64,000 bases of DNA from Blastococcus sp. TML/M2B (GTDB lineage: Bacteria; Actinomycetota; Actinomycetes; Mycobacteriales; Geodermatophilaceae). The stretch spans positions 1,240,001 through 1,304,000 of the forward strand of contig NZ_JAENZZ010000002.1 of NCBI RefSeq assembly GCF_016612865.1. The letters run 5' to 3'. How positions within the stretch are numbered: position 1 is the stretch's first letter; each line of letters begins with the position of its first letter. A model generated the notes under the pieces. It was not told where the DNA came from. It made no database searches and saw nothing but the letters and a program-made list of their open reading frames with translations. This document shows, piece after piece, positions 1 to 64,000 of the stretch. Made by a program: the position numbers and the translations under genes.

Positions 1-2
1 CG

Positions 3-698
3 CCAAGGTCCCAGGAGCGGGTCGCCCGCCTCGACGCCGAGTCCCAGGCCCGCCGGGCGAAGGTCGAGGAGGACTTCGACATCGCCCAGCGCGCCCGTCG
101 CGCCGAGGCCGCCCGGGTCGAGGAGGAGCGCGAGCGCGTCTCCACCCAGGCCGCCCGCCAGCGGGTCGCCGCGGCCGAGCAGCACGCCGCCGCGCTGGTC
201 GCCGACGCCGAGGCGAAGGCCGAGTCCATCCGGGGCGTCCGCGACGAGCTCACCAGCCGGCTGGTCCACGCCCGCAAGCTGCTGGACAACCTGCCCGACC
301 TCGGCGACCGCCCCGAGCAGCCGGCGGCGCCCTCGTCGTCCGCTCCCGCTGCTGCGGCCGCGCGCGCCGAGGCGCCGGCTCCGGCTGCTGCGGAGACCGA
401 CGTCACGGAGACCGACACCCCGGCGACCGGCGCCCCCGAGACCTCGGCCGAGCAGGCCCCGGCCGAGGAGGCCACGCGGGCGCAGGACGCGCAGCGCCCC
501 CAGGCCGCCCCGCGCCCCCAGCCGACCCCGCGGACGACGCCGGCCCCGGCCGCCGAGCAGACCGCGCCGGCCCAGCCCGCGCAGGCCGCGCCGCAGCCGG
601 CCACCCGTCAGCTGCCGCTGCCGCCGCGCCCGTCCGGCGCCACCGCCGCCCCGGCCACGCAGTCCATCGACGCACCCGTCACCCAGGGCCGTCCCTGA
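3..698 (+). CDS. Coiled-coil Ala/Glu/Arg-rich protein, C-terminal part (5' end outside window)
   Basis: The frame is open from the first base to a TGA at 696-698; the start lies upstream of the window. The first ~95 visible residues are a charged heptad-like helix rich in Ala, Glu, Arg and Gln, as in DivIVA-like or other cytoskeletal/scaffold coiled coils. It contains a short A-D-A-E-A-K-A-E stretch and ends near L-L-D-N-L-P-D-L. From about residue 100 the sequence becomes a disordered Pro/Ala/Thr-rich tail. No catalytic motif or membrane segment is visible. Its stop overlaps the putative CTG start of the sortase gene by 4 nt (CTGA), suggesting co-translation. I do not recognise the family; a structural or cell-envelope scaffold role is only inference. 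Confidence 0.7.
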   Translation, partial: PRSQERVARLDAESQARRAKVEEDFDIAQRARRAEAARVEEERERVSTQAARQRVAAAEQHAAALVADAEAKAESIRGVRDELTSRLVHARKLLDNLPDLGDRPEQPAAPSSSAPAAAAARAEAPAPAAAETDVTETDTPATGAPETSAEQAPAEEATRAQDAQRPQAAPRPQPTPRTTPAPAAEQTAPAQPAQAAPQPATRQLPLPPRPSGATAAPATQSIDAPVTQGRP

Positions 699-1957
699 CG
701 GCTGCGGGGCGGCTGCCGGCGGCGCTGCTCGCCGGCCTGCTGGGGGCCGTGCTGCTGCTCGCCGGGGCGCCGCACGCCCGAGCGGCCGGTGACGACGGCC
801 GGCTGAGGATCGCGCACCTCTCCCCCGACTCGCCCGCCGTCGACGTCGCCCTGACGCCGGTGGACGGCGAAGGCCCCGCCGTCGATCCCGGCACGGACGT
901 CGCCGGCGGCCTGACCTACGGCGACGTCGGCGGCTACGCGGACCTGCCGCCAGGCAGCTACGCGGTCAGCGTGCGGGCCGCGGGCTCCCCGGCGACCGCG
1001 CCACCGGCGCTCTCCACCCGCGTCGACCTGCCCGCCGGCGGTGCCACGACGCTCGCGCTCTGGGGCCGGTTCGCCGATCTCTCGCTGGCCCCGCTGACCG
1101 ACGACCTCGCCGCGCCCGGGAACGGGGCGGCCCGCGTGCGGGTCGTCACGGCGGCCGCGGGGGCACCGGAGCTGGACGTCGCGGTGGACGGCGGGCCGGA
1201 GCTCGCCGTCGGGCTGCGCTTCCCCGCCGCCTCCGGCTGGACGAGCGTCCCCGGCGGCCCGGGCACGCTGCGGTTGCGCACCGCCGGGACGGAGACCCGC
1301 GTGCCGGTCGACGTCGTCCCGGGCACGGTGGTGACGCTGCTCGTGCTCGACACCCCCGCCGGCGGGCTCGCCGTCCGGCCGGTCGTCGACGCGACCGCCG
1401 CCGCGGTGGTGCCGACCGGCGGTGTCGAGGCCGGTGGCTCCGGCAGCTGGCCGGCCCGCCTGCCGCGGCTCGCCGCGGCGCTCGCGGCGGTCGCGCCCGC
1501 ACCGGCGCCGCAGGCGGCCGCGCCGGTGCGCATCCGGGCCGACGCGGCCGGCCTCGACGCCGCCGTGGCCGGCACCGGCCTGGACCGCGCCGGCGCGCTC
1601 GCTGTGCCGGCGGACCCGGCCCTCGCCGGCTGGTACGCCGCGGGACCCGCGCCGGGCCTCCCCGGTCCGGCGGTGCTCGCGGGGCACGTGGACTGGGCCG
1701 GGCGGCCCGCCGTCTTCGCGGGGTTGCACCGGCTCGCGCCCGGCGACGAGGTCGTCGTCGACCGCGCCGACGGCACCAGCGCGCGGTTCGCCGTCGACCG
1801 CGTGCTCCGGGCGCCGAAGAAAGCCTTCCCGACGGCCGTCGTCCACGGGCCGACCTCCGGCGCCGAGCTCCGGCTGATCACCTGCGGCGGCGCGTTCGAC
1901 CGCGCCACGGGCAGCTACGCCGACAACGTGGTGGTGTTCGCCCGGCTGGTCGGCTAG
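695..1957 (+). CDS. Secreted DUF4397 / class F sortase fusion protein
   Basis: About 420 residues if translation starts at the CTG that overlaps the upstream TGA. The order is a signal peptide (one Arg, then a Leu/Ala core ending A-R-A-A), a DUF4397 beta domain beginning R-I-A-H-L-S-P-D (about residues 35-235), a Pro/Ala linker, and a C-terminal class F sortase domain. The sortase has its His in A-G-H-V-D-W (about 331) and catalytic Cys in L-I-T-C-G-G (about 397). Sortases are transpeptidases or hydrolases acting on cell-wall proteins outside the membrane; class F enzymes are typical of actinobacteria, and the substrate here is unknown. The only canonical in-frame start is GTG 749, which would cut the signal peptide to a stub, so I prefer CTG 695 with an AGGG purine tract at 685-688. 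Its TAG shares CTAG with the opposing gene's TAG. Confidence 0.85.
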   Translation: MTAAGRLPAALLAGLLGAVLLLAGAPHARAAGDDGRLRIAHLSPDSPAVDVALTPVDGEGPAVDPGTDVAGGLTYGDVGGYADLPPGSYAVSVRAAGSPATAPPALSTRVDLPAGGATTLALWGRFADLSLAPLTDDLAAPGNGAARVRVVTAAAGAPELDVAVDGGPELAVGLRFPAASGWTSVPGGPGTLRLRTAGTETRVPVDVVPGTVVTLLVLDTPAGGLAVRPVVDATAAAVVPTGGVEAGGSGSWPARLPRLAAALAAVAPAPAPQAAAPVRIRADAAGLDAAVAGTGLDRAGALAVPADPALAGWYAAGPAPGLPGPAVLAGHVDWAGRPAVFAGLHRLAPGDEVVVDRADGTSARFAVDRVLRAPKKAFPTAVVHGPTSGAELRLITCGGAFDRATGSYADNVVVFARLVG

Positions 1958-2259
1958 CGGCGCCGGTCGCGGGCCCGCCAGCAGGCGGTGTGCCAGTGCC
2001 GCCGCAGGTCCGCCGCCGAGTCGGTGTCCCACGGCTCCAGGTCGGAGTCGCGGGCGTAGGCGGGCCAGGTGACCACGTGCGGCGTCCCCGGGCGGATCTC
2101 CTGGTCGCAGCTGGGGCAGCGGTAGGTCTTGCCGGTGCTCGACCCGGTCAGGGGCCGGACCACCCAGTCGCCGTCGCCGGCCTCCTCGACCGGCTCAGCG
2201 CGACGGCCCGCCCCCCGGTCCGAGGACCGGGGGGCGGGCCGTGGGCGCCTGCGGGGCAA
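1954..2259 (-). CDS. Small actinobacterial zinc-ribbon protein (often mislabelled ATP/GTP-binding protein)
   Basis: 101 residues. The conserved core is Y-R-C-P-S-C-D-Q-E-I, then P-H-V-V-T-W, then H-W-H-T-A-C-W near the C-terminus, giving C-x2-C plus His/Cys ligands likely to bind zinc. Streptomyces and other actinobacteria carry small proteins with this core and an M-x-R-R-R-like basic N-terminus, many annotated as ATP/GTP-binding without evidence. The start at 2259 lies 3 nt after the stop of the dehydrogenase gene. It is uncertain because a perfect 19-bp inverted repeat (2203-2242) would then sit inside codons about 7-19. If that hairpin is really the terminator of the upstream gene, translation of this protein must begin further in. 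Function unknown. Confidence 0.75.
   Translation of the reverse strand: MPRRRPRPAPRSSDRGAGRRAEPVEEAGDGDWVVRPLTGSSTGKTYRCPSCDQEIRPGTPHVVTWPAYARDSDLEPWDTDSAADLRRHWHTACWRARDRRR
2203..2242. terminator. Perfect 19-bp GC hairpin, likely terminator of the 3-hydroxyacyl-CoA dehydrogenase gene
   Basis: Bases 2203-2221 are exactly complementary to 2224-2242, with a 2-nt centre (GA). No U-tract follows, so this is the L-shaped hairpin type common in actinobacteria. It sits 21-60 nt past the dehydrogenase stop but inside the annotated start of the next gene. Confidence 0.6.
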
Positions 2260-2262
2260 CTG

Positions 2263-4020
2263 TCAGCGGCGGGCGTAGTCGTGGAAGCCACGACCGGTCT
2301 TGCGGCCCAGGTAGCCGGCGGTCACGAGCTGCTCGAGCAGCGGGGCCGGCGCGAGCGCCGGGTCGCGGAACTCGGTGTGCAGCTCCTGCTCGATGGCCAG
2401 CGACACGTCGTTGCCGACGACGTCGAGGAGCTCGAAGGGCCCCATCGGGTAGCCCAGACCCGCCTTGACCGCGGTGTCGATGTCGGTCTTCGAGGCGTAG
2501 TGCGCCGCCAGCATGCTCACCGCGTCGTTCAGGTACGGGAAGAGCAGCGCGTTCACGATGAAGCCGGCCCGGTCGTTGCAGGAGACGGCGACCTTCTTGA
2601 GCTTCGCCGTGACCGCGTGCACCGTGGCGGCGACGTCGGGAGCGGTGGAGACGGTGGAGACCACCTCGACCAGCTTCATGACCGTGGCGGGGTTGAAGAA
2701 GTGCATGCCGACGACGTCGGCCGGGCGGCCGCTGGCCAGCGCGCACTTGATGACCGGCAGGCTGGAGGTCGTGGTGGCGAGCACCGCGCCCGGCTTGGCG
2801 ATCCGGCCCAGGTCGGCGAAGAGCGCCTCCTTGACCGGCAGCGACTCGATGACCGCCTCGATGACCAGGTCGACGTCGCCCAGCGCCTCGACCGAGCTGG
2901 CGCCGGTGACGCGGCCGAGCACCTCGTCGCGCACGGACTGCTCGAGGCGGCCGCGCTCGACCTGCTTGTCCAGCGACTTGGCCAGCGCCTTCTCGACGCC
3001 GGCGACCTTCTCGTCCGAGCGCGCGATGAAGGTGACGTCGTACCCGGCCTTGGCGACGACCTCGATGATGCCGGTGGCCATCGTGCCCGAGCCGACGACG
3101 CCGACGGTCTGCACGGGGCGGGCGCCCTCGGCGGCCCCGCCGGGGGTCGGGGTGGCGGCGTCGGCGACGACCTCGCCGGAGCCGGCCTCGGCGTAGGTGT
3201 AGAAGCCGCGGCCGGACTTCCGGCCGAGCAGGCCGGCGGTGCGCATCTGCTTGAGGACCGGGCTGGGCGCGTGCAGCCGCTTGCCCGAGACCGCGTGCAG
3301 CGCGTCGAGCACGTCGTAGGCGGTGTCGACGCCGATGAGGTCGAGGACCTGCAGCGGGCCCATGGGCAGGCCGCAGCCGAACCGCATGGCGGCGTCGATG
3401 TCCTCGCGGCTGGCGTAGCCGTTCTCGAACATGGAGACGGCGTGGTTGAGGTAGCCGAACAGCAGCGCGTCGGTGATGAACCCGGGGTTGTCGCCCACGG
3501 TCACCGCGACCTTGCCGGCCTTCTCGACCAGCGCGACGGCGTCCTCGACCACGGACGGGTCGGTGACGGCGGTGCGGACGACCTGGACCAGCGTCGCCGT
3601 CGGCACCGCGGTGGACACGTGCAGCCCGATGACCTTGCTCGGGCGGCCGGTGCCGACCGCGAGCTCGGTGACCGAGAGGCTCGAGGTGTTGGTGGCCAGG
3701 ATCGTGTCCGGGCCGGTGACCTTGTCCAGCTGGGCGAAGATCTCCGCCTTCAGCGCGAGCCGCTCGGGCACGGCCTCGACGACCAGCTCGGCCCCGGCGA
3801 GGTCCTCCAGCGAGGTGCTGTAGCGGATCCGGCCGAGCGCGGCGTCGTCCGCCTCGCCGGCGGCGATCGAGCGCTCGATCGCGGCGCGGCCGCGCGCGGC
3901 CGCCTCGTCGCTGACCTCGACGGCGGTGACCGACAGGCCCGCCCGGGCGAATGCTTCCGCGATGGCGGCACCCGCGGTGCCCAGCCCCACGATGCCGACC
4001 TCGTTCAATTCCCTGGCCAC
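2263..4020 (-). CDS. 3-hydroxyacyl-CoA dehydrogenase, two tandem HBD domains
   Basis: About 585 residues: two complete copies of the ~285-residue 3-hydroxybutyryl-CoA dehydrogenase fold. Each begins with a Rossmann motif, G-I-V-G-L-G-T-A-G near residue 10 and G-V-V-G-S-G-T-M near 305, and each ends in a C-terminal dimerisation domain. Each domain ends G-R-G-F-x-x-Y. The second copy has the canonical catalytic M-H-F-F-N-P; the first has L-H-V-S-T-A at that place, keeping the His but losing F-F-N-P. The family oxidises (S)-3-hydroxyacyl-CoA with NAD+ in beta-oxidation or butyrate-type pathways. I chose GTG 4020 because GGAGGG lies about 8 nt upstream; the longer frame to 4068 lacks such a site. 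A hydratase (7319-8089) is nearby but there is no thiolase. Substrate chain length cannot be read. Confidence 0.85.
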   Translation of the reverse strand: MARELNEVGIVGLGTAGAAIAEAFARAGLSVTAVEVSDEAAARGRAAIERSIAAGEADDAALGRIRYSTSLEDLAGAELVVEAVPERLALKAEIFAQLDKVTGPDTILATNTSSLSVTELAVGTGRPSKVIGLHVSTAVPTATLVQVVRTAVTDPSVVEDAVALVEKAGKVAVTVGDNPGFITDALLFGYLNHAVSMFENGYASREDIDAAMRFGCGLPMGPLQVLDLIGVDTAYDVLDALHAVSGKRLHAPSPVLKQMRTAGLLGRKSGRGFYTYAEAGSGEVVADAATPTPGGAAEGARPVQTVGVVGSGTMATGIIEVVAKAGYDVTFIARSDEKVAGVEKALAKSLDKQVERGRLEQSVRDEVLGRVTGASSVEALGDVDLVIEAVIESLPVKEALFADLGRIAKPGAVLATTTSSLPVIKCALASGRPADVVGMHFFNPATVMKLVEVVSTVSTAPDVAATVHAVTAKLKKVAVSCNDRAGFIVNALLFPYLNDAVSMLAAHYASKTDIDTAVKAGLGYPMGPFELLDVVGNDVSLAIEQELHTEFRDPALAPAPLLEQLVTAGYLGRKTGRGFHDYARR

Positions 4021-4093
4021 GCTGCCATCCCTCCACCGTCGGTGATCGGTGGGCAGTCTCTCATCCACCGATCCGCCGACCGGAGGCCACCGC

Positions 4094-4765
4094 TCAGAAC
4101 AGCCGCTGGGTGGGGTCGTCGGTGCCCTTGAGGACGGCGTAGTCGACGGTGACGCAGTCGATGCCCCTGTCCGTGGCCAGCACCCTGGCCTGCGGCTTGA
4201 TCTCCTGGGCGGCGAAGACGCCCTTCACGGGGGCGAGCAGCGGATCGCGGTTGAGCAGCTCCAGGTAGCGGGTCAGCTGCTCGACGCCGTCGATCTCGCC
4301 GCGGCGCTTGATCTCCACCGCCACCGTCGTCCCCGTGGCGTCGCGGCAGAGCAGGTCCACCGGGCCGATCGCGGTCGGGTACTCGCGGCGCACCAGCGAC
4401 CAGCCCGCGCCGAAGGTCTCCACGTGCAGGGCCAGCAGCCGCTGCAGCTCGGCCTCCACGCCGTCCTTCTGCAGGCCGGGGTCGACGCCGAGGTCGTGCG
4501 CGTGGTCGTGCTCGACGGCCTCGATGGTGATGATCAGCTGCTCGCCGGCCTTGTTGGTGACCGTCCAGGTGCCGCTGCCGTCGACGAGCTCGTCGCGCAG
4601 CGTGCAGGGCGGGGTCATCCAGTTCAGCGGCTTGTAGGCGCGGTCGTCGGCGTGGATGGACACCGAGCCGTCCGCCTTCACCAGCAGCAGGCGGGTGGCC
4701 ATCGGCAGGTGGGCGGTGAGCCGCCCGATGTAGTCGACGGAACAGCGGGCAATGACCAGGCGCAC
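4094..4765 (-). CDS. nucS: Endonuclease NucS (EndoMS), non-canonical mismatch repair
   Basis: 223 residues, the usual actinobacterial length. The N-terminal DNA-binding half begins V-R-L-V-I-A-R-C. The C-terminal nuclease half has the PD-(D/E)xK residues D137 (G-P-V-D-L-L), E151 and K153 (V-E-I-K). The last residues Q-R-L-F form a beta-clamp-binding tail. NucS cuts both strands at G-T, G-G and T-T mismatches and replaces MutS/MutL in most actinobacteria and many archaea. Start GTG 4765 matches the family N-terminus; a longer frame upstream is Arg-rich noise. A TACCGT hexamer (4774-4779) ends 8 nt before the start, the leaderless arrangement. It lies divergent from the lipoprotein gene and upstream of the dehydrogenase on the other side. 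Confidence 0.95.
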
Positions 4766-4830
4766 GGGCGCCGACGGTACCCGGCGCAGCAACGGCCCCG
4801 GCGGCCCCGCCGTCCTGGGAACATGCCGGC

Positions 4831-5713
4831 GTGGCCCCTGTGCGCGCCGTCGCCGTCCTGCTGCTGCTGGCGCTCGCCGCCTGCGCCGAGCCCTCCCCCG
4901 TCGGCAGCCGGCCGCCCGACGCCGTTCCGCCACGGGCGCAGCTTCCCGCAGATCCCGGGGCGCTGGTGCTCCGCGTCGAGCAGGTGGGCATGTTCACGAC
5001 GCCGCAGGCGCTCGCCGCCCGGCTCCCGGTGGTCAGCGTCTACTCCGACGGACGGGTGGTCCTCCAGGGTCCGGTGGCGACCATCTGGCCGGCCTTCGCC
5101 TGGCCGAACGTCCAGGTGCTGGACGTCGGAGCCGTCGGAGTGCAGGAGCTGGCCGACCGGGCGCTGGCGGCCGGGGTGGCCGAGCAGGCCGACCTGGGCG
5201 TCCCGCCGCTGGCCGACGTCGGCTCCACCCGGTTCACGCTGGGCACGGCCTCGGGGACGCACGTCCGGGAGGTCTACGCCCTCCAGGGGTCCGCCGCGAT
5301 GACCGGCAGTGGTCTCACCGCGGACCAGGTGACGGCCCGCGAGCGCCTCCAGGAGTTCGTCACCGAGCTCTCCAACCTGGTGTCCGCAGGCACCCCCGAG
5401 GAGGTCCCGCGACCCTGGACCCCGGCTGCGGTGGCCGCCGTCGCCCAGCCGTGGACGGCGTCCGAGGAGGACGTCGCCCAGGGCTGGTCTCCCGAGCCCG
5501 TGCCGTGTGCCGGGCCCGCCGTTGCCCGGGGAGCCGATCGGTCCGGGCATCAGCTGCGTCGTCGCGACCGGGGAGGTCGCGGGCGACGTCATCGCGGCCG
5601 CACGGGACGCGAACGTGCTCACGCCGTGGGCCACCCCCGACGGTGCCCTGTGGTCGGTGGCGTTCCGACCGCTGCTGCCCGACGAGACCGGCTGCGCCGA
5701 CCTGACCGGCTGA
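4831..5713 (+). CDS. Putative lipoprotein, broken by one frameshift near 5513
   Basis: Starts at GTG 4831 with a clear lipoprotein signal: V-R-A-V-A-V then a Leu/Ala core and the lipobox L-A-A-C (Cys about residue 18). The first frame reads well to P-V-P-C-A-G at about 5514; the next frame continues sensibly with P-P-L-P-G-E-P-I-G and ends C-A-D-L-T-G at the TGA 5711-5713. Removing one G from the run 5512-5514 joins them into a protein of about 293 residues. No known domain is recognised; paired Cys late in the protein may form a disulphide. It faces the symporter gene convergently across a long inverted repeat. The frameshift belongs to the 500-nt-phased set and is probably not real. Confidence 0.7.
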
Positions 5714-5720
5714 CGACCTC

Positions 5721-5783
5721 GTTGATCATCGTCATCCGGTGGCCCGACATTCCGACGGGCGCAGCCGGATGACGATGATCAAC
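5721..5783. repeat. Perfect 19-bp inverted repeat between convergent genes (bidirectional terminator or dispersed palindrome)
   Basis: Bases 5721-5739 are exactly complementary to 5765-5783, with a 25-nt spacer. The arm (GTTGATCATCGTCATCCGG) is markedly AT-richer than its surroundings. It lies 7 nt past the lipoprotein stop and 5 nt before the symporter stop, so it can terminate both. The composition and long arms suggest a mobile or repeated palindromic element; copies elsewhere cannot be checked here. Confidence 0.75.
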
Positions 5784-5788
5784 AGGGG

Positions 5789-7147
5789 TCAGGCCGTGGC
5801 GGGCTGCCGCAGGTCGGCGTCCACGCCGCCGTGCTCCTCGGCCGCGGCCAGGGGCTCGACCGGGGAGGTCGCGTTGTACCGCTCGAGGTCGAGGATGCCC
5901 TCGCGCTTGGCCACGATCGTCGGCACCAGCGCCTGGCCCGCGACGTTCACCGCGGTGCGGCCCATGTCGAGGATCGGGTCGATCGCCAGCAGCAGGCCGA
6001 CGCCGGCCAGCGGGAGGCCCAGGGTCGACAGCGTCAGGGTCAGCATCACCACGGCGCCGGTGACGCCGGCCGTGGCGGCCGAGCCGATCACCGAGACCAG
6101 CGCGATGAGCAGGTAGTCGGTGATGCCGAGGTCCACGCCGAAGAACTGGGCCACGAAGATCGCCGCCAGCGCCGGGTAGATCGCGGCGCAGCCGTCCATC
6201 TTCGTCGTCGCGCCCAGAGGCACGGCGAACGAGGCGTAGGACCGCGGGACGCCGAGGTTCTGCTCGGTCACCCGCTCGGTCACCGGCAGCGTGCCGATCG
6301 AGGAGCGGGAGACGAAGGCCAGCTGGATCGCGGGCCACGCCCCGGCGAAGTACCGGACCGGCGAGAGGCCGTGCGACTTGAGCAGCACCGGGTAGACGAC
6401 GAACAGCACGAGGGCCAGGCCCGCGTAGACCGCGCCGGCGAAGACGCCGAGCGAGCCCAGGGAGTCCCAGCCGTAGCTGGCGACGGCGTTGCCGATGAGA
6501 CCGACGGTGCCGATCGGGGCCAGCAGGATGACCCACCACAGCACCTTCTGGACGATCGCCAGGGCGGAGCGGGTGAGGTTGAGGAACGGCTCGGCGGCCG
6601 GGCCGACCTTGAGGATCGCGACGCCGACGGCGGCCGAGATGACGATCAGCTGCAGCACGTTGAACGACAGGCCCACCGAGCCGTCGGCACCGGCGGAGGC
6701 CTGCAGGCCGAGGATGTTGCCGGGCACCAGGCCGGTGAGGAAGTCCCACCACCCGCCGGTCGTGCCGACGTCCTGCGCGGCGGAGGCGTCGACGGAGCTG
6801 TTGCTGCCGGGCTGGGTCAGCAGGCCCAGGCCGATGCCGATCGCGACGGCGATCAGCGCGGTGATGGCGAACCAGAGCAGCGTCTGCGCGGCCAGGCGGG
6901 CGGCGTTGGACACCTGCTTGAGGTTGGCGATCGAGACGATGACCGCGGTGACGATCAGCGCGGGCACCAGCGCCTTGAGCAGCGAGACGAAGCTGCTGCC
7001 GATGGTCTGCAGGGTGCTGGTCAGCCAGTTCGGCGAGCCGTCGGAGACGGTGCCCATCTCGCGGGCGACGAAGCCGAGGGCGACGCCGACCACGAGGGCG
7101 AGGAGGACCTGCGCGCCGAAGGGCACGCGGCGGAGACGAGCGAGCAC
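5789..7147 (-). CDS. Dicarboxylate/amino acid:cation symporter (DAACS family)
   Basis: 452 residues with about eight membrane helices plus the two re-entrant hairpins of the GltP/DctA fold. Visible signatures are S-R-S-S-I-G-T-L-P (hairpin 1), T-K-M-D-G-C (helix 7) and D-M-G-R-T-A-V-N-V-A-G-Q (helix 8). The family takes up C4-dicarboxylates or acidic/other amino acids with Na+ or H+. Compared with the well-studied N-M-D-G-T and N-V-x-G-D signatures, this protein has K-M-D-G-C and N-V-x-G-Q, so two usual Na+-site side chains differ and the coupling ion or substrate may differ too. GTG start at 7147; no clear Shine-Dalgarno. The next 170 nt upstream hold only a weak hairpin. It is a single-gene unit. 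Confidence 0.9.
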   Translation of the reverse strand: MLARLRRVPFGAQVLLALVVGVALGFVAREMGTVSDGSPNWLTSTLQTIGSSFVSLLKALVPALIVTAVIVSIANLKQVSNAARLAAQTLLWFAITALIAVAIGIGLGLLTQPGSNSSVDASAAQDVGTTGGWWDFLTGLVPGNILGLQASAGADGSVGLSFNVLQLIVISAAVGVAILKVGPAAEPFLNLTRSALAIVQKVLWWVILLAPIGTVGLIGNAVASYGWDSLGSLGVFAGAVYAGLALVLFVVYPVLLKSHGLSPVRYFAGAWPAIQLAFVSRSSIGTLPVTERVTEQNLGVPRSYASFAVPLGATTKMDGCAAIYPALAAIFVAQFFGVDLGITDYLLIALVSVIGSAATAGVTGAVVMLTLTLSTLGLPLAGVGLLLAIDPILDMGRTAVNVAGQALVPTIVAKREGILDLERYNATSPVEPLAAAEEHGGVDADLRQPATA

Positions 7148-7318
7148 GAGGGATACCGATCTACGGGAGGGAGGAGGACGCGGGAGCTGCGGGCGTCAAC
7201 AGCTCGCCGTCGTCATCCGCCCGTAGTCGAGGGCGCGCCTGCGCGTCAGGCCCCACACGTTGTGCACGGAGGGTCAAGGCCTGCGGCGGCGCGGCCATGC
7301 CCGCCTGTGCGCAGGGTC

Positions 7319-8089
7319 TCAGTCGGTCCAGACGGGCGGGCGCTTCTCGAGGAACGAGGCCATCCCCTCGCGCGCGCCGGGGATCTGGCTGGCGGCGGCC
7401 ATGACCTCGACGGCGGTGTCGTAGGCGTCTCGCTCGGGGCGGTCCAGCTGGGCGTACATCGTCTGCTTGCCCCACGCCTTGCTGGCCCGGGAGCCGCGCG
7501 TGGCCCGCGCCATCAGCTCGTCGACGGCGGCGTCCAGGTCCTCGTCGGGCACCACCCGGTTGACCAGGCCCCAGTCCAGCGCCGTCCGTGCGTCGATGAC
7601 GTCGCCGGTCAGCGCCAGCTCCATCGCCCGCTTGCGGCCGACGTTGCGGGCGATGGCCACCATCGGCGTGTGGCAGAACCAGCCGCCCTTGCCGCCGGGG
7701 GCGGCGAACCCGGCCGACTCCGCAGCGACGGCGAGGTCGCAGGACGCGACCAGCTGGCAGCCCGCGGCGGTGGCCAGCGCGTGGACCCGCGCCAGCACGA
7801 CCTGCGGGACGTCCTGGAGGGTCTGCATCAGCTCGGTGCAGAGCTTCAGCAGGCTGCGCACCTCCGGCAGCGGCCGGCCGGACACGTCGGCGAAGTCGTG
7901 CCCGGCGCTGAACACCGGCCCCTCGGCGGCGAGGACGATCCCGGCGGCGTCGCTCTCCCCCGCCGTCGTGACCGCACCCAGCAGCTGGGTCAGGTGCTCG
8001 CGCGAGAGGGCGTTCCGGCGCGCCGCCCGCACCATCGTGATGCGGACGACGTCGCCGTCGCGTTCGATCCGGGGTGCGCCGTCAGCCAT
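7319..8089 (-). CDS. Enoyl-CoA hydratase/isomerase family protein
   Basis: 256 residues, full length for the crotonase fold. The oxyanion-hole segment is F-S-A-G-H-D-F (about 67) and the second conserved turn is A-T-A-A-G-C-Q-L-V (about 112). The region G-G-K-G-G-W-F-C-H-T-P resembles the ECHDC3-like branch rather than short-chain hydratases. The canonical catalytic Glu pair is not evident: the turn has Cys-Gln and the following strand Gly-Gly-Trp. So hydration of enoyl-CoA is plausible but not assured. ATG 8089 is preceded by TAGCGT (minus strand, 8096-8101) with a 6-nt gap and no Shine-Dalgarno, suggesting a leaderless transcript. The meaA-type gene lies 18 nt upstream on the same strand. 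Confidence 0.85.
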   Translation of the reverse strand: MADGAPRIERDGDVVRITMVRAARRNALSREHLTQLLGAVTTAGESDAAGIVLAAEGPVFSAGHDFADVSGRPLPEVRSLLKLCTELMQTLQDVPQVVLARVHALATAAGCQLVASCDLAVAAESAGFAAPGGKGGWFCHTPMVAIARNVGRKRAMELALTGDVIDARTALDWGLVNRVVPDEDLDAAVDELMARATRGSRASKAWGKQTMYAQLDRPERDAYDTAVEVMAAASQIPGAREGMASFLEKRPPVWTD

Positions 8090-8107
8090 GGACCGACGCT
8101 AGACCGA

Positions 8108-10126
8108 TCAGGCCGGCGCGGGCACCTTCTGGTCCAGGCCGTTCGCCTCGCGGATCACGTCGACCACCGAGCCCATGATCTCGGTGAGGCCGAAGTCCTT
8201 CGGCGTGAAGACGCGGGCGACGCCCTGCTCGCGCAGCCGCCGGGCGTCGCTGTCGGGGATGATCCCGCCGACGACGACCGGGACGTCGTCCAGGCCGGCC
8301 TCCTTCAGGCCGCGGAGCACGGCCGGCACCACCTGCAGGTGGGAACCGGAGAGCACCGACAGGCCGACGACGTGCACGTCCTCCTCGACCGCGGCCGAGA
8401 CGATCTGCGCCGGGGTCAGGCGGATGCCCTGGTAGATGACCTCGAAGCCGGCGTCCCGCGCGCGGACGGCGATCTGCTCGGCGCCGTTGGAGTGCCCGTC
8501 CAGACCGGGCTTGCCGACCAGGAAGCGCAGCCGGCCGCCGAGCTCCTCGCCGGTCGCGCGGACCCGCTCGCGCACGTCGGTGAGCGTCGCGTCGGCCTCG
8601 CCGCCGCTGCTGGCCGCGGCCACGCCGGTGGGCGCCCGGTACTCGCCGAACACCTCGCGCAGCACCCCGGCCCACTCCCCCGTCGTCACGCCTGCGCGGG
8701 CGCAGTCGAGGGTGGCGGCCATCAGGTTGACGTCGCTCGCGGCCGCCTCGCGCAGCGCGGCGAGCGCGGCGTCGGCGGCCGGCTGGTCGCGCTCGGCACG
8801 CCACTTCCGGACCGCCTCCTGGGCGGCGCTCTCCACGGCCGGGTCGACGACCATGATCGCGGCGTCGAGGTCGGCCAGCAGCGGGTTGGGCTCGGTGGTC
8901 TCGAACTTGTTGACGCCGACGACGACGTCCTCACCGTTCTCGATCCGCCGGCGCCGCTCGGCCAGCGAGCCGACCATGGCGCTCTTCATGTAGCCGGACT
9001 CGACGGCGGCCACGGCGCCGCCCATCTCCTCGACGCGGGCCATCTCGGCCCGCGCGCCCTCGATGAGGTCGGCGACCTTCTTCTCCACGACGACCGAGCC
9101 GGTGAACAGGTCGTCGTACTCGAGCAGGTCGGTCTCGTAGGCGAGCACCTGCTGCAGACGCAGCGACCACTGCTGGTCCCACGGCCGGGGCAGGCCCAGC
9201 GCCTCGTTCCACGCGGGCAGCTGCACGGCGCGGGCGCGGGCGTCCTTGGACAGCGTGACGGCCAGCATCTCCAGCACGATGCGCTGGACGTTGTTCTCCG
9301 GCTGCGCCTCGGTCAGGCCCAGGGAGTTGACCTGGACGCCGTAGCGGAAGCGGCGGTGCTTGGGGTCCTGGACGCCGTAGCGCTCCTGGGTCAGCTCGTC
9401 CCAGAGCTGGGTGAAGGCGCGCATCTTGCACATCTCCTCCACGAAGCGGACACCCGCGTTCACGAAGAAGGAGATGCGGGCGACGACCTCGCCGAACTTC
9501 TCCTGCGGCACCTGACCCGAGTCGCGCACCGAGTCCAGGACGGCGATGGCGGTGCTGATCGCGTAGGCGATCTCCTGCTCCGGCGTCGCCCCGGCCTCCT
9601 GCAGGTGGTAGCTGCAGATGTTGATCGGGTTCCACTTCGGCATGGTCGTCACCGTGTAGGCGACCATGTCGGTGATCAGCCGCATCGAGGGAGCCGGCGG
9701 GAAGACGTAGGTCCCGCGCGACAGGTACTCCTTGATGATGTCGTTCTGCGTCGTCCCGGCCAGCTTGCTGACGTCGTGCCCGTGCTCCTCGGCGACCGCC
9801 TGGTAGAGCGCGAGCAGCCACATGGCGGTGGCGTTGATCGTCATCGACGTGTTCATCTCGTCGAGCGGGATGCCGTCGAAGAGGGCGCGCATGTCGCCGA
9901 TGTGGGTGACCGGGACGCCGACCTTGCCGACCTCGCCGACGGCGAGCTCGTCGTCGGGGTCGTACCCGGTCTGCGTCGGCAGGTCGAAGGCCACCGAGAG
10001 GCCGGTCTGGCCCTTGGCCAGGTTGCGCCGGTACAGCGCGTTGGACTCGGCCGGCGAGGAGTGGCCGGCGTAGGTGCGCATGACCCAGGGACGGTCACGC
10101 TCCTCCGGCGATGACGGGAACGGCAT
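8108..10126 (-). CDS. meaA: Coenzyme B12-dependent acyl-CoA mutase, MeaA / ethylmalonyl-CoA mutase type
   Basis: 672 residues in one chain. The N-terminal (beta/alpha)8 mutase barrel has R-T-Y-A-G-H-S, T-G-L-S-V-A-F-D-L-P-T-Q and S-M-T-I-N-A-T-A; the C-terminal cobalamin domain (last ~130 residues) has D-G-H-S-N-G, with axial His about 545, then L-S-G-S-H and V-V-V-G-G. Streptomyces MeaA proteins have the same single-chain layout, and the actinobacterial/methylotroph family isomerises ethylmalonyl-CoA to methylsuccinyl-CoA or a related acyl-CoA. ATG 10126 has no Shine-Dalgarno; TAGACT (10135-10140, minus strand) ends 8 nt upstream, a leaderless layout. The cobalamin adenosyltransferase at 11862 supplies the cofactor. 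No crotonyl-CoA carboxylase/reductase is in view, so the pathway remains inferred. Confidence 0.92.
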   Translation of the reverse strand: MPFPSSPEERDRPWVMRTYAGHSSPAESNALYRRNLAKGQTGLSVAFDLPTQTGYDPDDELAVGEVGKVGVPVTHIGDMRALFDGIPLDEMNTSMTINATAMWLLALYQAVAEEHGHDVSKLAGTTQNDIIKEYLSRGTYVFPPAPSMRLITDMVAYTVTTMPKWNPINICSYHLQEAGATPEQEIAYAISTAIAVLDSVRDSGQVPQEKFGEVVARISFFVNAGVRFVEEMCKMRAFTQLWDELTQERYGVQDPKHRRFRYGVQVNSLGLTEAQPENNVQRIVLEMLAVTLSKDARARAVQLPAWNEALGLPRPWDQQWSLRLQQVLAYETDLLEYDDLFTGSVVVEKKVADLIEGARAEMARVEEMGGAVAAVESGYMKSAMVGSLAERRRRIENGEDVVVGVNKFETTEPNPLLADLDAAIMVVDPAVESAAQEAVRKWRAERDQPAADAALAALREAAASDVNLMAATLDCARAGVTTGEWAGVLREVFGEYRAPTGVAAASSGGEADATLTDVRERVRATGEELGGRLRFLVGKPGLDGHSNGAEQIAVRARDAGFEVIYQGIRLTPAQIVSAAVEEDVHVVGLSVLSGSHLQVVPAVLRGLKEAGLDDVPVVVGGIIPDSDARRLREQGVARVFTPKDFGLTEIMGSVVDVIREANGLDQKVPAPA

Positions 10127-10203
10127 ACCGGCGGAGTCTAGGGCGGTCCCGGGACGGGAGCAGCGCCGCCCGCGGGGAGGCGCACGGTGGCACACTCGAT
10201 CGG

Positions 10204-10512
10204 GTGTCGCAGGGGCTCGGACCGCTGGTCCTGATCCTGCTCGTCGTGGGGCTGCTGGCGCTGGTCACGCGGTGGGCGTTCGGCCCCGGCTACGGCCGGT
10301 CGGCCCGTCCCGCCGCGCCCCCGGACGACGGGCTGCTCGTGCTCGTCGCCACCGTCTCCTCACCCCAGACCGCCCGCGCGCTGCGGGCGCTGCTCTCCGA
10401 CGCGGGCATCCGCTCCACGCAGCGCACCCGGGCGCCGCACCGCACCGACGTCCTGGTCTTCCCCGACGACGCGGCCCGCGCCCGCGCGCTGGCGGCGTCC
10501 TTCACCGGCTGA
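10204..10512 (+). CDS. Small single-pass membrane protein
   Basis: 102 residues. One N-terminal transmembrane helix (L-G-P-L-V-L-I-L-L-V-V-G-L-L, about 5-25) is followed by a ~70-residue cytoplasmic beta-alpha-beta-like domain (L-L-V-L-V-A-T-V near 50; D-V-L-V-F-P-D-D near 85). The domain resembles small signal-transducing-type folds seen in many actinobacterial hypothetical proteins, but I do not recognise a named family. GTG 10204 is chosen because the helix starts there; the longer frame upstream is Arg-rich and overlaps the mutase gene. CACACT ends 7 nt before the start (weak -10). Convergent with murA, with both stops inside one palindrome. Confidence 0.7.
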   Translation: MSQGLGPLVLILLVVGLLALVTRWAFGPGYGRSARPAAPPDDGLLVLVATVSSPQTARALRALLSDAGIRSTQRTRAPHRTDVLVFPDDAARARALAASFTG

Positions 10513-10525
10513 CCCGGGGGGTCAG
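10509..10525. terminator. Short palindrome containing both convergent stop codons
   Basis: CTGACCC (10509-10515) pairs with GGGTCAG (10519-10525) around GGG. The left arm contains the TGA of the small membrane protein and the right arm contains the complementary TGA of murA. The short stem makes termination uncertain. Confidence 0.4.
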
Positions 10526-11802
10526 TCCGGCCGCTGGGTCCGCTCCACCTGCGCGCCCAGGCCGCGCAGCTGCTCGACGAAGTGCGGGTAGCCGCGGTCG
10601 ACGTGGTGCACGTCCTGCACCTCGGTCACGCCGTCGGAGACCAGGCCGGCCAGGACCAGGCCCGCACCGGCCCGGATGTCGGTGGCCAGCACCGGGGCGC
10701 TGGAGAGCCGCTCGCGACCGCGGACGACGGCGTGGTGGCCGTCGATGCGCACGTCGGCGCCCAGCCGGACCAGCTCGTTGACGAACATGAACCGGCCCTC
10801 GAACACGTTCTCGGTGATCAGCGCCGTGCCGGTGGAGACCGCGGCGAGGGCCACGGCCATCGGCTGGAGGTCGGTCGGGAAGCCTGGGAAGGGCAGCGTG
10901 ACGACGTCGACGGCCCGCGGCCGGTCGGCCATCGCGACGCGCAGCCCGTCGGGCAGCTCCTCGACGGTCGCGCCGGCGTCGACGAGCTTGTCCAGCGCCA
11001 CCCGCAGGTGCCCGGCGACCGCCCGCTCGATGACGACGTCGCCCCGGGTCATGACCGCGCCGATCGCCCAGGTGCCGGCCACGATCCGGTCGGGGACGGT
11101 CGTGTACGTGACCGGCGCGAGGCTCTCGACGCCCTCGACGGTGAGGGTGGAGGTGCCGGCGCCGTCGATCTGCGCGCCCATCGCGGTGAGCATCGCGCAC
11201 AGGTCGACGATCTCCGGCTCGCGGGCGGCGTTGTCGATGACCGTCGTCCCCTCGGCCAGGACCGCGGCCATGACGAGGTTCTCCGTCGCCCCGACCGACG
11301 GGAAGTCCAGCCAGATCGAGGTGCCGGTCAGCCGCGGCGCGGTGGCGACGAGGAAGCCGTGCTCGCTGACGATGGTGGCGCCGAGCCGCTCGAGGCCGGC
11401 GATGTGCATGTCCAGCCCGCGGGAGCCGATGGCGTCGCCGCCGGGCAGCGCGACCCGGGCGCTGCCGCAGCGGGCGACCAGCGGGCCGAGCACGCTGATC
11501 GAGGCGCGCATGCGGCGCACGAGGTCGTAGTCGGTCTCGGTCGAGGGCTGCTCGGGCACGTCGACGACGACCCGGCCGCCGCCCCCGCTCCCTGGCGTCG
11601 GCGTGTACGTGACGCCGCAGCCGAGCCGGCGCAGCACCTCGCTCATGATCGAGACGTCGAGGATGTCGGGCACCTCGTCGATCGCGGTGCGGCCGGGGGC
11701 CAGCAGGGCCGCGGCCATGAGCTTCAGCGCGCTGTTCTTCGCCCCGGTGACCCGCACCCGGCCGGACAGGGCCGCTCCACCGGACACCTCGAAGCACTCC
11801 AC
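10522..11802 (-). CDS. murA: UDP-N-acetylglucosamine 1-carboxyvinyltransferase, Asp active-site form
   Basis: 426 residues, full length. It transfers enolpyruvate from PEP to UDP-GlcNAc, the first committed step of peptidoglycan synthesis. The start has the family K-N-S-A-L-K motif (residues 22-27). The flexible catalytic loop reads [10 protein letters not shown], with Asp123 where most bacteria have Cys. The same Cys-to-Asp change in Mycobacterium tuberculosis and Chlamydia makes the enzyme insensitive to fosfomycin, which alkylates that Cys. GTG 11802 has no Shine-Dalgarno; TAGGGT (11809-11814, minus strand) ends 6 nt upstream, so the mRNA is probably leaderless. It is divergent from the adenosyltransferase gene. 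Confidence 0.97.
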
Positions 11803-11861
11803 CGGAACACCCTACGGCCGCGCCCGGGGAGGCTCCGTGCGCCCGCTCTACGCTGCTGGCC

Positions 11862-12476
11862 ATGACCGTCCGGCTGACCCGCATCTACACGAAGACCGGC
11901 GACGCCGGTCAGACCCACCTGGGCGACATGAGCCGGGTGGCCAAGACCGATCCGCGGCTGGTCGCCTACGCCGACGTCGACGAGACCAACAGCGTGCTCG
12001 GGACGGCGGTGGCGCTGGGCGCGCCCGAGCCGGCCCTGGCCGAGCTGATCCGCAGCATCCAGAACGACCTGTTCGACGTCGGCGCAGACCTGTGCACGCC
12101 GATCACGCCGGACCCGGAGTACCCGCCGCTGCGGATCACCGCCGCCTACACCGAGCGGCTGGAGGCGGCCTGCGACGAGTACAACGAGACGCTGCCGAAG
12201 CTGAACAGCTTCATCCTGCCCGGCGGCACGCCGCTGGCCGCCCTGCTGCACCAGGCCCGCGTCGTCGCCCGGAGGGCCGAGCGCAGCGTCTGGGCGCTGC
12301 TCGAGGCCGACGAGGCCGCCGGCCGCACCGGGGTCACCAACGTCGAGCCCGCGCGCTACCTCAACCGGCTCTCGGACCTGCTGTTCATCCTGTCGCGGGT
12401 GGCCAACCCCGGCGGGGACATCCTCTGGGTCCCCGGCGGCCGCTCCGCGGACGCGCAGGAGCCCGCCGAGGGCTGA
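11862..12476 (+). CDS. Cob(I)alamin adenosyltransferase, PduO type
   Basis: 204 residues. It moves the adenosyl group from ATP to cob(I)alamin to make coenzyme B12. The PduO signature is clear: R-I-Y-T-K-T-G-D-A-G near residue 6, Y-A-D-V-D-E-T-N-S near 35, then P-G-G-T (about 123) and the C-terminal R-Y-L-N-R-L-S-D. ATG 11862 is preceded by TACGCT (11849-11854), 7-nt gap, no Shine-Dalgarno. Its likely client in this window is the MeaA-type mutase at 8108-10126. The downstream gene is convergent, separated by a short GC-rich palindrome (GCCGGCGCCGGC). Confidence 0.95.
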   Translation: MTVRLTRIYTKTGDAGQTHLGDMSRVAKTDPRLVAYADVDETNSVLGTAVALGAPEPALAELIRSIQNDLFDVGADLCTPITPDPEYPPLRITAAYTERLEAACDEYNETLPKLNSFILPGGTPLAALLHQARVVARRAERSVWALLEADEAAGRTGVTNVEPARYLNRLSDLLFILSRVANPGGDILWVPGGRSADAQEPAEG

Positions 12477-12504
12477 GCCCGCCCCTCCCCCGGCCGGCGC
12501 CGGC

Positions 12505-12906
12505 TCAGTGCCCGGGTGGGGCGGACTCCACCCAGGACAGGAAGCCGGTGACCGTCGAGCGGTCCATCGCCAGCTCGCGCTCACCCTGGGCCGTCGCGCA
12601 GGCGAGGACGACGACGTCCTCGGGCAGGCCGACGTCGTCCCGGCCGGCCGGGCGCTGCGCGCCCACGGCGAAGCCGGACCGGGACAGCCGGTGCTGCGGC
12701 CGGACCGAGAGCGACAGCGCCCGGTACCAGAGCAGGGCGTCGCCGCCGTACCAGGCGACGCCCACCGACCAGCGCGTCGAGCCGGGGGCGCGCAGCCACA
12801 TGGTGACCGCCCCCAGCCCGGAGAGCAGGAAGCGGCGGCGCAGCAGGAACACCACCGTGACCACGACGGCCAGCAGTCCGAGGAGGACCAGCAGGACCGT
12901 GGTCAC
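12505..12906 (-). CDS. DUF2550 membrane protein
   Basis: 133 residues. An N-terminal transmembrane helix (V-L-L-V-L-L-G-L-L-A-V-V-V, about 4-22) is followed by a compact domain with W-Y-G-G-D-A-L-L-W-Y near residue 55 and the C-terminal segment S-T-V-T-G-F-L-S-W-V. This matches the actinobacterial DUF2550 family, which regularly follows atpC. GTG 12906 lies 37 nt after the atpC stop, so the two are probably cotranscribed. The function is unknown; the conserved position suggests, but does not prove, a link with membrane energetics. Confidence 0.85.
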   Translation of the reverse strand: MTTVLLVLLGLLAVVVTVVFLLRRRFLLSGLGAVTMWLRAPGSTRWSVGVAWYGGDALLWYRALSLSVRPQHRLSRSGFAVGAQRPAGRDDVGLPEDVVVLACATAQGERELAMDRSTVTGFLSWVESAPPGH

Positions 12907-12943
12907 GGGGAGGCCGGGCGCTGCGCGGGAGGTGCGGTCGGCC

Positions 12944-13336
12944 TCAGACGGTCTCGCCCGCGGCCCGCAGGCGCGACTGCGCGCGACGGGCGGCGTCCAG
13001 CGCCTCGCCGTCGTCGTCCCCGGCGGACTCGGCGCGGCGCAGCGCCTCGCGGGCGCGCTCGACGTCGATCTCGGTGGAGATCTCGGCGGTCTCCGCGAGG
13101 ATGGACACGCCGGCCTCGCTCACCGAGAGGAAGCCACCGTGCGCGGCGACGGTGAGGTCCTCACCGCTCTCGGTGCGGATGGTGACCACGCCACCGGGCG
13201 CCAGCTGCCCCAGCAGGGGCGCGTGCCCGGGCAGGACGCCCAGCTCACCCTCGGTCGTGCGGGCGATGACCATCGTGGCCTCGCCGGACCAGATCTTGCG
13301 CTCGACGGCCACCAACTCGACCTGCAGGGTCGCCAC
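12944..13336 (-). CDS. atpC: ATP synthase epsilon subunit
   Basis: 130 residues. The N-terminal beta-sandwich includes the family motif [13 protein letters not shown] (residues 30-42) and A-H-G-G-F-L (65-70); a two-helix C-terminal tail ends at R-A-A-G-E-T-V. Epsilon links the central stalk to regulation of hydrolysis in F1. GTG 13336 is supported by GAGGAG at 13341-13346 just upstream. Unusually, atpC does not follow atpD directly: about 475 nt with a small gene and two terminator-like hairpins separate them, so atpC should have its own promoter or depend on readthrough. Confidence 0.95.
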
Positions 13337-13442
13337 GACACTCCTCGGGTTCTCCGGACGGGGCTCCCACCCTAGCGCCGGCCGGCGCGGCGGCTCCCCC
13401 TGCCCCCTGGAACGGCGGCCGGGACGCCTGCTCGCACGAGGG

Positions 13443-13637
13443 TCAGGCGGCGCGGCGGTAGAGCAGCGTGAAGCGGCCGACGCGCACCCACGGGTGCCGG
13501 ACCGTCGAGGCCGGCGCCCACTCCTCCACCCGGAACCGGGCGCGCTCGACCGGCTCCTCGGGGGCGAACGGCGCCCACGTCCAGCCGGCGTCGCTGCCGG
13601 TGGCCGGGCGGTCGGTCGTCGTGCTGGTGGCGTCCAC
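13443..13637 (-). CDS. Small hypothetical protein between atpD and atpC
   Basis: 64 residues from GTG 13637, with an AGGGA purine tract about 7 nt upstream. The second half is [17 protein letters not shown] and [10 protein letters not shown], rich in Trp, Arg and Pro, ending L-L-Y-R-R-A-A. No Cys, membrane segment or known domain. The Trp-rich ordered sequence and the Shine-Dalgarno argue for a real gene, but competing frames overlap it and I know no family. If real it would share a transcript with atpC and DUF2550. Confidence 0.5.
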
Positions 13638-13723
13638 GTCGGATCCCTGTGCGCGCGCCCGCCGGTCGGGCGTTCCCTGTCGATGGTCGGCACGCCGGGG
13701 ACCGGACCTGAGCCCCGGCCGCG

Positions 13724-13742
13724 AAAAACACCCGGTCGGGTG
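13724..13742 (-). terminator. Intrinsic terminator with U-tract, second after atpD
   Basis: On the minus strand CACCCG-AC-CGGGTG (13742-13729) is followed directly by five T (13728-13724). A real T-tract is rare in this GC-rich window, which makes this one of its most classical intrinsic terminators. Confidence 0.7.
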
Positions 13743-13754
13743 ACCCGGAGACGC

Positions 13755-13792
13755 CGACGGCCGGGCCCTCCGCGAGGAGGACCCGGCCGTCG
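13755..13792 (-). terminator. Strong GC hairpin just after atpD
   Basis: The arms 13755-13771 and 13776-13792 pair over 17 bp with one mismatch and a 4-nt loop, starting 20 nt after the atpD stop. Together with the T-tracted hairpin at 13724-13742 it should end the main atp transcript before atpC. Confidence 0.75.
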
Positions 13793-13811
13793 ATCAGGAC
13801 CGAGCGGGTGC

Positions 13812-15317
<1,506 letters not shown>

Positions 15318-16290
15318 TCAGTCGCCCGCGTTGGCCGAGACCAGCGCGTCGGCGCCGCCGACGATCTCGCTGATCTCCTGGGTGATCTCCGCCTGGCGGG
15401 CCTGGTTCGCCTGCCGGGACAGGTTCTTCGCCAGCTCCTCCGCGTTGTCGGAGGCCGACTTCATCGCCCGGCGGCGCGACGCCGACTCGGAGGCTGCCGC
15501 CTCGAGCATCGCCGCGTAGATCCGGGTGGTGATGTACTTCGGCAGCAGGGCGTCCAGCAGACCCTCGGCCGACGGCTCGAACTCGTAGGAGGTCGGGACG
15601 CCCGAGTCGGCGGCCGCACCGCGCTCGCGGTCCTCCCGCTCGTAGTCGAACTCCTCGACCTCCTCCACCTCCAGCGGAGCCATGCGCTTGGCGACCGGCA
15701 CCTGGGCGAGCAGCGAGCGGAACTCGGTGTAGACGATGTGCAGCTCGTCCACGCCGAGGATGCCGTCGGCACCCGCACCGCCGTCCTCGTCATCGGCACC
15801 GGCGGTGAAGACGTCGATCAGCGCGGAGCCGACCTCCTGCGCGTCCTCGTAGCCGGGCTGCTCGGAGAAGCCGGTGAACGTGGCCGCCATCTCGCGGTCG
15901 CGGAAGGAGTAGTAGGTCTCCCCCTTGCGGCCGACGACGTACAGCACCGGCTGCTTGCCCTCCTGACGGAGGAGCGCGAGCAGCTCCTCCGTCCGGCGGA
16001 GGACGTTCCACGTTGTACGAGCCGGCGAACCCGCGGTCGGAGGTGATGACCAGGACGGCGGCGCGCTGGGGGTTCTCCCGCTCTGTGAGCAGCGGGTGGT
16101 CCAACGACGCCGACGACGCCAGCGCGGAGAGGACCCGCGTGATCTCCCGGGCGTAGGGCTTGGACGCCTCGACCCGGGCCTGGGCGCGCACGATGCGGGC
16201 ACCGGCGATCAGCTCCTGAGCCGAGAAGATCTTCTTCGTCGACTGGGTGGAGCGGATGCGGCGCCGCAGGGCGCGCAGAGAGGCGGCCAC
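15318..16290 (-). CDS. atpG: ATP synthase gamma subunit, frameshifted at about 16008
   Basis: Two frames together give one complete gamma subunit of about 323 residues. The first frame (GTG 16290) reads [20 protein letters not shown] and continues to D-R-G-F-A-G-S-Y-N. The second continues [13 protein letters not shown] and runs to the C-terminal coiled-coil helix ending A-L-V-S-A-N-A-G-D. One extra base at 16008-16009 (CC) explains the break. Gamma is the rotor shaft and is essential to the enzyme, and the rest of the operon is intact, so the break is most likely a sequence error; it is one of the 500-nt-phased set. It also carries an acidic insertion ([10 protein letters not shown]) in the middle. 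Confidence 0.93.
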
Positions 16291-16293
16291 GGG

Positions 16294-17931
16294 TCAGGCC
16301 TTCTTCTTGACCTGGACGCGCTCCTGGCCCCGCTCCGAGGCGTCCATGGCCTCGGCCTCGGGCTCGTTCACCCGGAGCGACTCGCCCTCCCCGGTGGTGA
16401 ACTGCCCGTAGAAGGACTCCACGGCGCGCTCGAGGCTCGCGACGGTGTCGTCCTCGAGCTTCTTGGTGCTGCGGATGGCGTCGAAGATGCCGTTGTCGCC
16501 GCGGCCGATGAAGTCGAGGAACTCCGACTCGAAGCGGCGCACGTCGGACACCGGGACGACGTCGAGCTTGCCGGTGGTGCCCAGCCACAGCGAGACGACC
16601 TGCTTCTCGACCGGGTAGGGCGAGTACTGGCCCTGCTTGAGCAGCTCGACCAGGCGCATGCCGCGGTCCAGGGTCGCGCGGCTGGAGGCGTCGAGGTCGG
16701 ACGAGAAGGAGGCGAAGGCCTCCAGCTCGCGGAACTGCGCGAGGTCCAGGCGGAGCCGGCCGGCGACGGACTTCATCGCCTTGACCTGCGCCGAACCACC
16801 GACTCGGGACACCGAGATGCCGACGTTGATGGCGGGGCGGACACCGGAGTTGAACAGACCCGTCTCGAGGAAGATCTGGCCGTCGGTGATCGAGATGACG
16901 TTGGTCGGGATGTAGGCCGACACGTCGTTGCCCTTGGTCTCGACCAGCGGCAGACCGGTCATCGACCCGGCACCCAGCTCGTCGGAGAGCTTCGCGCAGC
17001 GCTCCAGCAGGCGGGAGTGCAAGTAGAAGACGTCGCCGGGGTAGGCCTCGCGGCCCGGCGGGCGGCGCAGCAGCAGCGAGACCGCGCGGTAGGCCTCGGC
17101 CTGCTTCGACAGGTCGTCGAACACGATGAGGACGTGCTTGCCCTCGTACATCCACTGCTGGCCGATGGCCGAGCCGGTGTAGGGGGCGATGTACTTGAAG
17201 CCGGCGGCCTCGGAGGCGGGGGCCGCGACGATGGTCGTGTACTCCATCGCGCCGGCCTCTTCGAGGGCGGTCTTCAGGGCCGCGATCGTCGAGCCCTTCT
17301 GGCCCACGGCCACGTAGATGCAGCGGACCTGCTGCGACGGGTCGCCGGTGGCCCAGGCTTCCTTCTGGTTGATGATCGTGTCCGTCGCGACCGCGGTCTT
17401 GCCGGTCTGGCGGTCACCGATGATCAGCTGGCGCTGGCCGCGGCCGACGGGGGTCATGGCGTCGATGGCCTTGATCCCGGTCTGCATGGGCTCGTGCACC
17501 GACTGGCGCTGCACCACGGTGGGCGCCTGCAGCTCGAGGGCGCGGCGGCCGGTGGTGGCGATCGGGCCGCCACCGTCGATCGGGTTGCCCAGCGGGTCCA
17601 CGACGCGGCCGAGGTAGCCGTCGCCGACGGGCACGGAGAGCACCTCGCCGGTGCGGCGGACCTGCTGGCCCTCCTCGATGCCGGAGAAGTCACCCAGGAC
17701 GACGACGCCGACCTCGCGCACGTCGAGGTTCAGGGCCAGGCCGCGGACGCCGCTCTCGAACTCGAGCAGCTCGTTGGTCATGACCGAGGGCAGGCCCTCG
17801 ACGCGGGCGATGCCGTCGCCGGCCTCGGTGACCGTCCCGACCTCCTCGCGGGAGACGTCGGGCCGGTACTCGGTGACGTAGTTCTGGATGGCACTGCGGA
17901 TCTCGTCTGCGGAGATCGTCAGCTCGGCCAT
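16294..17931 (-). CDS. atpA: ATP synthase alpha subunit
   Basis: 545 residues. Non-catalytic nucleotide-binding subunit of F1. Walker A is G-D-R-Q-T-G-K-T at 172-179; the segment [11 protein letters not shown] (Walker B) and the [15 protein letters not shown] signature follow. The charged C-terminal tail (about 35 residues ending Q-V-K-K-K-A) is longer than in E. coli, as is usual in actinobacteria, where mycobacterial alpha tails restrain ATP hydrolysis. ATG 17931 lies 50 nt after atpH; atpG follows after 3 nt. Confidence 0.98.
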
Positions 17932-17981
17932 GGCTCTGGTCCTCTTCCCTGCGGGGGTCGTTGTGGTCTGCGGAGGGGCGG

Positions 17982-18812
17982 TCAGCCGGCCAGCCGCCGG
18001 CGGGCGGCTTCCAGCCGGTGGGCGATGCTGCCGTCGATGACCTCGTCGCCCACCTGGACGACCAGGCCGCCCAGCACGTCGGGGTCGACCGTGACCTGGA
18101 GCCCGACCGGCCGGCCGTAGAGGCGGCCGAGCACGTCGCCCAGCTGCTGCTCCTGGGCCGGCGTGAGGGCCACCGCGGTGGTCACGCGGGCGACCGACTG
18201 GCCCCGGCGGCGGCTGGCCACCTCGGACAGCCGCTCGATGGCGATCTCGGCGGTACCGGCGTGCGAGCCGGTGAGCACGTTGCGCAGCAGCTGCTCGGTC
18301 ACGGCGTTCACCCGACCGGACAGCAGCCGGTCCAGGAGCGCCGCGCGGCCCTCCACCGGTGCCTTGCGGTCGCTGAGGATCCGGTTGAGCTCGCGGTCCC
18401 CGGCGACGATGCGCCCGAAGCGGAAGAGCTCGTCCTCGACGCCGTCCAGCTCGCCGTTCACGTCGGCGGCGTCCAGTGCCGCCTCGGTGGCGACGGTGAC
18501 GGTCGCCTCGACCAGGTCGATCGGCCGCGACCAGCGCTGCCGGGCGATCGTCTCGACCAGGTCGAGCGCGGTCGGCGACAGCTGGGAGGCGAAGAGGCGG
18601 CGCACCAGTCCGGCGCGCTCCTCCGGCTTCCCGGCCGGGTCGGCCATCGCCCGTCGCAGGGTGAGCTGGCCGTCCAGCACCCGGGACACCGCGAAGAGCT
18701 CGTCCGCGATGGAGAGCAGCTCCGGCCCGGTGGCGGGGTGCGCGGACCGACGCGTCAGCTGCTCGAGGCGCTCGCGCACCTCGACGATGGCCGCGCGGGT
18801 GGAGGCCTCCAT
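17982..18812 (-). CDS. atpH: ATP synthase delta subunit
   Basis: 276 residues, longer than the ~180 of E. coli because of an N-terminal helical region, as in other actinobacteria. The C-terminal half holds the OSCP signature [10 protein letters not shown] and the end [15 protein letters not shown]. Delta ties the alpha/beta head to the peripheral stalk. Its ATG overlaps the atpF stop by one base (TGATG), so the b and delta subunits are coupled in translation. Confidence 0.95.
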
Positions 18813-19375
18813 CAGCGGTTGCTCTCCGCCACGGCCCCGCGGCCGTCGCCGGAGGCGGCCATGCCGTCCAGCTCCGCGAGGAAGCGGTCGACGGTGCCGC
18901 TGCGACGGGCGTCGTCGGCCAGCGACTCGCCCACCACGCGACCGGCGAGGTCCACGGCCAGCGTGCCGATCTGCCCACGGAGCTCGTGGACGATCTGCTG
19001 CCGCTGGGCCGCCAGCTGCTCTTCGCCGCGGGCGACGATGCGAGCCGACTCCTCCTGGGCCTGGGTGCGCAGCTCCTCGAGGATCTGCTGCCCCTCGGCG
19101 CGGGCGGCGTCGCGGATCTGCGCGGCCTCGCCACGGGCCTCGGCCAGCTGCGCCCGGTACTGCTCGAGCGCCGCCTTCGCCTCGGCCTGCATGGCCTCGG
19201 CACGCTCGAGGCCGCCCTCGATCGCCTCACGACGAGCGACGAACGCCTTCTCGAAGCTCGGCACCACGAACTTGATCACCACGAAGGCGAGGATCGCGAA
19301 GGTGATCAGGCCGACGATGATCTCGCCCACCGGGGGGAGGAGCGGGTTGGCGCTCTCCGCAGCCAGGATGTTCAT
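18812..19375 (-). CDS. atpF: ATP synthase b subunit
   Basis: About 187 residues. A short periplasmic start, one membrane helix ([15 protein letters not shown], about 18-35) and a long Ala/Glu/Gln-rich amphipathic helix that dimerises as the peripheral stalk. Two starts are possible, GTG 19384 and ATG 19375; I prefer ATG 19375 because the GGGA tract lies about 10 nt upstream of it and only a few bases before the GTG. It overlaps atpH by one base at its 3' end. Confidence 0.94.
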
Positions 19376-19416
19376 GCTCTGCACGTCCCTACGTCAGCTG
19401 GACAGGACCGGCTGGC

Positions 19417-19668
<252 letters not shown>

Positions 19669-19708
19669 TCACCCGGGTGCGTCCCGGGTGGCTGGCGGGG
19701 TGGAGCGG

Positions 19709-20527
19709 TCAGTGGGCGGGTTCGACGGCACCGTTGAGGTAGGTGGCCGTCAGAACGGTGAAGACGTACGCCTGGAGCACGATCACCAGCACCTCGAAGA
19801 ACGTCATGGCCAGGGCCATGAGGAACGCGAACGGGCTGAAGATGATCGAGAAGTTGCCCACCTGGAGCAGGTAGACGGTGCCCAGCGAGAACACGACGAG
19901 CAGCATGTGCCCCGCGAACATGTTCGCGAAGAGCCGGACCGCGAGGGTGAACGGCCGGATGATGAACACCTGCAGCAGCTCGATCGGGGTCACCAGGATC
20001 AGCGCGCCGACGGGCACGCCCGGCGGGATGGCGGCGTCCTTGAAGTACTTGCCGGCGCCCTGCTCCCGGATGCCGACCCAGTTGTAGAGGATCCACACGA
20101 GCACCGCGAGCACCAGCGGCAGGGCGAACTTCGACATCGGCGAGATCTGCGCGAACGGGATGATGCTCATCGCGTTGTTCGCCAGGATGAAGAAGAAGAG
20201 GGAGGCGAGGAACGGCGCGAACGGCAGGCCCTTGGGGCCGATGACGTCGCGGGCCATCCCGTCGCGGACGAGGGAGTAACCGCTCTCGCCCAGGAACTGC
20301 AGCCTGCTCGGCACGATCGAGGCCTTGCGCGAGGCGAGGACCAGGAAGACCAGGATCGCGGCGGTCGCGACCCAGGAGATGATCGTGATGCGGGTGATCG
20401 CGAAGTCGACGCCCAGGAGCGAGAACTCCGCGATGGGCTCCGGGTAGAACTCCGCGATCGTCGGAGCGTGGAAGCCTTCTCCGCCGGATGCGAGCACGCT
20501 GCCGAGCGCTGAGGCGCTGGAGGTCAC
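19709..20527 (-). CDS. atpB: ATP synthase a subunit
   Basis: 272 residues with five to six membrane helices. It forms the proton half-channels facing the c ring. The essential Arg is in F-T-L-A-V-R-L-F-A-N-M-F-A-G-H (helix 4), and E-L-L-Q-V-F-I and the last helix with Q-A-Y-V-F follow the family. GTG 20527 overlaps the stop of the atpI-like gene as GTGA and is preceded by GAAGGGA, so it is chosen over longer frames that run into atpI. Confidence 0.96.
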   Translation of the reverse strand: MTSSASALGSVLASGGEGFHAPTIAEFYPEPIAEFSLLGVDFAITRITIISWVATAAILVFLVLASRKASIVPSRLQFLGESGYSLVRDGMARDVIGPKGLPFAPFLASLFFFILANNAMSIIPFAQISPMSKFALPLVLAVLVWILYNWVGIREQGAGKYFKDAAIPPGVPVGALILVTPIELLQVFIIRPFTLAVRLFANMFAGHMLLVVFSLGTVYLLQVGNFSIIFSPFAFLMALAMTFFEVLVIVLQAYVFTVLTATYLNGAVEPAH

Positions 20528-20865
20528 CGTTGTCCCTTCTGCGTCGGGCCCTGCGTCCGAGGCGAGCTCCGCTGCCCGCCCGGGGTCGTGCGTGTGTGCG
20601 ATCGGGCCCCGGGGGGCGGGTCGACGGCACCGTACTTGACGACCACCAGGTAGATGGCCACACCCAGACCGAGGATGACGCCGACGAGGGTGAAGACTCG
20701 CGTCTCCCACCAGCGGTCGAGCAGCCAGCCGACCCCGCCCCACACGAGCATCCCCGAGAGCATCGTCCCGGTGATCCCCCACCCCACGTCCGCCCCGGAG
20801 GGAGGACGCTCGGCGTCTGCGGAGCGCGGTCGAGCGTCCCTGCGTGCAGGGGTGTTCTCGGCCAT
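20524..20865 (-). CDS. AtpZ/AtpI-type small ATP synthase-associated membrane protein
   Basis: 113 residues. A charged ~30-residue N-terminus is followed by two membrane helices (G-T-M-L-S-G-M-L-V-W-G-G-V-G-W-L and V-F-T-L-V-G-V-I-L-G-L-G-V) with the W-L-L-D-R-W turn typical of the AtpZ/AtpI group, then a basic Arg/Gly tail. Members head many atp operons and are thought to assist c-ring assembly or Mg2+ supply; that role is family knowledge. ATG 20865 has no Shine-Dalgarno; TAGTGT (20874-20879, minus strand) ends 8 nt upstream, so a leaderless atp transcript may begin here. The 3' end overlaps atpB by 4 nt. Confidence 0.85.
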   Translation of the reverse strand: MAENTPARRDARPRSADAERPPSGADVGWGITGTMLSGMLVWGGVGWLLDRWWETRVFTLVGVILGLGVAIYLVVVKYGAVDPPPGARSHTRTTPGGQRSSPRTQGPTQKGQR

Positions 20866-20881
20866 CACTCGGGACACTATC

Positions 20882-21397
20882 TCAGCCGTCGGACGCCGGA
20901 CGGGCCGGGTCCGGGGCGGCACCGTCGGGACCACCCGCCCGGGTGGCGGCGGGCGCGGCCGGCGGCGCCACGTAGAACACCTGGCGGGTCCACACCCAGC
21001 GCATCTGCACGCCGCTCCACAGCAGCGCGCCGGCGATGACCGTCCAGGCGAGGACGGGCCGGTCGAGCCAGCCGTCCTCCGGGAGCGCGCCGAGCAGGGC
21101 GAACAGCACCAGCAGCTTGACCAGGAAGGTCCCGAGCGCCGCCGGCAGCGCCAGGGCGTCCTGGATGCCGCCGGCCCAGGCGATGACGACGCCGGAGACG
21201 GCGAAGAAGGCGACCACGGTGGCCGCGCCCACCAGGACGGCGACGGCGCTCCCCCAGCCGCCGATCACACCGGCCACGGGTGCGGCGACGGCGGTCGCGA
21301 CCGCCGAGGCGATCGCCCCCACCCGGAGGAACGCCAGGTCCCACGGCGCCCGGGCCTCCGGGGTCGCGGGGGCGGCGGGCTGCGGTGCTGCGGTCAT
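20882..21397 (-). CDS. AtpI-like four-helix membrane protein
   Basis: 171 residues with four predicted membrane helices (around residues 25-45, 50-75, 85-110 and 120-140) and disordered Ala/Pro-rich ends. The size and place, directly before the AtpZ-like gene, match the ATP synthase subunit I-like proteins seen in actinobacterial atp clusters. ATG 21397 overlaps the wecA stop as ATGA, so it is coupled to wecA. Exact function unknown; the alternative is an unrelated small membrane protein. Confidence 0.75.
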   Translation of the reverse strand: MTAAPQPAAPATPEARAPWDLAFLRVGAIASAVATAVAAPVAGVIGGWGSAVAVLVGAATVVAFFAVSGVVIAWAGGIQDALALPAALGTFLVKLLVLFALLGALPEDGWLDRPVLAWTVIAGALLWSGVQMRWVWTRQVFYVAPPAAPAATRAGGPDGAAPDPARPASDG

Positions 21398-22644
21398 CTC
21401 AGGACCTTCCGGCTCTCGGCGGCGCGGGCGGCGGCCCGGCCGGCGCGCGCCTCGGCGCCCCGGCCCCGCACGGCCCGGGCGGTGGGGTGGTCGGCGCGGC
21501 TGCGCTGCCGCTGCGCCGCGAGCTCCGCGGCGCGCGCCTCGCGCGCCGCCCGGCGGGCCCGCGGGCTCAGCACCACGACCAGGCCGACGACCAGCAGGAC
21601 GGCGATCGCGACCAGCAGCTCCGCCGTGCCGCCGGTGATGGAGAGCGCGACCGCACCGAAGGACAGCAGCGCCGCCCAGAAGTACATGACGAGCACCGCG
21701 CGGCGGTGCGAGTGGCCGATGGAGAGCAGCCGGTGGTGCAGGTGCATCTTGTCCGGCGCGAACGGCGAGCGCCCCTGCCGGGTGCGCCGGACGACCGCCA
21801 TGACGAGGTCGATGAAGGGGATGAAGAGCACCGCCACCGGCACCAGCAGGGGCAGCGTCAGGGGCAGCAGGGTGGCCGCGGAGTCGAAGGACTGCGGGTC
21901 CACTCCCCCGGTCGCGGTGACCGCTGCCGCCGACAGCATCAGCCCGACCAGCATCGAGCCGGAGTCGCCCATGAAGATCCGCGCCGGGCTGAAGTTGTGC
22001 GGGAGGAAGCCCAGGCAGGCGCCGGCCAGCACGGCGGTGATCAGCGCCGGGGCGCTGGCTACGTCGTCGTAGCCGACCAGGCCCAGGTGGTAGCTGTAGG
22101 CGAAGAAGGCGATCGCCGCGATCGCCGAGACGCCGGCCGCCAGCCCGTCCAGGCCGTCGATGAAGTTCAGCGCGTTGACCACCAGGACGGTCAGCAGGAT
22201 GGTCAGCGGAACGCCGACGTCCGGGCCCAGCGAGATGGTCCCGATGTCGGCCACCGGCAGGAACAGGAACGACAACTGCACGCCGAGCAGCACCATCACG
22301 CCGGCGGCGGCGATCTGCCCGGTGAGTTTCGTCAGGGCGTCCAGGCCCCACTTGTCGTCCAGCACACCCAGGGCGCAGATCAGCCCACCGGCGACGAGGA
22401 CGGCGTAGGTCTGCGAGTCGTCGAACGTGCGCTGCAGGGCCGGCAGGCGCGTGGCGACCAGAACCGCGGTGGCCACGCCCAGGTACATCGCCACCCCGCC
22501 GCCGCGCGGCGTCGGGATCGAGTGCACGTCGCGGTCCCGGGGGGCGGCCATCATGCCGAAACGGATGGCCAGCATCCGCACCACCGGGGTGGTCAGGAAG
22601 GTGACCAGCGCTGCGGTGAGCAGGACGACGGCGTACTCGCGCAT
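21394..22644 (-). CDS. wecA: Undecaprenyl-phosphate sugar-1-phosphate transferase (WecA/TagO/MraY superfamily)
   Basis: 416 residues, about eleven membrane helices. It attaches a sugar-1-phosphate (typically GlcNAc-1-P) to decaprenyl or undecaprenyl phosphate to start a wall polymer such as arabinogalactan linker or teichoic acid. Signature motifs are P-T-P-R-G-G-G (about 45), L-D-D-K-W-G-L (about 95, catalytic Asp pair), N-F-I-D-G-L-D-G-L-A (about 160), F-M-G-D-S-G-S (about 225) and H-L-H-H-R-L (about 300). A ~70-residue basic Ala/Arg tail follows. The ATG lacks its own Shine-Dalgarno; a 16-codon leader ORF with a strong site ends 4 nt upstream. It is placed between sua5 and the atp genes, as in mycobacteria (rfe). 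Confidence 0.93.
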   Translation of the reverse strand: MREYAVVLLTAALVTFLTTPVVRMLAIRFGMMAAPRDRDVHSIPTPRGGGVAMYLGVATAVLVATRLPALQRTFDDSQTYAVLVAGGLICALGVLDDKWGLDALTKLTGQIAAAGVMVLLGVQLSFLFLPVADIGTISLGPDVGVPLTILLTVLVVNALNFIDGLDGLAAGVSAIAAIAFFAYSYHLGLVGYDDVASAPALITAVLAGACLGFLPHNFSPARIFMGDSGSMLVGLMLSAAAVTATGGVDPQSFDSAATLLPLTLPLLVPVAVLFIPFIDLVMAVVRRTRQGRSPFAPDKMHLHHRLLSIGHSHRRAVLVMYFWAALLSFGAVALSITGGTAELLVAIAVLLVVGLVVVLSPRARRAAREARAAELAAQRQRSRADHPTARAVRGRGAEARAGRAAARAAESRKVLR

Positions 22645-22648
22645 CGGC

Positions 22649-22699
22649 TCAGCCCGCCCGGACCGGCTCGGGACGGGGTCCGCGGGCGGGCGCGCTCAT
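22649..22699 (-). CDS. Possible 16-residue leader peptide before wecA
   Basis: ATG 22699 follows GGGAGGG with a 6-nt spacing, the best ribosome site in this gap, and reads M-S-A-P-A-R-G-P-R-P to a TGA ending 4 nt before the wecA ATG, which itself lacks such a site. The layout suits translational coupling. Peptide conservation is untested. Confidence 0.35.
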   Translation of the reverse strand: MSAPARGPRPEPVRAG

Positions 22700-22823
22700 C
22701 CAGCCGCCCTCCCGCACGTCGTCGTGCCGCGACACCTCGAGGTGGCGCGGCGGTCTCCCCACGGTAGCGCCCGGACCCCGGGGTCCCCCGGACCGCACCG
22801 CGGCCCCGCGGTCGTGATCCGGC

Positions 22824-23465
22824 TCAGTCCTGGACGTCCGGGACGGCGTCGCGCAGCCGCTCGACCGGGATCGCGCCCACGCGGAGGACCCTCGGAGTGG
22901 CGCCGGTGCAGTCGACGATGGTGCTGGCCGCGGAGTCCGCGCGGGGCCCCCCGTCCAGGACGACGGCGGCGTGCGCGCCGAGCTGGTCGGCGGCCTCCTG
23001 CGCGGTGGTGGCGGCCGGCCGGCCGGAGCGGTTGGCGCTGGAGACCGCCAGCGGGCCGGTCCGCCGCAGCAGGTCGCGGGTCAGCTCGTCGTCGGGGAGC
23101 CGGACGGCGACCGTCCCCTCGGCGTCACCGAGGTCCCAGGCCAGCGACGGCGCGTGCTCGACGACGAGGGTCAGCCCGCCGGGCCAGAACGCCTGCGCCA
23201 GGGCGGTGGCCGCGGGCGGCGTGTGCAGAACCAGCCCGGCCAGCGTCGAGGCCTCGCCGATGAGCACCGGCACCGGCATCCCGCGGCCGCGGTTCTTCGC
23301 GGCCAGGAGGGCGGTCACGGCGTCCGGGTCGAACGCGTTCGCGGCCACCCCGTAGACGGTGTCGGTCGGCAGCAGCACCAGCTCCCCGCTGCCGATGGCC
23401 GCGGTCGCGGCCTCCAGGCCGGCGGTGCGCGCCTCGGGGTCGGTGCAGTCGTAGATCTCGGCCAC
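22824..23465 (-). CDS. L-threonylcarbamoyladenylate synthase (Sua5/YrdC)
   Basis: 213 residues. It makes threonylcarbamoyl-AMP for the universal t6A37 modification of ANN-decoding tRNAs. The YrdC-fold motifs are visible: L-L-P-T-D-T-V-Y-G-V (about 33), K-N-R-G-R-G-M-P-V-P-V-L (about 57), W-P-G-G-L-T-L-V (about 95) and S-S-A-N-R-S-G (about 145). There is no C-terminal Sua5 domain, so it is the short YrdC/TsaC form. Start GTG 23465 (V-A-E-I-Y-D-C) fits the family. It sits between the kinase gene and wecA, the usual actinobacterial place following prmC. Confidence 0.93.
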   Translation of the reverse strand: MAEIYDCTDPEARTAGLEAATAAIGSGELVLLPTDTVYGVAANAFDPDAVTALLAAKNRGRGMPVPVLIGEASTLAGLVLHTPPAATALAQAFWPGGLTLVVEHAPSLAWDLGDAEGTVAVRLPDDELTRDLLRRTGPLAVSSANRSGRPAATTAQEAADQLGAHAAVVLDGGPRADSAASTIVDCTGATPRVLRVGAIPVERLRDAVPDVQD

Positions 23466-23511
23466 GGGGAGGGAGTCTCCCACCGCTCCCCGCGCCCCGC
23501 GCCGGGCGGGT

Positions 23512-24981
23512 TCAGCGGCCGCCCTCGCCCCGGTTCCCCCGGCCGCCCCCCTGGCCGGGGCCCTTCTCGTCGTCCCGGTCGCGCGGGCCGCCACCGGGCT
23601 CGCCCCGGCCGCCGCCCTCCGGCTCGTCCGCCTCCTCGTCACCGCCGTCGTCCACCGGTGCCGGCGCGGGCGCGGGCGCCTGCGTGGGCTCCGGGACCGG
23701 CGGCACGGCGTAGCCGAGCCGGACCAGCGCGTCGGGCGGCAGGGCGCCGGCGGGCTCGACGGCGGTGACCAGCCCGGCGGCGACGTCGGCGGTCTCGACC
23801 GCGGCGAGCTCGACCCGGAGGCCGCGCCCGATGAGCTCGGCCTGCACTTCGCGGACCGGGCGGCCCACCAGCGCCTCGGCGAGGACGTCGACCGGGTCCG
23901 GCGTGCGCGGCGTGGTGGGGGTGGTCGACGCGGTCGTCGGCCCGGCCGTGGTCCCGGGCTGCCCGCCGTCGCCTGAGCTCGCGACGAGGGCGGCCACGCC
24001 CGGGACCACGAGCAGCGCGGCGAGCACCAGCACCACCGGCCACCGGCGCCGGCGCGACCGCTCGCCGGGCGGCCCGTCCGCGGGAGTGGGGACCGGCACG
24101 GCCGGGAGCACCGCCGTCGGCGCCGGGGACCGGGCCGGCGCACCGGCGCGCACCTCGTCGACGGCGTCGCGGAGCGCCGCGCCGTCCGGGAACCGGGCGG
24201 CGGGGTTCTTCACCATCGCGCGGTCGATGAGCGCGCGGACCTCCGGCGGGACCGAGGCCGGCAGCGGGTCGGGGTGCTCGCGGATCTGCATGACCGCGAT
24301 CTGCACGGCGCTCTCGCCCTCGAACGCCCGCCGCCCGGCCAGGCACTCGTAGCCGACGGTCCCGAGCGCGTAGACGTCGCTGGCCGGGCTCGCCCGCTGC
24401 CCGGAGGCCTGCTCCGGGGAGAGGTAGTGCGCGGTGCCGATGACCTGGCCGGTGGTGGTGACGGCGGCGCTCGCGGCCGAGCGCGCGATGCCGAAGTCGG
24501 TCAGCTTCACCACGCCGTCGGAGCCGACCAGCAGGTTGGCCGGCTTGATGTCGCGGTGCACGACCCCGGCGGCGTGGGCGGCCCCGAGCCCGTCGGCAGC
24601 CTGGCGGAGCACGTCGAGCGTGCGCGGCACGTCCAGCCGCCCCTCCCGGCGCAGCACGTCGGCCAGCGACTCGCCCTCGACGAGCTCCATCACCAGGTAG
24701 GCCACCGGCGCGGAACCGGCCGTGCCGGGCAGCTCGCCGTAGTCGAAGACGGCGGCGATGTGCGGGTGGACCAGCGTTGCGGCGTGCTGCGCCTCCGCCC
24801 GGAACCGGGTGCGGAAGGCCGGTTCGGCGGCGAACTGCTCGCGCAGCACCTTGACCGCCACCGGGCGGTCGAGCAGCGTGTCGCGGCCGCGCCACACCTG
24901 GCCCATGCCGCCGCCGGCGATGAGCGAACCCAGCCGGTAGCGGTCGGCCAGCAGGCCGGGCTGCGGCCCGGGCCCGCTCAC
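23512..24981 (-). CDS. Transmembrane Ser/Thr protein kinase with one PASTA-like domain
   Basis: 489 residues. Kinase domain at about 15-275: glycine loop G-G-G-M-G-Q-V, catalytic Lys44 in V-A-V-K-V-L, H-R-D-I-K-P-A-N-L-L, D-F-G-I-A-R and the G-T-A-H-Y-L-S-P-E-Q activation segment. A Pro-rich linker leads to one membrane helix (W-P-V-V-L-V-L-A-A-L-L, about 330), then a Thr/Pro stretch, a single PASTA-like repeat (about 370-435) and a Gly/Asp/Arg-rich tail. PknB-type kinases sense wall fragments outside the cell and phosphorylate division and wall-synthesis proteins. GTG 24981 overlaps the prmC stop as GTGA, so the kinase is translated with prmC, an unusual insertion in the prfA-prmC-sua5-wecA order. 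Confidence 0.92.
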   Translation of the reverse strand: MSGPGPQPGLLADRYRLGSLIAGGGMGQVWRGRDTLLDRPVAVKVLREQFAAEPAFRTRFRAEAQHAATLVHPHIAAVFDYGELPGTAGSAPVAYLVMELVEGESLADVLRREGRLDVPRTLDVLRQAADGLGAAHAAGVVHRDIKPANLLVGSDGVVKLTDFGIARSAASAAVTTTGQVIGTAHYLSPEQASGQRASPASDVYALGTVGYECLAGRRAFEGESAVQIAVMQIREHPDPLPASVPPEVRALIDRAMVKNPAARFPDGAALRDAVDEVRAGAPARSPAPTAVLPAVPVPTPADGPPGERSRRRRWPVVLVLAALLVVPGVAALVASSGDGGQPGTTAGPTTASTTPTTPRTPDPVDVLAEALVGRPVREVQAELIGRGLRVELAAVETADVAAGLVTAVEPAGALPPDALVRLGYAVPPVPEPTQAPAPAPAPVDDGGDEEADEPEGGGRGEPGGGPRDRDDEKGPGQGGGRGNRGEGGR

Positions 24982-25865
24982 CGGTCCTCCCCCGGCCCCC
25001 TGCGGGCGGTCGTGAAGCGCGGGCGGCCGGAGAGATCGGGGTGGTCCTCGACGTCGGTGAACCCGCCGTGCGCGCGCACCACCGCGGGCAGCGCCGTCCC
25101 CTGCTGGTCGGCGTGCTCGATGCCGAGCCGGCCGCCGGGGCGGAGCAGCCGCGCCGCGACGCCGAGCATGCCGCGCACGACGTCGAGGCCGTCGGGGCCG
25201 CCCCACAGCGCCAGCGGCGGGTCGTGGTCGGCCACCTCGCGCGGCACGCGGGCGCCGTCGGGCACGTACGGCGGGTTGGAGACCACGAGATCGACCCGCC
25301 CGTCGAGCTCGGAGAGCAGCGCGGGGTCGGTCATGTCGCCGGCGACGACGCCCACCGGGGTGTCCCCGGCGCCGACGCGGTCGAGGGCGTTGTGGCGGGT
25401 CCAGGCGATGGCGCCGGGATCGCGCTCCACGGCGGTGACCCGCGCGCCGGGGTGCTCGTGCGCGATCGACAGCGCGATGGCGCCCGAGCCGCTGCCGAGG
25501 TCGACCACGACCGGCCCGTCGACGCCGGCCAGCTGCTCCAGCGCCCACTCGACGAGCAGTTCGGTCTCCGGCCGCGGGACGAACACCCCCGGGCCGACGG
25601 CGAGCTCGAGCCGCCGGAACGGGGCCCGGCCGGTGAGGTGCTGCAGCGGCACGCGGTCGGCGCGCTGCTCCACCAGGCCGGCGAACCGCGCCGCGGCGTC
25701 GTCGTCGACCTCGTCGAGGGTGAGCAGCCCGGCGCGGGTCCGGCCCACGACGTGCGCGAGCAGCAGCTCGGCGTCGACCCGCGGGGACTCGACGCCGGCG
25801 TCGGCCAGCCGGCGCGCGGCGTCGGCGAGCAGCGTGCGGACCCTCGCCCCGGACCCGCCCCTCAG
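24978..25865 (-). CDS. prmC: Release factor glutamine methyltransferase
   Basis: About 295 residues. It methylates the GGQ glutamine of release factors using S-adenosylmethionine. The N-terminal helical domain (about 10-85) is followed by the methyltransferase domain with [11 protein letters not shown] (about 130) and the active N-P-P-Y motif (about 202). No ATG, GTG or TTG lies at the natural N-terminus: the frame begins sensibly at CTG 25865, which overlaps the prfA stop as CTGA, while the first canonical start (a GTG at V-V-G-R-T) would delete most of the N-terminal domain. Its substrate gene prfA is directly upstream. Confidence 0.92.
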
Positions 25866-26932
25866 GAGCCGGCCGCCAGCAGCTCGGCGGTGTGCGCGCT
25901 GCTCAGCGCGTCGATCACCGCGTCCAGGTCGCCGTCGAGCACGGCATCCAGGTTGTGCGACTTGTAGCCGACCCGGTGGTCGGAGATCCGGTTCTCCGGG
26001 AAGTTGTAGGTGCGCACCCGCTCGCTGCGGTCGACGGTGCGCACCTGGCTGCGCCGCTGGTCGCTCGCGGTGGCGGCCGCCTCCTCGCGGGCGGCGGCCA
26101 GCAGGCGGGAGCGCAGCACCCGCAGCGCCGACTCCTTGTTCTGCAGCTGGCTCTTCTCGTTCTGCGAGCTGACCACGATGCCGGAGGGCACGTGCGTGAT
26201 GCGGACGGCGGAGTCGGTGGTGTTCACGCTCTGCCCGCCGGGGCCCGAGGAGCGGAACACGTCGATCCGCAGGTCGTTCGGGTCGACGGTGACGTCGACC
26301 TCCTCGGCCTCGGGCAGCACCAGGACACCGGCCGCCGAGGTGTGGATGCGGCCCTGGCTCTCCGTGGCGGGCACCCGTTGCACGCGGTGCACCCCGCCCT
26401 CGAACTTCAGCCGCGCCCAGATGCCCTCGTCGGTGCGGCTCTTGATCGCGACCGCCACGTCCTTGTAGCCGCCCAGCTCGGCGTCCTGGGCGTCGAGCAC
26501 CTCGGTGGACCACCCGCGGCGCTCGGCGTAGCGCAGGTACATGCGCAGCAGGTCGCCGGCGAACAGCGCGGACTCCGCGCCGCCCTCCCCCGCCTTGATC
26601 TCGAGGATGACGTCCTTGTCGTCGTCGGGGTCCTTGGGCAGCAACTGCTCGCGCAGCCGGTCCTCCAGCTGCGGGATGCGCTGCTCGAGGGAGGCCGCCT
26701 CCTCGCGGAACGACGCATCCTCCGCGGCGAGCTCGCGGGCCGTGGCCAGGTCACCGCGCGCCTCGTCGAGGGCCCGGGCGGTCTCCACCAGCGGCGCGAG
26801 CTGCGCGTACCGGCGGCCCAGCCGGCGGGCCCGGCCCTGGTCGGCGTGCACCGCGGGGTCGGCGAGCTCCTGCTCCAGCGACGCGTGCTCGGCCAGCAGC
26901 ACGGCCAGCCGGTCGGGGGCGAGGCTGCTCAT
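25862..26932 (-). CDS. prfA: Peptide chain release factor 1
   Basis: 356 residues. It reads UAA and UAG and triggers peptide release. The G-G-Q loop is in [11 protein letters not shown] (about 233); the codon-reading P-A-T motif is in R-V-P-A-T-E-S (about 187). ATG 26932 is chosen for AGGAG 7 nt upstream; a longer frame to 26986 runs across the rpmE stop region and is not family-like. prmC, which modifies this protein, overlaps its end. Confidence 0.97.
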
Positions 26933-27016
26933 CGGGGAACTCCTGCGTGCGGTCGGGTCCGGACACGACGACGGCGCCCGCCCCACCGCGAGGTGGGACG
27001 GGCGCCGTCGGGGGTG

Positions 27017-27259
27017 CTACTTGGCGTCTGCGGGCGCCTCGGCGGAGGCAGCGCCGCGCTTGCCGAACCGCTTCTCGAAGCGGGCGACGCGGCCACCGGT
27101 GTCGAGGATGCGCTGCTTGCCGGTGTAGAAGGGGTGGCAGGCGGAGCAGGTCTCGACGGTCAGCGTGCCGCTCGGCGAGGTGCTGCGGGTGGTGAAGGTG
27201 TTGCCGCAGCCACAGGTCACGGTGGTGACGTTGTAGGCCGGGTGGATGTCGGGCTTCAT
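27017..27259 (-). CDS. rpmE: 50S ribosomal protein L31, zinc-binding form
   Basis: 80 residues. The zinc site is complete: C16, C18, C38 and C41 (C-G-C-G and C-S-A-C), so this is the C+ type used when zinc is plentiful; actinobacteria often keep a C- paralogue repressed by Zur elsewhere. Start M-K-P-D-I-H-P matches the family. A basic Lys/Arg then Ala/Pro tail ends A-D-A-K. It lies between rho and prfA in the conserved order. Confidence 0.96.
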
Positions 27260-27393
27260 GGCTGGCGCCTCTTCCGAGAAGTCTCTGGTGTGCGTGTGGT
27301 GGAACGCCTGCGGGCGCCTGGTATTCCGGCGCCGCAGCGGGGCTCGGTCGACCAGTCTCCCAGATGGGGAGACCGGGCGACCGGCCACCCTGG

Positions 27394-29544
<2,151 letters not shown>

Positions 29545-29611
29545 GTACAGGTCCTTCCCTGCGGTGACCTGCGCGTTCCAGCGCAGGGGGTGCACCGCTC
29601 CCCGTGGGCCC

Positions 29612-29663
29612 GGGCATGAGGCGGGGGCGCAGGGAGGAGCGGGGTGAAGATGTGGGGCGGATC
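29612..29663 (-). promoter_or_regulatory. C-rich, G-poor stretch of the rho leader (possible rut site)
   Basis: On the transcript strand this ~52-nt segment is about 58 percent C and 15 percent G, sharply skewed for this genome, with little pairing potential. Rho loads on such RNA, and rho is autoregulated by premature termination in its leader in E. coli. A similar control here is inference. Confidence 0.45.
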
Positions 29664-29725
29664 ATCGGCTTGATCGCCGGCTTCGGTCCCACGCGAGGCT
29701 CGCCCGAGTGGGCGGCTACGCCGTG

Positions 29726-29755
29726 AGCCTAGACGCACGCTCACGGACTGGACAA
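29726..29755 (-). promoter_or_regulatory. Likely vegetative promoter of rho
   Basis: On the minus strand TTGTCC (29755-29750) and TAGGCT (29731-29726) are separated by 18 nt, a good SigA-like -35/-10 pair. It predicts a start near 29719 and a leader of about 175 nt before the rho GTG. It lies between thrB and rho, so rho need not depend on the amino-acid operon. Confidence 0.6.
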
Positions 29756-29782
29756 CACCGGTGGTTCCCAGCGTGTTCCTCG

Positions 29783-30733
29783 TTACCGAGACGATACCCG
29801 GGGGCCCTCCAGCACCGTCGCGCCGGCCCGGTCGACGGCGAGCGGGAGCACCCGCCAGCCGGCCGGCGCGAGCGCGCGGATCGCCCGCACCTCGGCCGCG
29901 TCCTCGACGTTCGCGTCGCCGGGCTGCCGGCGGGCGAGCACGAGCACGCTCGGCCCGGCCCCGGAGACGACGGCGGCGTGCCCGGCCGCGCGCAGCGCCG
30001 CCACCAGGTCGTGCGAGGCCGGCATGGCCGCGCCGCGCTGCGCCTGGTGCAGCCGGTCCTCGGTCGCCTCGAGCAACAGGGCCGGTGCCGCGGTGAGCGC
30101 GTGCACCAGCAGGCCGGAGCGCCCGGCGTTGAACGCCGCGTCGGCGTGCGGGACGAGCTCGGGCAGGAGCCCGCGCGCGACGTGGGTGGACAGCGTCGTC
30201 GTCGGGACCAGCACCACCGGCAGGACGTCGTCGGACACCGCGAGCCGTTCGGCGCGGGCACCGCCGTCACCCATCCAGGACAGCGTCGCCCCGCCGAGCA
30301 GGCAGGCCGCCACGTTGTCCGGGTGGCCCTCGATCTCGGTGACCAGCCGCAGCACCGCCTCGCGGTGGACCGCGTCGACCGACGGGCACAGCGCCCACGC
30401 ACCGACGACGCCGGCGACGACGGCCGCGGCCGAGGAGCCCATCCCCCGCCCCTGCGGGATGCCGTTGCGCGTGGTGATCCGGAGCCCGGCCGGCGACCAG
30501 CCGAGCTCCGCGCAGGCCGCGCGGAAGGAGCGGACGACGAGGTGCGACTCGTCGGCGGGGAGGGTGTCCGCGCCCTCACCGGTCATCTCGACGACGAGCC
30601 CGCCGTCGGTCACGGCGAACTCCAGCTCGTCGTGCACGGTGAGCGCGAGGCCGGCGCAGTCGAAGGCGGGTCCGAGGTTGGCGCTGGTGGCGGGCACCCG
30701 GACGCGCGCCCGCAGCGCGCCGGGCGCGGTCAC
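29783..30733 (-). CDS. thrB: Homoserine kinase
   Basis: 316 residues of the GHMP kinase fold. It phosphorylates homoserine with ATP for threonine synthesis. Motifs: [13 protein letters not shown] (residues ~13-25), the ATP loop [12 protein letters not shown] (about 95) and the C-terminal S-G-A-G-P-S (about 258). GTG 30733 overlaps the thrC stop as GTGA. It is the last gene of the argS-lysA-hom-thrC-thrB run. Confidence 0.96.
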
Positions 30734-31803
30734 AGCCCGAGCTGGGCGGCCGCGGCGGCGGCGTCGACCGGGATCGTCACCGGCGCCGGGGCGCCGGAGA
30801 TCGCCCACTCCGGGTCCTTGAGCCCGTTGCCGGTGACCGTGCAGACGATCCGCTGGCCGGGCTCGAGCTCCCCGGCGGCGTGCACCTGCAGCAGGCCGGC
30901 GACCGAGGCCGCGGACGCAGGCTCGACGAACACCGCCTCGCTGCGGGCCAGCAGCCGGTAGGCCGAGAGGATCGCGCGGTCGGTGACGGCGTCGATGCGG
31001 CCACCGGAGTCGTCGCGGGCGGCCAGCGCCTTGGTCCAGGACGCCGGGTTGCCGATGCGGATGGCGGTGGCGATCGTGCTCGGGTTCTCGACGACGGCGC
31101 CGTTGACGATCGGCGCGGCGCCGGCGGCCTGGAAGCCCCACATGCGCGGGGTGCGCGTCGCCGGCCCGTCGGCCGCGTACTCCCGGTAGCCCTGCCAGTA
31201 GGCGGTGATGTTGCCGGCGTTGCCGACCGGCAGGCAGTGGATGTCGGGGGCGTCGCCGAGGACGTCGACGATCTCGAACGACGCCGTCTTCTGGCCCTCG
31301 ATGCGGAACTGGTTGACGCTGTTGACCAGGCTCACCGGGTAGTCGATGGCGAGCTTGCTGGCCAGGGCGAGGCAGTCGTCGAAGTTGCCGTCGACCTGCA
31401 GCAGCTTGGCGCCGTGCACGAGCGCCTGGGCCAGCTTGCCCATCGCGATCTTGCCCTGCGGCACGAGGACGGCGCAGGTGATGCCGGCGCGCGCGGCGTA
31501 GGCGGCGGCGCTGGCGCTGGTGTTGCCGGTGGAGGCGCAGATGACCGCCTTGGCGCCCTCCTCGACGGCCTTGGTGATCGCCATCGTCATCCCGCGGTCC
31601 TTGAACGATCCCGTCGGGTTGGCGCCCTCGACCTTGAGGTACACCTCGCAGCCGGTGCGGCTGCTGAGCTCGCGGGCGTGCACCAGCGGGGTCGCGCCCT
31701 CGTGCAGGGTGATGACCGGGGTCGAGTCGCTGACCGGCAGCCGCGACCGGTAGGCCTCGATCAGGCCGGGCCAGCCCGGGGAGACCGTCGTCGGTGAGCT
31801 CAT
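30730..31803 (-). CDS. thrC: Threonine synthase
   Basis: 357 residues, the short PLP fold-type II form of actinobacteria. It converts O-phosphohomoserine to threonine. The PLP Lys is in [11 protein letters not shown] (about 66), and the phosphate-binding loop is G-N-A-G-N (about 195). [11 protein letters not shown] follows the family. ATG 31803 overlaps the hom stop as ATGA and its own stop overlaps thrB as GTGA, so hom, thrC and thrB are translated as a chain. Confidence 0.97.
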
Positions 31804-33093
31804 TGCAGACCTTCCACGCGCAGGACGCTGGTGACGCCACGGACCGCGGGCATGTCCCGCAGAGCGGCGATGGTGGCCGAGAGCGCCGCATCGGGGGCGC
31901 TGTGGGTGACGATGACCAGCGTGGCGGCGTCGCCGCGGCCGGTCTGGCGGACGGTGGAGATGCTCACCTCGTGGCGGGCGAACTCCTGCGCGACCGAGGC
32001 CAGGACACCCCGGCTTGTCGGCCACGTCGAGGCTGACGTGGTAGCGCGTCGGCGTCTCGGCCATCGGCCGGACCGGCAGGTCGGCGTAGCCGGTCGGGCC
32101 CTGGCCCGAGGCGCCGGCGACCCGGTTGCGCGCGACGGCCACGAGGTCGCCGAGCACGGCGCTGGCGGTGGGCTCTCCCCCCGCGCCCTGGCCGTAGAAC
32201 ATCAGCTGCCCGGCGGCCTCGGCCTCGACGAAGACGGCGTTGAACGCGCCGCCGACCGAGGCCAGCGGGTGGGTCGTCGGGATCATCGCGGGGTGCACGC
32301 GGACGGCGACGGAGTCCCCGTCACCGTTGGGCACCCGCTCGCAGATGGCGAGCAGCTTGACGGTGCAGCCGATCTCGGCGGCGCGCGCGACGTCGGTCGC
32401 GGAGACCGCGGAGATGCCCTCGCGGTGCACGTCGGCCGAGGAGACCGGCGTGTGGAACGCCAGCGACGCCAGGATGGCCGCCTTGGCCGCCGCGTCGAAG
32501 CCGTCGACGTCGGCGGTCGGGTCGGCCTCGGCGTACCCGAGCTCGGTGGCCTCGGCCAGCGCCTCGGCGAAGCCGGCACCGGTCTCGGCCATGCGCGACA
32601 GGATGTAGTTCGTCGTCCCGTTGACGATGCCGACGACCCGGCGGAGCTGGTCACCGGCCAGCGACTCGCGCAGCGGCCGCAGCAGCGGGATCGCGCCGGC
32701 GACGGCGGCCTCGTAGTAGAGGTCCACGCCGGCCGCCGCGGCGGCCGCGTGCAGGGCAGGGCCGTCCTCGGCCAGCAGCGCCTTGTTCGCGCTCACCACC
32801 GACTTGCCCGCCTCGAACGCCGCGAGCATCAGGCTGCGGGCCGGCTCGATGCCCCCGATGACCTCGACGACCAGGTCGACGTCGTCCCGGCGCACGAGGG
32901 CCGCGGAGTCCGTGGTCAGCAGGTGCTGCGGCACGTCGGGGTGGTGCGCGGGCCGGCGGACGGCGATGCCCACGACCTCGATTGGGCGGCCGACGCGGGC
33001 GGTGAGGTCGTCGGCCTGCTCCTCGACCAGGCGCAGGACGGCGCTGCCGACCGTGCCGCAGCCCAGCAACGCGACGCGCAGCGGCGCGCTCAC
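31800..33093 (-). CDS. hom: Homoserine dehydrogenase, frameshifted at about 32010
   Basis: Start GTG 33093 overlaps the lysA stop (GTGA). NAD(P)-binding motif G-C-G-T-V-G-S-A-V near residue 11; catalytic core N-G-T-T-N-Y-I-L (about 172) and [15 protein letters not shown]. Near residue 360 the frame reads D-V-A-D-K-P-G and then breaks. Removing one base from the run 32008-32011 restores V-L-A-S-V-A-Q-E-F and an ACT domain ending L-R-V-E-G-L-Q at the TGA that overlaps thrC, total about 430 residues. It makes homoserine for threonine and methionine; the ACT domain binds threonine as feedback signal. The break is one of the 500-nt-phased set and probably an error. Confidence 0.94.
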
Positions 33094-34584
33094 GAGCGGG
33101 CTCCGGCGGCGTGCTCGGGGGCCGGCTGGTCGGGAGCGGGCGAGGGGGCGGGCACGTCTGCGAGGACGGCGTCGAGGGCGAACACGTCGGACAGTGTCTG
33201 ACGCCGCACGATCTCGGTCGCGACGCCGTCCCGGACGGCGACCACCGGCGGCTTGAGCAGGTAGTTGTAGTTGCTCGCCATCGACCAGCAGTAGGCGCCG
33301 GTGGCGGCCACCGCGAGCAGGTCGCCGGGGGCGACGTCGGAGGGCAGCCACAGGTCCCGGACCAGGATGTCCCCGCTCTCGCAGTGCTTGCCGACGACGC
33401 GGCACAGCGCCGGCGGCGCGTCGGACGTCCGGTTGGCCAGCACGCACGTGTAGTCGGCGTCGTAGAGGGCGGTGCGGATGTTGTCGCTCATCCCGCCGTC
33501 GACGGAGACGTAGTTGCGCACGGCCGGCACCCCGGGGCCTCCCCCGGACCCGAGTCGCACCGGCTTGATGGTGCCGATCTCGTAGAGCGTGACGGTGCCG
33601 GGGCCCGCGATGGCGCGGCCGGGCTCGACCGCGAGCCGCGGCACCGGCAGCCCGAGGGCGGCGCACTCCGCGGCGACGACCGAGCGCAGCCTGGCCGCGA
33701 CGTCGCCCGGGGCGACCGGGTCGTCGTCGGCGAGGTAGGCGATGCCGAAGCCGCCGCCGAGGTTCAGCTCGCCGAGCAGCTCGCCGGTGGCCTGGTGGAT
33801 CTGGCCGAGCAGGCCGACGACGCGGTGCGCGGCGGCCTCGAAGCCGGCGGTGTCGAAGATCTGCGAGCCGATGTGGCTGTGCAGCCCGGCCAGCCGCAGC
33901 GCCGGCTCGCGGATGACCCGCACCGCGGCGGTCAGCGCGTCGCCGGTGGCCAGGGAGAAGCCGAACTTCTGGTCCTCGTGCGCGGTGGCGATGAACTCGT
34001 GGGTGTGGGCCTCGATGCCGACCGTCGACCGGATGAGCACCGGCACGGGCGCTCCCCCGGCGGCGACGCGGGCCGCGGCGAGGGGCGCGAGCCGCTCGAT
34101 CTCGTCGAACGAGTCGAGCACCACGTGCCCGATCCCGGAGTCGACGGCCAGCTGCAGCTCGACCAGCGACTTGTTGTTGCCGTGCAGCGCGATCCGCTCG
34201 GCGGGGAAGCCGGCCGCCAGCGCCAGCGCCAGCTCGTTGCCGCTGCAGGCGTCCAGGTGCAGGCCGTCGTCGGCGATCCAGCGGGCCACCTGCCCGCACA
34301 GGAACGCCTTGGACGCGTAGTGCACGTCGGCGCCGTCGAAGGCGGTCGCGAAGTCCGCGGCGCGGCCGCGGAAGTCCTCCTCGTCCAGCACGAACAGCGG
34401 GGTGCCGTGCTCGCGGGCGAGGTCGGTGACAGCTCGCCCGGCGAGGTGCAGCTCGCCGTCGACGCGGGTGGCCGAGCGCGGCCACACCTGCGGGTCCAGC
34501 GCCCCGAGCCTCCGCGGGAGGCGCGCCGGCGCCGGTCGGCTGCTGGATGCTCCCGTGCAGCGGCCCGGCCGGGTGCGCCCTCAC
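33090..34584 (-). CDS. lysA: Diaminopimelate decarboxylase, frameshifted at about 34509
   Basis: PLP fold-type III barrel plus beta domain. The PLP Lys is in [22 protein letters not shown] and the C-terminal C-E-S-G-D follow. It makes lysine from meso-DAP. The natural start is GTG 34584, overlapping the argS stop (GTGA), reading [12 protein letters not shown]; this is in a different frame from the main body, which has the family segment [12 protein letters not shown]. Removing one G at 34509-34510 joins them and gives about 497 residues. Without that correction annotation would begin at the GTG before W-P-R-S (34487). Confidence 0.93.
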
Positions 34585-36244
34585 ATCCGCTCCGGAGCGG
34601 TCACGCCGAGGACGTCCAGGCCGTTGCGCAGCACCGTCGCGGTGGCCGCGCACAGCCACAGGCGGGCGGTGGTCAGCGGGGTGACCTCCTCGTCGCCGCG
34701 CGGCAGCACGCGGCACGAGTCGTAGAACCGGTGGTAGGTGCCGGCCAACTCCTCCAGGTACCGGGCCACCCGGTGCGGGGCGCGCAGCTCGGCGGCGGCG
34801 GTGAGCACGCGCGGGAACTCGCCCAGCGCGCGCAGCAGGTCGCTCTCGCGCTGGTGCTCGAGCGCCGCGACGTCGACGTCGGCGGCCTCGCCGAGGACCA
34901 GCCCCAGGTCGGCGGCGTTGCGCAGCAGCGAGGAGATGCGGGCGTGCGCGTACTGGACGTAGAAGACCGGGTTGTCGTTGGTCTGCCGGCTCCACAGGTC
35001 GAGGTCCAGGTCGATCTGCTGGTCCACCGAGGCGCGGGCGAGGGCGTAGCGAGCGGCGTCGGCACCGACGGCCTCGACGAGGTCCTCCAGCAGGACGACG
35101 GTGCCGGCCCGCTTGCTCATCCGCACCGGCTCGCCGTCGCGGACCAGGTTGACCAGCTGGCCGAGCAGGATCTCGAGGGTGGCCTCCGGGTCGTCGCCCA
35201 CCGCGGCGGCGAGCGCCTTGTAGCGGCCGACGTAGCCGGCGTGGTCGGCGCCGAGCATGATCACGACCTTGTCGAAGCCGCGGTCGCGCTTGTCCAGGTA
35301 GTAGGCGCAGTCGGCGGCGAAGTAGGTCGGCGCGCCGTCGCTCTTGATCAGCGGGCGGTCCTTGTCGTCGCCGAAGTCCGTCGTCCGCAGCCAGACGGCG
35401 CCGTCGGCCTCGTACACGTGCCCGTTCGCGCGCAGCCGGGCGATCGCCTTGTCCAGGGCGCCGGTCTCGTGCAGGGTCCGCTCGCTGAAGTAGACGTCGA
35501 AGACGACGCCGAAGTCGGCCAGGGTGCGCTTGATCTCGGCGAACATCAGGTCGACGCCGCGGACGCGGAACCGCTCCTGCTGCTCGGCCTCGTCCCGCTC
35601 CAGCAGGCCGGGCTCGGCCGCGACCACCTGCTCGGCGATGTCGACGATGTAGTCGCCGGCGTACCCGTCCTCGGGCACCGGCCGGCCGTGGGCGGCGGCC
35701 ATGAGGCTGAGCGCGAACCTGTCGATCTGCGCACCGGCGTCGTTGAAGTAGTACTCCCGCGTGACCGAGGCCCCGCTGGCCTCCAGCAGCCGCCCCAGCG
35801 CGTCGCCGACGGCGGCCCAGCGGGTGCCGCCGATGTGCACCGGGCCGGTGGGGTTGGCCGAGACGAACTCCAGGTTCAGCTTCTGGCCGGCGAGGGCGTC
35901 GGTGCGGCCGTAGGCGGCGCCGGCGGTCACCGCCTGCACCGCGATCGTGCCGAGCACGCCCTTGGCCAGCGTGATGTTCAGGAAGCCGGGACCGGCGACG
36001 TCGACCCGCGCGCGATGCCCTCGTGCGCCCGCAGCTCCCCGGCGAGCACCTCGGCGACCTCGCGGGGCGGCCGGCCGGCGGGCTTGGCCAGCCGGAGGGC
36101 GACGTTGGTGGCGTAGTCGCCGTGCTCGGGGTTCTTCGGTCGCTCGATGACGACCTCGGCGGGCACCTCGACGGGCAGCGCGCCGCGGTCGACGACCGCG
36201 CTCACGGCGGTACGGACGACGTCCTGCAACTGCTCCGGTGTCAC
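34581..36244 (-). CDS. argS: Arginyl-tRNA synthetase, frameshifted at about 36010
   Basis: Class I synthetase of about 553 residues in two frames. The N-terminal part from GTG 36244 reads V-T-P-E-Q-L-Q and has the ADD-like domain through E-G-I-A-R; after the break the other frame continues [13 protein letters not shown]. Two extra bases in the CG-repeat 36007-36014 explain it. HIGH-type motif is P-V-H-I-G-G; KMSKS-type is R-M-S-K-R-A-G; the C-terminal anticodon domain ends A-P-E-R-M. TACGCT (36251-36256, minus strand) ends 6 nt before the start, a leaderless layout at the head of the argS-lysA-hom-thrC-thrB run. The enzyme is essential, so the break is almost surely artefactual. Confidence 0.94.
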
Positions 36245-36322
36245 CGCACGAGCGTACTGACCGGCCCCCGCCGCACCTGCGCCCCCGCCCGGAGCATGCA
36301 GGGAACGCCCAGGTTCGCGACC

Positions 36323-36328
36323 TAGACT
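36323..36328 (+). promoter_or_regulatory. Likely -10 element for the DUF3105 gene
   Basis: TAGACT, a good actinobacterial -10, lies 40 nt before the start codon; a GAGGAG Shine-Dalgarno (36358-36363) follows, so this transcript has a normal leader, unlike several neighbours. Confidence 0.5.
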
Positions 36329-36368
36329 CCCCCGCGCACCGTGCACCCCCCGCATCCGAGGAGTGGCC

Positions 36369-37184
36369 TTGGCCAAGGACCGCAAGCCCGACGACGCCCG
36401 CCCCCGCGGCGGCGCTCCCCGGTCGGGAGGCGGCAACCCCAACCGCGCCCGAGCCGGCGGCCGCAGCGGCCGCACGCGCCCTCCGACGCAGGTGGTGGCC
36501 GACGCGCACAAGCGCCCGTGGGGCCTGATCGCCGGCGCCCTGGCCGTCGTCGTCTTCGCCACCGCCGTCATCACCTACGCGGTGGTGCAGGTGAACGAGG
36601 CGAACGCGGACAAGCTGGCCTCGATCACCGAGATCTCCGGCGTGGAATCGGCCGAGTACTCCCCCGGCCAGGACCACGTCACCACCGAGGTCGACTACAC
36701 CGAGGCCCCTCCGGTGGGCGGCCCGCACGACGGCACCTGGGCCGACTGCACGGGCACGGTCTACGACGTCGACATCCGGCACGAGAACGCGGTGCACAGC
36801 CTGGAGCACGGCGCGGTCTGGATCACCTACGACCCCGAGCTGGTGTCCGACGCCGACATCGACACCCTCAGCGACCTCGTCGACGGCACGTCGGGCCGGA
36901 TGCTGTCCCCGTACGCGGGGCTCGGCTCGCCGATCAGCCTGCAGGCCTGGAACCACTCGCTGAAGGTCGACAGCGCGTCCGACGAGCGGGTCGAGAAGTT
37001 CGCCGACTTCATGACCTACCAGCGCTCCCCCTACGGCGACGGCGACGAGCGCAACGCGCTCGCCTTCCCCGAGCCCGGCGCCTCGTGCGAGAACCCGGCC
37101 TTCGCCGCGGACCCGCTCGTCGAGGGCGAGGGCAGCGCCCCGGTCGGCCCCAGCGACATGCCCAGCGACGAGGACCAGGGCTGA
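36369..37184 (+). CDS. DUF3105 membrane-anchored protein
   Basis: About 271 residues. A basic Arg/Gly-rich N-terminus, one membrane helix ([13 protein letters not shown], about 52-72) and an extracytoplasmic DUF3105 domain with P-P-V-G-G-P-H-D (about 118), W-A-D-C-T-G and the His cluster [12 protein letters not shown]. The conserved His, Cys and Glu residues suggest metal binding. TTG 36369 is preferred because GAGGAG sits 5 nt upstream; GTG 36363 would start on top of it. DUF3105 and DUF305 genes are often paired, as here (3-nt gap), and a copper- or redox-related role is inferred from the ligand-rich motifs only. Confidence 0.85.
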
Positions 37185-37187
37185 GTC

Positions 37188-37841
37188 GTGACGGGTACCT
37201 CCGGCGGTCGCGGGCTGCGGATCGTGCTCCTCGCCGTCATCGGCGTGGGGCTGCTGCTGCTCGGCGGCGGGCTGGCCGTCGCGCTGGGCATCGGCCGCAC
37301 CGACACGCCCTCGGCCACGTCGGTGGACGCCGGGTTCGCCCGCGACATGAGCACCCACCACCTCCAAGGGGTGCTCATGGCCAACCTGGTCGCCGAGCGC
37401 AGCGAGGACCCCGAGGTGCGCCAGCTGGCGTTCGACATCTCGGCCACGCAGACCAACCAGGCCGGCCGCATGCAGGGCTGGCTGGCGCTCTGGGGCATCC
37501 CGCAGAGCGGCGGCGACACGATGGCCTGGATGTCCGGCGGGGACGGCGGGCACGACCACGCGATGCCGGACGACGGCGGGCTGATGCCGGGGATGGCCAC
37601 CTCGGAGGAGCTGGCCACCCTGCGCGGCCTCACCGGCACGCCGTTCGACGTCGAGTTCCTGCGGCTGATGATCCGGCACCACCAGGGCGGCTTCGAGATG
37701 GCCGAGTACGCCGTCGACCACGCCGAGCTGCCCGCGGTGCGCAGCCTGGCACAGGCGATCTCCGGGGCGCAGACGGCGGAGACCCGGACGATGGCGGCGA
37801 TGCTCACCGCGCGTGGCGGCACGCCCCTCCCCGCGCCCTGA
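37188..37841 (+). CDS. DUF305 family secreted/membrane-anchored protein
   Basis: 217 residues. An N-terminal signal anchor ([15 protein letters not shown]) is followed by two DUF305 halves, each with the signature H-H-x-x-[13 protein letters not shown] and [11 protein letters not shown]. The family is a ferritin-like helical fold whose members often lie beside copper-handling genes. A His/Asp/Met-rich linker (G-H-D-H-A-M-P-D-D) separates the halves and could bind metal. It follows the DUF3105 gene closely and is probably cotranscribed with it. Confidence 0.88.
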
Positions 37842-37897
37842 GGCCCTCCGCCCGCCCGGCCCTCCGGGGCTGATAGGTTCATCCCCGAACGAGACGA

Positions 37898-37969
37898 GCC
37901 CCCGTAGCTCAGGGGATAGAGCACTGCCCTCCGGAGGCAGGGGCGCAGGTTCGAATCCTGCCGGGGGCA
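37898..37969 (+). tRNA. tRNA-Arg (anticodon CCG)
   Basis: The cloverleaf is complete: acceptor GCCCCCG (37898-37904) pairs with CGGGGGC (37962-37968) with discriminator A; the anticodon stem CTGCC/GGCAG encloses CT-CCG-GA, anticodon at 37931-37933; the T loop is GGTTCGAATCC. It reads CGG, a frequent Arg codon here. The 3' CCA is not encoded. TAGGTT at 37874-37879 may be its -10. Confidence 0.97.
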
Positions 37970-38047
37970 CTCTCTCGTTCCACCCGCCGCCTCCCGCGCG
38001 GAAGGCAGTGACCGGCGTCTCAGCCGGCTGCACTAGGTTCCGCTCCC

Positions 38048-38956
38048 ATGGAGAGCAGCGGCACCACCAGCGGCATCGAGAAGGTCACCGTCGGCGACGT
38101 CGAGCTGGCCTACGAGACCTTCGGCGACCGGTCGGCCACCCCCGTGCTGCTGATCAGCGGCCTGGGCTCGCAGATGATCAGCTACGCGGACGAGTTCTGC
38201 GCCGACCTCGCGGCACGCGGCACGTTCGTCGTGCGCTTCGACAACCGCGACGTCGGCCTGTCCACCCACCTGCACGAGGCCGGCCCGCCGGACCTCGGCG
38301 CGATCCGCCGCGGCGACCGGTCCGGCGTCGCCTACGACCTGGCCGACATGGCGGCCGACGCCGCGGGGCTGATCACCGCCCTGGGCCTGGAGTCGGTGCA
38401 CGTGGTCGGGGTCTCGATGGGCGGGATGATCGCCCAGCGGGTGGCGTTCACCTACCCGGAGCGGGTGCGCAGCCTGACCTCGATCATGTCCACGACCGGC
38501 GACCGGTCGGTGGGTGGCGCCTCGGAGGCCGCCACCGCCGTCCTCTACGCACCGCCGGCGACGGACCGCGAGACCGCGATCGCCCGCCAGCTGGAGACCT
38601 CACGGGTGATCGGCTCCCCCGGCTTCCCGCTGGACGAGGAGGCGGTCAGCGCGCGGGCCGCGCTCGCCTTCGACCGGGCGCACGACCCGGCCGGGGTGGC
38701 CCGCCAGATGGCCGCGATCTTCTCCAGCCCCGACCGCACCCCGGACCTGGCCCGGGTGGCCGTGCCGACCCTGGTCATCCACGGCTCGGACGACGCCCTG
38801 GTGAACGTCTCGGGCGGCCGGGCCACCGCGGCCGCCGTCCCGGGCGCCGAGCTGGTCGTGCTGGAGGGCATGGGCCACGACCTGCCGCGCCCGCTCTGGC
38901 CGGAGATCATCGAGCGCATCGCGAAGCTGGTCGCCTCCGTCGAGGGCCTCGCCTGA
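38048..38956 (+). CDS. Alpha/beta hydrolase
   Basis: 302 residues. Nucleophile elbow G-V-S-M-G-G (about 121-126, Ser), acid in H-G-S-D-D-A-L (about 260) and His in G-M-G-H-D-L-P (about 278). The oxyanion region is L-I-S-G-L-G-S-Q and the segment [10 protein letters not shown] is typical of actinobacterial hydrolases of the TAP/aclacinomycin-esterase branch. Substrate unknown. ATG 38048 is preceded by TAGGTT (38034-38039) with an 8-nt gap and no Shine-Dalgarno. Convergent with the SDR gene across a hairpin. Confidence 0.9.
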
Positions 38957-38961
38957 CGAGC

Positions 38962-39003
38962 GGCACCCGGGTCGCCGGCCGACCGGCTGCCGGCCCGGGT
39001 GCC
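38962..39003. terminator. Bidirectional terminator between hydrolase and SDR genes
   Basis: GGCACCCGGG (38962-38971) pairs with CCCGGGTGCC (38994-39003); an inner GCCGG/CCGGC stem further stabilises it. It lies between two convergent stops. Confidence 0.65.
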
Positions 39004-39009
39004 CGTCGC

Positions 39010-39780
39010 TCAGCTGGTGAGCATCCCGCCCTCGACGGGGATGGTCGTCCCGGTGACGTAGCCGCCGGCGTCGCTGACCAGGAAGATCAGCGCGGCGGCG
39101 AGCTCCTCGGGATGGCCCTTGCGGCCGACCAGGATGCGGTGCATCTGCGAGTCGATGTACTCCGGCGGGTACTGGTCGGTCATCTCCGAGACGAAGAAGC
39201 CCGGGGCCAGCGCGTTGACCCGGATGCCCTTGCGCCCGGTCCACTGCTGGGCGAGGTCGCGGGTCAGCCCGATCAGGCCGGCCTTGCTCGCCGCGTAGGC
39301 CGCCTGCGGCAGCCCGGCCGTGGTCAGGCCGAGCATGCTGGAGATGTTGACGATCGAGCTGCCCGGCTGCATGACCCGCCCGCAGGCCTGCGCCATCCAG
39401 TAGCAGCCGTTGAGGTTCACGTCGATGACCGAGCGGAACTGCTCGGGGGTCTCGCGGGTCGCCGGGAAGGCGGTGCCCACGCCGGCGTTGTTGACCAGGA
39501 TGTCGACCCGGCCGAACTCGGCCATGGCGGCCTCGACCAGCGCGGTGCAGTCCTCGGGCACGGCGACGTCGGTGCGGACGGCGAGCGCCCGCCGCCCGGT
39601 CGCCTCGACCGCGCGCTGCGTGTCGGCCAGCCGGTCGACCCGCCGCGCCCCGAGGACGACGTCGGCGCCGGCCTCGGCCAGCGCCCGCGCGAACACCGCC
39701 CCCAGGCCGGAGGAGGCCCCCGTGACGACGGCGACGCGGCCGTCGAGGCGGAACATGTCCAGGATCGTCCGGTCGGTCAC
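39010..39780 (-). CDS. Short-chain dehydrogenase/reductase (classical SDR)
   Basis: 256 residues. Cofactor motif T-G-A-S-S-G-L-G (about 21-28), N-N-A-G (about 97), catalytic Ser in N-I-S-S-M and Y-A-A-S-K (Tyr/Lys about 162-166), ending V-E-G-G-M-L-T-S. It resembles 3-oxoacyl-ACP reductase or gluconate dehydrogenase-like proteins; the substrate cannot be read. GTG 39780 is preceded by TAGGTT (39787-39792, minus strand), 6-nt gap, no Shine-Dalgarno. Single gene, convergent with the hydrolase. Confidence 0.92.
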   Translation of the reverse strand: MTDRTILDMFRLDGRVAVVTGASSGLGAVFARALAEAGADVVLGARRVDRLADTQRAVEATGRRALAVRTDVAVPEDCTALVEAAMAEFGRVDILVNNAGVGTAFPATRETPEQFRSVIDVNLNGCYWMAQACGRVMQPGSSIVNISSMLGLTTAGLPQAAYAASKAGLIGLTRDLAQQWTGRKGIRVNALAPGFFVSEMTDQYPPEYIDSQMHRILVGRKGHPEELAAALIFLVSDAGGYVTGTTIPVEGGMLTS

Positions 39781-39799
39781 CGCCCGAACCTAGCCCAGC

Positions 39800-41439
<1,640 letters not shown>

Positions 41440-41470
41440 CGCACCAGCGTCCCATCCGGCCCGGGGGCGC

Positions 41471-42514
41471 TCACTCCAGGTCGAAGGCGTCCTCGTCGTA
41501 GCCGCCGTCCGGGTCGGGGGCGTCGTCGGCACGGCGCCGGCGCACCAGCCACGGCTGCAGGTGGTCGTAGCCCCGCACCGAGACCCGGCGCAGCGGGCGC
41601 ACCCGGTACTCGGGGAGGTCGCGGATCCGGTGCGCCAGCTCGCGGTCGACGAGGAAGGTGCCCGGCCGGGCGATCGACGTGAGCCGGCTGGCCAGGTTCA
41701 CCACCGGCGAGTAGATGTCGCCGAGCCGGGTGAGCACCGCGCCGAAGCCGGCGCCGACCCGCAGCAGCGGCCGCTCGGGGGCCGACCAGGCGTCCGGCAG
41801 CGCCAGGCCGATCTCGGCGGCGTCCACCGGGGCGGCGGTGAACAGCACCCCGTCGCCGACGGTCTTGACCACCCGGCCGTGGTGCCGGGCGATGACCGAG
41901 GCGGCGATGCTCTCGAAGTCCTCCACCATCGCGCCCAGCTCGCGGCCGCCCATGCCGCGGCTGCGCGAGGTGTAGCCGACGAGGTCGGCGAAGCCGACCG
42001 TGAGCTCCCGGCGGTCGCCCTGGCCCCCGGGCGTCACCAGCCGGCCGGCGTTGGCCGCCAGGTGCCGGCGCCACACGTAGTCCAGGACCTGCCGCAGCTT
42101 GGGCAGCAGCTCGCGGGCCGCCTCGACGGCGACCTCCGGGGACACCGTCCGCTCCCCCGGCCCCACGGTGCGGGCCAGCGAGTCGGCCAGCATGTCGGTC
42201 TGCCAGTCCGCCAGCCGGGACAGCGACTGCCCCATCGCGCGGGCGATGGAGGCCTCGGTGGAGGGGTCGACGAAGCCGGAGTCGATCAGCCTGGTGAGCA
42301 CCGCCAGCGCCTCGACGTCGGCGTCGGTGAAGACCGGGTCGTCGTCGGCGGCGTCGGGGAAGCCCAGCGCCCGCCACAGCCGCTGCGTGCGCTCCGGTGC
42401 CAGCCCGGACATCTCGGCGACCTGCAGCCGGGTGTACCGGCGCGGGCCGTCGAGCAGCAGCCGCTCCAGCGCGTCCCGGGGATCGTCGCCCGGCGGCGGG
42501 GCGGGGTCGTCCAT
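41471..42514 (-). CDS. Class III adenylate/guanylate cyclase with N-terminal regulatory domain
   Basis: 347 residues. An N-terminal ~150-residue helical domain (R-Y-T-R-L-Q-V-A-E-M-S-G, MerR-like start) resembles the autoinhibitory domain of mycobacterial Rv1264/Rv2212 cyclases. The C-terminal catalytic domain starts T-V-G-F-A-D-L-V-G-Y-T (first metal Asp), then K-T-V-G-D-G-V-L-F (second Asp), and G-D-I-Y-S-P-V-V-N-L-A-S-R-L (transition-state Asn and Arg). It likely makes cAMP as a homodimer. ATG 42514 follows the start of the family domain. A canonical CRP-type site upstream of whiB1 in this window gives cAMP a plausible local target. Confidence 0.92.
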   Translation of the reverse strand: MDDPAPPPGDDPRDALERLLLDGPRRYTRLQVAEMSGLAPERTQRLWRALGFPDAADDDPVFTDADVEALAVLTRLIDSGFVDPSTEASIARAMGQSLSRLADWQTDMLADSLARTVGPGERTVSPEVAVEAARELLPKLRQVLDYVWRRHLAANAGRLVTPGGQGDRRELTVGFADLVGYTSRSRGMGGRELGAMVEDFESIAASVIARHHGRVVKTVGDGVLFTAAPVDAAEIGLALPDAWSAPERPLLRVGAGFGAVLTRLGDIYSPVVNLASRLTSIARPGTFLVDRELAHRIRDLPEYRVRPLRRVSVRGYDHLQPWLVRRRRADDAPDPDGGYDEDAFDLE

Positions 42515-42527
42515 GCCGGCCCCGGCC

Positions 42528-42998
42528 TCAGCCGGTGGTGTGGACGACGAGCACGTCGCACGTCGAGCGACGGGTGGCGTCGGCCGGCACCGACCCGAGC
42601 AGCCGGCCCTTGATCCCGTTGAGCCCGCGGTTGCCGACGACGAGCAGATCGGCGTCCTCGCGGCGGACGATCTCGAGCAGCGTCTCCACGGGGGAGCCCT
42701 GGACGGCGACGGTGCGCACCTCGCCGGCACCGGCGGCGCCGGCCCGCTCGGCGGCGGTGCGCACGGTGTCCTCGGCCGGGTGCGAGCCCACCACCTGGTA
42801 GGCCTCGTCGCCGAGCACGTCCTGGGCGCGGGAGAGCTCGCGCTCGTCGGCCTCGGTCGGCAGGTAGGCGCAGGCGATGACCAGGGTGGCCCCGGTCGCC
42901 CCGGCGATGGCCCCGGCCCGCGCGACGGCGCGCAGGGAGGACTCCGACCCGTCCGTGCCGACGACGACGGTCCGGTACGCGCTGGCGCTGTCGCTCAC
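42528..42998 (-). CDS. Universal stress protein (UspA family)
   Basis: 156 residues, a single Usp domain. V-V-V-G-T-D-G-S-E opens the fold and the ATP-binding loop G-N-R-G-L-N-G-I-K-G-R-L-L-G-S (G-x2-G-x9-G-S) is intact. Such proteins bind ATP and respond to hypoxia or stress. GTG 42998 has no Shine-Dalgarno but TAGAGT (43006-43011, minus strand) with a 7-nt gap. The cyclase gene lies 13 nt downstream, so the two could be one transcript. Confidence 0.93.
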   Translation of the reverse strand: MSDSASAYRTVVVGTDGSESSLRAVARAGAIAGATGATLVIACAYLPTEADERELSRAQDVLGDEAYQVVGSHPAEDTVRTAAERAGAAGAGEVRTVAVQGSPVETLLEIVRREDADLLVVGNRGLNGIKGRLLGSVPADATRRSTCDVLVVHTTG

Positions 42999-43087
42999 GG
43001 CGGGCACTCTATGTGACCGTGTGCTGGGGGTCACCCGGAGCCGAGGAGCGGCCGGGCCGCGCCCCGGGCGAGGGAGGACGACGGCGC

Positions 43088-44269
43088 GTGGCCGCGATCA
43101 GCACCGGCGGACCCGACGCACGGCTGCGGCACGCCCGCACGGCGGTCGGCGCCTGCTTCTTCGCCAACGCCGTCCTCTACGCCAACCTGGTCCCCCGGCT
43201 GCCGGAGCTCAAGGCCGAGCTCGGGCTGAGCAACACCGCCCTGGGCACCGCGCTCGCCGCCCAGCCGCTGGGCGCGCTGGTCGCCGGGGTGGCCGTGGCC
43301 CCGCTGATGACCCGCCTCGGCTCGGCCCGGATCGCCGGCGGCGGCCTGGTGCTGCTGGCCGCGGCGGTCTGGGCGGCCGCGGCCGCTCCGCAGTGGGGTG
43401 TGCTGGCCGGCGCGCTGCTGGTCGCCGGCGCGGTGGACGCCGCGGTCGACGTCGCCCAGAACGCCCAGGGGCTGCGGGTGCAGCGGCGGTACGGCCGCTC
43501 GATCATCAACGCCTTCCACGGCACCTGGAGCGTGGGGTCGCTGGCCGGCGGGCTGCTCGGTGCGGCCGCCGCGGGCCTCGGCGTGCCGCTGTCCTGGCAC
43601 CTCGGCGTGGTCGCCGTGCTGGTCGCCGTCCCCGCCCTGGCCGGCGTGCGCCTGCTGCTGCCCGGCTCCGACGACCCGCCGCCGGACGCCTCCGCTCCCC
43701 GCCCGCGGGCCCGCGCGCGGTCGCGCGCCGTCGTGGGCATCGCCGCGCTGGGTGCCCTGGCCGCGTGCGCCGTCGTCGTCGAGGACGCCGGGAGCTCGTG
43801 GAGCGCGCTGTACCTGCGGGTCGAGCTGGACGCCGGGCCCGCCGTCGCCGGGCTGGGCTTCGTCGCGCTCTCGCTGGCGATGACGGTGGGCCGGTTCACC
43901 GGTGATCGCGCCGTCGACCGGTTCGGCCGGCGCCGGGTGGTGCAGGCCGGCGGGCTGCTCTCCGCCGTCGGGTTCGGCGCGGCGCTCGCGATGCCGTCGG
44001 TGCCCAGCACGCTGGCCGGGTTCGCGCTGGCCGGGCTGGGGGTCGCGACCCTCGTGCCGGCGGCCTATACCGCCGCCGACGAGCTGCCCGGGCTGCGGCC
44101 GGGGCTCGGCCTGGCGGTGGTCAACGTGCTGCTGCGCACCGGCTTCCTCGTCGTCCCGCCGCTGGTCGGGGTGATCGCCGACGCCAGCAGCCTGCGGGTG
44201 GCGCTGCTCGCCGTCGTGGTGGCCGGGGTGGGCACCGCGCTGCTCGCCCGGTCGGTCCCGCGGGGCTGA
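43088..44269 (+). CDS. Major facilitator superfamily transporter
   Basis: 393 residues with twelve membrane helices. The first helix has F-F-A-N-A-V-L-Y-A-N-L-V-P-R-L-P; the loop motif between helices 2 and 3 is T-R-L-G-S-A-R, and after helix 8 D-R-F-G-R-R-R-V. The layout resembles the YbjJ-like/FucP-like branch, but substrate cannot be told. GTG 43088 is chosen for GGGAGGA about 10 nt upstream; a longer frame begins at 43013 within the promoter of the divergent usp gene. Confidence 0.88.
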   Translation: MAAISTGGPDARLRHARTAVGACFFANAVLYANLVPRLPELKAELGLSNTALGTALAAQPLGALVAGVAVAPLMTRLGSARIAGGGLVLLAAAVWAAAAAPQWGVLAGALLVAGAVDAAVDVAQNAQGLRVQRRYGRSIINAFHGTWSVGSLAGGLLGAAAAGLGVPLSWHLGVVAVLVAVPALAGVRLLLPGSDDPPPDASAPRPRARARSRAVVGIAALGALAACAVVVEDAGSSWSALYLRVELDAGPAVAGLGFVALSLAMTVGRFTGDRAVDRFGRRRVVQAGGLLSAVGFGAALAMPSVPSTLAGFALAGLGVATLVPAAYTAADELPGLRPGLGLAVVNVLLRTGFLVVPPLVGVIADASSLRVALLAVVVAGVGTALLARSVPRG

Positions 44270-44324
44270 GCGGGGCACGCCGAGGATCGGCGGACCCGCT
44301 GCCCCGGGCGCCCGCTGCGCTTGG

Positions 44325-45335
44325 ATGGGGGGGCCCATCGACGACGACGAGGAGTGCGACATCCCCACCGCAACGACCGCGGCGACCGGCCCCGTGCGGG
44401 TCGAGGTCCGCGGACTGACCAAGTCCTTCGGGGCCGTCCGGGCGGTGACCGACCTGGGGTTCACCGTGGAGCCCGGCCAGGTCACCGGCTTCCTGGGGCC
44501 CAACGGCGCGGGCAAGACCACGACGCTGCGCATGGTCCTCGGGCTCATCCGCCCCGACACCGGGACGGCGACCTTCGACGGCGTCCCCTACGCGGACCTG
44601 CCCGATCCGGTGCGCACCGTCGGCGCGGTGCTCGAGACGGCGTTCCACCCGGGACGCTCCGGGCGCAACCACCTGCGGGTGTACTGCCGCGCCGCCGGCC
44701 TGCCGATCGAGCGCGCCGACGAGGTGCTGGTCCAGGTGGGCCTGGCCGACGCCGGCAACCGCCGCGCCGGCAGCTACTCCCTCGGCATGCGGCAGCGGCT
44801 GGCGCTGGCCACCGCGCTGCTGGGCGACCCCGCCGTCCTGGTGCTCGACGAGCCGGCCAACGGCCTGGACCCCGAGGGCATCCAGTGGCTGCGCGGCTTC
44901 CTCCGGCACCTGGCGCACGAGCAGGGGCGGACCGTGCTGGTGTCCAGCCACCTGCTGTCGGAGGTCGAGCAGACCGTCGACCGCGTGGTCATCGTGGGCG
45001 CGGGCCGGCTGGTGCGCGAGGGCTCGATGAGCGACCTGCGGGCCGGTGCCGACGGAGCCGGCACGGTGCTCGTGCGCAGCCCGGAGGCGGGCCGGCTGGC
45101 CGAGGCCCTGCGGGCCGACGGCGTGCAGCTGGCCCTCGACGGCACGGCCCTCACGGTCACCGGGCGGACCACCGACGAGATCGGCGCCCGCGCCTTCGCC
45201 GCGGGGGTGGAGCTGCACGAGCTGCGCTCGCGCACCAGCGGCCTGGAGGAGATCTACTTCCAGCTCACCGCCGGGCAGGGCCAGTTCGCCGCCCCGACCG
45301 CCGGTACCGCCGTCCCCGAGGGAGCAGCCCGATGA
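44325..45335 (+). CDS. ABC transporter ATP-binding protein
   Basis: 336 residues. Walker A G-P-N-G-A-G-K-T-T (about 59), signature Y-S-L-G-M-R-Q-R-L (about 150; a G-M-R-Q variant), Walker B V-L-V-L-D-E-P-A-N-G-L-D and the switch His in S-S-H-L-L. A ~100-residue C-terminal extension follows, as in bacitracin/daunorubicin-type exporters of the CcmA group. The start is uncertain: ATG 44325 lacks a good Shine-Dalgarno, and GTG 44394 (V-R-V-E-V-R-G-L-T-K) is possible. It overlaps the permease gene by 4 nt (ATGA). Function: export, substrate unknown. Confidence 0.92.
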   Translation: MGGPIDDDEECDIPTATTAATGPVRVEVRGLTKSFGAVRAVTDLGFTVEPGQVTGFLGPNGAGKTTTLRMVLGLIRPDTGTATFDGVPYADLPDPVRTVGAVLETAFHPGRSGRNHLRVYCRAAGLPIERADEVLVQVGLADAGNRRAGSYSLGMRQRLALATALLGDPAVLVLDEPANGLDPEGIQWLRGFLRHLAHEQGRTVLVSSHLLSEVEQTVDRVVIVGAGRLVREGSMSDLRAGADGAGTVLVRSPEAGRLAEALRADGVQLALDGTALTVTGRTTDEIGARAFAAGVELHELRSRTSGLEEIYFQLTAGQGQFAAPTAGTAVPEGAAR

Positions 45336-46087
45336 CCCGGCTCGTCCGCGCCGAGTGGACCAAGCTGTTCACCACCCGCGTCTGGCTCGCCATGCTGATC
45401 GCCGCGGCCGTGCTCACCGCCGGGTTCGCCGCGCTGATGACCGCCTTCGCCGGGAACCCCGACAGCGGGCTGCCGCCCGTCGGCACCGCGGAGTTCGAGC
45501 AGACCGCCCTCGCCCAGGCCTCGGGCGCCACGATCCTCACGATCATCCTGGGGATCATCGGGGCGACCCAGGAGTACCGGCACCGGACGGCGACGCCGAC
45601 GTTCCTCACCACGCCTCGCCGCGGGCGCGTCGTCGTCGCCAAGCTGATCGCCTACGCGCTGGCCGCGGTGCCCTTCGCCGTCGTGGCGGTGCTCGTCGGG
45701 TACGTGACCGTCGTGATCTACGCCGGTGCCCGCGGCGCCGCGCCGTCCCTGACCGCCGACAACCTCGAGGTCATGCTGACCTCGGGCCTGGCGCTGGTCA
45801 TCTACGCCGTCATCGGCGTGGGCCTGGGCGCGCTCCTGCGCAACCAGGTGGGCGCCATCGTGGCCGCGCTGGTCTACCTGTTCGTGGTGGAGGGGGTCAT
45901 CCGCTCCATCCCCGCCACCTCCGGTGCCTACAAGTGGCTGCCCGGCGGGGGCCTGGAGGCCATGACGGCGACGGTCGACGGCCCCGAGCTGCTGGGCGCC
46001 TGGCAGGGCGGCTTCCTGCTGCTCGGCTACGGCCTCCTGGCGGCGCTGCTCGGCACGTTCCTGTCCGTCCGGCGGGACGTCGTCTGA
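45332..46087 (+). CDS. ABC-2 type transporter permease
   Basis: 251 residues with six membrane helices. It begins R-A-E-W-T-K-L-F-T-T-R-V-W, the usual start of actinobacterial ABC-2 permeases next to a CcmA-type ATPase, and has E-Y-R-H-R-T after the second helix. ATG 45332 overlaps the ATPase stop. The pair would form a homodimeric exporter, possibly for a peptide or lipid; nothing nearby names the cargo. Confidence 0.9.
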   Translation: MTRLVRAEWTKLFTTRVWLAMLIAAAVLTAGFAALMTAFAGNPDSGLPPVGTAEFEQTALAQASGATILTIILGIIGATQEYRHRTATPTFLTTPRRGRVVVAKLIAYALAAVPFAVVAVLVGYVTVVIYAGARGAAPSLTADNLEVMLTSGLALVIYAVIGVGLGALLRNQVGAIVAALVYLFVVEGVIRSIPATSGAYKWLPGGGLEAMTATVDGPELLGAWQGGFLLLGYGLLAALLGTFLSVRRDVV

Positions 46088-46225
46088 CACCTCCGGCGGC
46101 CGCGCCCGGGCGACCGGCGCGGCCGCCGTCACGCCCGGTCGGCCGCGGCCGACGGGCGTAGACTGCCCGCTCAGCCATCCTTGCCCCGAAGACGCAGCCC
46201 AGAGACGAAGAAGGCACTCGACCCC

Positions 46226-49200
46226 GTGTCAAGCGAGAACTCATCCCGGCCCTCCGCCCAGTCCCCGGTGACCGGCTTCGGCACCAACGAGTGGCTGGTC
46301 GAGGAGATGTACCAGCAGTACCAGTCCGACCCGTCCAGCGTGGACCAGGCCTGGCACGAGTTCTTCGCCGACTACCGCCCGGGCAGCCCGGTCGACGGCG
46401 GGGTGCGCGAGAACGCCCCGGCACCGGCCAAGGCCGCGAGCCCGGCACCCGCGAAGGCCGCGACCCCGACGCCCGCGCCCGCCGCGAAGCCGGCCCCCGT
46501 GCCCTCGCGCCCCGAGCCGCAGTCCGAGGGCACCGTCGTCGCCCGCGCCGCGGACCGCGCCGACCAGCAGCAGCCGGCCGCCCCGGCGCCGAAGGCCGCC
46601 AAGCCCGCCACCCCCGCGCCGGCCACGGGCGCGACGCAGTCGCCGCTGCGCGGCGCCGCCGCGGCGGTGGTCAAGAACATGAACGCCTCGCTCACCGTGC
46701 CGACGGCCACGAGCGTGCGCGCGGTGCCGGCCAAGCTGCTGGCCGACAACCGCATCGTCATCAACAACCACCTCAAGCGGGCCCGCGGCGGGAAGATCTC
46801 CTTCACCCACCTCATCGGCTACGCGCTGGTCCGCGCGCTGGACGACTTCCCGAACATGAACAGCGCGTTCGCCGAGGTCGACGGCAAGCCGGTGCACGTC
46901 CAGCCCGAGCACGTGAACTTCGGCCTGGCCATCGACCTGCCCAAGCCCGACGGCTCGCGGTCCCTGGTGGTCGCCTCGATCAAGGCCGCCGAGGAGATGG
47001 ACTTCGCCCAGTTCTGGGCCGCCTACGAGGACATCATCCGCCGGGCGCGCGGCGGCAAGCTGACGATGGAGGACTTCTCCGGCACCACGATCAGCCTGAC
47101 CAACCCCGGCACGATCGGCACGGTGCACTCGGTGCCGCGGCTGACCGCCGGCCAGGGCGCGATCGTCGGCGTCGGCGCGATGGAGTACCCCGCCGAGTTC
47201 CAGGGGATGAGCCCCGAGGCGCTCACCGAGATGGGCATCTCCAAGATCATCACGCTCACCTCGACCTACGACCACCGGGTCATCCAGGGCGCGGAGTCCG
47301 GCGACTTCCTCCGCCGCCTGCACGCGCTGCTGCTGGGCGAGGACGGCTTCTACGACGAGGTCTTCCGCTCGCTGCGGATCCCCTACGAGCCGGTGCGCTG
47401 GATGCCGGACGTGCGGGTGAGCACCGAGGGGCAGATCGACAAGGAAGCCCGCGTCATCGAGGTCATCGAGGCCTACCGGCGCAACGGCCACCTCATGGCC
47501 GACACCGACCCGCTCGAGTACCGGGTCCGCAAGCACCCCGACCTGGACATCCGCGAGCACGGCCTGACGCTGTGGGACCTCGACCGCAAGTTCCCGGTCG
47601 GCGGGTTCGCCGGCGAGCGGATGATGGCGCTGCGCGACATCCTCGGCGTGCTGCGCAACTCCTACTGCCGCACGGTCGGCGTGGAGTACATGCACATCAC
47701 CGACCCCGAGGAGCGCGAGTGGCTCCAGAAGCGGGTCGAGGTCGCGCACGAGCAGCCCGACCGCGAGAAGCAGAAGCACGTGCTCGGCCGGCTCAACGCC
47801 GCCGAGGCGTTCGAGACCTTCCTGCAGACCAAGTACGTCGGGCAGAAGCGGTTCAGCCTCGAGGGCGGTGAGTCGCTGATCCCCGTCCTCGACGAGGTGC
47901 TGCTCGCCGGCACCGACCACGGCCTGGACGAGGTCGCGATCGGCATGCCGCACCGCGGCCGGCTCAACGTGCTCGCCAACGTGCTCGGCAAGAGCTACGC
48001 GAAGATCTTCGGCGAGTTCGAGGGCAACATCGACCCCGGCACCGTCCAGGGCTCGGGCGACGTGAAGTACCACCTCGGCGCCACCGGCACCTTCCGCAAC
48101 CCGTTCCGCTCCGACGCCGAGATCGCCGTCTCCCTGGCCAGCAATCCCAGCCACCTGGAGACGGTCAACCCGGTGCTCGAGGGCATCGTGCGGGCCAAGC
48201 AGGACATGATCGACAAGGGCGAGCAGGGCTTCACCGTGCTGCCCGTCCTGCTGCACGGCGACTCCGCGTTCGCCGGCCAGGGCGTGGTGCAGGAGACCCT
48301 GAACCTCTCCCAGCTGCGCGGCTACCGCACCGGCGGCACCGTGCACGTCGTCGTCAACAACCAGGTCGGGTTCACCACCAGCCCTGCCGCGGCCCGATCG
48401 AGCCTGTACTCGACCGACGTCGCGCGGATGATCGGCGCCCCGGTCTTCCACGTGAACGGCGACGACCCCGAGGCGTGCGTGCGGGTCGCCCGGCTGGCCG
48501 TGGACTACCGCCAGGCGTTCAAGAAGGACGTCGTCATCGACCTCGTCTGCTACCGCCGCCGCGGGCACAACGAGGGCGACGACCCGTCGATGACCCAGCC
48601 GCTGATGTACGACATCATCGACCGCAAGCGCTCGGTCCGGAAGCTGTACACCGAGGCGCTGGTCGGCCGCGGCGACATCACGCTCGAGGAGGCCGAGGAG
48701 GCCCTCAAGGACTACCGCGGGCAGCTCGAGCGGGCTTTCGCCGAGACCCACGACTCCAAGGACTCCTCGGGCCCCGAGCCGGTCATGGACCCGCGCACGG
48801 CCAACGAGTCGCAGCTGCAGACCGCCATCACCCCCGAGGTGCTCAAGGCGATCGGCGACGCGCACGTCTCGTTCCCGCCGGAGTTCACCCCGCACCCGAA
48901 GCTCAAGAAGATGCTCGAGCGGCGCGCGGCCATGGTGACCGAGGGCGGCGTCGACTGGGCCATGGGCGAGCTGCTCGCCTTCGGGTCGCTGCTCATGCAG
49001 GGCGTCCCGGTCCGGCTGGCCGGCCAGGACTCCCGCCGCGGCACCTTCGTGCAGCGGCACTCGGTGCTCATCGACCGGGAGACCGCCGCGGAGTACACGC
49101 CGCTGGCCAACCTCTCCGACGAGCAGGCCAAGTTCTTCGTCTACGACTCGCTGCTCAGCGAGTACGCCGCCCTCGGCTTCGAGTACGGCTACTCGGTGGC

Positions 49201-49991
49201 CAACCCCAAGGCGCTGGTCCTCTGGGAGGCGCAGTTCGGCGACTTCGTCGACGGCGCCCAGATGGTCATCGACGAGTTCATCAGCTCCGGCGAGGCCAAG
49301 TGGGGCCAGCGCTCCGGCGTGGTCATGCTGCTGCCGCACGGCCTCGAGGGCCAGGGCCCGGATCACTCCAGCGGTCGCATCGAGCGCTTCCTGCAGCTGT
49401 CGGCGGAGAACAACATGACCGTCGCCAACTGCACGACGCCGGGCAACTACTTCCACCTGCTGCGCCGCCAGGCGCTCTCGGACGTGCACCGGCCGCTGGT
49501 CGTGTTCACCCCTGAAGTCGCTGCTGCGGGCCAAGGTGGCGGTCAGCCCGGTCAGCGACTTCACCGACGAGGGCTTCCGGCACGTCCTGCCCGACCCGGG
49601 CGTGGCCGGCCGGCCGCTGGACGGTGCGGCGGTGCGCCGGGTGCTGCTGTGCAGCGGCAAGGTCGCCTACGACCTGATGGCCCAGCGCGAGTCCGAGGGC
49701 TCCACCGACGTCGCCGTCGTCCGGGTCGAGCAGCTCTACCCGCTGCCCGCCCAGCAGATCGCCGAGGCGCTGGAGCAGTACCCGAACGCCACCGACGTGG
49801 TGTGGGTGCAGGAGGAGCCGGCGAACATGGGCGCCTGGCAGTTCATGGCCGTCAACCTCCCCGAGCACCTGCCCTCGGGCCGCACGTTCCGGCGGGTCAG
49901 CCGGCGCGCGTCGGCCAGCCCGGCGGTCGGCTCGGCCAAGGTGCACGACGTCGAGCAGCGCCAGCTGGTCGCCGAGGCGCTCGCGAAGTAG
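46226..49991 (+). CDS. kgd: Multifunctional 2-oxoglutarate dehydrogenase/decarboxylase (KGD/OdhA), frameshifted at 49513
   Basis: About 1254 residues. Order: short E1 N-terminal motif ([13 protein letters not shown]), Ala/Pro linker, succinyltransferase E2-type core without lipoyl domain (active [11 protein letters not shown]), then a ThDP-dependent E1 ([10 protein letters not shown] and the G-D-D-P-E-A ... N-E-G-D-D-P metal motif). In actinobacteria this fusion joins lipoylated E2/E3 and is inhibited by GarA/OdhI. The frame is intact to V-V-F-T-P; deleting the T at 49513 restores [12 protein letters not shown] and the end at TAG 49991. TAGACT at 46159-46164 is a likely -10. The break is one of the 500-nt-phased set. 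Confidence 0.95.
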
Positions 49992-49997
49992 CCCGCG

Positions 49998-50183
49998 ATG
50001 TACTTCACCGACCGGGGCCTGGAGGAGCTCGCGCAGCGGCGCGGCCAGGAGGAGGTCAGCCTCGCCTGGCTGGCCGACCAGCTCCAGGTGTTCGTCGACC
50101 TGCACCCCGACTTCGAGGTACCGGTCGAGCGGCTGGCCACCTGGCTGGCCCGCGGCGGCGCGGACGCGGACGACGACGACTGA
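49998..50183 (+). CDS. DUF6104 small protein
   Basis: 61 residues: [11 protein letters not shown], then [15 protein letters not shown] and an acidic tail ending D-A-D-D-D-D. This helical protein follows kgd in many actinobacteria and corresponds to DUF6104. It starts 6 nt after the kgd stop, so it is certainly cotranscribed. Function unknown; an accessory role for the oxoglutarate dehydrogenase is inferred from the constant position. Confidence 0.85.
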
Positions 50184-50218
50184 CAGAGGGGCCCCTCCCA
50201 CCGGGAGGGGCCCCTCTG
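50184..50218 (+). terminator. Terminator of the kgd operon
   Basis: A perfect 16-bp stem (50184-50199 with 50203-50218) around a 3-nt loop begins one base after the DUF6104 stop. No T-tract follows. Confidence 0.8.
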
Positions 50219-50262
50219 CGCGCCTCCCCCGCATGCCCGGCCCTCGGGCGCACGCTGGGTAG

Positions 50263-50976
50263 GTGCTCGGTCACTCCCATGCCCTCTCCGGCCTCGCCGC
50301 CGGGGCGGCGACCCTCCCCTGGGCCCCGGTCTCGGGGACCGTCGCGCAGATGTCCTGGATCGCGGCGGCCGGTGGGTTCGCCATGCTGCCCGACCTCGAC
50401 CACCGCGGGTCGACGGTCTCGGACATGTGGGGGCCGGTGACCGACGTCCCCTCGGGGCTGGTCGGCAAGGTCACCGGCGGGCACCGCTGGGGCACGCACG
50501 ACGCGGTGCTGGCGCCACTGGCGCTGGGAGGGCTGGCGATCCTCGCGGCGGACGTCTACTGGTCCAGCCTGCTGCTCATGGCGCTGGCCATCGGTCTGGC
50601 GCTGCACGCACTCCACTTCGTCATCCCCGGCACCACCGAGACGACGATCGTCGGCAACATGGCGCTGTCGTGGGCCGGAGCCTGGTGGCTGCTGGAGCAC
50701 AGCCCGCAGCCGACCTGGCTGCCGTGGGCGGTGGCCCTCGGCGTGCTCACCCACATCGCCGGGGACGCGCTCACCAAGGCCGGGGTCCCGCTGCCGGTGC
50801 TCTGGCTGGTCCGCCGGACGCGCATCGCGTTCTCGCCGATGCGCACCGGGACGGTGTTCGAGAAGGCCGTGCTGGTGCCGGCGTTCCTCCTCGCCACCGT
50901 CGTTCTCATCTGGGTGAACACCGACATCAGCCGCACGTTCGACCCGATCGTCGACCGGTTCAGCAGCGCCGGTTGA
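50263..50976 (+). CDS. YdjM-like membrane-bound metal-dependent hydrolase
   Basis: 237 residues, about five membrane helices. Conserved ligands are in G-H-S-H-A-L-S-G (residues 3-10), [10 protein letters not shown] (about 42), H-R-W-G-T-H-D and T-H-I-A-G-D-A-L-T, as in the inner-membrane metal-dependent hydrolase family (LexA-regulated YdjM in E. coli). The reaction is not known. GTG 50263 follows CACGCT with a 6-nt gap. Its stop faces the malic-enzyme stop 15 nt away. Confidence 0.9.
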
Positions 50977-50991
50977 TCCACGCCCCGGGCG

Positions 50992-52186
50992 TCAGACGGT
51001 GACGTGCTGCTCCCGGGCGCACGCCGCGACGGCCTCGGCGACGGCGGTCGCGACGCGGCGGTCCAGGGGGCTGGGCACGATGTACTCGGGCCGCAGGTCC
51101 TCCCCCACCACGTCGGCCAGCGCGACGGCGGCGGCCAGCTTCATCTCCTCGGTGATGCTCGTGGCACCGGCGTCGATCGCGCCGCGGAAGACGCCGGGGA
51201 AGGCGAGCACGTTGTTGATCTGGTTCGGCAGGTCGCTGCGCCCGGTGGCGACGACGGCGGCGTGCCGGGCGGCCATCGCCGGGTCGACCTCGGGGATCGG
51301 GTTGGCCAGCGAGAAGACGATCGCGTCCTCGGCCATCGCGGCGATCGACGACTCCGGCACCGAGCCGCCCGAGAGCCCCAGGTAGACGTCGGCGCCCACG
51401 AGCGCGTCGGCCATCGTCCCGGCGTGGCCGGACGGGTTGGTGTTCTCCACCAGCCACTGCTTGCTGGCGGTCAGGTCGCCCCGGCCGGCGTGCAGCAGGC
51501 CCCGGGAGTCGGCCACCACGAGCTCCCCGACGCCCGCCTCCAGCAGGATCTTGGTGCAGGCCACGCCCGCCGCGCCCGCGCCGGAGACGACGACCCGCAG
51601 GTCCGCCATCGCCCGCCCGGTCACCCGGGCCGCGTTGCGCAGGGCGGCGAGCACGACGATCGCCGTCCCGTGCTGGTCGTCGTGCATGACCGGGATGGGC
51701 AGCCGCTCGCGCAGCCGCTCCTCGATCTCGAAGCAGCGCGGCGCGCTGATGTCCTCGAGGTTGATGCCGCCGAACGAGGGGGCGATCGCCACGACGGTGT
51801 CCACGATCTCGTCGACGTCGGTGGTCGACAGCACGATCGGCACCGCGTCCAGGCCGGCGAACTCGGAGAACAGGCAGGCCTTGCCCTCCATGACCGGCAG
51901 CGCGGCCGCCGGGCCGATGTCCCCCAGCCCGAGCACCGCGGTCCCGTCGGAGACCACCGCGACCACCCGGGAGGCCCAGGTGAACCGGCGGGCCAGCGCC
52001 GGCTCCGCGTGGGATCGCGCTGGACACGCGGGCGACGCCCGGCGTGTAGGTCAGCGCGAGGTCGCCGATCGACTCGATCCGCCGGGTCGGGACGACGGAG
52101 AGCTTGCCGCCCTCGTGCACGGCGAAGGCCGGGTCGTCGGCGAAACGGTCGGGCTGGGCGTCGTCCGCACCCGGGTTGCCGCTCAT
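50992..52186 (-). CDS. NAD(P)-dependent malic enzyme, frameshifted at about 52012
   Basis: About 397 residues, the short bacterial form without the phosphotransacetylase domain. It converts malate to pyruvate and CO2. Tyr in L-T-Y-T-P-G-V (about 48), Lys/metal region with [10 protein letters not shown] and NAD(P) loop S-G-A-G-A-A-G-V-A. From ATG 52186 the frame runs to R-V-S-S-A-I; deleting one G at 52011-52013 restores [11 protein letters not shown] and joins the rest. The motif [10 protein letters not shown] and the cluster end Q-H-V-T-V are intact. The break is one of the 500-nt-phased set. Confidence 0.93.
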
Positions 52187-52239
52187 GGTGCCAGGAGCGT
52201 AATCCGGGCCCGGAGCAGCCGTGCCGCTACGGTGCCACC

Positions 52240-52842
52240 GTGGAGATCCGAGAACTGGCCGTGCCCGACAGCTACGTCATCGATCTCGTCCCGCACGGCG
52301 ACTCCCGGGGGAGCTTCACCGAGTGGTACCGCGCGGACGTCCTGTCCGAGGCCGTGGGCCACCCGCTGGGCCTCGCGCAGGCCAACCACAGCGTCTCGGC
52401 CCGGGGTGCACTGCGCGGCATCCACTTCGCGCTCGTCCCGCCCGGGCAGGCGAAGTACGTCTACTGCCCGGCCGGCCGCGTCCTGGACGTCGTCGTCGAC
52501 ATCCGGGTGGGCTCGCCGACGTTCGGCGTGCACGACAGCGTGGTGCTCGACAGCGATGCGCCGCGCGCGGTCTACCTGGCCGAGGGGCTCGGGCACGCCT
52601 TCGTCTCCCTCGCCGACGGCAGCTCCCTGACCTACCTGGTCTCCACCGGCTACGACCCCACCCGCGAGTTCGGCATCCACCCCCTGGACACCGAGCTGGA
52701 CCTGCCGTGGCCGGCCGACGTGGAGTTCGAGCTCTCCGCCCGGGACCAGGTCGCCCCGACGCTGGCCGAGGCCCGGGAGAAGGGCCTGCTGCCCACCTGG
52801 GCGGAGAGCACCGCCCGCTACGCGCAGCTGCGCGGGGCCTGA
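52240..52842 (+). CDS. rfbC: dTDP-4-dehydrorhamnose 3,5-epimerase family protein (RmlC)
   Basis: 200 residues, cupin fold. Catalytic His in L-R-G-I-H-F-A (about 64), Lys in Q-A-K-Y-V-Y, and D-V-V-V-D-I-R-V-G-S follow RmlC. It would epimerise the dTDP-6-deoxy-4-keto sugar at C3 and C5 (or C3 only) on the way to dTDP-rhamnose, a linker sugar of the actinobacterial wall. GTG 52240 has TACGGT (52228-52233) with a 6-nt gap and no Shine-Dalgarno. The other rml genes are not in the window, so a secondary sugar pathway is possible. Confidence 0.9.
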   Translation: MEIRELAVPDSYVIDLVPHGDSRGSFTEWYRADVLSEAVGHPLGLAQANHSVSARGALRGIHFALVPPGQAKYVYCPAGRVLDVVVDIRVGSPTFGVHDSVVLDSDAPRAVYLAEGLGHAFVSLADGSSLTYLVSTGYDPTREFGIHPLDTELDLPWPADVEFELSARDQVAPTLAEAREKGLLPTWAESTARYAQLRGA

Positions 52843-52846
52843 GCGC

Positions 52847-53218
52847 TCAGACCTCCGGCGCCGGGGCGACCCGGCCCGGGCGCGGCCACAGCCGGGCCAC
52901 GACCCGCCCCACGACGACGGCCGGCCCGAACGCGCGGCTGTCGTCGCTCCGGACGGCGTTGTCGCCCTCCACCCAGTGCCCGCCCTCGACGGCCCGGCGC
53001 ACCCGCTTGACGACCAGCAGCTCCGGGCGGGCGGGGAACCGGGCGACGACGACGTCCCCCGGGCGCACCCGCGAGGGGTCGCGCACCGACCGGGCGAGGA
53101 CCTGGTCGCCGTCGCGCAGCGTCGGGGACATCGAGGGTCCGCTCACCCGTACCCGCGTCCAGACCGCGTCGAGCGCCCGAACGCCCAGGTCGTCCCCGCT
53201 GTCGTCCGTCCTCACCGG
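52847..53218 (-). CDS. sodX: Nickel-type superoxide dismutase maturation protease (S26 signal-peptidase fold)
   Basis: About 124 residues. Catalytic Ser in V-S-G-P-S-M-S-P-T-L (about 33-36) and Lys in V-K-R-V (about 73) match S26 peptidases; there is no long membrane anchor, so it is the small cytoplasmic SodX type. It cuts the leader of the nickel SOD to free its metal-binding N-terminal His, and is encoded divergently right next to sodN. GTG 53218 is my choice; an ATG at 53242 would overlap the sodN promoter. Confidence 0.88.
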   Translation of the reverse strand, partial: PVRTDDSGDDLGVRALDAVWTRVRVSGPSMSPTLRDGDQVLARSVRDPSRVRPGDVVVARFPARPELLVVKRVRRAVEGGHWVEGDNAVRSDDSRAFGPAVVVGRVVARLWPRPGRVAPAPEV

Positions 53219-53265
53219 GAGTAGGGTCGCAGACGAACCCACCCATGAGACCGGAGGCTATCCCC

Positions 53266-53667
53266 ATGCGCCTGTTCCGCATGTTCTCCGCCGTGGAGGC
53301 CACCGCGCACTGCGACCTCCCCTGCGGCGTCTACGACCCCGCCCAGGCCCGCATCGAGGCGGAATCCGTCAAGGCGATCCAGGAGAAGTACCAGGGCAGC
53401 GACGACGAGGTCTTCAAGATGCGCTGCGTGCTCATCAAGGAGCAGCGCGCCGACCTGGTCAAGCACCACCTGTGGGTGCTCTGGACCGACTACTTCAAGG
53501 CCCCGCACTTCGAGAAGTACCCGCAGCTGCACGAGCTGTTCAACAAGGCCACCAAGCAGGCCGGCGCCGCCGGCGGCAAGGGCAGCATGGACCCCGCCGA
53601 GGGCCAGAAGCTGCTCGACTACATCGCCGAGATCGACAAGATCTTCTGGGAGACCAAGGCCGCCTGA
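53266..53667 (+). CDS. sodN: Nickel superoxide dismutase
   Basis: 133 residues. A 14-residue leader (M-R-L-F-R-M-F-S-A-V-E-A-T-A) precedes the nickel hook H15-C16-D-L-P-C20-G-V-Y; after cleavage His becomes residue 1 and Cys 2 and 6 bind Ni. The mature part of 119 residues forms the helical hexamer subunit. It disproportionates superoxide in the cytoplasm. GGAGG lies 9 nt before ATG 53266; a longer frame from 53245 would add residues not found in the family. TAGGGT (53222-53227) is a possible -10 between sodN and sodX. A hairpin follows the gene. Confidence 0.96.
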   Translation: MRLFRMFSAVEATAHCDLPCGVYDPAQARIEAESVKAIQEKYQGSDDEVFKMRCVLIKEQRADLVKHHLWVLWTDYFKAPHFEKYPQLHELFNKATKQAGAAGGKGSMDPAEGQKLLDYIAEIDKIFWETKAA

Positions 53668-53727
53668 CGGTCCGCACTCCCCCTGCGTCCTCGCCGATCC
53701 GGCGATACGCTGGTCGACGAAGCTCAG

Positions 53728-53759
53728 CTGCCGGGCCACCCCACGGGGTGACCCGGCAG
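53728..53759 (+). terminator. Terminator of sodN
   Basis: CTGCCGGG (53728-53735) pairs with CCCGGCAG (53752-53759), continued after one C-A mismatch by CACCCC/GGGGTG. A TACGCT hexamer at 53706-53711 before it could instead serve the downstream phosphatase, putting the hairpin in its leader. Confidence 0.6.
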
Positions 53760-53828
53760 TCGTCTGTCCGCCCGGCGCACTACCGCGCGTGCGCCTGGGG
53801 TTCGCCCGTGCGCGGACCGGAGGACCTC

Positions 53829-55016
53829 GTGATCGACGTCGGCGCTCTGCTGGAGAAGGTGGAGAACGCGGCACCGATCGCCGCGGTCGAAGCCGTCGCC
53901 GGAGCGCTCCGCGAGATGGTCGCCGCCCGATCGGCCGCGCTGCTCATCGCCGACTTCAGCGGCCACTCCGTCGTCCGGCTGACCTCGGCAGGGCCCGTCT
54001 CCGGGGCCCGCACCCACGACGGCGAGCAGGCCGAGACCCTCCCGCTGGAGGGCACCCCGTACGACCGCGTGATCCGCACCCAGCGCGTCCACGTCGAGGA
54101 GCTCGGCGACGGCGCGCGCGTGCTGGCCCCGGTCACCGACCGCGGCGACGCCATCGGTGTCCTGGAGCTGGTCCTCCCCGGCTACCCGTCGGCGGACGAC
54201 GTCGCCGACATCGGCAGCGCGGCGCACGCCCTCGCCTACGTGGTGATCGCCGCGCGCCGGCACACCGACGTGTTCGAGTGGGGCCAGCGCTCCACCCCGT
54301 TCGCGCTGGCCGCCGAGATCCAGCGCCGGCTCCTGCCGGCCTCCTACACCTGCGAGGCCGGGCAGTTCACGCTGGCCGGCTGGCTGGAGCCGGCCGGTTC
54401 CGTCGGGGGCGACACCTTCGACTACACCCTCGAGCGCAACGCGCTGCACCTCTCCATCACCGACGCCGTCGGCCACCAGGTGGAGGCGGCGCTGCTGGCC
54501 ACCCTGCTGGTCGGCAGCCTGCGCAACGGCCGGCGGCGCGGCCTGGACCTCGCCGCGCAGGCCGCCTACGCCAACGACAGCCTGGCCGACAACTGCCTGC
54601 CCGGTCAGTTCGTCACCGGGCAGCTGCTCGACCTCGACCTGCGCACCGGCGCCGCGCGCGTCGTGAACGCCGGGCACACCCTGCCCCTGCGGCTGCGCGA
54701 CGGCCACGTCGAGGAGATCGACCTCCGCGTCGAGCCGCCGTTCGGCGTCCTGCCCGGCAAGTCCTTCCAGGTGCAGCCGTTCCCGCTGGAGCCCGGCGAC
54801 CGGATCGTCTTCCTCACCGACGGCATGCTCGAGCGCAACGCCGCCACCCTCGACGTCGCCGCTGCCCTGGCCGACAGCGCCGACCTGCACCCTCGCGAGG
54901 TCGTGCACGAGCTCGGGGGCGCCGTGCTGCGAGCCACTGGTCACGACCTCAAGGACGACGCGACGATGGTCTGCCTCGACTGGTACGGCGGCCCGCAGCG
55001 CGACCGCAGCACCTGA
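53829..55016 (+). CDS. GAF-like/PP2C (RsbU/SpoIIE-type) serine phosphatase
   Basis: 395 residues. The N-terminal ~150 residues (A-L-L-I-A-D-F-S-G-H-S; L-A-P-V-T-D-R-G-D-A-I-G-V-L-E-L) look like a GAF-type sensor. The C-terminal phosphatase has S-V-G-G-D-T-F-D-Y (metal Asp about 199), S-I-T-D-A-V-G-H-Q-V-E-A and the end D-D-A-T-M-V. It would dephosphorylate an anti-anti-sigma or similar protein in a partner-switching pathway. GTG 53829 has GGAGGA 4 nt upstream; a longer open frame in the upstream region is not coding. No anti-sigma pair is adjacent. Confidence 0.9.
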   Translation: MIDVGALLEKVENAAPIAAVEAVAGALREMVAARSAALLIADFSGHSVVRLTSAGPVSGARTHDGEQAETLPLEGTPYDRVIRTQRVHVEELGDGARVLAPVTDRGDAIGVLELVLPGYPSADDVADIGSAAHALAYVVIAARRHTDVFEWGQRSTPFALAAEIQRRLLPASYTCEAGQFTLAGWLEPAGSVGGDTFDYTLERNALHLSITDAVGHQVEAALLATLLVGSLRNGRRRGLDLAAQAAYANDSLADNCLPGQFVTGQLLDLDLRTGAARVVNAGHTLPLRLRDGHVEEIDLRVEPPFGVLPGKSFQVQPFPLEPGDRIVFLTDGMLERNAATLDVAAALADSADLHPREVVHELGGAVLRATGHDLKDDATMVCLDWYGGPQRDRST

Positions 55017-55096
55017 GCTCGGCGCCGACCCCTCCCGGGCGTCGACCGTCGCGCGCCCGGAGTGAGCCGGTGCCCGGCCGGTACGGTTCAACCACG

Positions 55097-55764
55097 ATGC
55101 GCATCGACCGGGCCGGGTGGCCTTTCCTCACCGGACCCCTGGTCCCCGCTGCCGGCCTGCTGGCGCTGAGCCGCGTCACCGGCCGCCGCGGAGCCCGGGC
55201 GGCCGCCTGGCCGCTGCTGGGCCTGTCCGCGTACATGGCGCTGTTCTTCCGCGACCCCGACCGGCGTTGCGACGTCGAGCCGGCGGACCCGGACGAGGTG
55301 CTCTCCCCGGCCGACGGCGTGGTCATGGTCGCCGGCGAGCCGCAGGAGGGTGTCGCGCCCCCCGGCGAGTGGCAGCAGGTCAGCGTCTTCCTCTCCGTCG
55401 TCGACGTGCACGTGAACCGGTCGCCCTACCGCGGCGAGGTCGTCGAGAGCTCCTACCGGCCGGGCAGCTTCCTCGCGGCCTACCGGCGGGACTCCGCGCA
55501 CCGCAACGAGCGCTAAGCGAGCTCTGGCTCCGCGACGGCGAGCGCACCGTGGTCTTCCGGCAGATCGTCGGCGTCCTGGCGCGGCGGATCGTCACCCGCA
55601 CCGGCGTCGGTCAGCGGCTGGCCACCGGTGAGCGGATGGGCCTGATGAAGTTCGGCTCCCGGATGGACGTCTTCGTGCCGCTCGACTGCGAGCTGACCGT
55701 GACGACGGGGCAGCGCGTGCGCGGCGGCGATACCGTCATCGCCCGCTGGCCCGCCGCCCGCTGA
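55097..55764 (+). CDS. psd: Phosphatidylserine decarboxylase (short form), frameshifted at 55514
   Basis: About 221 residues over two frames. From ATG 55097 it has two membrane-associated segments, F-F-R-D-P-D-R and the active N-terminal domain V-N-R-S-P-Y-R-G, up to H-R-N-E-R, then an in-frame TAA. Deleting TA at 55514-55515 restores S-E-L-W-L-R-D-G-E-R-T and the end R-M-G-L-M-K-F-G-S-R-M-D-V-F, where the Gly-Ser bond is self-cleaved to make the pyruvoyl group. It converts phosphatidylserine to phosphatidylethanolamine. pssA follows after 8 nt. The break belongs to the 500-nt-phased set. Confidence 0.94.
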
Positions 55765-55772
55765 GGCCCCCG

Positions 55773-56570
55773 GTGCCGACGCGGCGCACCGCCACGGCCG
55801 AGTTCGTGCGCGGCTCGGTCACGGGTTCCCGGCGACGGGCCCTGGCCACCCTGCCCAGCCTGTTCACCCTCGCCAACATGGGCTGCGGCTTCGGGGCGAT
55901 CCTCGTGTCCATCCGCGGCGAGCACGGGGTGGCCGCCGTCCTCATCGGGCTGTCGGTGCTGTTCGACATCCTCGACGGCGCGGTGGCGCGCAAGGTCGGC
56001 GCCGTCACCCCGTTCGGCCTGCAGTTCGACTCGCTGGCCGACCTCGTCTCCTTCGGCCTGGCCCCGGCGCTGGTGGCCTTCACGCTCTTCTCCGAGGGCC
56101 GCGACGAGTGGGACGTGCTCGGCTGGGTGGCCTGCTTCCTGTGGGTCGCGTGCGCGGCGATCCGGCTGGCCCGGTTCAACGTGACCATCGACCCCACCGC
56201 CGACAAGCGGTACTTCACCGGCATGCCCAGCCCCGGCGCCGCCGGCGTCGTGCTGGCCTCTGTGTTCGCGTTCGGCGACCAGATGCAGGGCCGGGACCGG
56301 CTCTGGGTGCTGCTGGTCATGGCCGTGCCGGCGCTGCTGATGGTCAGCAACGTGCGCTACCGGTCGTTCCGCTCGCTGGTGAGCCCGCGCAGCGGCCGGC
56401 CGTACGGCCCGATGGCGGTGGCGCTGCTGCTCGTCGTCGCCTTCGCGCTCGCCCCGGTCCACACCGGGATCGTCCTGGCCTACGGCTACCTGTTCGCGCC
56501 GGTGCTCGTGCCGGTGCTCTCCCCGCTGGCCCGTCTGGTGCCGGCCTCGATCAAGGAGGCGCTGTCGTGA
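55773..56570 (+). CDS. pssA: CDP-diacylglycerol-serine O-phosphatidyltransferase
   Basis: 265 residues, about eight membrane helices. The CDP-alcohol phosphotransferase motif is complete: D65, D68-G-A-x-A-R73, G82, D86 and D90 in F-D-I-L-D-G-A-V-A-R ... F-G-L-Q-F-D-S-L-A-D. It makes phosphatidylserine, the substrate of the adjacent psd product. The N-terminus is Arg/Thr-rich and cytoplasmic. GTG 55773; the stop overlaps the next gene as GTGA. Confidence 0.95.
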   Translation: MPTRRTATAEFVRGSVTGSRRRALATLPSLFTLANMGCGFGAILVSIRGEHGVAAVLIGLSVLFDILDGAVARKVGAVTPFGLQFDSLADLVSFGLAPALVAFTLFSEGRDEWDVLGWVACFLWVACAAIRLARFNVTIDPTADKRYFTGMPSPGAAGVVLASVFAFGDQMQGRDRLWVLLVMAVPALLMVSNVRYRSFRSLVSPRSGRPYGPMAVALLLVVAFALAPVHTGIVLAYGYLFAPVLVPVLSPLARLVPASIKEALS

Positions 56571-57025
56571 CGGTGCGACCCATCCGGCCCGGCGACGTCC
56601 CCGCGGCCGTGGGGCTGGTGCGCGAGCTGGCGGACTACGAGCGGGCCCTGCACGAGGTGCGCCTCACCGAGGAGCAGCTCACCGCGTGCCTCTTCGGCGA
56701 GGCCCCCGCGCTGTTCGGCCACGTCGCCGAGGACGACGAGGGCCGCGTCGTCGGCCTCGCGCTGTGGTTCCTCAACTTCTCCACGTGGCGCGGCACGCAC
56801 GGCATCTACCTCGAGGACCTCTACGTGCAGCCCGCCCAGCGCGGCCGCGGGCTGGGCCGCGCGCTGCTGAGCACGCTGGCCGCGGTCTGCGTGGAGCGCG
56901 GCTACTCGCGGCTGGAGTGGTCGGTGCTGGACTGGAACACCCCGTCGATCGAGTTCTACCGCGCGGCCGGTGCCGTCCCGATGGACGACTGGACGGTCTT
57001 CCGGCTGACCGACGACGCGCCCTGA
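56567..57025 (+). CDS. GNAT N-acetyltransferase (diamine/thialysine-acetyltransferase-like)
   Basis: 152 residues. Acetyl-CoA site Q-R-G-R-G-L-G-R-A-L-L (about 90) after the typical L-E-D-L-Y-V-Q; F-L-N-F-S-T-W-R-G and W-S-V-L-D-W-N-T-P resemble spermidine/spermine and thialysine acetyltransferases. Substrate unproven. GTG 56567 overlaps pssA (GTGA) and has AAGGAGG 8 nt upstream, one of the strongest ribosome sites in the window, located inside pssA. Confidence 0.92.
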   Translation: MTVRPIRPGDVPAAVGLVRELADYERALHEVRLTEEQLTACLFGEAPALFGHVAEDDEGRVVGLALWFLNFSTWRGTHGIYLEDLYVQPAQRGRGLGRALLSTLAAVCVERGYSRLEWSVLDWNTPSIEFYRAAGAVPMDDWTVFRLTDDAP

Positions 57026-57096
57026 CCGCCTTCGCCGCCCCGCGGTAGACCGGTCACGGGAGGCCCGGCCACCCCGCAGGGCCTAGCGTGACCGCC

Positions 57097-57879
57097 GTGA
57101 CCACCGAGCGCGTCCCCGCCGAGTGCTGGCTGACCGACATGGACGGCGTGCTGGTCCACGAGGAGCAGGCGCTGCCGGGCGCGGCCGAGTTCCTCGAGCG
57201 GCTCGTCGACCGCGGCCGCCGCTTCCTCGTGCTCACCAACAACTCGATCTTCACCCCGCGCGACCTCGCCGCCCGGCTGGCCCGCACCGGGCTGCACGTG
57301 CCCGAGGAGTCGCTGTGGACCTCCGCGCTGGCCACCGCGGACTTCCTGCGCACCCAGCTGCCGGGCGGGTCGGCCTACGTCATCGGCGAGGCCGGGCTGA
57401 CCACCGCGCTGCACGAGGTCGGCTACGTCATGACCGACACCGACCCCGACTACGTGGTGCTGGGCGAGACCCGCACCTACTCGTTCGAGGCGATCACCCG
57501 CGCCATCCGCCTGATCGGCCGCGGCGCCCGCTTCATCGCCACCAACCCCGACGTCACCGGCCCCTCGCCGGAGGGGCCGCTGCCCGCGACCGGCTCGGTC
57601 GCGGCGATGATCACCCGCGCGACCGGCGCCGAGCCCTACTTCGTGGGCAAGCCCAACCCGATGATGTTCCGCAGCGCGATGAACCGGATCGAGGCGCACT
57701 CGGAGTCCACGGTGATGATCGGCGACCGCATGGACACCGACGTCGTCGCCGGCATCGAGGCGGGCCTGGACACGATCCTGGTGCTGTCCGGCTCCACCGC
57801 GGCGGCCGACGTGGCCCGCTTCCCGTTCCGCCCGGGCCGGGTCCTGGACTCGATCGCCGACGTCATCGACCTGGTCTGA
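57097..57879 (+). CDS. HAD-IIA family phosphatase (NagD/4-nitrophenylphosphatase-like)
   Basis: 260 residues. Motif I is L-T-D-M-D-G-V-L (nucleophile D14, D16), motif II in L-T-N-N-S (about 48), Lys in F-V-G-K-P-N-P (about 186) and motif [10 protein letters not shown] (about 210). HAD-IIA enzymes dephosphorylate nucleotides or sugar phosphates. GTG 57097 is chosen because TAGCGT (57084-57089) ends 7 nt upstream, the leaderless spacing; a GTG at 57088 overlaps that hexamer. Confidence 0.92.
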
Positions 57880-57882
57880 ACC

Positions 57883-58353
57883 TCAGCGGTCGAGGTAGGC
57901 CAGCCGCGCCTCGGGGGTCATGAGCAGGTAGACGACGCCGGCCACGAGCACCAGCACCGGGATGCCGATCTCCGGCCGCGCGGCCTGGAACGTCGCGACG
58001 AAGCCCGCGGCCCCGAAGAACACCTGCAGGGCGATGACCGGCCCCCGCGCCCACCCCGCGAGCCGGCGCAGGCCGACCGCGGCGGCGCCCAGGACGCCCG
58101 CGGCGAGCCCCGCGAGCACGACCTCGGCCAGCGCGCGGGGCACGCTCTCGGGGTCGCCGGTGAGGGTCAGCCAGAGCAGCACCAGCGCGAGGACGACGAA
58201 GCCGGCGGCCTCCACGGCGACCAGCGCGGCCGCCTGCCGCACCGAGCGGGGTGCCTCCTCGCGCGGCGGCGCGGGCCGCACCTCGGGCGCGGGGGTCACC
58301 GCACCGAAGAGCCGGTCGGCCAGCCGGCGCGGCTGCGGCGTCTGCTCGGTCAC
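57883..58353 (-). CDS. Four-helix membrane protein
   Basis: 156 residues. A Pro/Arg-rich cytoplasmic N-terminus (about 45 residues) is followed by four membrane helices (about 48-70, 80-102, 108-126 and 130-148) and a short tail E-A-R-L-A-Y-L-D-R. No motif is recognised. GTG 58353 is preceded by TAACCT (58361-58366, minus strand), 7-nt gap, no Shine-Dalgarno. It is divergent from the lipid-kinase gene and its stop lies 3 nt from the HAD stop. Confidence 0.8.
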   Translation of the reverse strand: MTEQTPQPRRLADRLFGAVTPAPEVRPAPPREEAPRSVRQAAALVAVEAAGFVVLALVLLWLTLTGDPESVPRALAEVVLAGLAAGVLGAAAVGLRRLAGWARGPVIALQVFFGAAGFVATFQAARPEIGIPVLVLVAGVVYLLMTPEARLAYLDR

Positions 58354-58443
58354 GACGGCGAGGTTACGCGGGCCCCGCGGGCCGGTCCGCCGGTTGCGCA
58401 CACCTCCCACGCGGGCCGGGTGCCCGGAGCTAGCCTGGTGGTC

Positions 58444-59403
58444 ATGCGCGCGCTCGTGGTGGTCAACCCCGCGGCGACCAGCACCACGTCCAAGATGCGC
58501 GACGTCCTCGTCGGCGCGCTGGCCAGCGAGCTCAAGGTCGACGTCGCCGAGACCGAGCACCGCGGCCACGGCCGGGAGCTCGGCGAGCGGGCGGCCTCCG
58601 ACGGCCTGGACCTCGTCGTCACCCTCGGCGGCGACGGCACGGTCAACGAGGTCGTCAACGGGTTGCTGGCGCACGGCCCCGGCGCGCACCTGCCGACCCT
58701 GGCGGTCGTGCCGGGCGGCTCCACCAACGTGTTCTCCCGGGCGCTGGGCCGCTCCCGCGACCCGGTCGAGGCGACCGCGGAGATCCTCGCCTCGGTGCGG
58801 GCCGGCCGGACCCGGCTGGTCTCCCTGGGCACCGCCAGCGCCACCGGCACCGCGCACGAGGCGGGGTGGACCGACCCCCGCTGGTTCGTCTTCGCCGCGG
58901 GGCTCGGCTTCGACGCCGAGGTCATCGCCCGGGTCGACGCGCAGCGGGCCCGCGGCCGGCGCTCCACGGGGGCGCTGTACGTGCGCGAGGGGACCAGCGC
59001 ATTCCTCCGCGGCCGCGAGCGCCGCCGTCCGGCGATGACCCTGCAGATCCCCGGCGAGGACGACGTCGAGGGGCTCTTCCTCTGCCTGGTCTCCAACGTG
59101 AGCCCCTGGACCTATCTCGGTGCGCGGCCGGTGCAGCCCTCCCCCGAGGCGTCGTTCGACACCGGGCTGGACGTCTTCGCGCTGGGGCGGACCAACCCGG
59201 TCGGCATGCTGCGCACCCTGCGCCGGGCGCTCGCCGAGCGGCCGCAGCACCGCGGCCGCGGCCTGCACCGCCGGCACGACCTGGCGGAGCTCACGCTGAC
59301 CGCCGTCCGGCCGCAGGGCTGGCAGGTCGACGGCGAGCACCTGGGCACCGCGACGGGGCTGCGGCTGCGGTCGGTCCCGCACGCCCTGCGCGTCGTCTCC
59401 TGA
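58444..59403 (+). CDS. Diacylglycerol/lipid kinase family protein (DagK-like)
   Basis: 319 residues. Nucleotide site L-G-G-D-G-T-V-N-E-V (residues 61-70) and P-G-G-S-T-N-V-F-S-R (about 94) as in the DAGKc fold; a C-terminal beta domain ends G-W-Q-V-D-G-E. It probably phosphorylates diacylglycerol or another lipid, fitting the nearby psd-pssA genes. ATG 58444 has TAGCCT (58431-58436) with a 7-nt gap and no Shine-Dalgarno. The gap after it holds the whiB1 promoter. Confidence 0.92.
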   Translation: MRALVVVNPAATSTTSKMRDVLVGALASELKVDVAETEHRGHGRELGERAASDGLDLVVTLGGDGTVNEVVNGLLAHGPGAHLPTLAVVPGGSTNVFSRALGRSRDPVEATAEILASVRAGRTRLVSLGTASATGTAHEAGWTDPRWFVFAAGLGFDAEVIARVDAQRARGRRSTGALYVREGTSAFLRGRERRRPAMTLQIPGEDDVEGLFLCLVSNVSPWTYLGARPVQPSPEASFDTGLDVFALGRTNPVGMLRTLRRALAERPQHRGRGLHRRHDLAELTLTAVRPQGWQVDGEHLGTATGLRLRSVPHALRVVS

Positions 59404-59701
59404 CGGCTCCCTGGCAGTAAACGTCGCCGAGCGCATGGTGCCTCGCCCTGCCGAGTGGCGGGCCTATCACGAGCGTGGTGAGGTTGCTCACGCGGGGGTC
59501 GGCACTGGCCTCGTTTCTGCTTGACAGTCGCCGCCCGCGTGAAAGCATCGCTGCAGGAACGCAACCTGCCGGTAACACAGCAGGCAGTCACTGCCGCAAG
59601 GCGCTGGAGACCCCGGTGTCGGCCCGGTGGCGTCGGCCCGGCCGCAGGCCGGGCCAGCGACTGACCTAGAAACCGTAGACGACACCGAGGAGAACACCGC
59701 C
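59404..59701 (+). promoter_or_regulatory. 298-nt intergenic region upstream of whiB1
   Basis: No gene is visible. It contains a CRP-type site (59478-59491), TTGACA (59521-59526) as a possible -35, and a leader of more than 130 nt with AT-richer patches. No convincing TANNNT -10 stands at the ideal distance. Long regulated leaders are usual for whiB1. Confidence 0.6.
59478..59491. promoter_or_regulatory. CRP-type cAMP receptor protein site
   Basis: GTGA-GGTTGC-TCAC is the exact GTGA-N6-TCAC core bound by actinobacterial CRP, and the outer palindrome GTGAG/CTCAC is perfect. It lies about 30 nt upstream of TTGACA (59521). In M. tuberculosis whiB1 is controlled by the CRP Rv3676 through such a site. 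Confidence 0.65.
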
Positions 59702-59953
59702 ATGGACTGGCGCCACCGCGCGCTCTGCCGGGACGAGGATCCGGAGCTGTTCTTCCCGATCGGGACGGCCGGCCCGGCCGTCGTCCAGATCGAGCAGGCC
59801 AAGGCCGTGTGCCAGCGTTGCCCCGTCGTGACGTCGTGCCTGGACTGGGCGCTCAGCTCGGGCCAGGACTCCGGCGTCTGGGGCGGCCTGTCCGAGGACG
59901 AGCGGCGGGCGCTCAAGCGCCGCCAGGCTCGCACCCGGGTCCGCACCGCCTGA
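59702..59953 (+). CDS. whiB1: WhiB1-type iron-sulfur transcription factor
   Basis: 83 residues. [4Fe-4S] ligands C9, C37, C40 and C46 (C-x2-C-x5-C) have the same numbering as M. tuberculosis WhiB1. The turn G-V-W-G-G and the basic tail R-R-A-L-K-R-R-Q-A-R form the SigA-binding/DNA-binding part. WhiB1 is an essential, NO-sensitive partner of SigA. Start M-D-W-R-H matches the family; the Shine-Dalgarno AGGAG lies about 11 nt upstream. pdtaS is convergent, then a TB7.3-like gene, the order of Rv3219-Rv3220c-Rv3221c. Confidence 0.96.
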   Translation: MDWRHRALCRDEDPELFFPIGTAGPAVVQIEQAKAVCQRCPVVTSCLDWALSSGQDSGVWGGLSEDERRALKRRQARTRVRTA

Positions 59954-59996
59954 CCGCCAGCAGCACCGGCCGCGCCGCGGCCACACCGATCGCCTC

Positions 59997-60029
59997 GAGG
60001 CCGGTCCGGGATCCCCCGGGGCCGGCCTC
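59997..60029. terminator. Hairpin between whiB1 and pdtaS
   Basis: GAGGCCGG (59997-60004) pairs with CCGGCCTC (60022-60029), with an inner CCGGG/CCCGG stem. It lies between two convergent genes and can serve both. Confidence 0.6.
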
Positions 60030-60047
60030 AGCGCCGTCCCGGGCGGG

Positions 60048-61533
60048 TCAGCGGCGCGGCAGGCCCGCGCCGGGCAGCGTCAGCACGACCTCGGTCCCCC
60101 GCCCCGCCGGGGGGACGGTCGTGCGCAGGCCGCCCCCCAGCTCGCTCTCCACGAGCGTGCGCACGATCTGCAGGCCCAGCCCCTCGCTGACCGACGGGTC
60201 GAACCCCGCCGGCAGGCCGCGGCCGTCGTCGCGCACCCGCACCACGAGGTCGTCCCCGGTCCGCTCGGCGAGCAGCTCGATCGAGCCGGGCTCCCCCTCC
60301 GGGAAGGCGTGCTCGGCGGCGTTGTGCAGCAGCTCGGTCACCGCGAGGACCAGCGGCGTCGCCGTCGCCGCCGGGAGCTCGCCGAACGAGCCGGTCCGGC
60401 GGGTGCGCGCCGCCGGCCCCACCGAGGTGAGGTCGCCGAGCATGGGCAGCACCTGGTCCAGCACCTGGTCGACGTCGACGACGTCCTCCCGGCTTCCGGC
60501 CAGCGTCTCGTGCACCAGGGGCGATGGAGGCCACCCGGCGCACCGACTCCTCCAGCGCCTCCCGCGCGGCCGGCACGGTCATCCGGCGGGCCTGCAGGCG
60601 CAGCAGCGCGGCGACGGTCTGCAGGTTGTTCTTCACGCGGTGGTGGATCTCGCGGATCGTCGCGTCCTTGCTGAGCAGCGCGCGGTCCCGGCGGCGGACG
60701 TCGGTGACGTCGCGCACCAGCACCAGCGCACCCTCCTCCGCGCCCGGCGCCTGCAGGGGCAGCGCGCGCACGAGCACCGTCGCGCCGGCGGCCTCGACGT
60801 CCATCGGGTCGGGGAACCCCCCGGCGACCGCCGCCGCGATGCCCGCCGCCACCTCCTCGCCCACGACCCGCTCGCGCGCCGCCGACCGGGTGACCTCGGC
60901 CAGGTCGCGGCCGACCACGTCCCCCGCCACGCCGATCCGCCGGTAGGCCGACAGCGCGTTGGGGCTGGCGTAGACGACGCGGCCCCGGGCGTCGAGCCGC
61001 AGCAGTCCGTCGCCCACGCGAGGGCTCATCTCGGCGTCCTGGAGCTTCTCCGGTGGGAACGTGCCCGCGGAGATCATCAGGCAGAGGTCGCCGGCGATGT
61101 CGAGGTAGGTGTGCTCGAGGGTGGAGGGCGCGCGGGTCACCGCCAGGTTGGTGTCCCGGGCCAGCACGGCGACCACGACGCCGTCGTGGCGGACCGGGAC
61201 CACCTCGCGCCGGCGGGGAGCGGGCCCCGACCAGTCGGGCGCCCCCTCGGTCACCGGCCGTCCCCTGCCGTAGGCCGACCGGAACGGCCCTGCCTCCTCC
61301 CCCGCGACCTCGGTGCCGACGAGGTCCTCCGGGCGGCAGGTCGGCGCCGTGAGCGGCCGCACCTGCGCCACGCACCACCACGAGCCCGGCTGCGGCAGGG
61401 GTACCCAGAGCGTCAGGTCGGCGAAGGAGAGGTCGGCCAGCAGCTGCCAGTCGGCGACCAGCCGGCGGCAGTGGTCGACCTGGGCCGGGTCGGAGGCCGT
61501 GCCACGGGTCAGGCGCTCGGAGAGGCTGTTCAT
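60048..61533 (-). CDS. pdtaS: Sensor histidine kinase PdtaS (HisKA_2), frameshifted at about 60520
   Basis: About 494 residues when joined. From ATG 61533: GAF-type domain (about 1-150), PAS domain (about 170-280, G-L-L-R-L-D-A-R-G-R-V-V-Y), HisKA_2 with the phosphorylated His in I-R-E-I-H-H-R-V-K-N-N-L-Q, then the ATPase (N-A-A-E-H-A-F; D-D-G-R-G-L-P; G-L-G-L-Q). PdtaS pairs with the RNA-binding antiterminator PdtaR, which is not in view; in mycobacteria the system responds to NO, copper and ribosome stress. The frame breaks after R-R-V-A-S-I-A; dropping one base at 60518-60521 restores L-V-H-E-T-L-A-G. One of the 500-nt-phased breaks. Confidence 0.94.
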
Positions 61534-61597
61534 GGTGCGACCGAGCGTAGAGAAGGCGCACCGCGGGGACGGCGCACCGCCTCCTACGCTGCTCGGT

Positions 61598-62104
61598 GTG
61601 GCCGACTCCCCCGCACCCCCCGCCGTCCGGATCGAGCCCGCCACCCCGGCGGACCACGCCGCCATCGCGGAGCTCACCGTGTCGGTGTACATCGACGGGG
61701 AGCTGGCCGGCCCGAGCTACACCCCCGAGCTGGCCGACGTCGCCGGCCGGGCCGACCGCGCCGAGCTGCTGGTCGTGCGCGACGACGACGGCCGGGTGGT
61801 CGGCAGCGTCGCGCTCGTGCTGTCCGGCGACTTCGGCGAGGTCACCGAGTCCGACGACGAGGCCGCCGTGCGGATGCTCGTGGTCGACCCGGCCGCGCAG
61901 GGCCGCGGCATCGGCGAGCTGCTGATGACCGACTGCCTGCGCCGGGCACGGGCGGCGGGCAAGCGCCGGATGGTGCTCTCCACCGGACCGAAGATGCTCG
62001 CGGCGCACCGCCTCTACGAGCGGATGGGCTTCACCCGGCTGCCGGAGCGGGACTGGACGCCGGTCCCCGGCATCGACCTGCTGGTCTACGCCCTCGACCT
62101 CTGA
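61598..62104 (+). CDS. GNAT N-acetyltransferase
   Basis: 168 residues. The acetyl-CoA motif is V-D-P-A-A-Q-G-R-G-I-G-E-L-L (about 105-118) and the end of the fold has A-A-H-R-L-Y-E-R-M-G-F. Substrate unknown. GTG 61598 is chosen because TACGCT (61585-61590) ends 7 nt upstream and no Shine-Dalgarno is present, the leaderless layout; it is divergent from pdtaS. Confidence 0.92.
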   Translation: MADSPAPPAVRIEPATPADHAAIAELTVSVYIDGELAGPSYTPELADVAGRADRAELLVVRDDDGRVVGSVALVLSGDFGEVTESDDEAAVRMLVVDPAAQGRGIGELLMTDCLRRARAAGKRRMVLSTGPKMLAAHRLYERMGFTRLPERDWTPVPGIDLLVYALDL

Positions 62105-62111
62105 GGGCGGC

Positions 62112-63084
62112 TCAGCGGTCCAGCCACGGGAAGCCGAGGCCGAACCTCTGCCCGGGCCCACCGCGGACGACCGACGAGCAGTTCCCGTCGTCGACGGTCA
62201 CCGCGCGGCGGGTGCCGGTCCGGTCCTCGACGACGGCGGTGTGCACCGGCTCCTCGCTGGCCCCGCAGTCCGCGATGGCCCCGAGGATGCCGTGCATCCC
62301 GATGCGGACGCGCTCGGCCTCGCCCTCGGTCAGCTCCCGCAGCACGGGCTCGCTGCTGCCGGGCGACCACGTGCAGACGATTCCGCGCACCGCCGTCAGC
62401 GGCAGGACCATCGGGGCCCGCATCCCCGCGGCGTAGCCGGTGTCGAGGGACGCCGACGCGCCGTCCCGGTCCACGGCCGAGGGGTCTTCCGGGTCCTCCG
62501 GGCACACGAGCGGCGTCCCCGGCCGGGGCGTCCTCGAACCGGTCGGCGTACTGGCGCCCGAACGCCGTCATCAGCAGCCCGTACACCCCCAGCCCGTCGG
62601 GCCCGCCGACCCCCGCGCCGGTCCCGGGGAACCGTCCCACGCAGTCGGGATCGGTCGCACCGACGATCGTCGTCACGCCGCCGTCCGCATAGCCGATCTG
62701 GACCTCGTAGGTGCGTCCGTCGGCCAGCAGGGGTGCCGCGCCCTCGTCGTAGGAGGAGAGGTGGCAGGGCCACCCCGCGGGCACGTCCTCCGCGTCGCGC
62801 TCCGCGAGGCCGGCGAGCAGCTCCAGGTGCGAGGTCAGCGCGTCCGACGGCACCTCGGCGGGCAGCAGGTGCCGCTCCGGTCCGGGGCAGAAGCGCGCCC
62901 AGACCGGCGTGCCCTCGACGCTCCCCCGCGTCGCCTCGGCGGGATCGAGGCACGCGGCCGGGCCCGCATCCGGAGCCGCCTCCGGGGGCGCGCCGTCCGC
63001 GGCCGTGCAGGCCGAGGTCGCCAGGCAGGCGAGGGTTCCGGCGAGGACGGCGAGGCGGCGCACCGCCGCATCATGCCCGGTCAC
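62112..63084 (-). CDS. Putative lipoprotein, frameshifted at about 62518
   Basis: About 323 residues once joined. The signal is V-R-R-L-A-V-L-A-G-T-L-A-C-L followed by the lipobox A-T-S-A-C (Cys about 26). The exported part has several Cys (W-P-C-H, D-P-D-C, V-C-P-E, D-C-G, N-C-S) that could form disulphides. The frame is good to D-A-P-A-G; deleting one base of the run 62517-62520 restores T-P-L-V-C-P-E-D-P and the C-terminus P-W-L-D-R. No known domain. Same size class and break type as the 4831-5713 lipoprotein. Confidence 0.75.
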
Positions 63085-63102
63085 GCCCCCGGAGGAGGCG
63101 GT

Positions 63103-63324
63103 TCAGCTCGCGACGGTCGCGATGAGGTCGCCCTCCTGGAGGACCTCGCCCTCGACGACGTGCAGCGCCTCGACGGTGCCGGAGAGCTCGGTGAGCACCG
63201 GGATCTCCATCTTCATCGACTCGAGGATGACCAGCGTGTCGCCCGCAGCGACCTGCGCGCCGGGCGCGACCAGCACCTTCCAGACGCTGGAGACCATCTC
63301 GGCGTGGATCTCCTCGACCGCCAC
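63103..63324 (-). CDS. Biotin carrier protein, TB7.3-like
   Basis: 73 residues, a single biotinyl/lipoyl hammerhead. The biotin Lys is in L-E-S-M-K-M-E-I-P (about 37). Length and sequence match the mycobacterial biotinylated protein TB7.3 (Rv3221c), also encoded next to pdtaS. GGGAGG lies 5 nt before GTG 63324. It has no acetyl-CoA carboxylase partner beside it except the biotin-carboxylase-like gene upstream, so its acyl acceptor is unknown. Confidence 0.93.
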   Translation of the reverse strand: MAVEEIHAEMVSSVWKVLVAPGAQVAAGDTLVILESMKMEIPVLTELSGTVEALHVVEGEVLQEGDLIATVAS

Positions 63325-63395
63325 CGGACCTCCCTCGTCGCCGGGCCGCGCCGGGGTGCCGCGCGGCCTCGGCTCATCCTGGCACGACGACCGGG

Positions 63396-64000
63396 TCAGA
63401 CGCCGGGTGCGGCCTCACCGGCGGCGAGCCGTCGCAGCACGGCGCACACCTCCGGCCCGTCGTGCGGCACCCCGAGCTCCGGCAGGCCGGCCAGCGCCTG
63501 GCTCGCGGAGCGGGCGGCGGTCGCCGTGTCGGTGGCCGCCGCGCTGACCGTGGCCAGCAGCGCGTCGTACCAGCCGTCCAGCCGGTCACCGGGCTCGTAG
63601 CCGCCGACGGCGACGACGTCCACGCCCGCCTCCGGCTGCGGCTGCGGCCGGCCGGTCCCGGGCAGCCGGCCGGCCACCCGGCCCGCCTGCCCCGGCGGCA
63701 GCGTCGCGCGCAGCTGCACGGCGACGGCGGACCGCCAGTCCGACGACGTCGGTCCCTGCGTGTCGGGGCGGTGGGGGGCGGCGCTGCGCAGCGCCAGCTC
63801 GACCGCGTCGACGCCGTGGGCCCGCTCGAGGACGGCGATGTCCAGGGAGAAGCCGGCGGCCACCTCGGCCAGCTCTCCGTCCGGCGAGATCCCGACGGTG
63901 ACCAGCCCGCGCCAGCCCACCTCGGCCAGCCGGCCGGCGGCGGCCGGCACCGCGGTCCGCCCGTCCGGGGTCCACGAAACGCGGGCGATGCCGGCGGCGC
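63396..64000 (-). CDS. Biotin-carboxylase-like protein, C-terminal part (5' end outside window), probably inactive
   Basis: About 200 residues are visible, open to the window edge. The end has the biotin-carboxylase C-terminal pattern (Y-D-A-L-L-A-T-V, then L-x-x-L-P-E-L-G-V near the stop), and the part before it aligns with the ATP-grasp end. The active segment normally E-V-N-P-R-x-Q-V-E-H reads E-V-A-A-G-F-S-L-D-I, losing Asn, Arg, Gln, Glu and His ligands for ATP/bicarbonate. So a non-catalytic or divergent role beside the TB7.3-like carrier is likely. The N-terminal ATP-grasp lobe cannot be seen. Confidence 0.7.
   Translation of the reverse strand, partial: AAGIARVSWTPDGRTAVPAAAGRLAEVGWRGLVTVGISPDGELAEVAAGFSLDIAVLERAHGVDAVELALRSAAPHRPDTQGPTSSDWRSAVAVQLRATLPPGQAGRVAGRLPGTGRPQPQPEAGVDVVAVGGYEPGDRLDGWYDALLATVSAAATDTATAARSASQALAGLPELGVPHDGPEVCAVLRRLAAGEAAPGV

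Follow-up and report, generated by a model that had tools for sequence, protein, structure and literature searches.

The frame breaks that interrupt eleven genes in this stretch of DNA are almost certainly assembly errors left by block-wise consensus polishing as such. They represent an artefact of a kind already known, residing in the assembly rather than in the biology. The preliminary description of this DNA had proposed a fixed-block consensus artefact, and that proposal is borne out by a period of 500 bases, anchoring at the contig starts, insertions at block junctions, intact frames in relatives, and lack of the signal in the sampled parts of five relatives. On this evidence, none of the eleven genes warrants a label of pseudogene or programmed frameshift.

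Results

Frame breaks in the window and their counterparts in relatives

The assembly (G000) comprises 4,114,186 bases in four contigs (C1 to C4). The window, that is, the whole stretch of 64,000 nucleotides analyzed, is G000:C2:1240001-1304000, with a GC content of 74.3%; given this start, a 500-base grid is common to window and contig. Among named sequences, its atpD matched best, by protein identity, with Blastococcus sp. KM273128 (96%), Geodermatophilus sabuli (93%), and Modestobacter altitudinis (92%), which marks the genome as one of the Geodermatophilaceae. These are inhabitants of soil and stone, not pathogens of humans, animals, or crops. Syntenic DNA from three genus relatives, G009, G001, and G016, was compared (identity to G000 in HSPs longer than 800 nt: 76-91%, 84-88%, and 74-88%, respectively), and the proteins called in these relatives were run by tblastn, at an identity cut of 55%, against a 184-kb segment of G000 that contains the window.

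Eleven frameshifts, all of them net insertions, had been described, and this was confirmed at 11 of 11 sites: nucleotide alignments to the relatives place a one- or two-base insertion at each, net +1 or +2. At ten of them, proteins of G009, G001, and G016 switch frame at the identity cut used. The eleventh, near 5,510, was missed at first because its first HSP (54.3% identity) lay under the cut; once this was dropped, the G009 and G016 proteins switched frame there, the latter at 5,505-5,510. At nine of the eleven sites, the insertion is seen against two or more relatives with no exception among them; for 5,512 and 62,517, the nucleotide-level alignment is to G009 only. Comparison with relatives also located four further grid insertions, near window positions 9, 55,014, 57,021, and 59,518. 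The frame breaks and insertions are as follows.

5..14, forward strand: grid insertion, net +1, against two relatives; reference-free call at 11; absent from the preliminary description
5505..5526, forward strand: putative lipoprotein gene, +1 frame switch; G009 and G016 proteins, nucleotide alignment
16007..16009, reverse strand: atpG (F1 ATP synthase gamma), +1 frame switch; tblastn and nucleotide alignments
32008..32010, reverse strand: hom (homoserine dehydrogenase), +1 frame switch; tblastn and nucleotide alignments
34508..34510, reverse strand: 5′ part of lysA (diaminopimelate decarboxylase), +1 frame switch; tblastn and nucleotide alignments
36006..36011, reverse strand: argS (arginyl-tRNA ligase), +2 frame switch; tblastn and nucleotide alignments
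41009..41012, reverse strand: ABC-F-like ATPase gene, +2 frame switch; tblastn and nucleotide alignments
49511..49516, forward strand: kgd (multifunctional oxoglutarate decarboxylase), +1 frame switch; tblastn and nucleotide alignments
52008..52013, reverse strand: malic enzyme gene, +1 frame switch; tblastn and nucleotide alignments
55012..55016, forward strand: +1 grid insertion at the 3′ terminus of called gene 53808-55016; absent from the preliminary description
55513..55516, forward strand: psd (phosphatidylserine decarboxylase), +2 frame switch; tblastn and nucleotide alignments
57019..57024, forward strand: +2 grid insertion at the 3′ terminus of called gene 56567-57025; absent from the preliminary description
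59516..59520, no strand assigned: +1 grid insertion where no gene is called; absent from the preliminary description
60518..60521, reverse strand: pdtaS (sensor kinase, PdtaS GAF domain), +1 frame switch; tblastn and nucleotide alignments
62510..62520, reverse strand: gene without a Pfam or NCBIfam match, +1 frame switch; described earlier as a second lipoprotein, a label that is unconfirmed

Most of the gene names given earlier agree with family matches. The relatives' copies of atpG, hom, lysA, argS, and kgd exceed NCBIfam cut-offs, and psd (G001 copy), the malic enzyme, and the PdtaS-GAF kinase exceed Pfam cut-offs. The ABC-F-like protein has two ABC_tran stretches and reaches a score of 360 with the nearest NCBIfam ABC-F model, whose cut-off is 380. 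Neither of the two genes called lipoproteins (5,512 and 62,517) matched a Pfam or NCBIfam family; judged by eye, the G009 copy of the first has a lipobox-like N-terminus, and that label is kept as putative.

In the window region, tblastn gave 15 clusters of frame switches, 14 at grid sites and one off the grid at 7,496. Cluster midpoints lay -23 to +47 from the grid owing to HSP overlap, and the nucleotide alignments sharpen these positions. The off-grid cluster was rejected as a window defect, since G001 has a broken copy of the gene, which the window, G009, and G016 carry in frame. Clusters in the relatives themselves numbered one in G009, one in G001, and two in G016; the single cluster of G009 and one of the two in G016 both arose from the broken G001 query. 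Contig C32 of G001 carries its own frame shift in the gene matched at about 7496 of the window.

The breaks follow a 500-base grid

Phasing of the breaks to a 500-nt grid, as first described, was upheld. The eleven positions, taken as the preliminary description gives them, span 11 nt modulo 500, or 0.022 of the period; the smallest span at the best of all periods (100-3000) among 2,000 random sets was 0.215. A scan of periods from 20 to 3000 ranked 500 first (R 0.80), followed by its divisors 250, 125, and 100.

A reference-free detector, namely a codon-usage Viterbi model permitting frame skips, was applied to 979,094 bases drawn from the four contigs (4,114,186 bases in all) and to 580,000 bases from five relatives. 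The models used for gene calling were trained from atpD; models from the longest open reading frames had tracked the antisense strand and were discarded. In G000, 141 single-base frame-shift calls were obtained, 121 of them at most 40 bases from a multiple of 500 and 20 more than 40 nt off the grid (Rayleigh p about 2e-40 at period 500). The 20 may include true pseudogenes, mobile DNA, errors of the detector, and errors from an older round. Across the 580 kb of the five relatives, none of 13 single-base calls lay within 40 bases of the grid. Two-base calls were weakly phased in G000 (34/126 within 40 nt, about 20 being expected by chance) and not phased in the relatives (6/51), and many may be native gene overlaps; the claim therefore rests on the single-base calls. 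Within the window, the detector overlooked 34,509 and 55,514 and put 5,512 about 20 nt early.

Folding the alignments modulo 500 gave the same picture for insertions of 1-2 nt. The bin 0-25 held 33 insertions against G009 (3-13 in the other 19 bins), 22 against G001 (others 0-13), and 20 against G016 (others 2-12). A deletion peak was sought at the grid, and none was found: bin 0-25 held 11, 2, and 4 deletions against G009, G001, and G016, where the other bins held 2-15, 1-10, and 4-13. Nor was there a clear excess of mismatches at the grid, with 124, 121, and 169 per kb against G009, G001, and G016, and 106-133, 106-131, and 141-169 in the other bins, the G016 grid bin tying the highest. Insertions seen consistently against all aligned relatives, two or more in each case, numbered 36, and 14 of these fell in bin 0-25, 13 of them inside the window. 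With 152 junctions covered, the junction error rate is 14/152, or about one in eleven (about 9%), about one chance event included.

A script flagged seven of the 14 grid insertions as copying the adjacent base or pair and seven as not doing so; raw-read insertions might behave in this way. Ordinary homopolymer indel errors of long reads are likewise indels of one or two bases that break genes. However, sequence context governs those errors, not a coordinate grid, and half of the 14 grid insertions here are flagged as not copying their neighbor.

The frames are really broken in the G000 sequence, as true pseudogenes or a mutator lineage would have it. However, the genes with the breaks read as a single frame in the three relatives compared, the affected set includes argS and atpG, which are usually essential, and the positions follow a 500-base grid from the contig starts, a grid that no mutation process knows. 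Hence, we consider decay of these genes exceedingly improbable. Programmed ribosomal frameshifting in many genes would suit switches that lie within otherwise conserved genes, but the same proteins are encoded in one frame in the relatives, so the shift is not conserved, and the grid has no biological meaning. Furthermore, the grid insertions occur irrespective of coding status, although the cases are few: that at 59,518 lies outside called genes, and two others lie at gene ends. Recoding on this scale can be dismissed even more firmly than gene decay. Block-wise polishing accounts for the contig-anchored positions and the intact frames of the relatives alike, and the earlier rejection of both biological readings was sound.

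The grid is counted from the contig starts and wanders along them

At the contig starts (first 40 kb of C1, C2, and C3; the whole 35 kb of C4), 6/8, 6/7, 2/3, and 6/8 single-base calls were no more than 12 nt from the grid on C1, C2, C3, and C4, respectively. Alignments show extra bases at C1 15,003 and 17,004 against four relatives each, and at C2 12,500 and 18,508 against one relative each, with 17,004 and 18,508 lying in poorly matching sequence. The phase is near 0 at every contig start and wanders thereafter, which indicates that the count began at the first base of each draft contig; later indels displace the grid from draft coordinates.

The preliminary description had raised the question of a common phase across the whole contig, and the grid was indeed found in samples of all four contigs, its phase wandering. 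On C2, the median phase ranged from -3 to +37.5, standing at +37.5 at 610 kb, at -3 to 0 at 1.6-1.8 Mb, and at +8.5 at 2.03 Mb. On C1, it fell to -22 at 510 kb and climbed to +36 at 1.6 Mb, and on C3 it reached -16. These medians are based on the calls no further than 45 nt from the grid (122/141); several represent one or two calls, and three pieces had none. Thus, the slow upward drift noted earlier is real locally, but along the contigs the median phase rises and falls. Its attribution to accumulated insertions fails, because the phase steps across the 7,640 junctions tracked add up to 26.5, where accumulation would have given 914-1,146 bases.

The variance of the phase steps was 0.40 per junction, and 0.35 is predicted (2 x 0.092 x 1.9) if each round adds new junction errors and removes old ones. 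The values used here for insertion length, a mean of 1.25-1.3 and a mean square of 1.9, are estimates from the small multi-relative insertion set, and the two-round model was fitted post hoc to the same data. A variance near the add-new, remove-old value together with a mean near zero points to two or more rounds of polishing, which we regard as quite probable. A single round, its length change offset by unrelated deletions elsewhere, seems improbable to us. The phase walk by itself does not identify the origin of the negative steps, and other balanced corrections could yield the same walk; however, insertions alone from a single round would have given the same large excess in length that was not seen, and the variance agrees with addition and removal.

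Discussion

Taken together, our observations suggest the following course of events. Almost certainly, polishing went through each draft contig in successive 500-base blocks that began at its first base, and the joined consensus was left with one or two extra bases at roughly every eleventh junction; the grid, its anchoring, the rate, and the restriction to insertions are all observed. Possibly, a base at either end of a block consensus escapes the down-voting applied to inner bases, and read-like insertions would therefore survive at block ends. Each round would repair the junction errors of the previous one, whose junctions had moved by some bases, and add fresh errors at its own junctions. 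Repair and new errors would together leave a net length change near zero and turn the phase into a random walk.

Blocks of 500 bases are the default of Racon and of PacBio Quiver/Arrow, the latter using reference chunks of that size. We infer that the responsible program was probably Racon, alone or within an assembler that uses it. A different 500-base block process, for instance a custom pipeline that works in chunks or the reference chunks of Quiver/Arrow, is unlikely, though a little less so than a single round of polishing. The sequence establishes the grid and its anchoring alone, not the program; against this alternative, a literature search found window-end indels acknowledged in print for Racon only, and none of the papers listed for Quiver and Arrow showed the term "500 bp window" in its listing.

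One passage in print acknowledges erroneous indels at the window ends of Racon (PMC11092452), and another describes how Racon cuts contigs and reads into non-overlapping windows (PMC11232133). VeChat is described as using 500 bp non-overlapping windows, with citation of its reference 15, which is Racon (PMC9636371). The artefact described in the Racon passage resembles ours in that small erroneous indels occur at the ends of fixed polishing windows. In contrast to our finding, it was avoided there by a larger window, while here about 9% of junctions retain an insertion; the phase track measured along contigs is also a feature of the present case and not of that passage (PMC11092452). The text on CONSENT explains that its windows overlap because the extremities of a window might lack a consensus; the weakness of consensus at block ends is shared, but there it concerns missing consensus in read correction and here surplus bases in contigs (PMC7804095).

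Scaled to the whole genome, the single-base calls near the grid (121 per 979,094 bases, a few of them by chance) correspond to about 500 detectable single-base coding shifts. The alignments correspond to about 700 junction insertions (14/152 less about 1.2 expected by chance, over some 8,228 junctions). Junction errors in this genome thus probably number some 500-700. The completeness of G000 is 96.76, and 17 genus relatives score higher, at 97-100 (rounded); polishing errors could be behind the lowered score. Pseudogenes, split genes, and missing functions on the 500-base grid of this assembly are not to be believed.

Since the frame-shift test needs no reads, it could flag other assemblies. 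It is an even prospect, in our estimate, that the phase of frame shifts serves as a fingerprint of polishing, giving block size, origin, and probably round count from sequence alone, and that scanning could expose many affected public genomes. If this is true, a scan of public long-read genomes could reveal many with hundreds of false pseudogenes.

Additional observations

Several frame-shift calls off the grid lie in C2 at 200-220 kb and near its end (G000:C2:200001-220000 and C2:2031000-2038000). The stretches C2:200001-220000, C3:1-20000, and C4:20001-35094 have a lower GC content (0.70-0.715) and a low coding density in the model (0.59-0.75), and are perhaps mobile DNA.

A dispersed repeat about 80-120 nt long, palindromic and folding into two hairpins, was also noted, for example at L118:14602-14681 (G000:C1), where ARAGORN detected no tRNA. 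It gave 28 BLAST rows in 979 kb of G000, corresponding to fewer places as the palindrome can match on both strands, and two rows in 100 kb of G008; the samples of G009, G001, G016, and G017 contained none. A whole-genome search nevertheless gave short matches, many of them in G001 and G014 and a single one in G009. This repeat may be a REP-like element or a bidirectional terminator.
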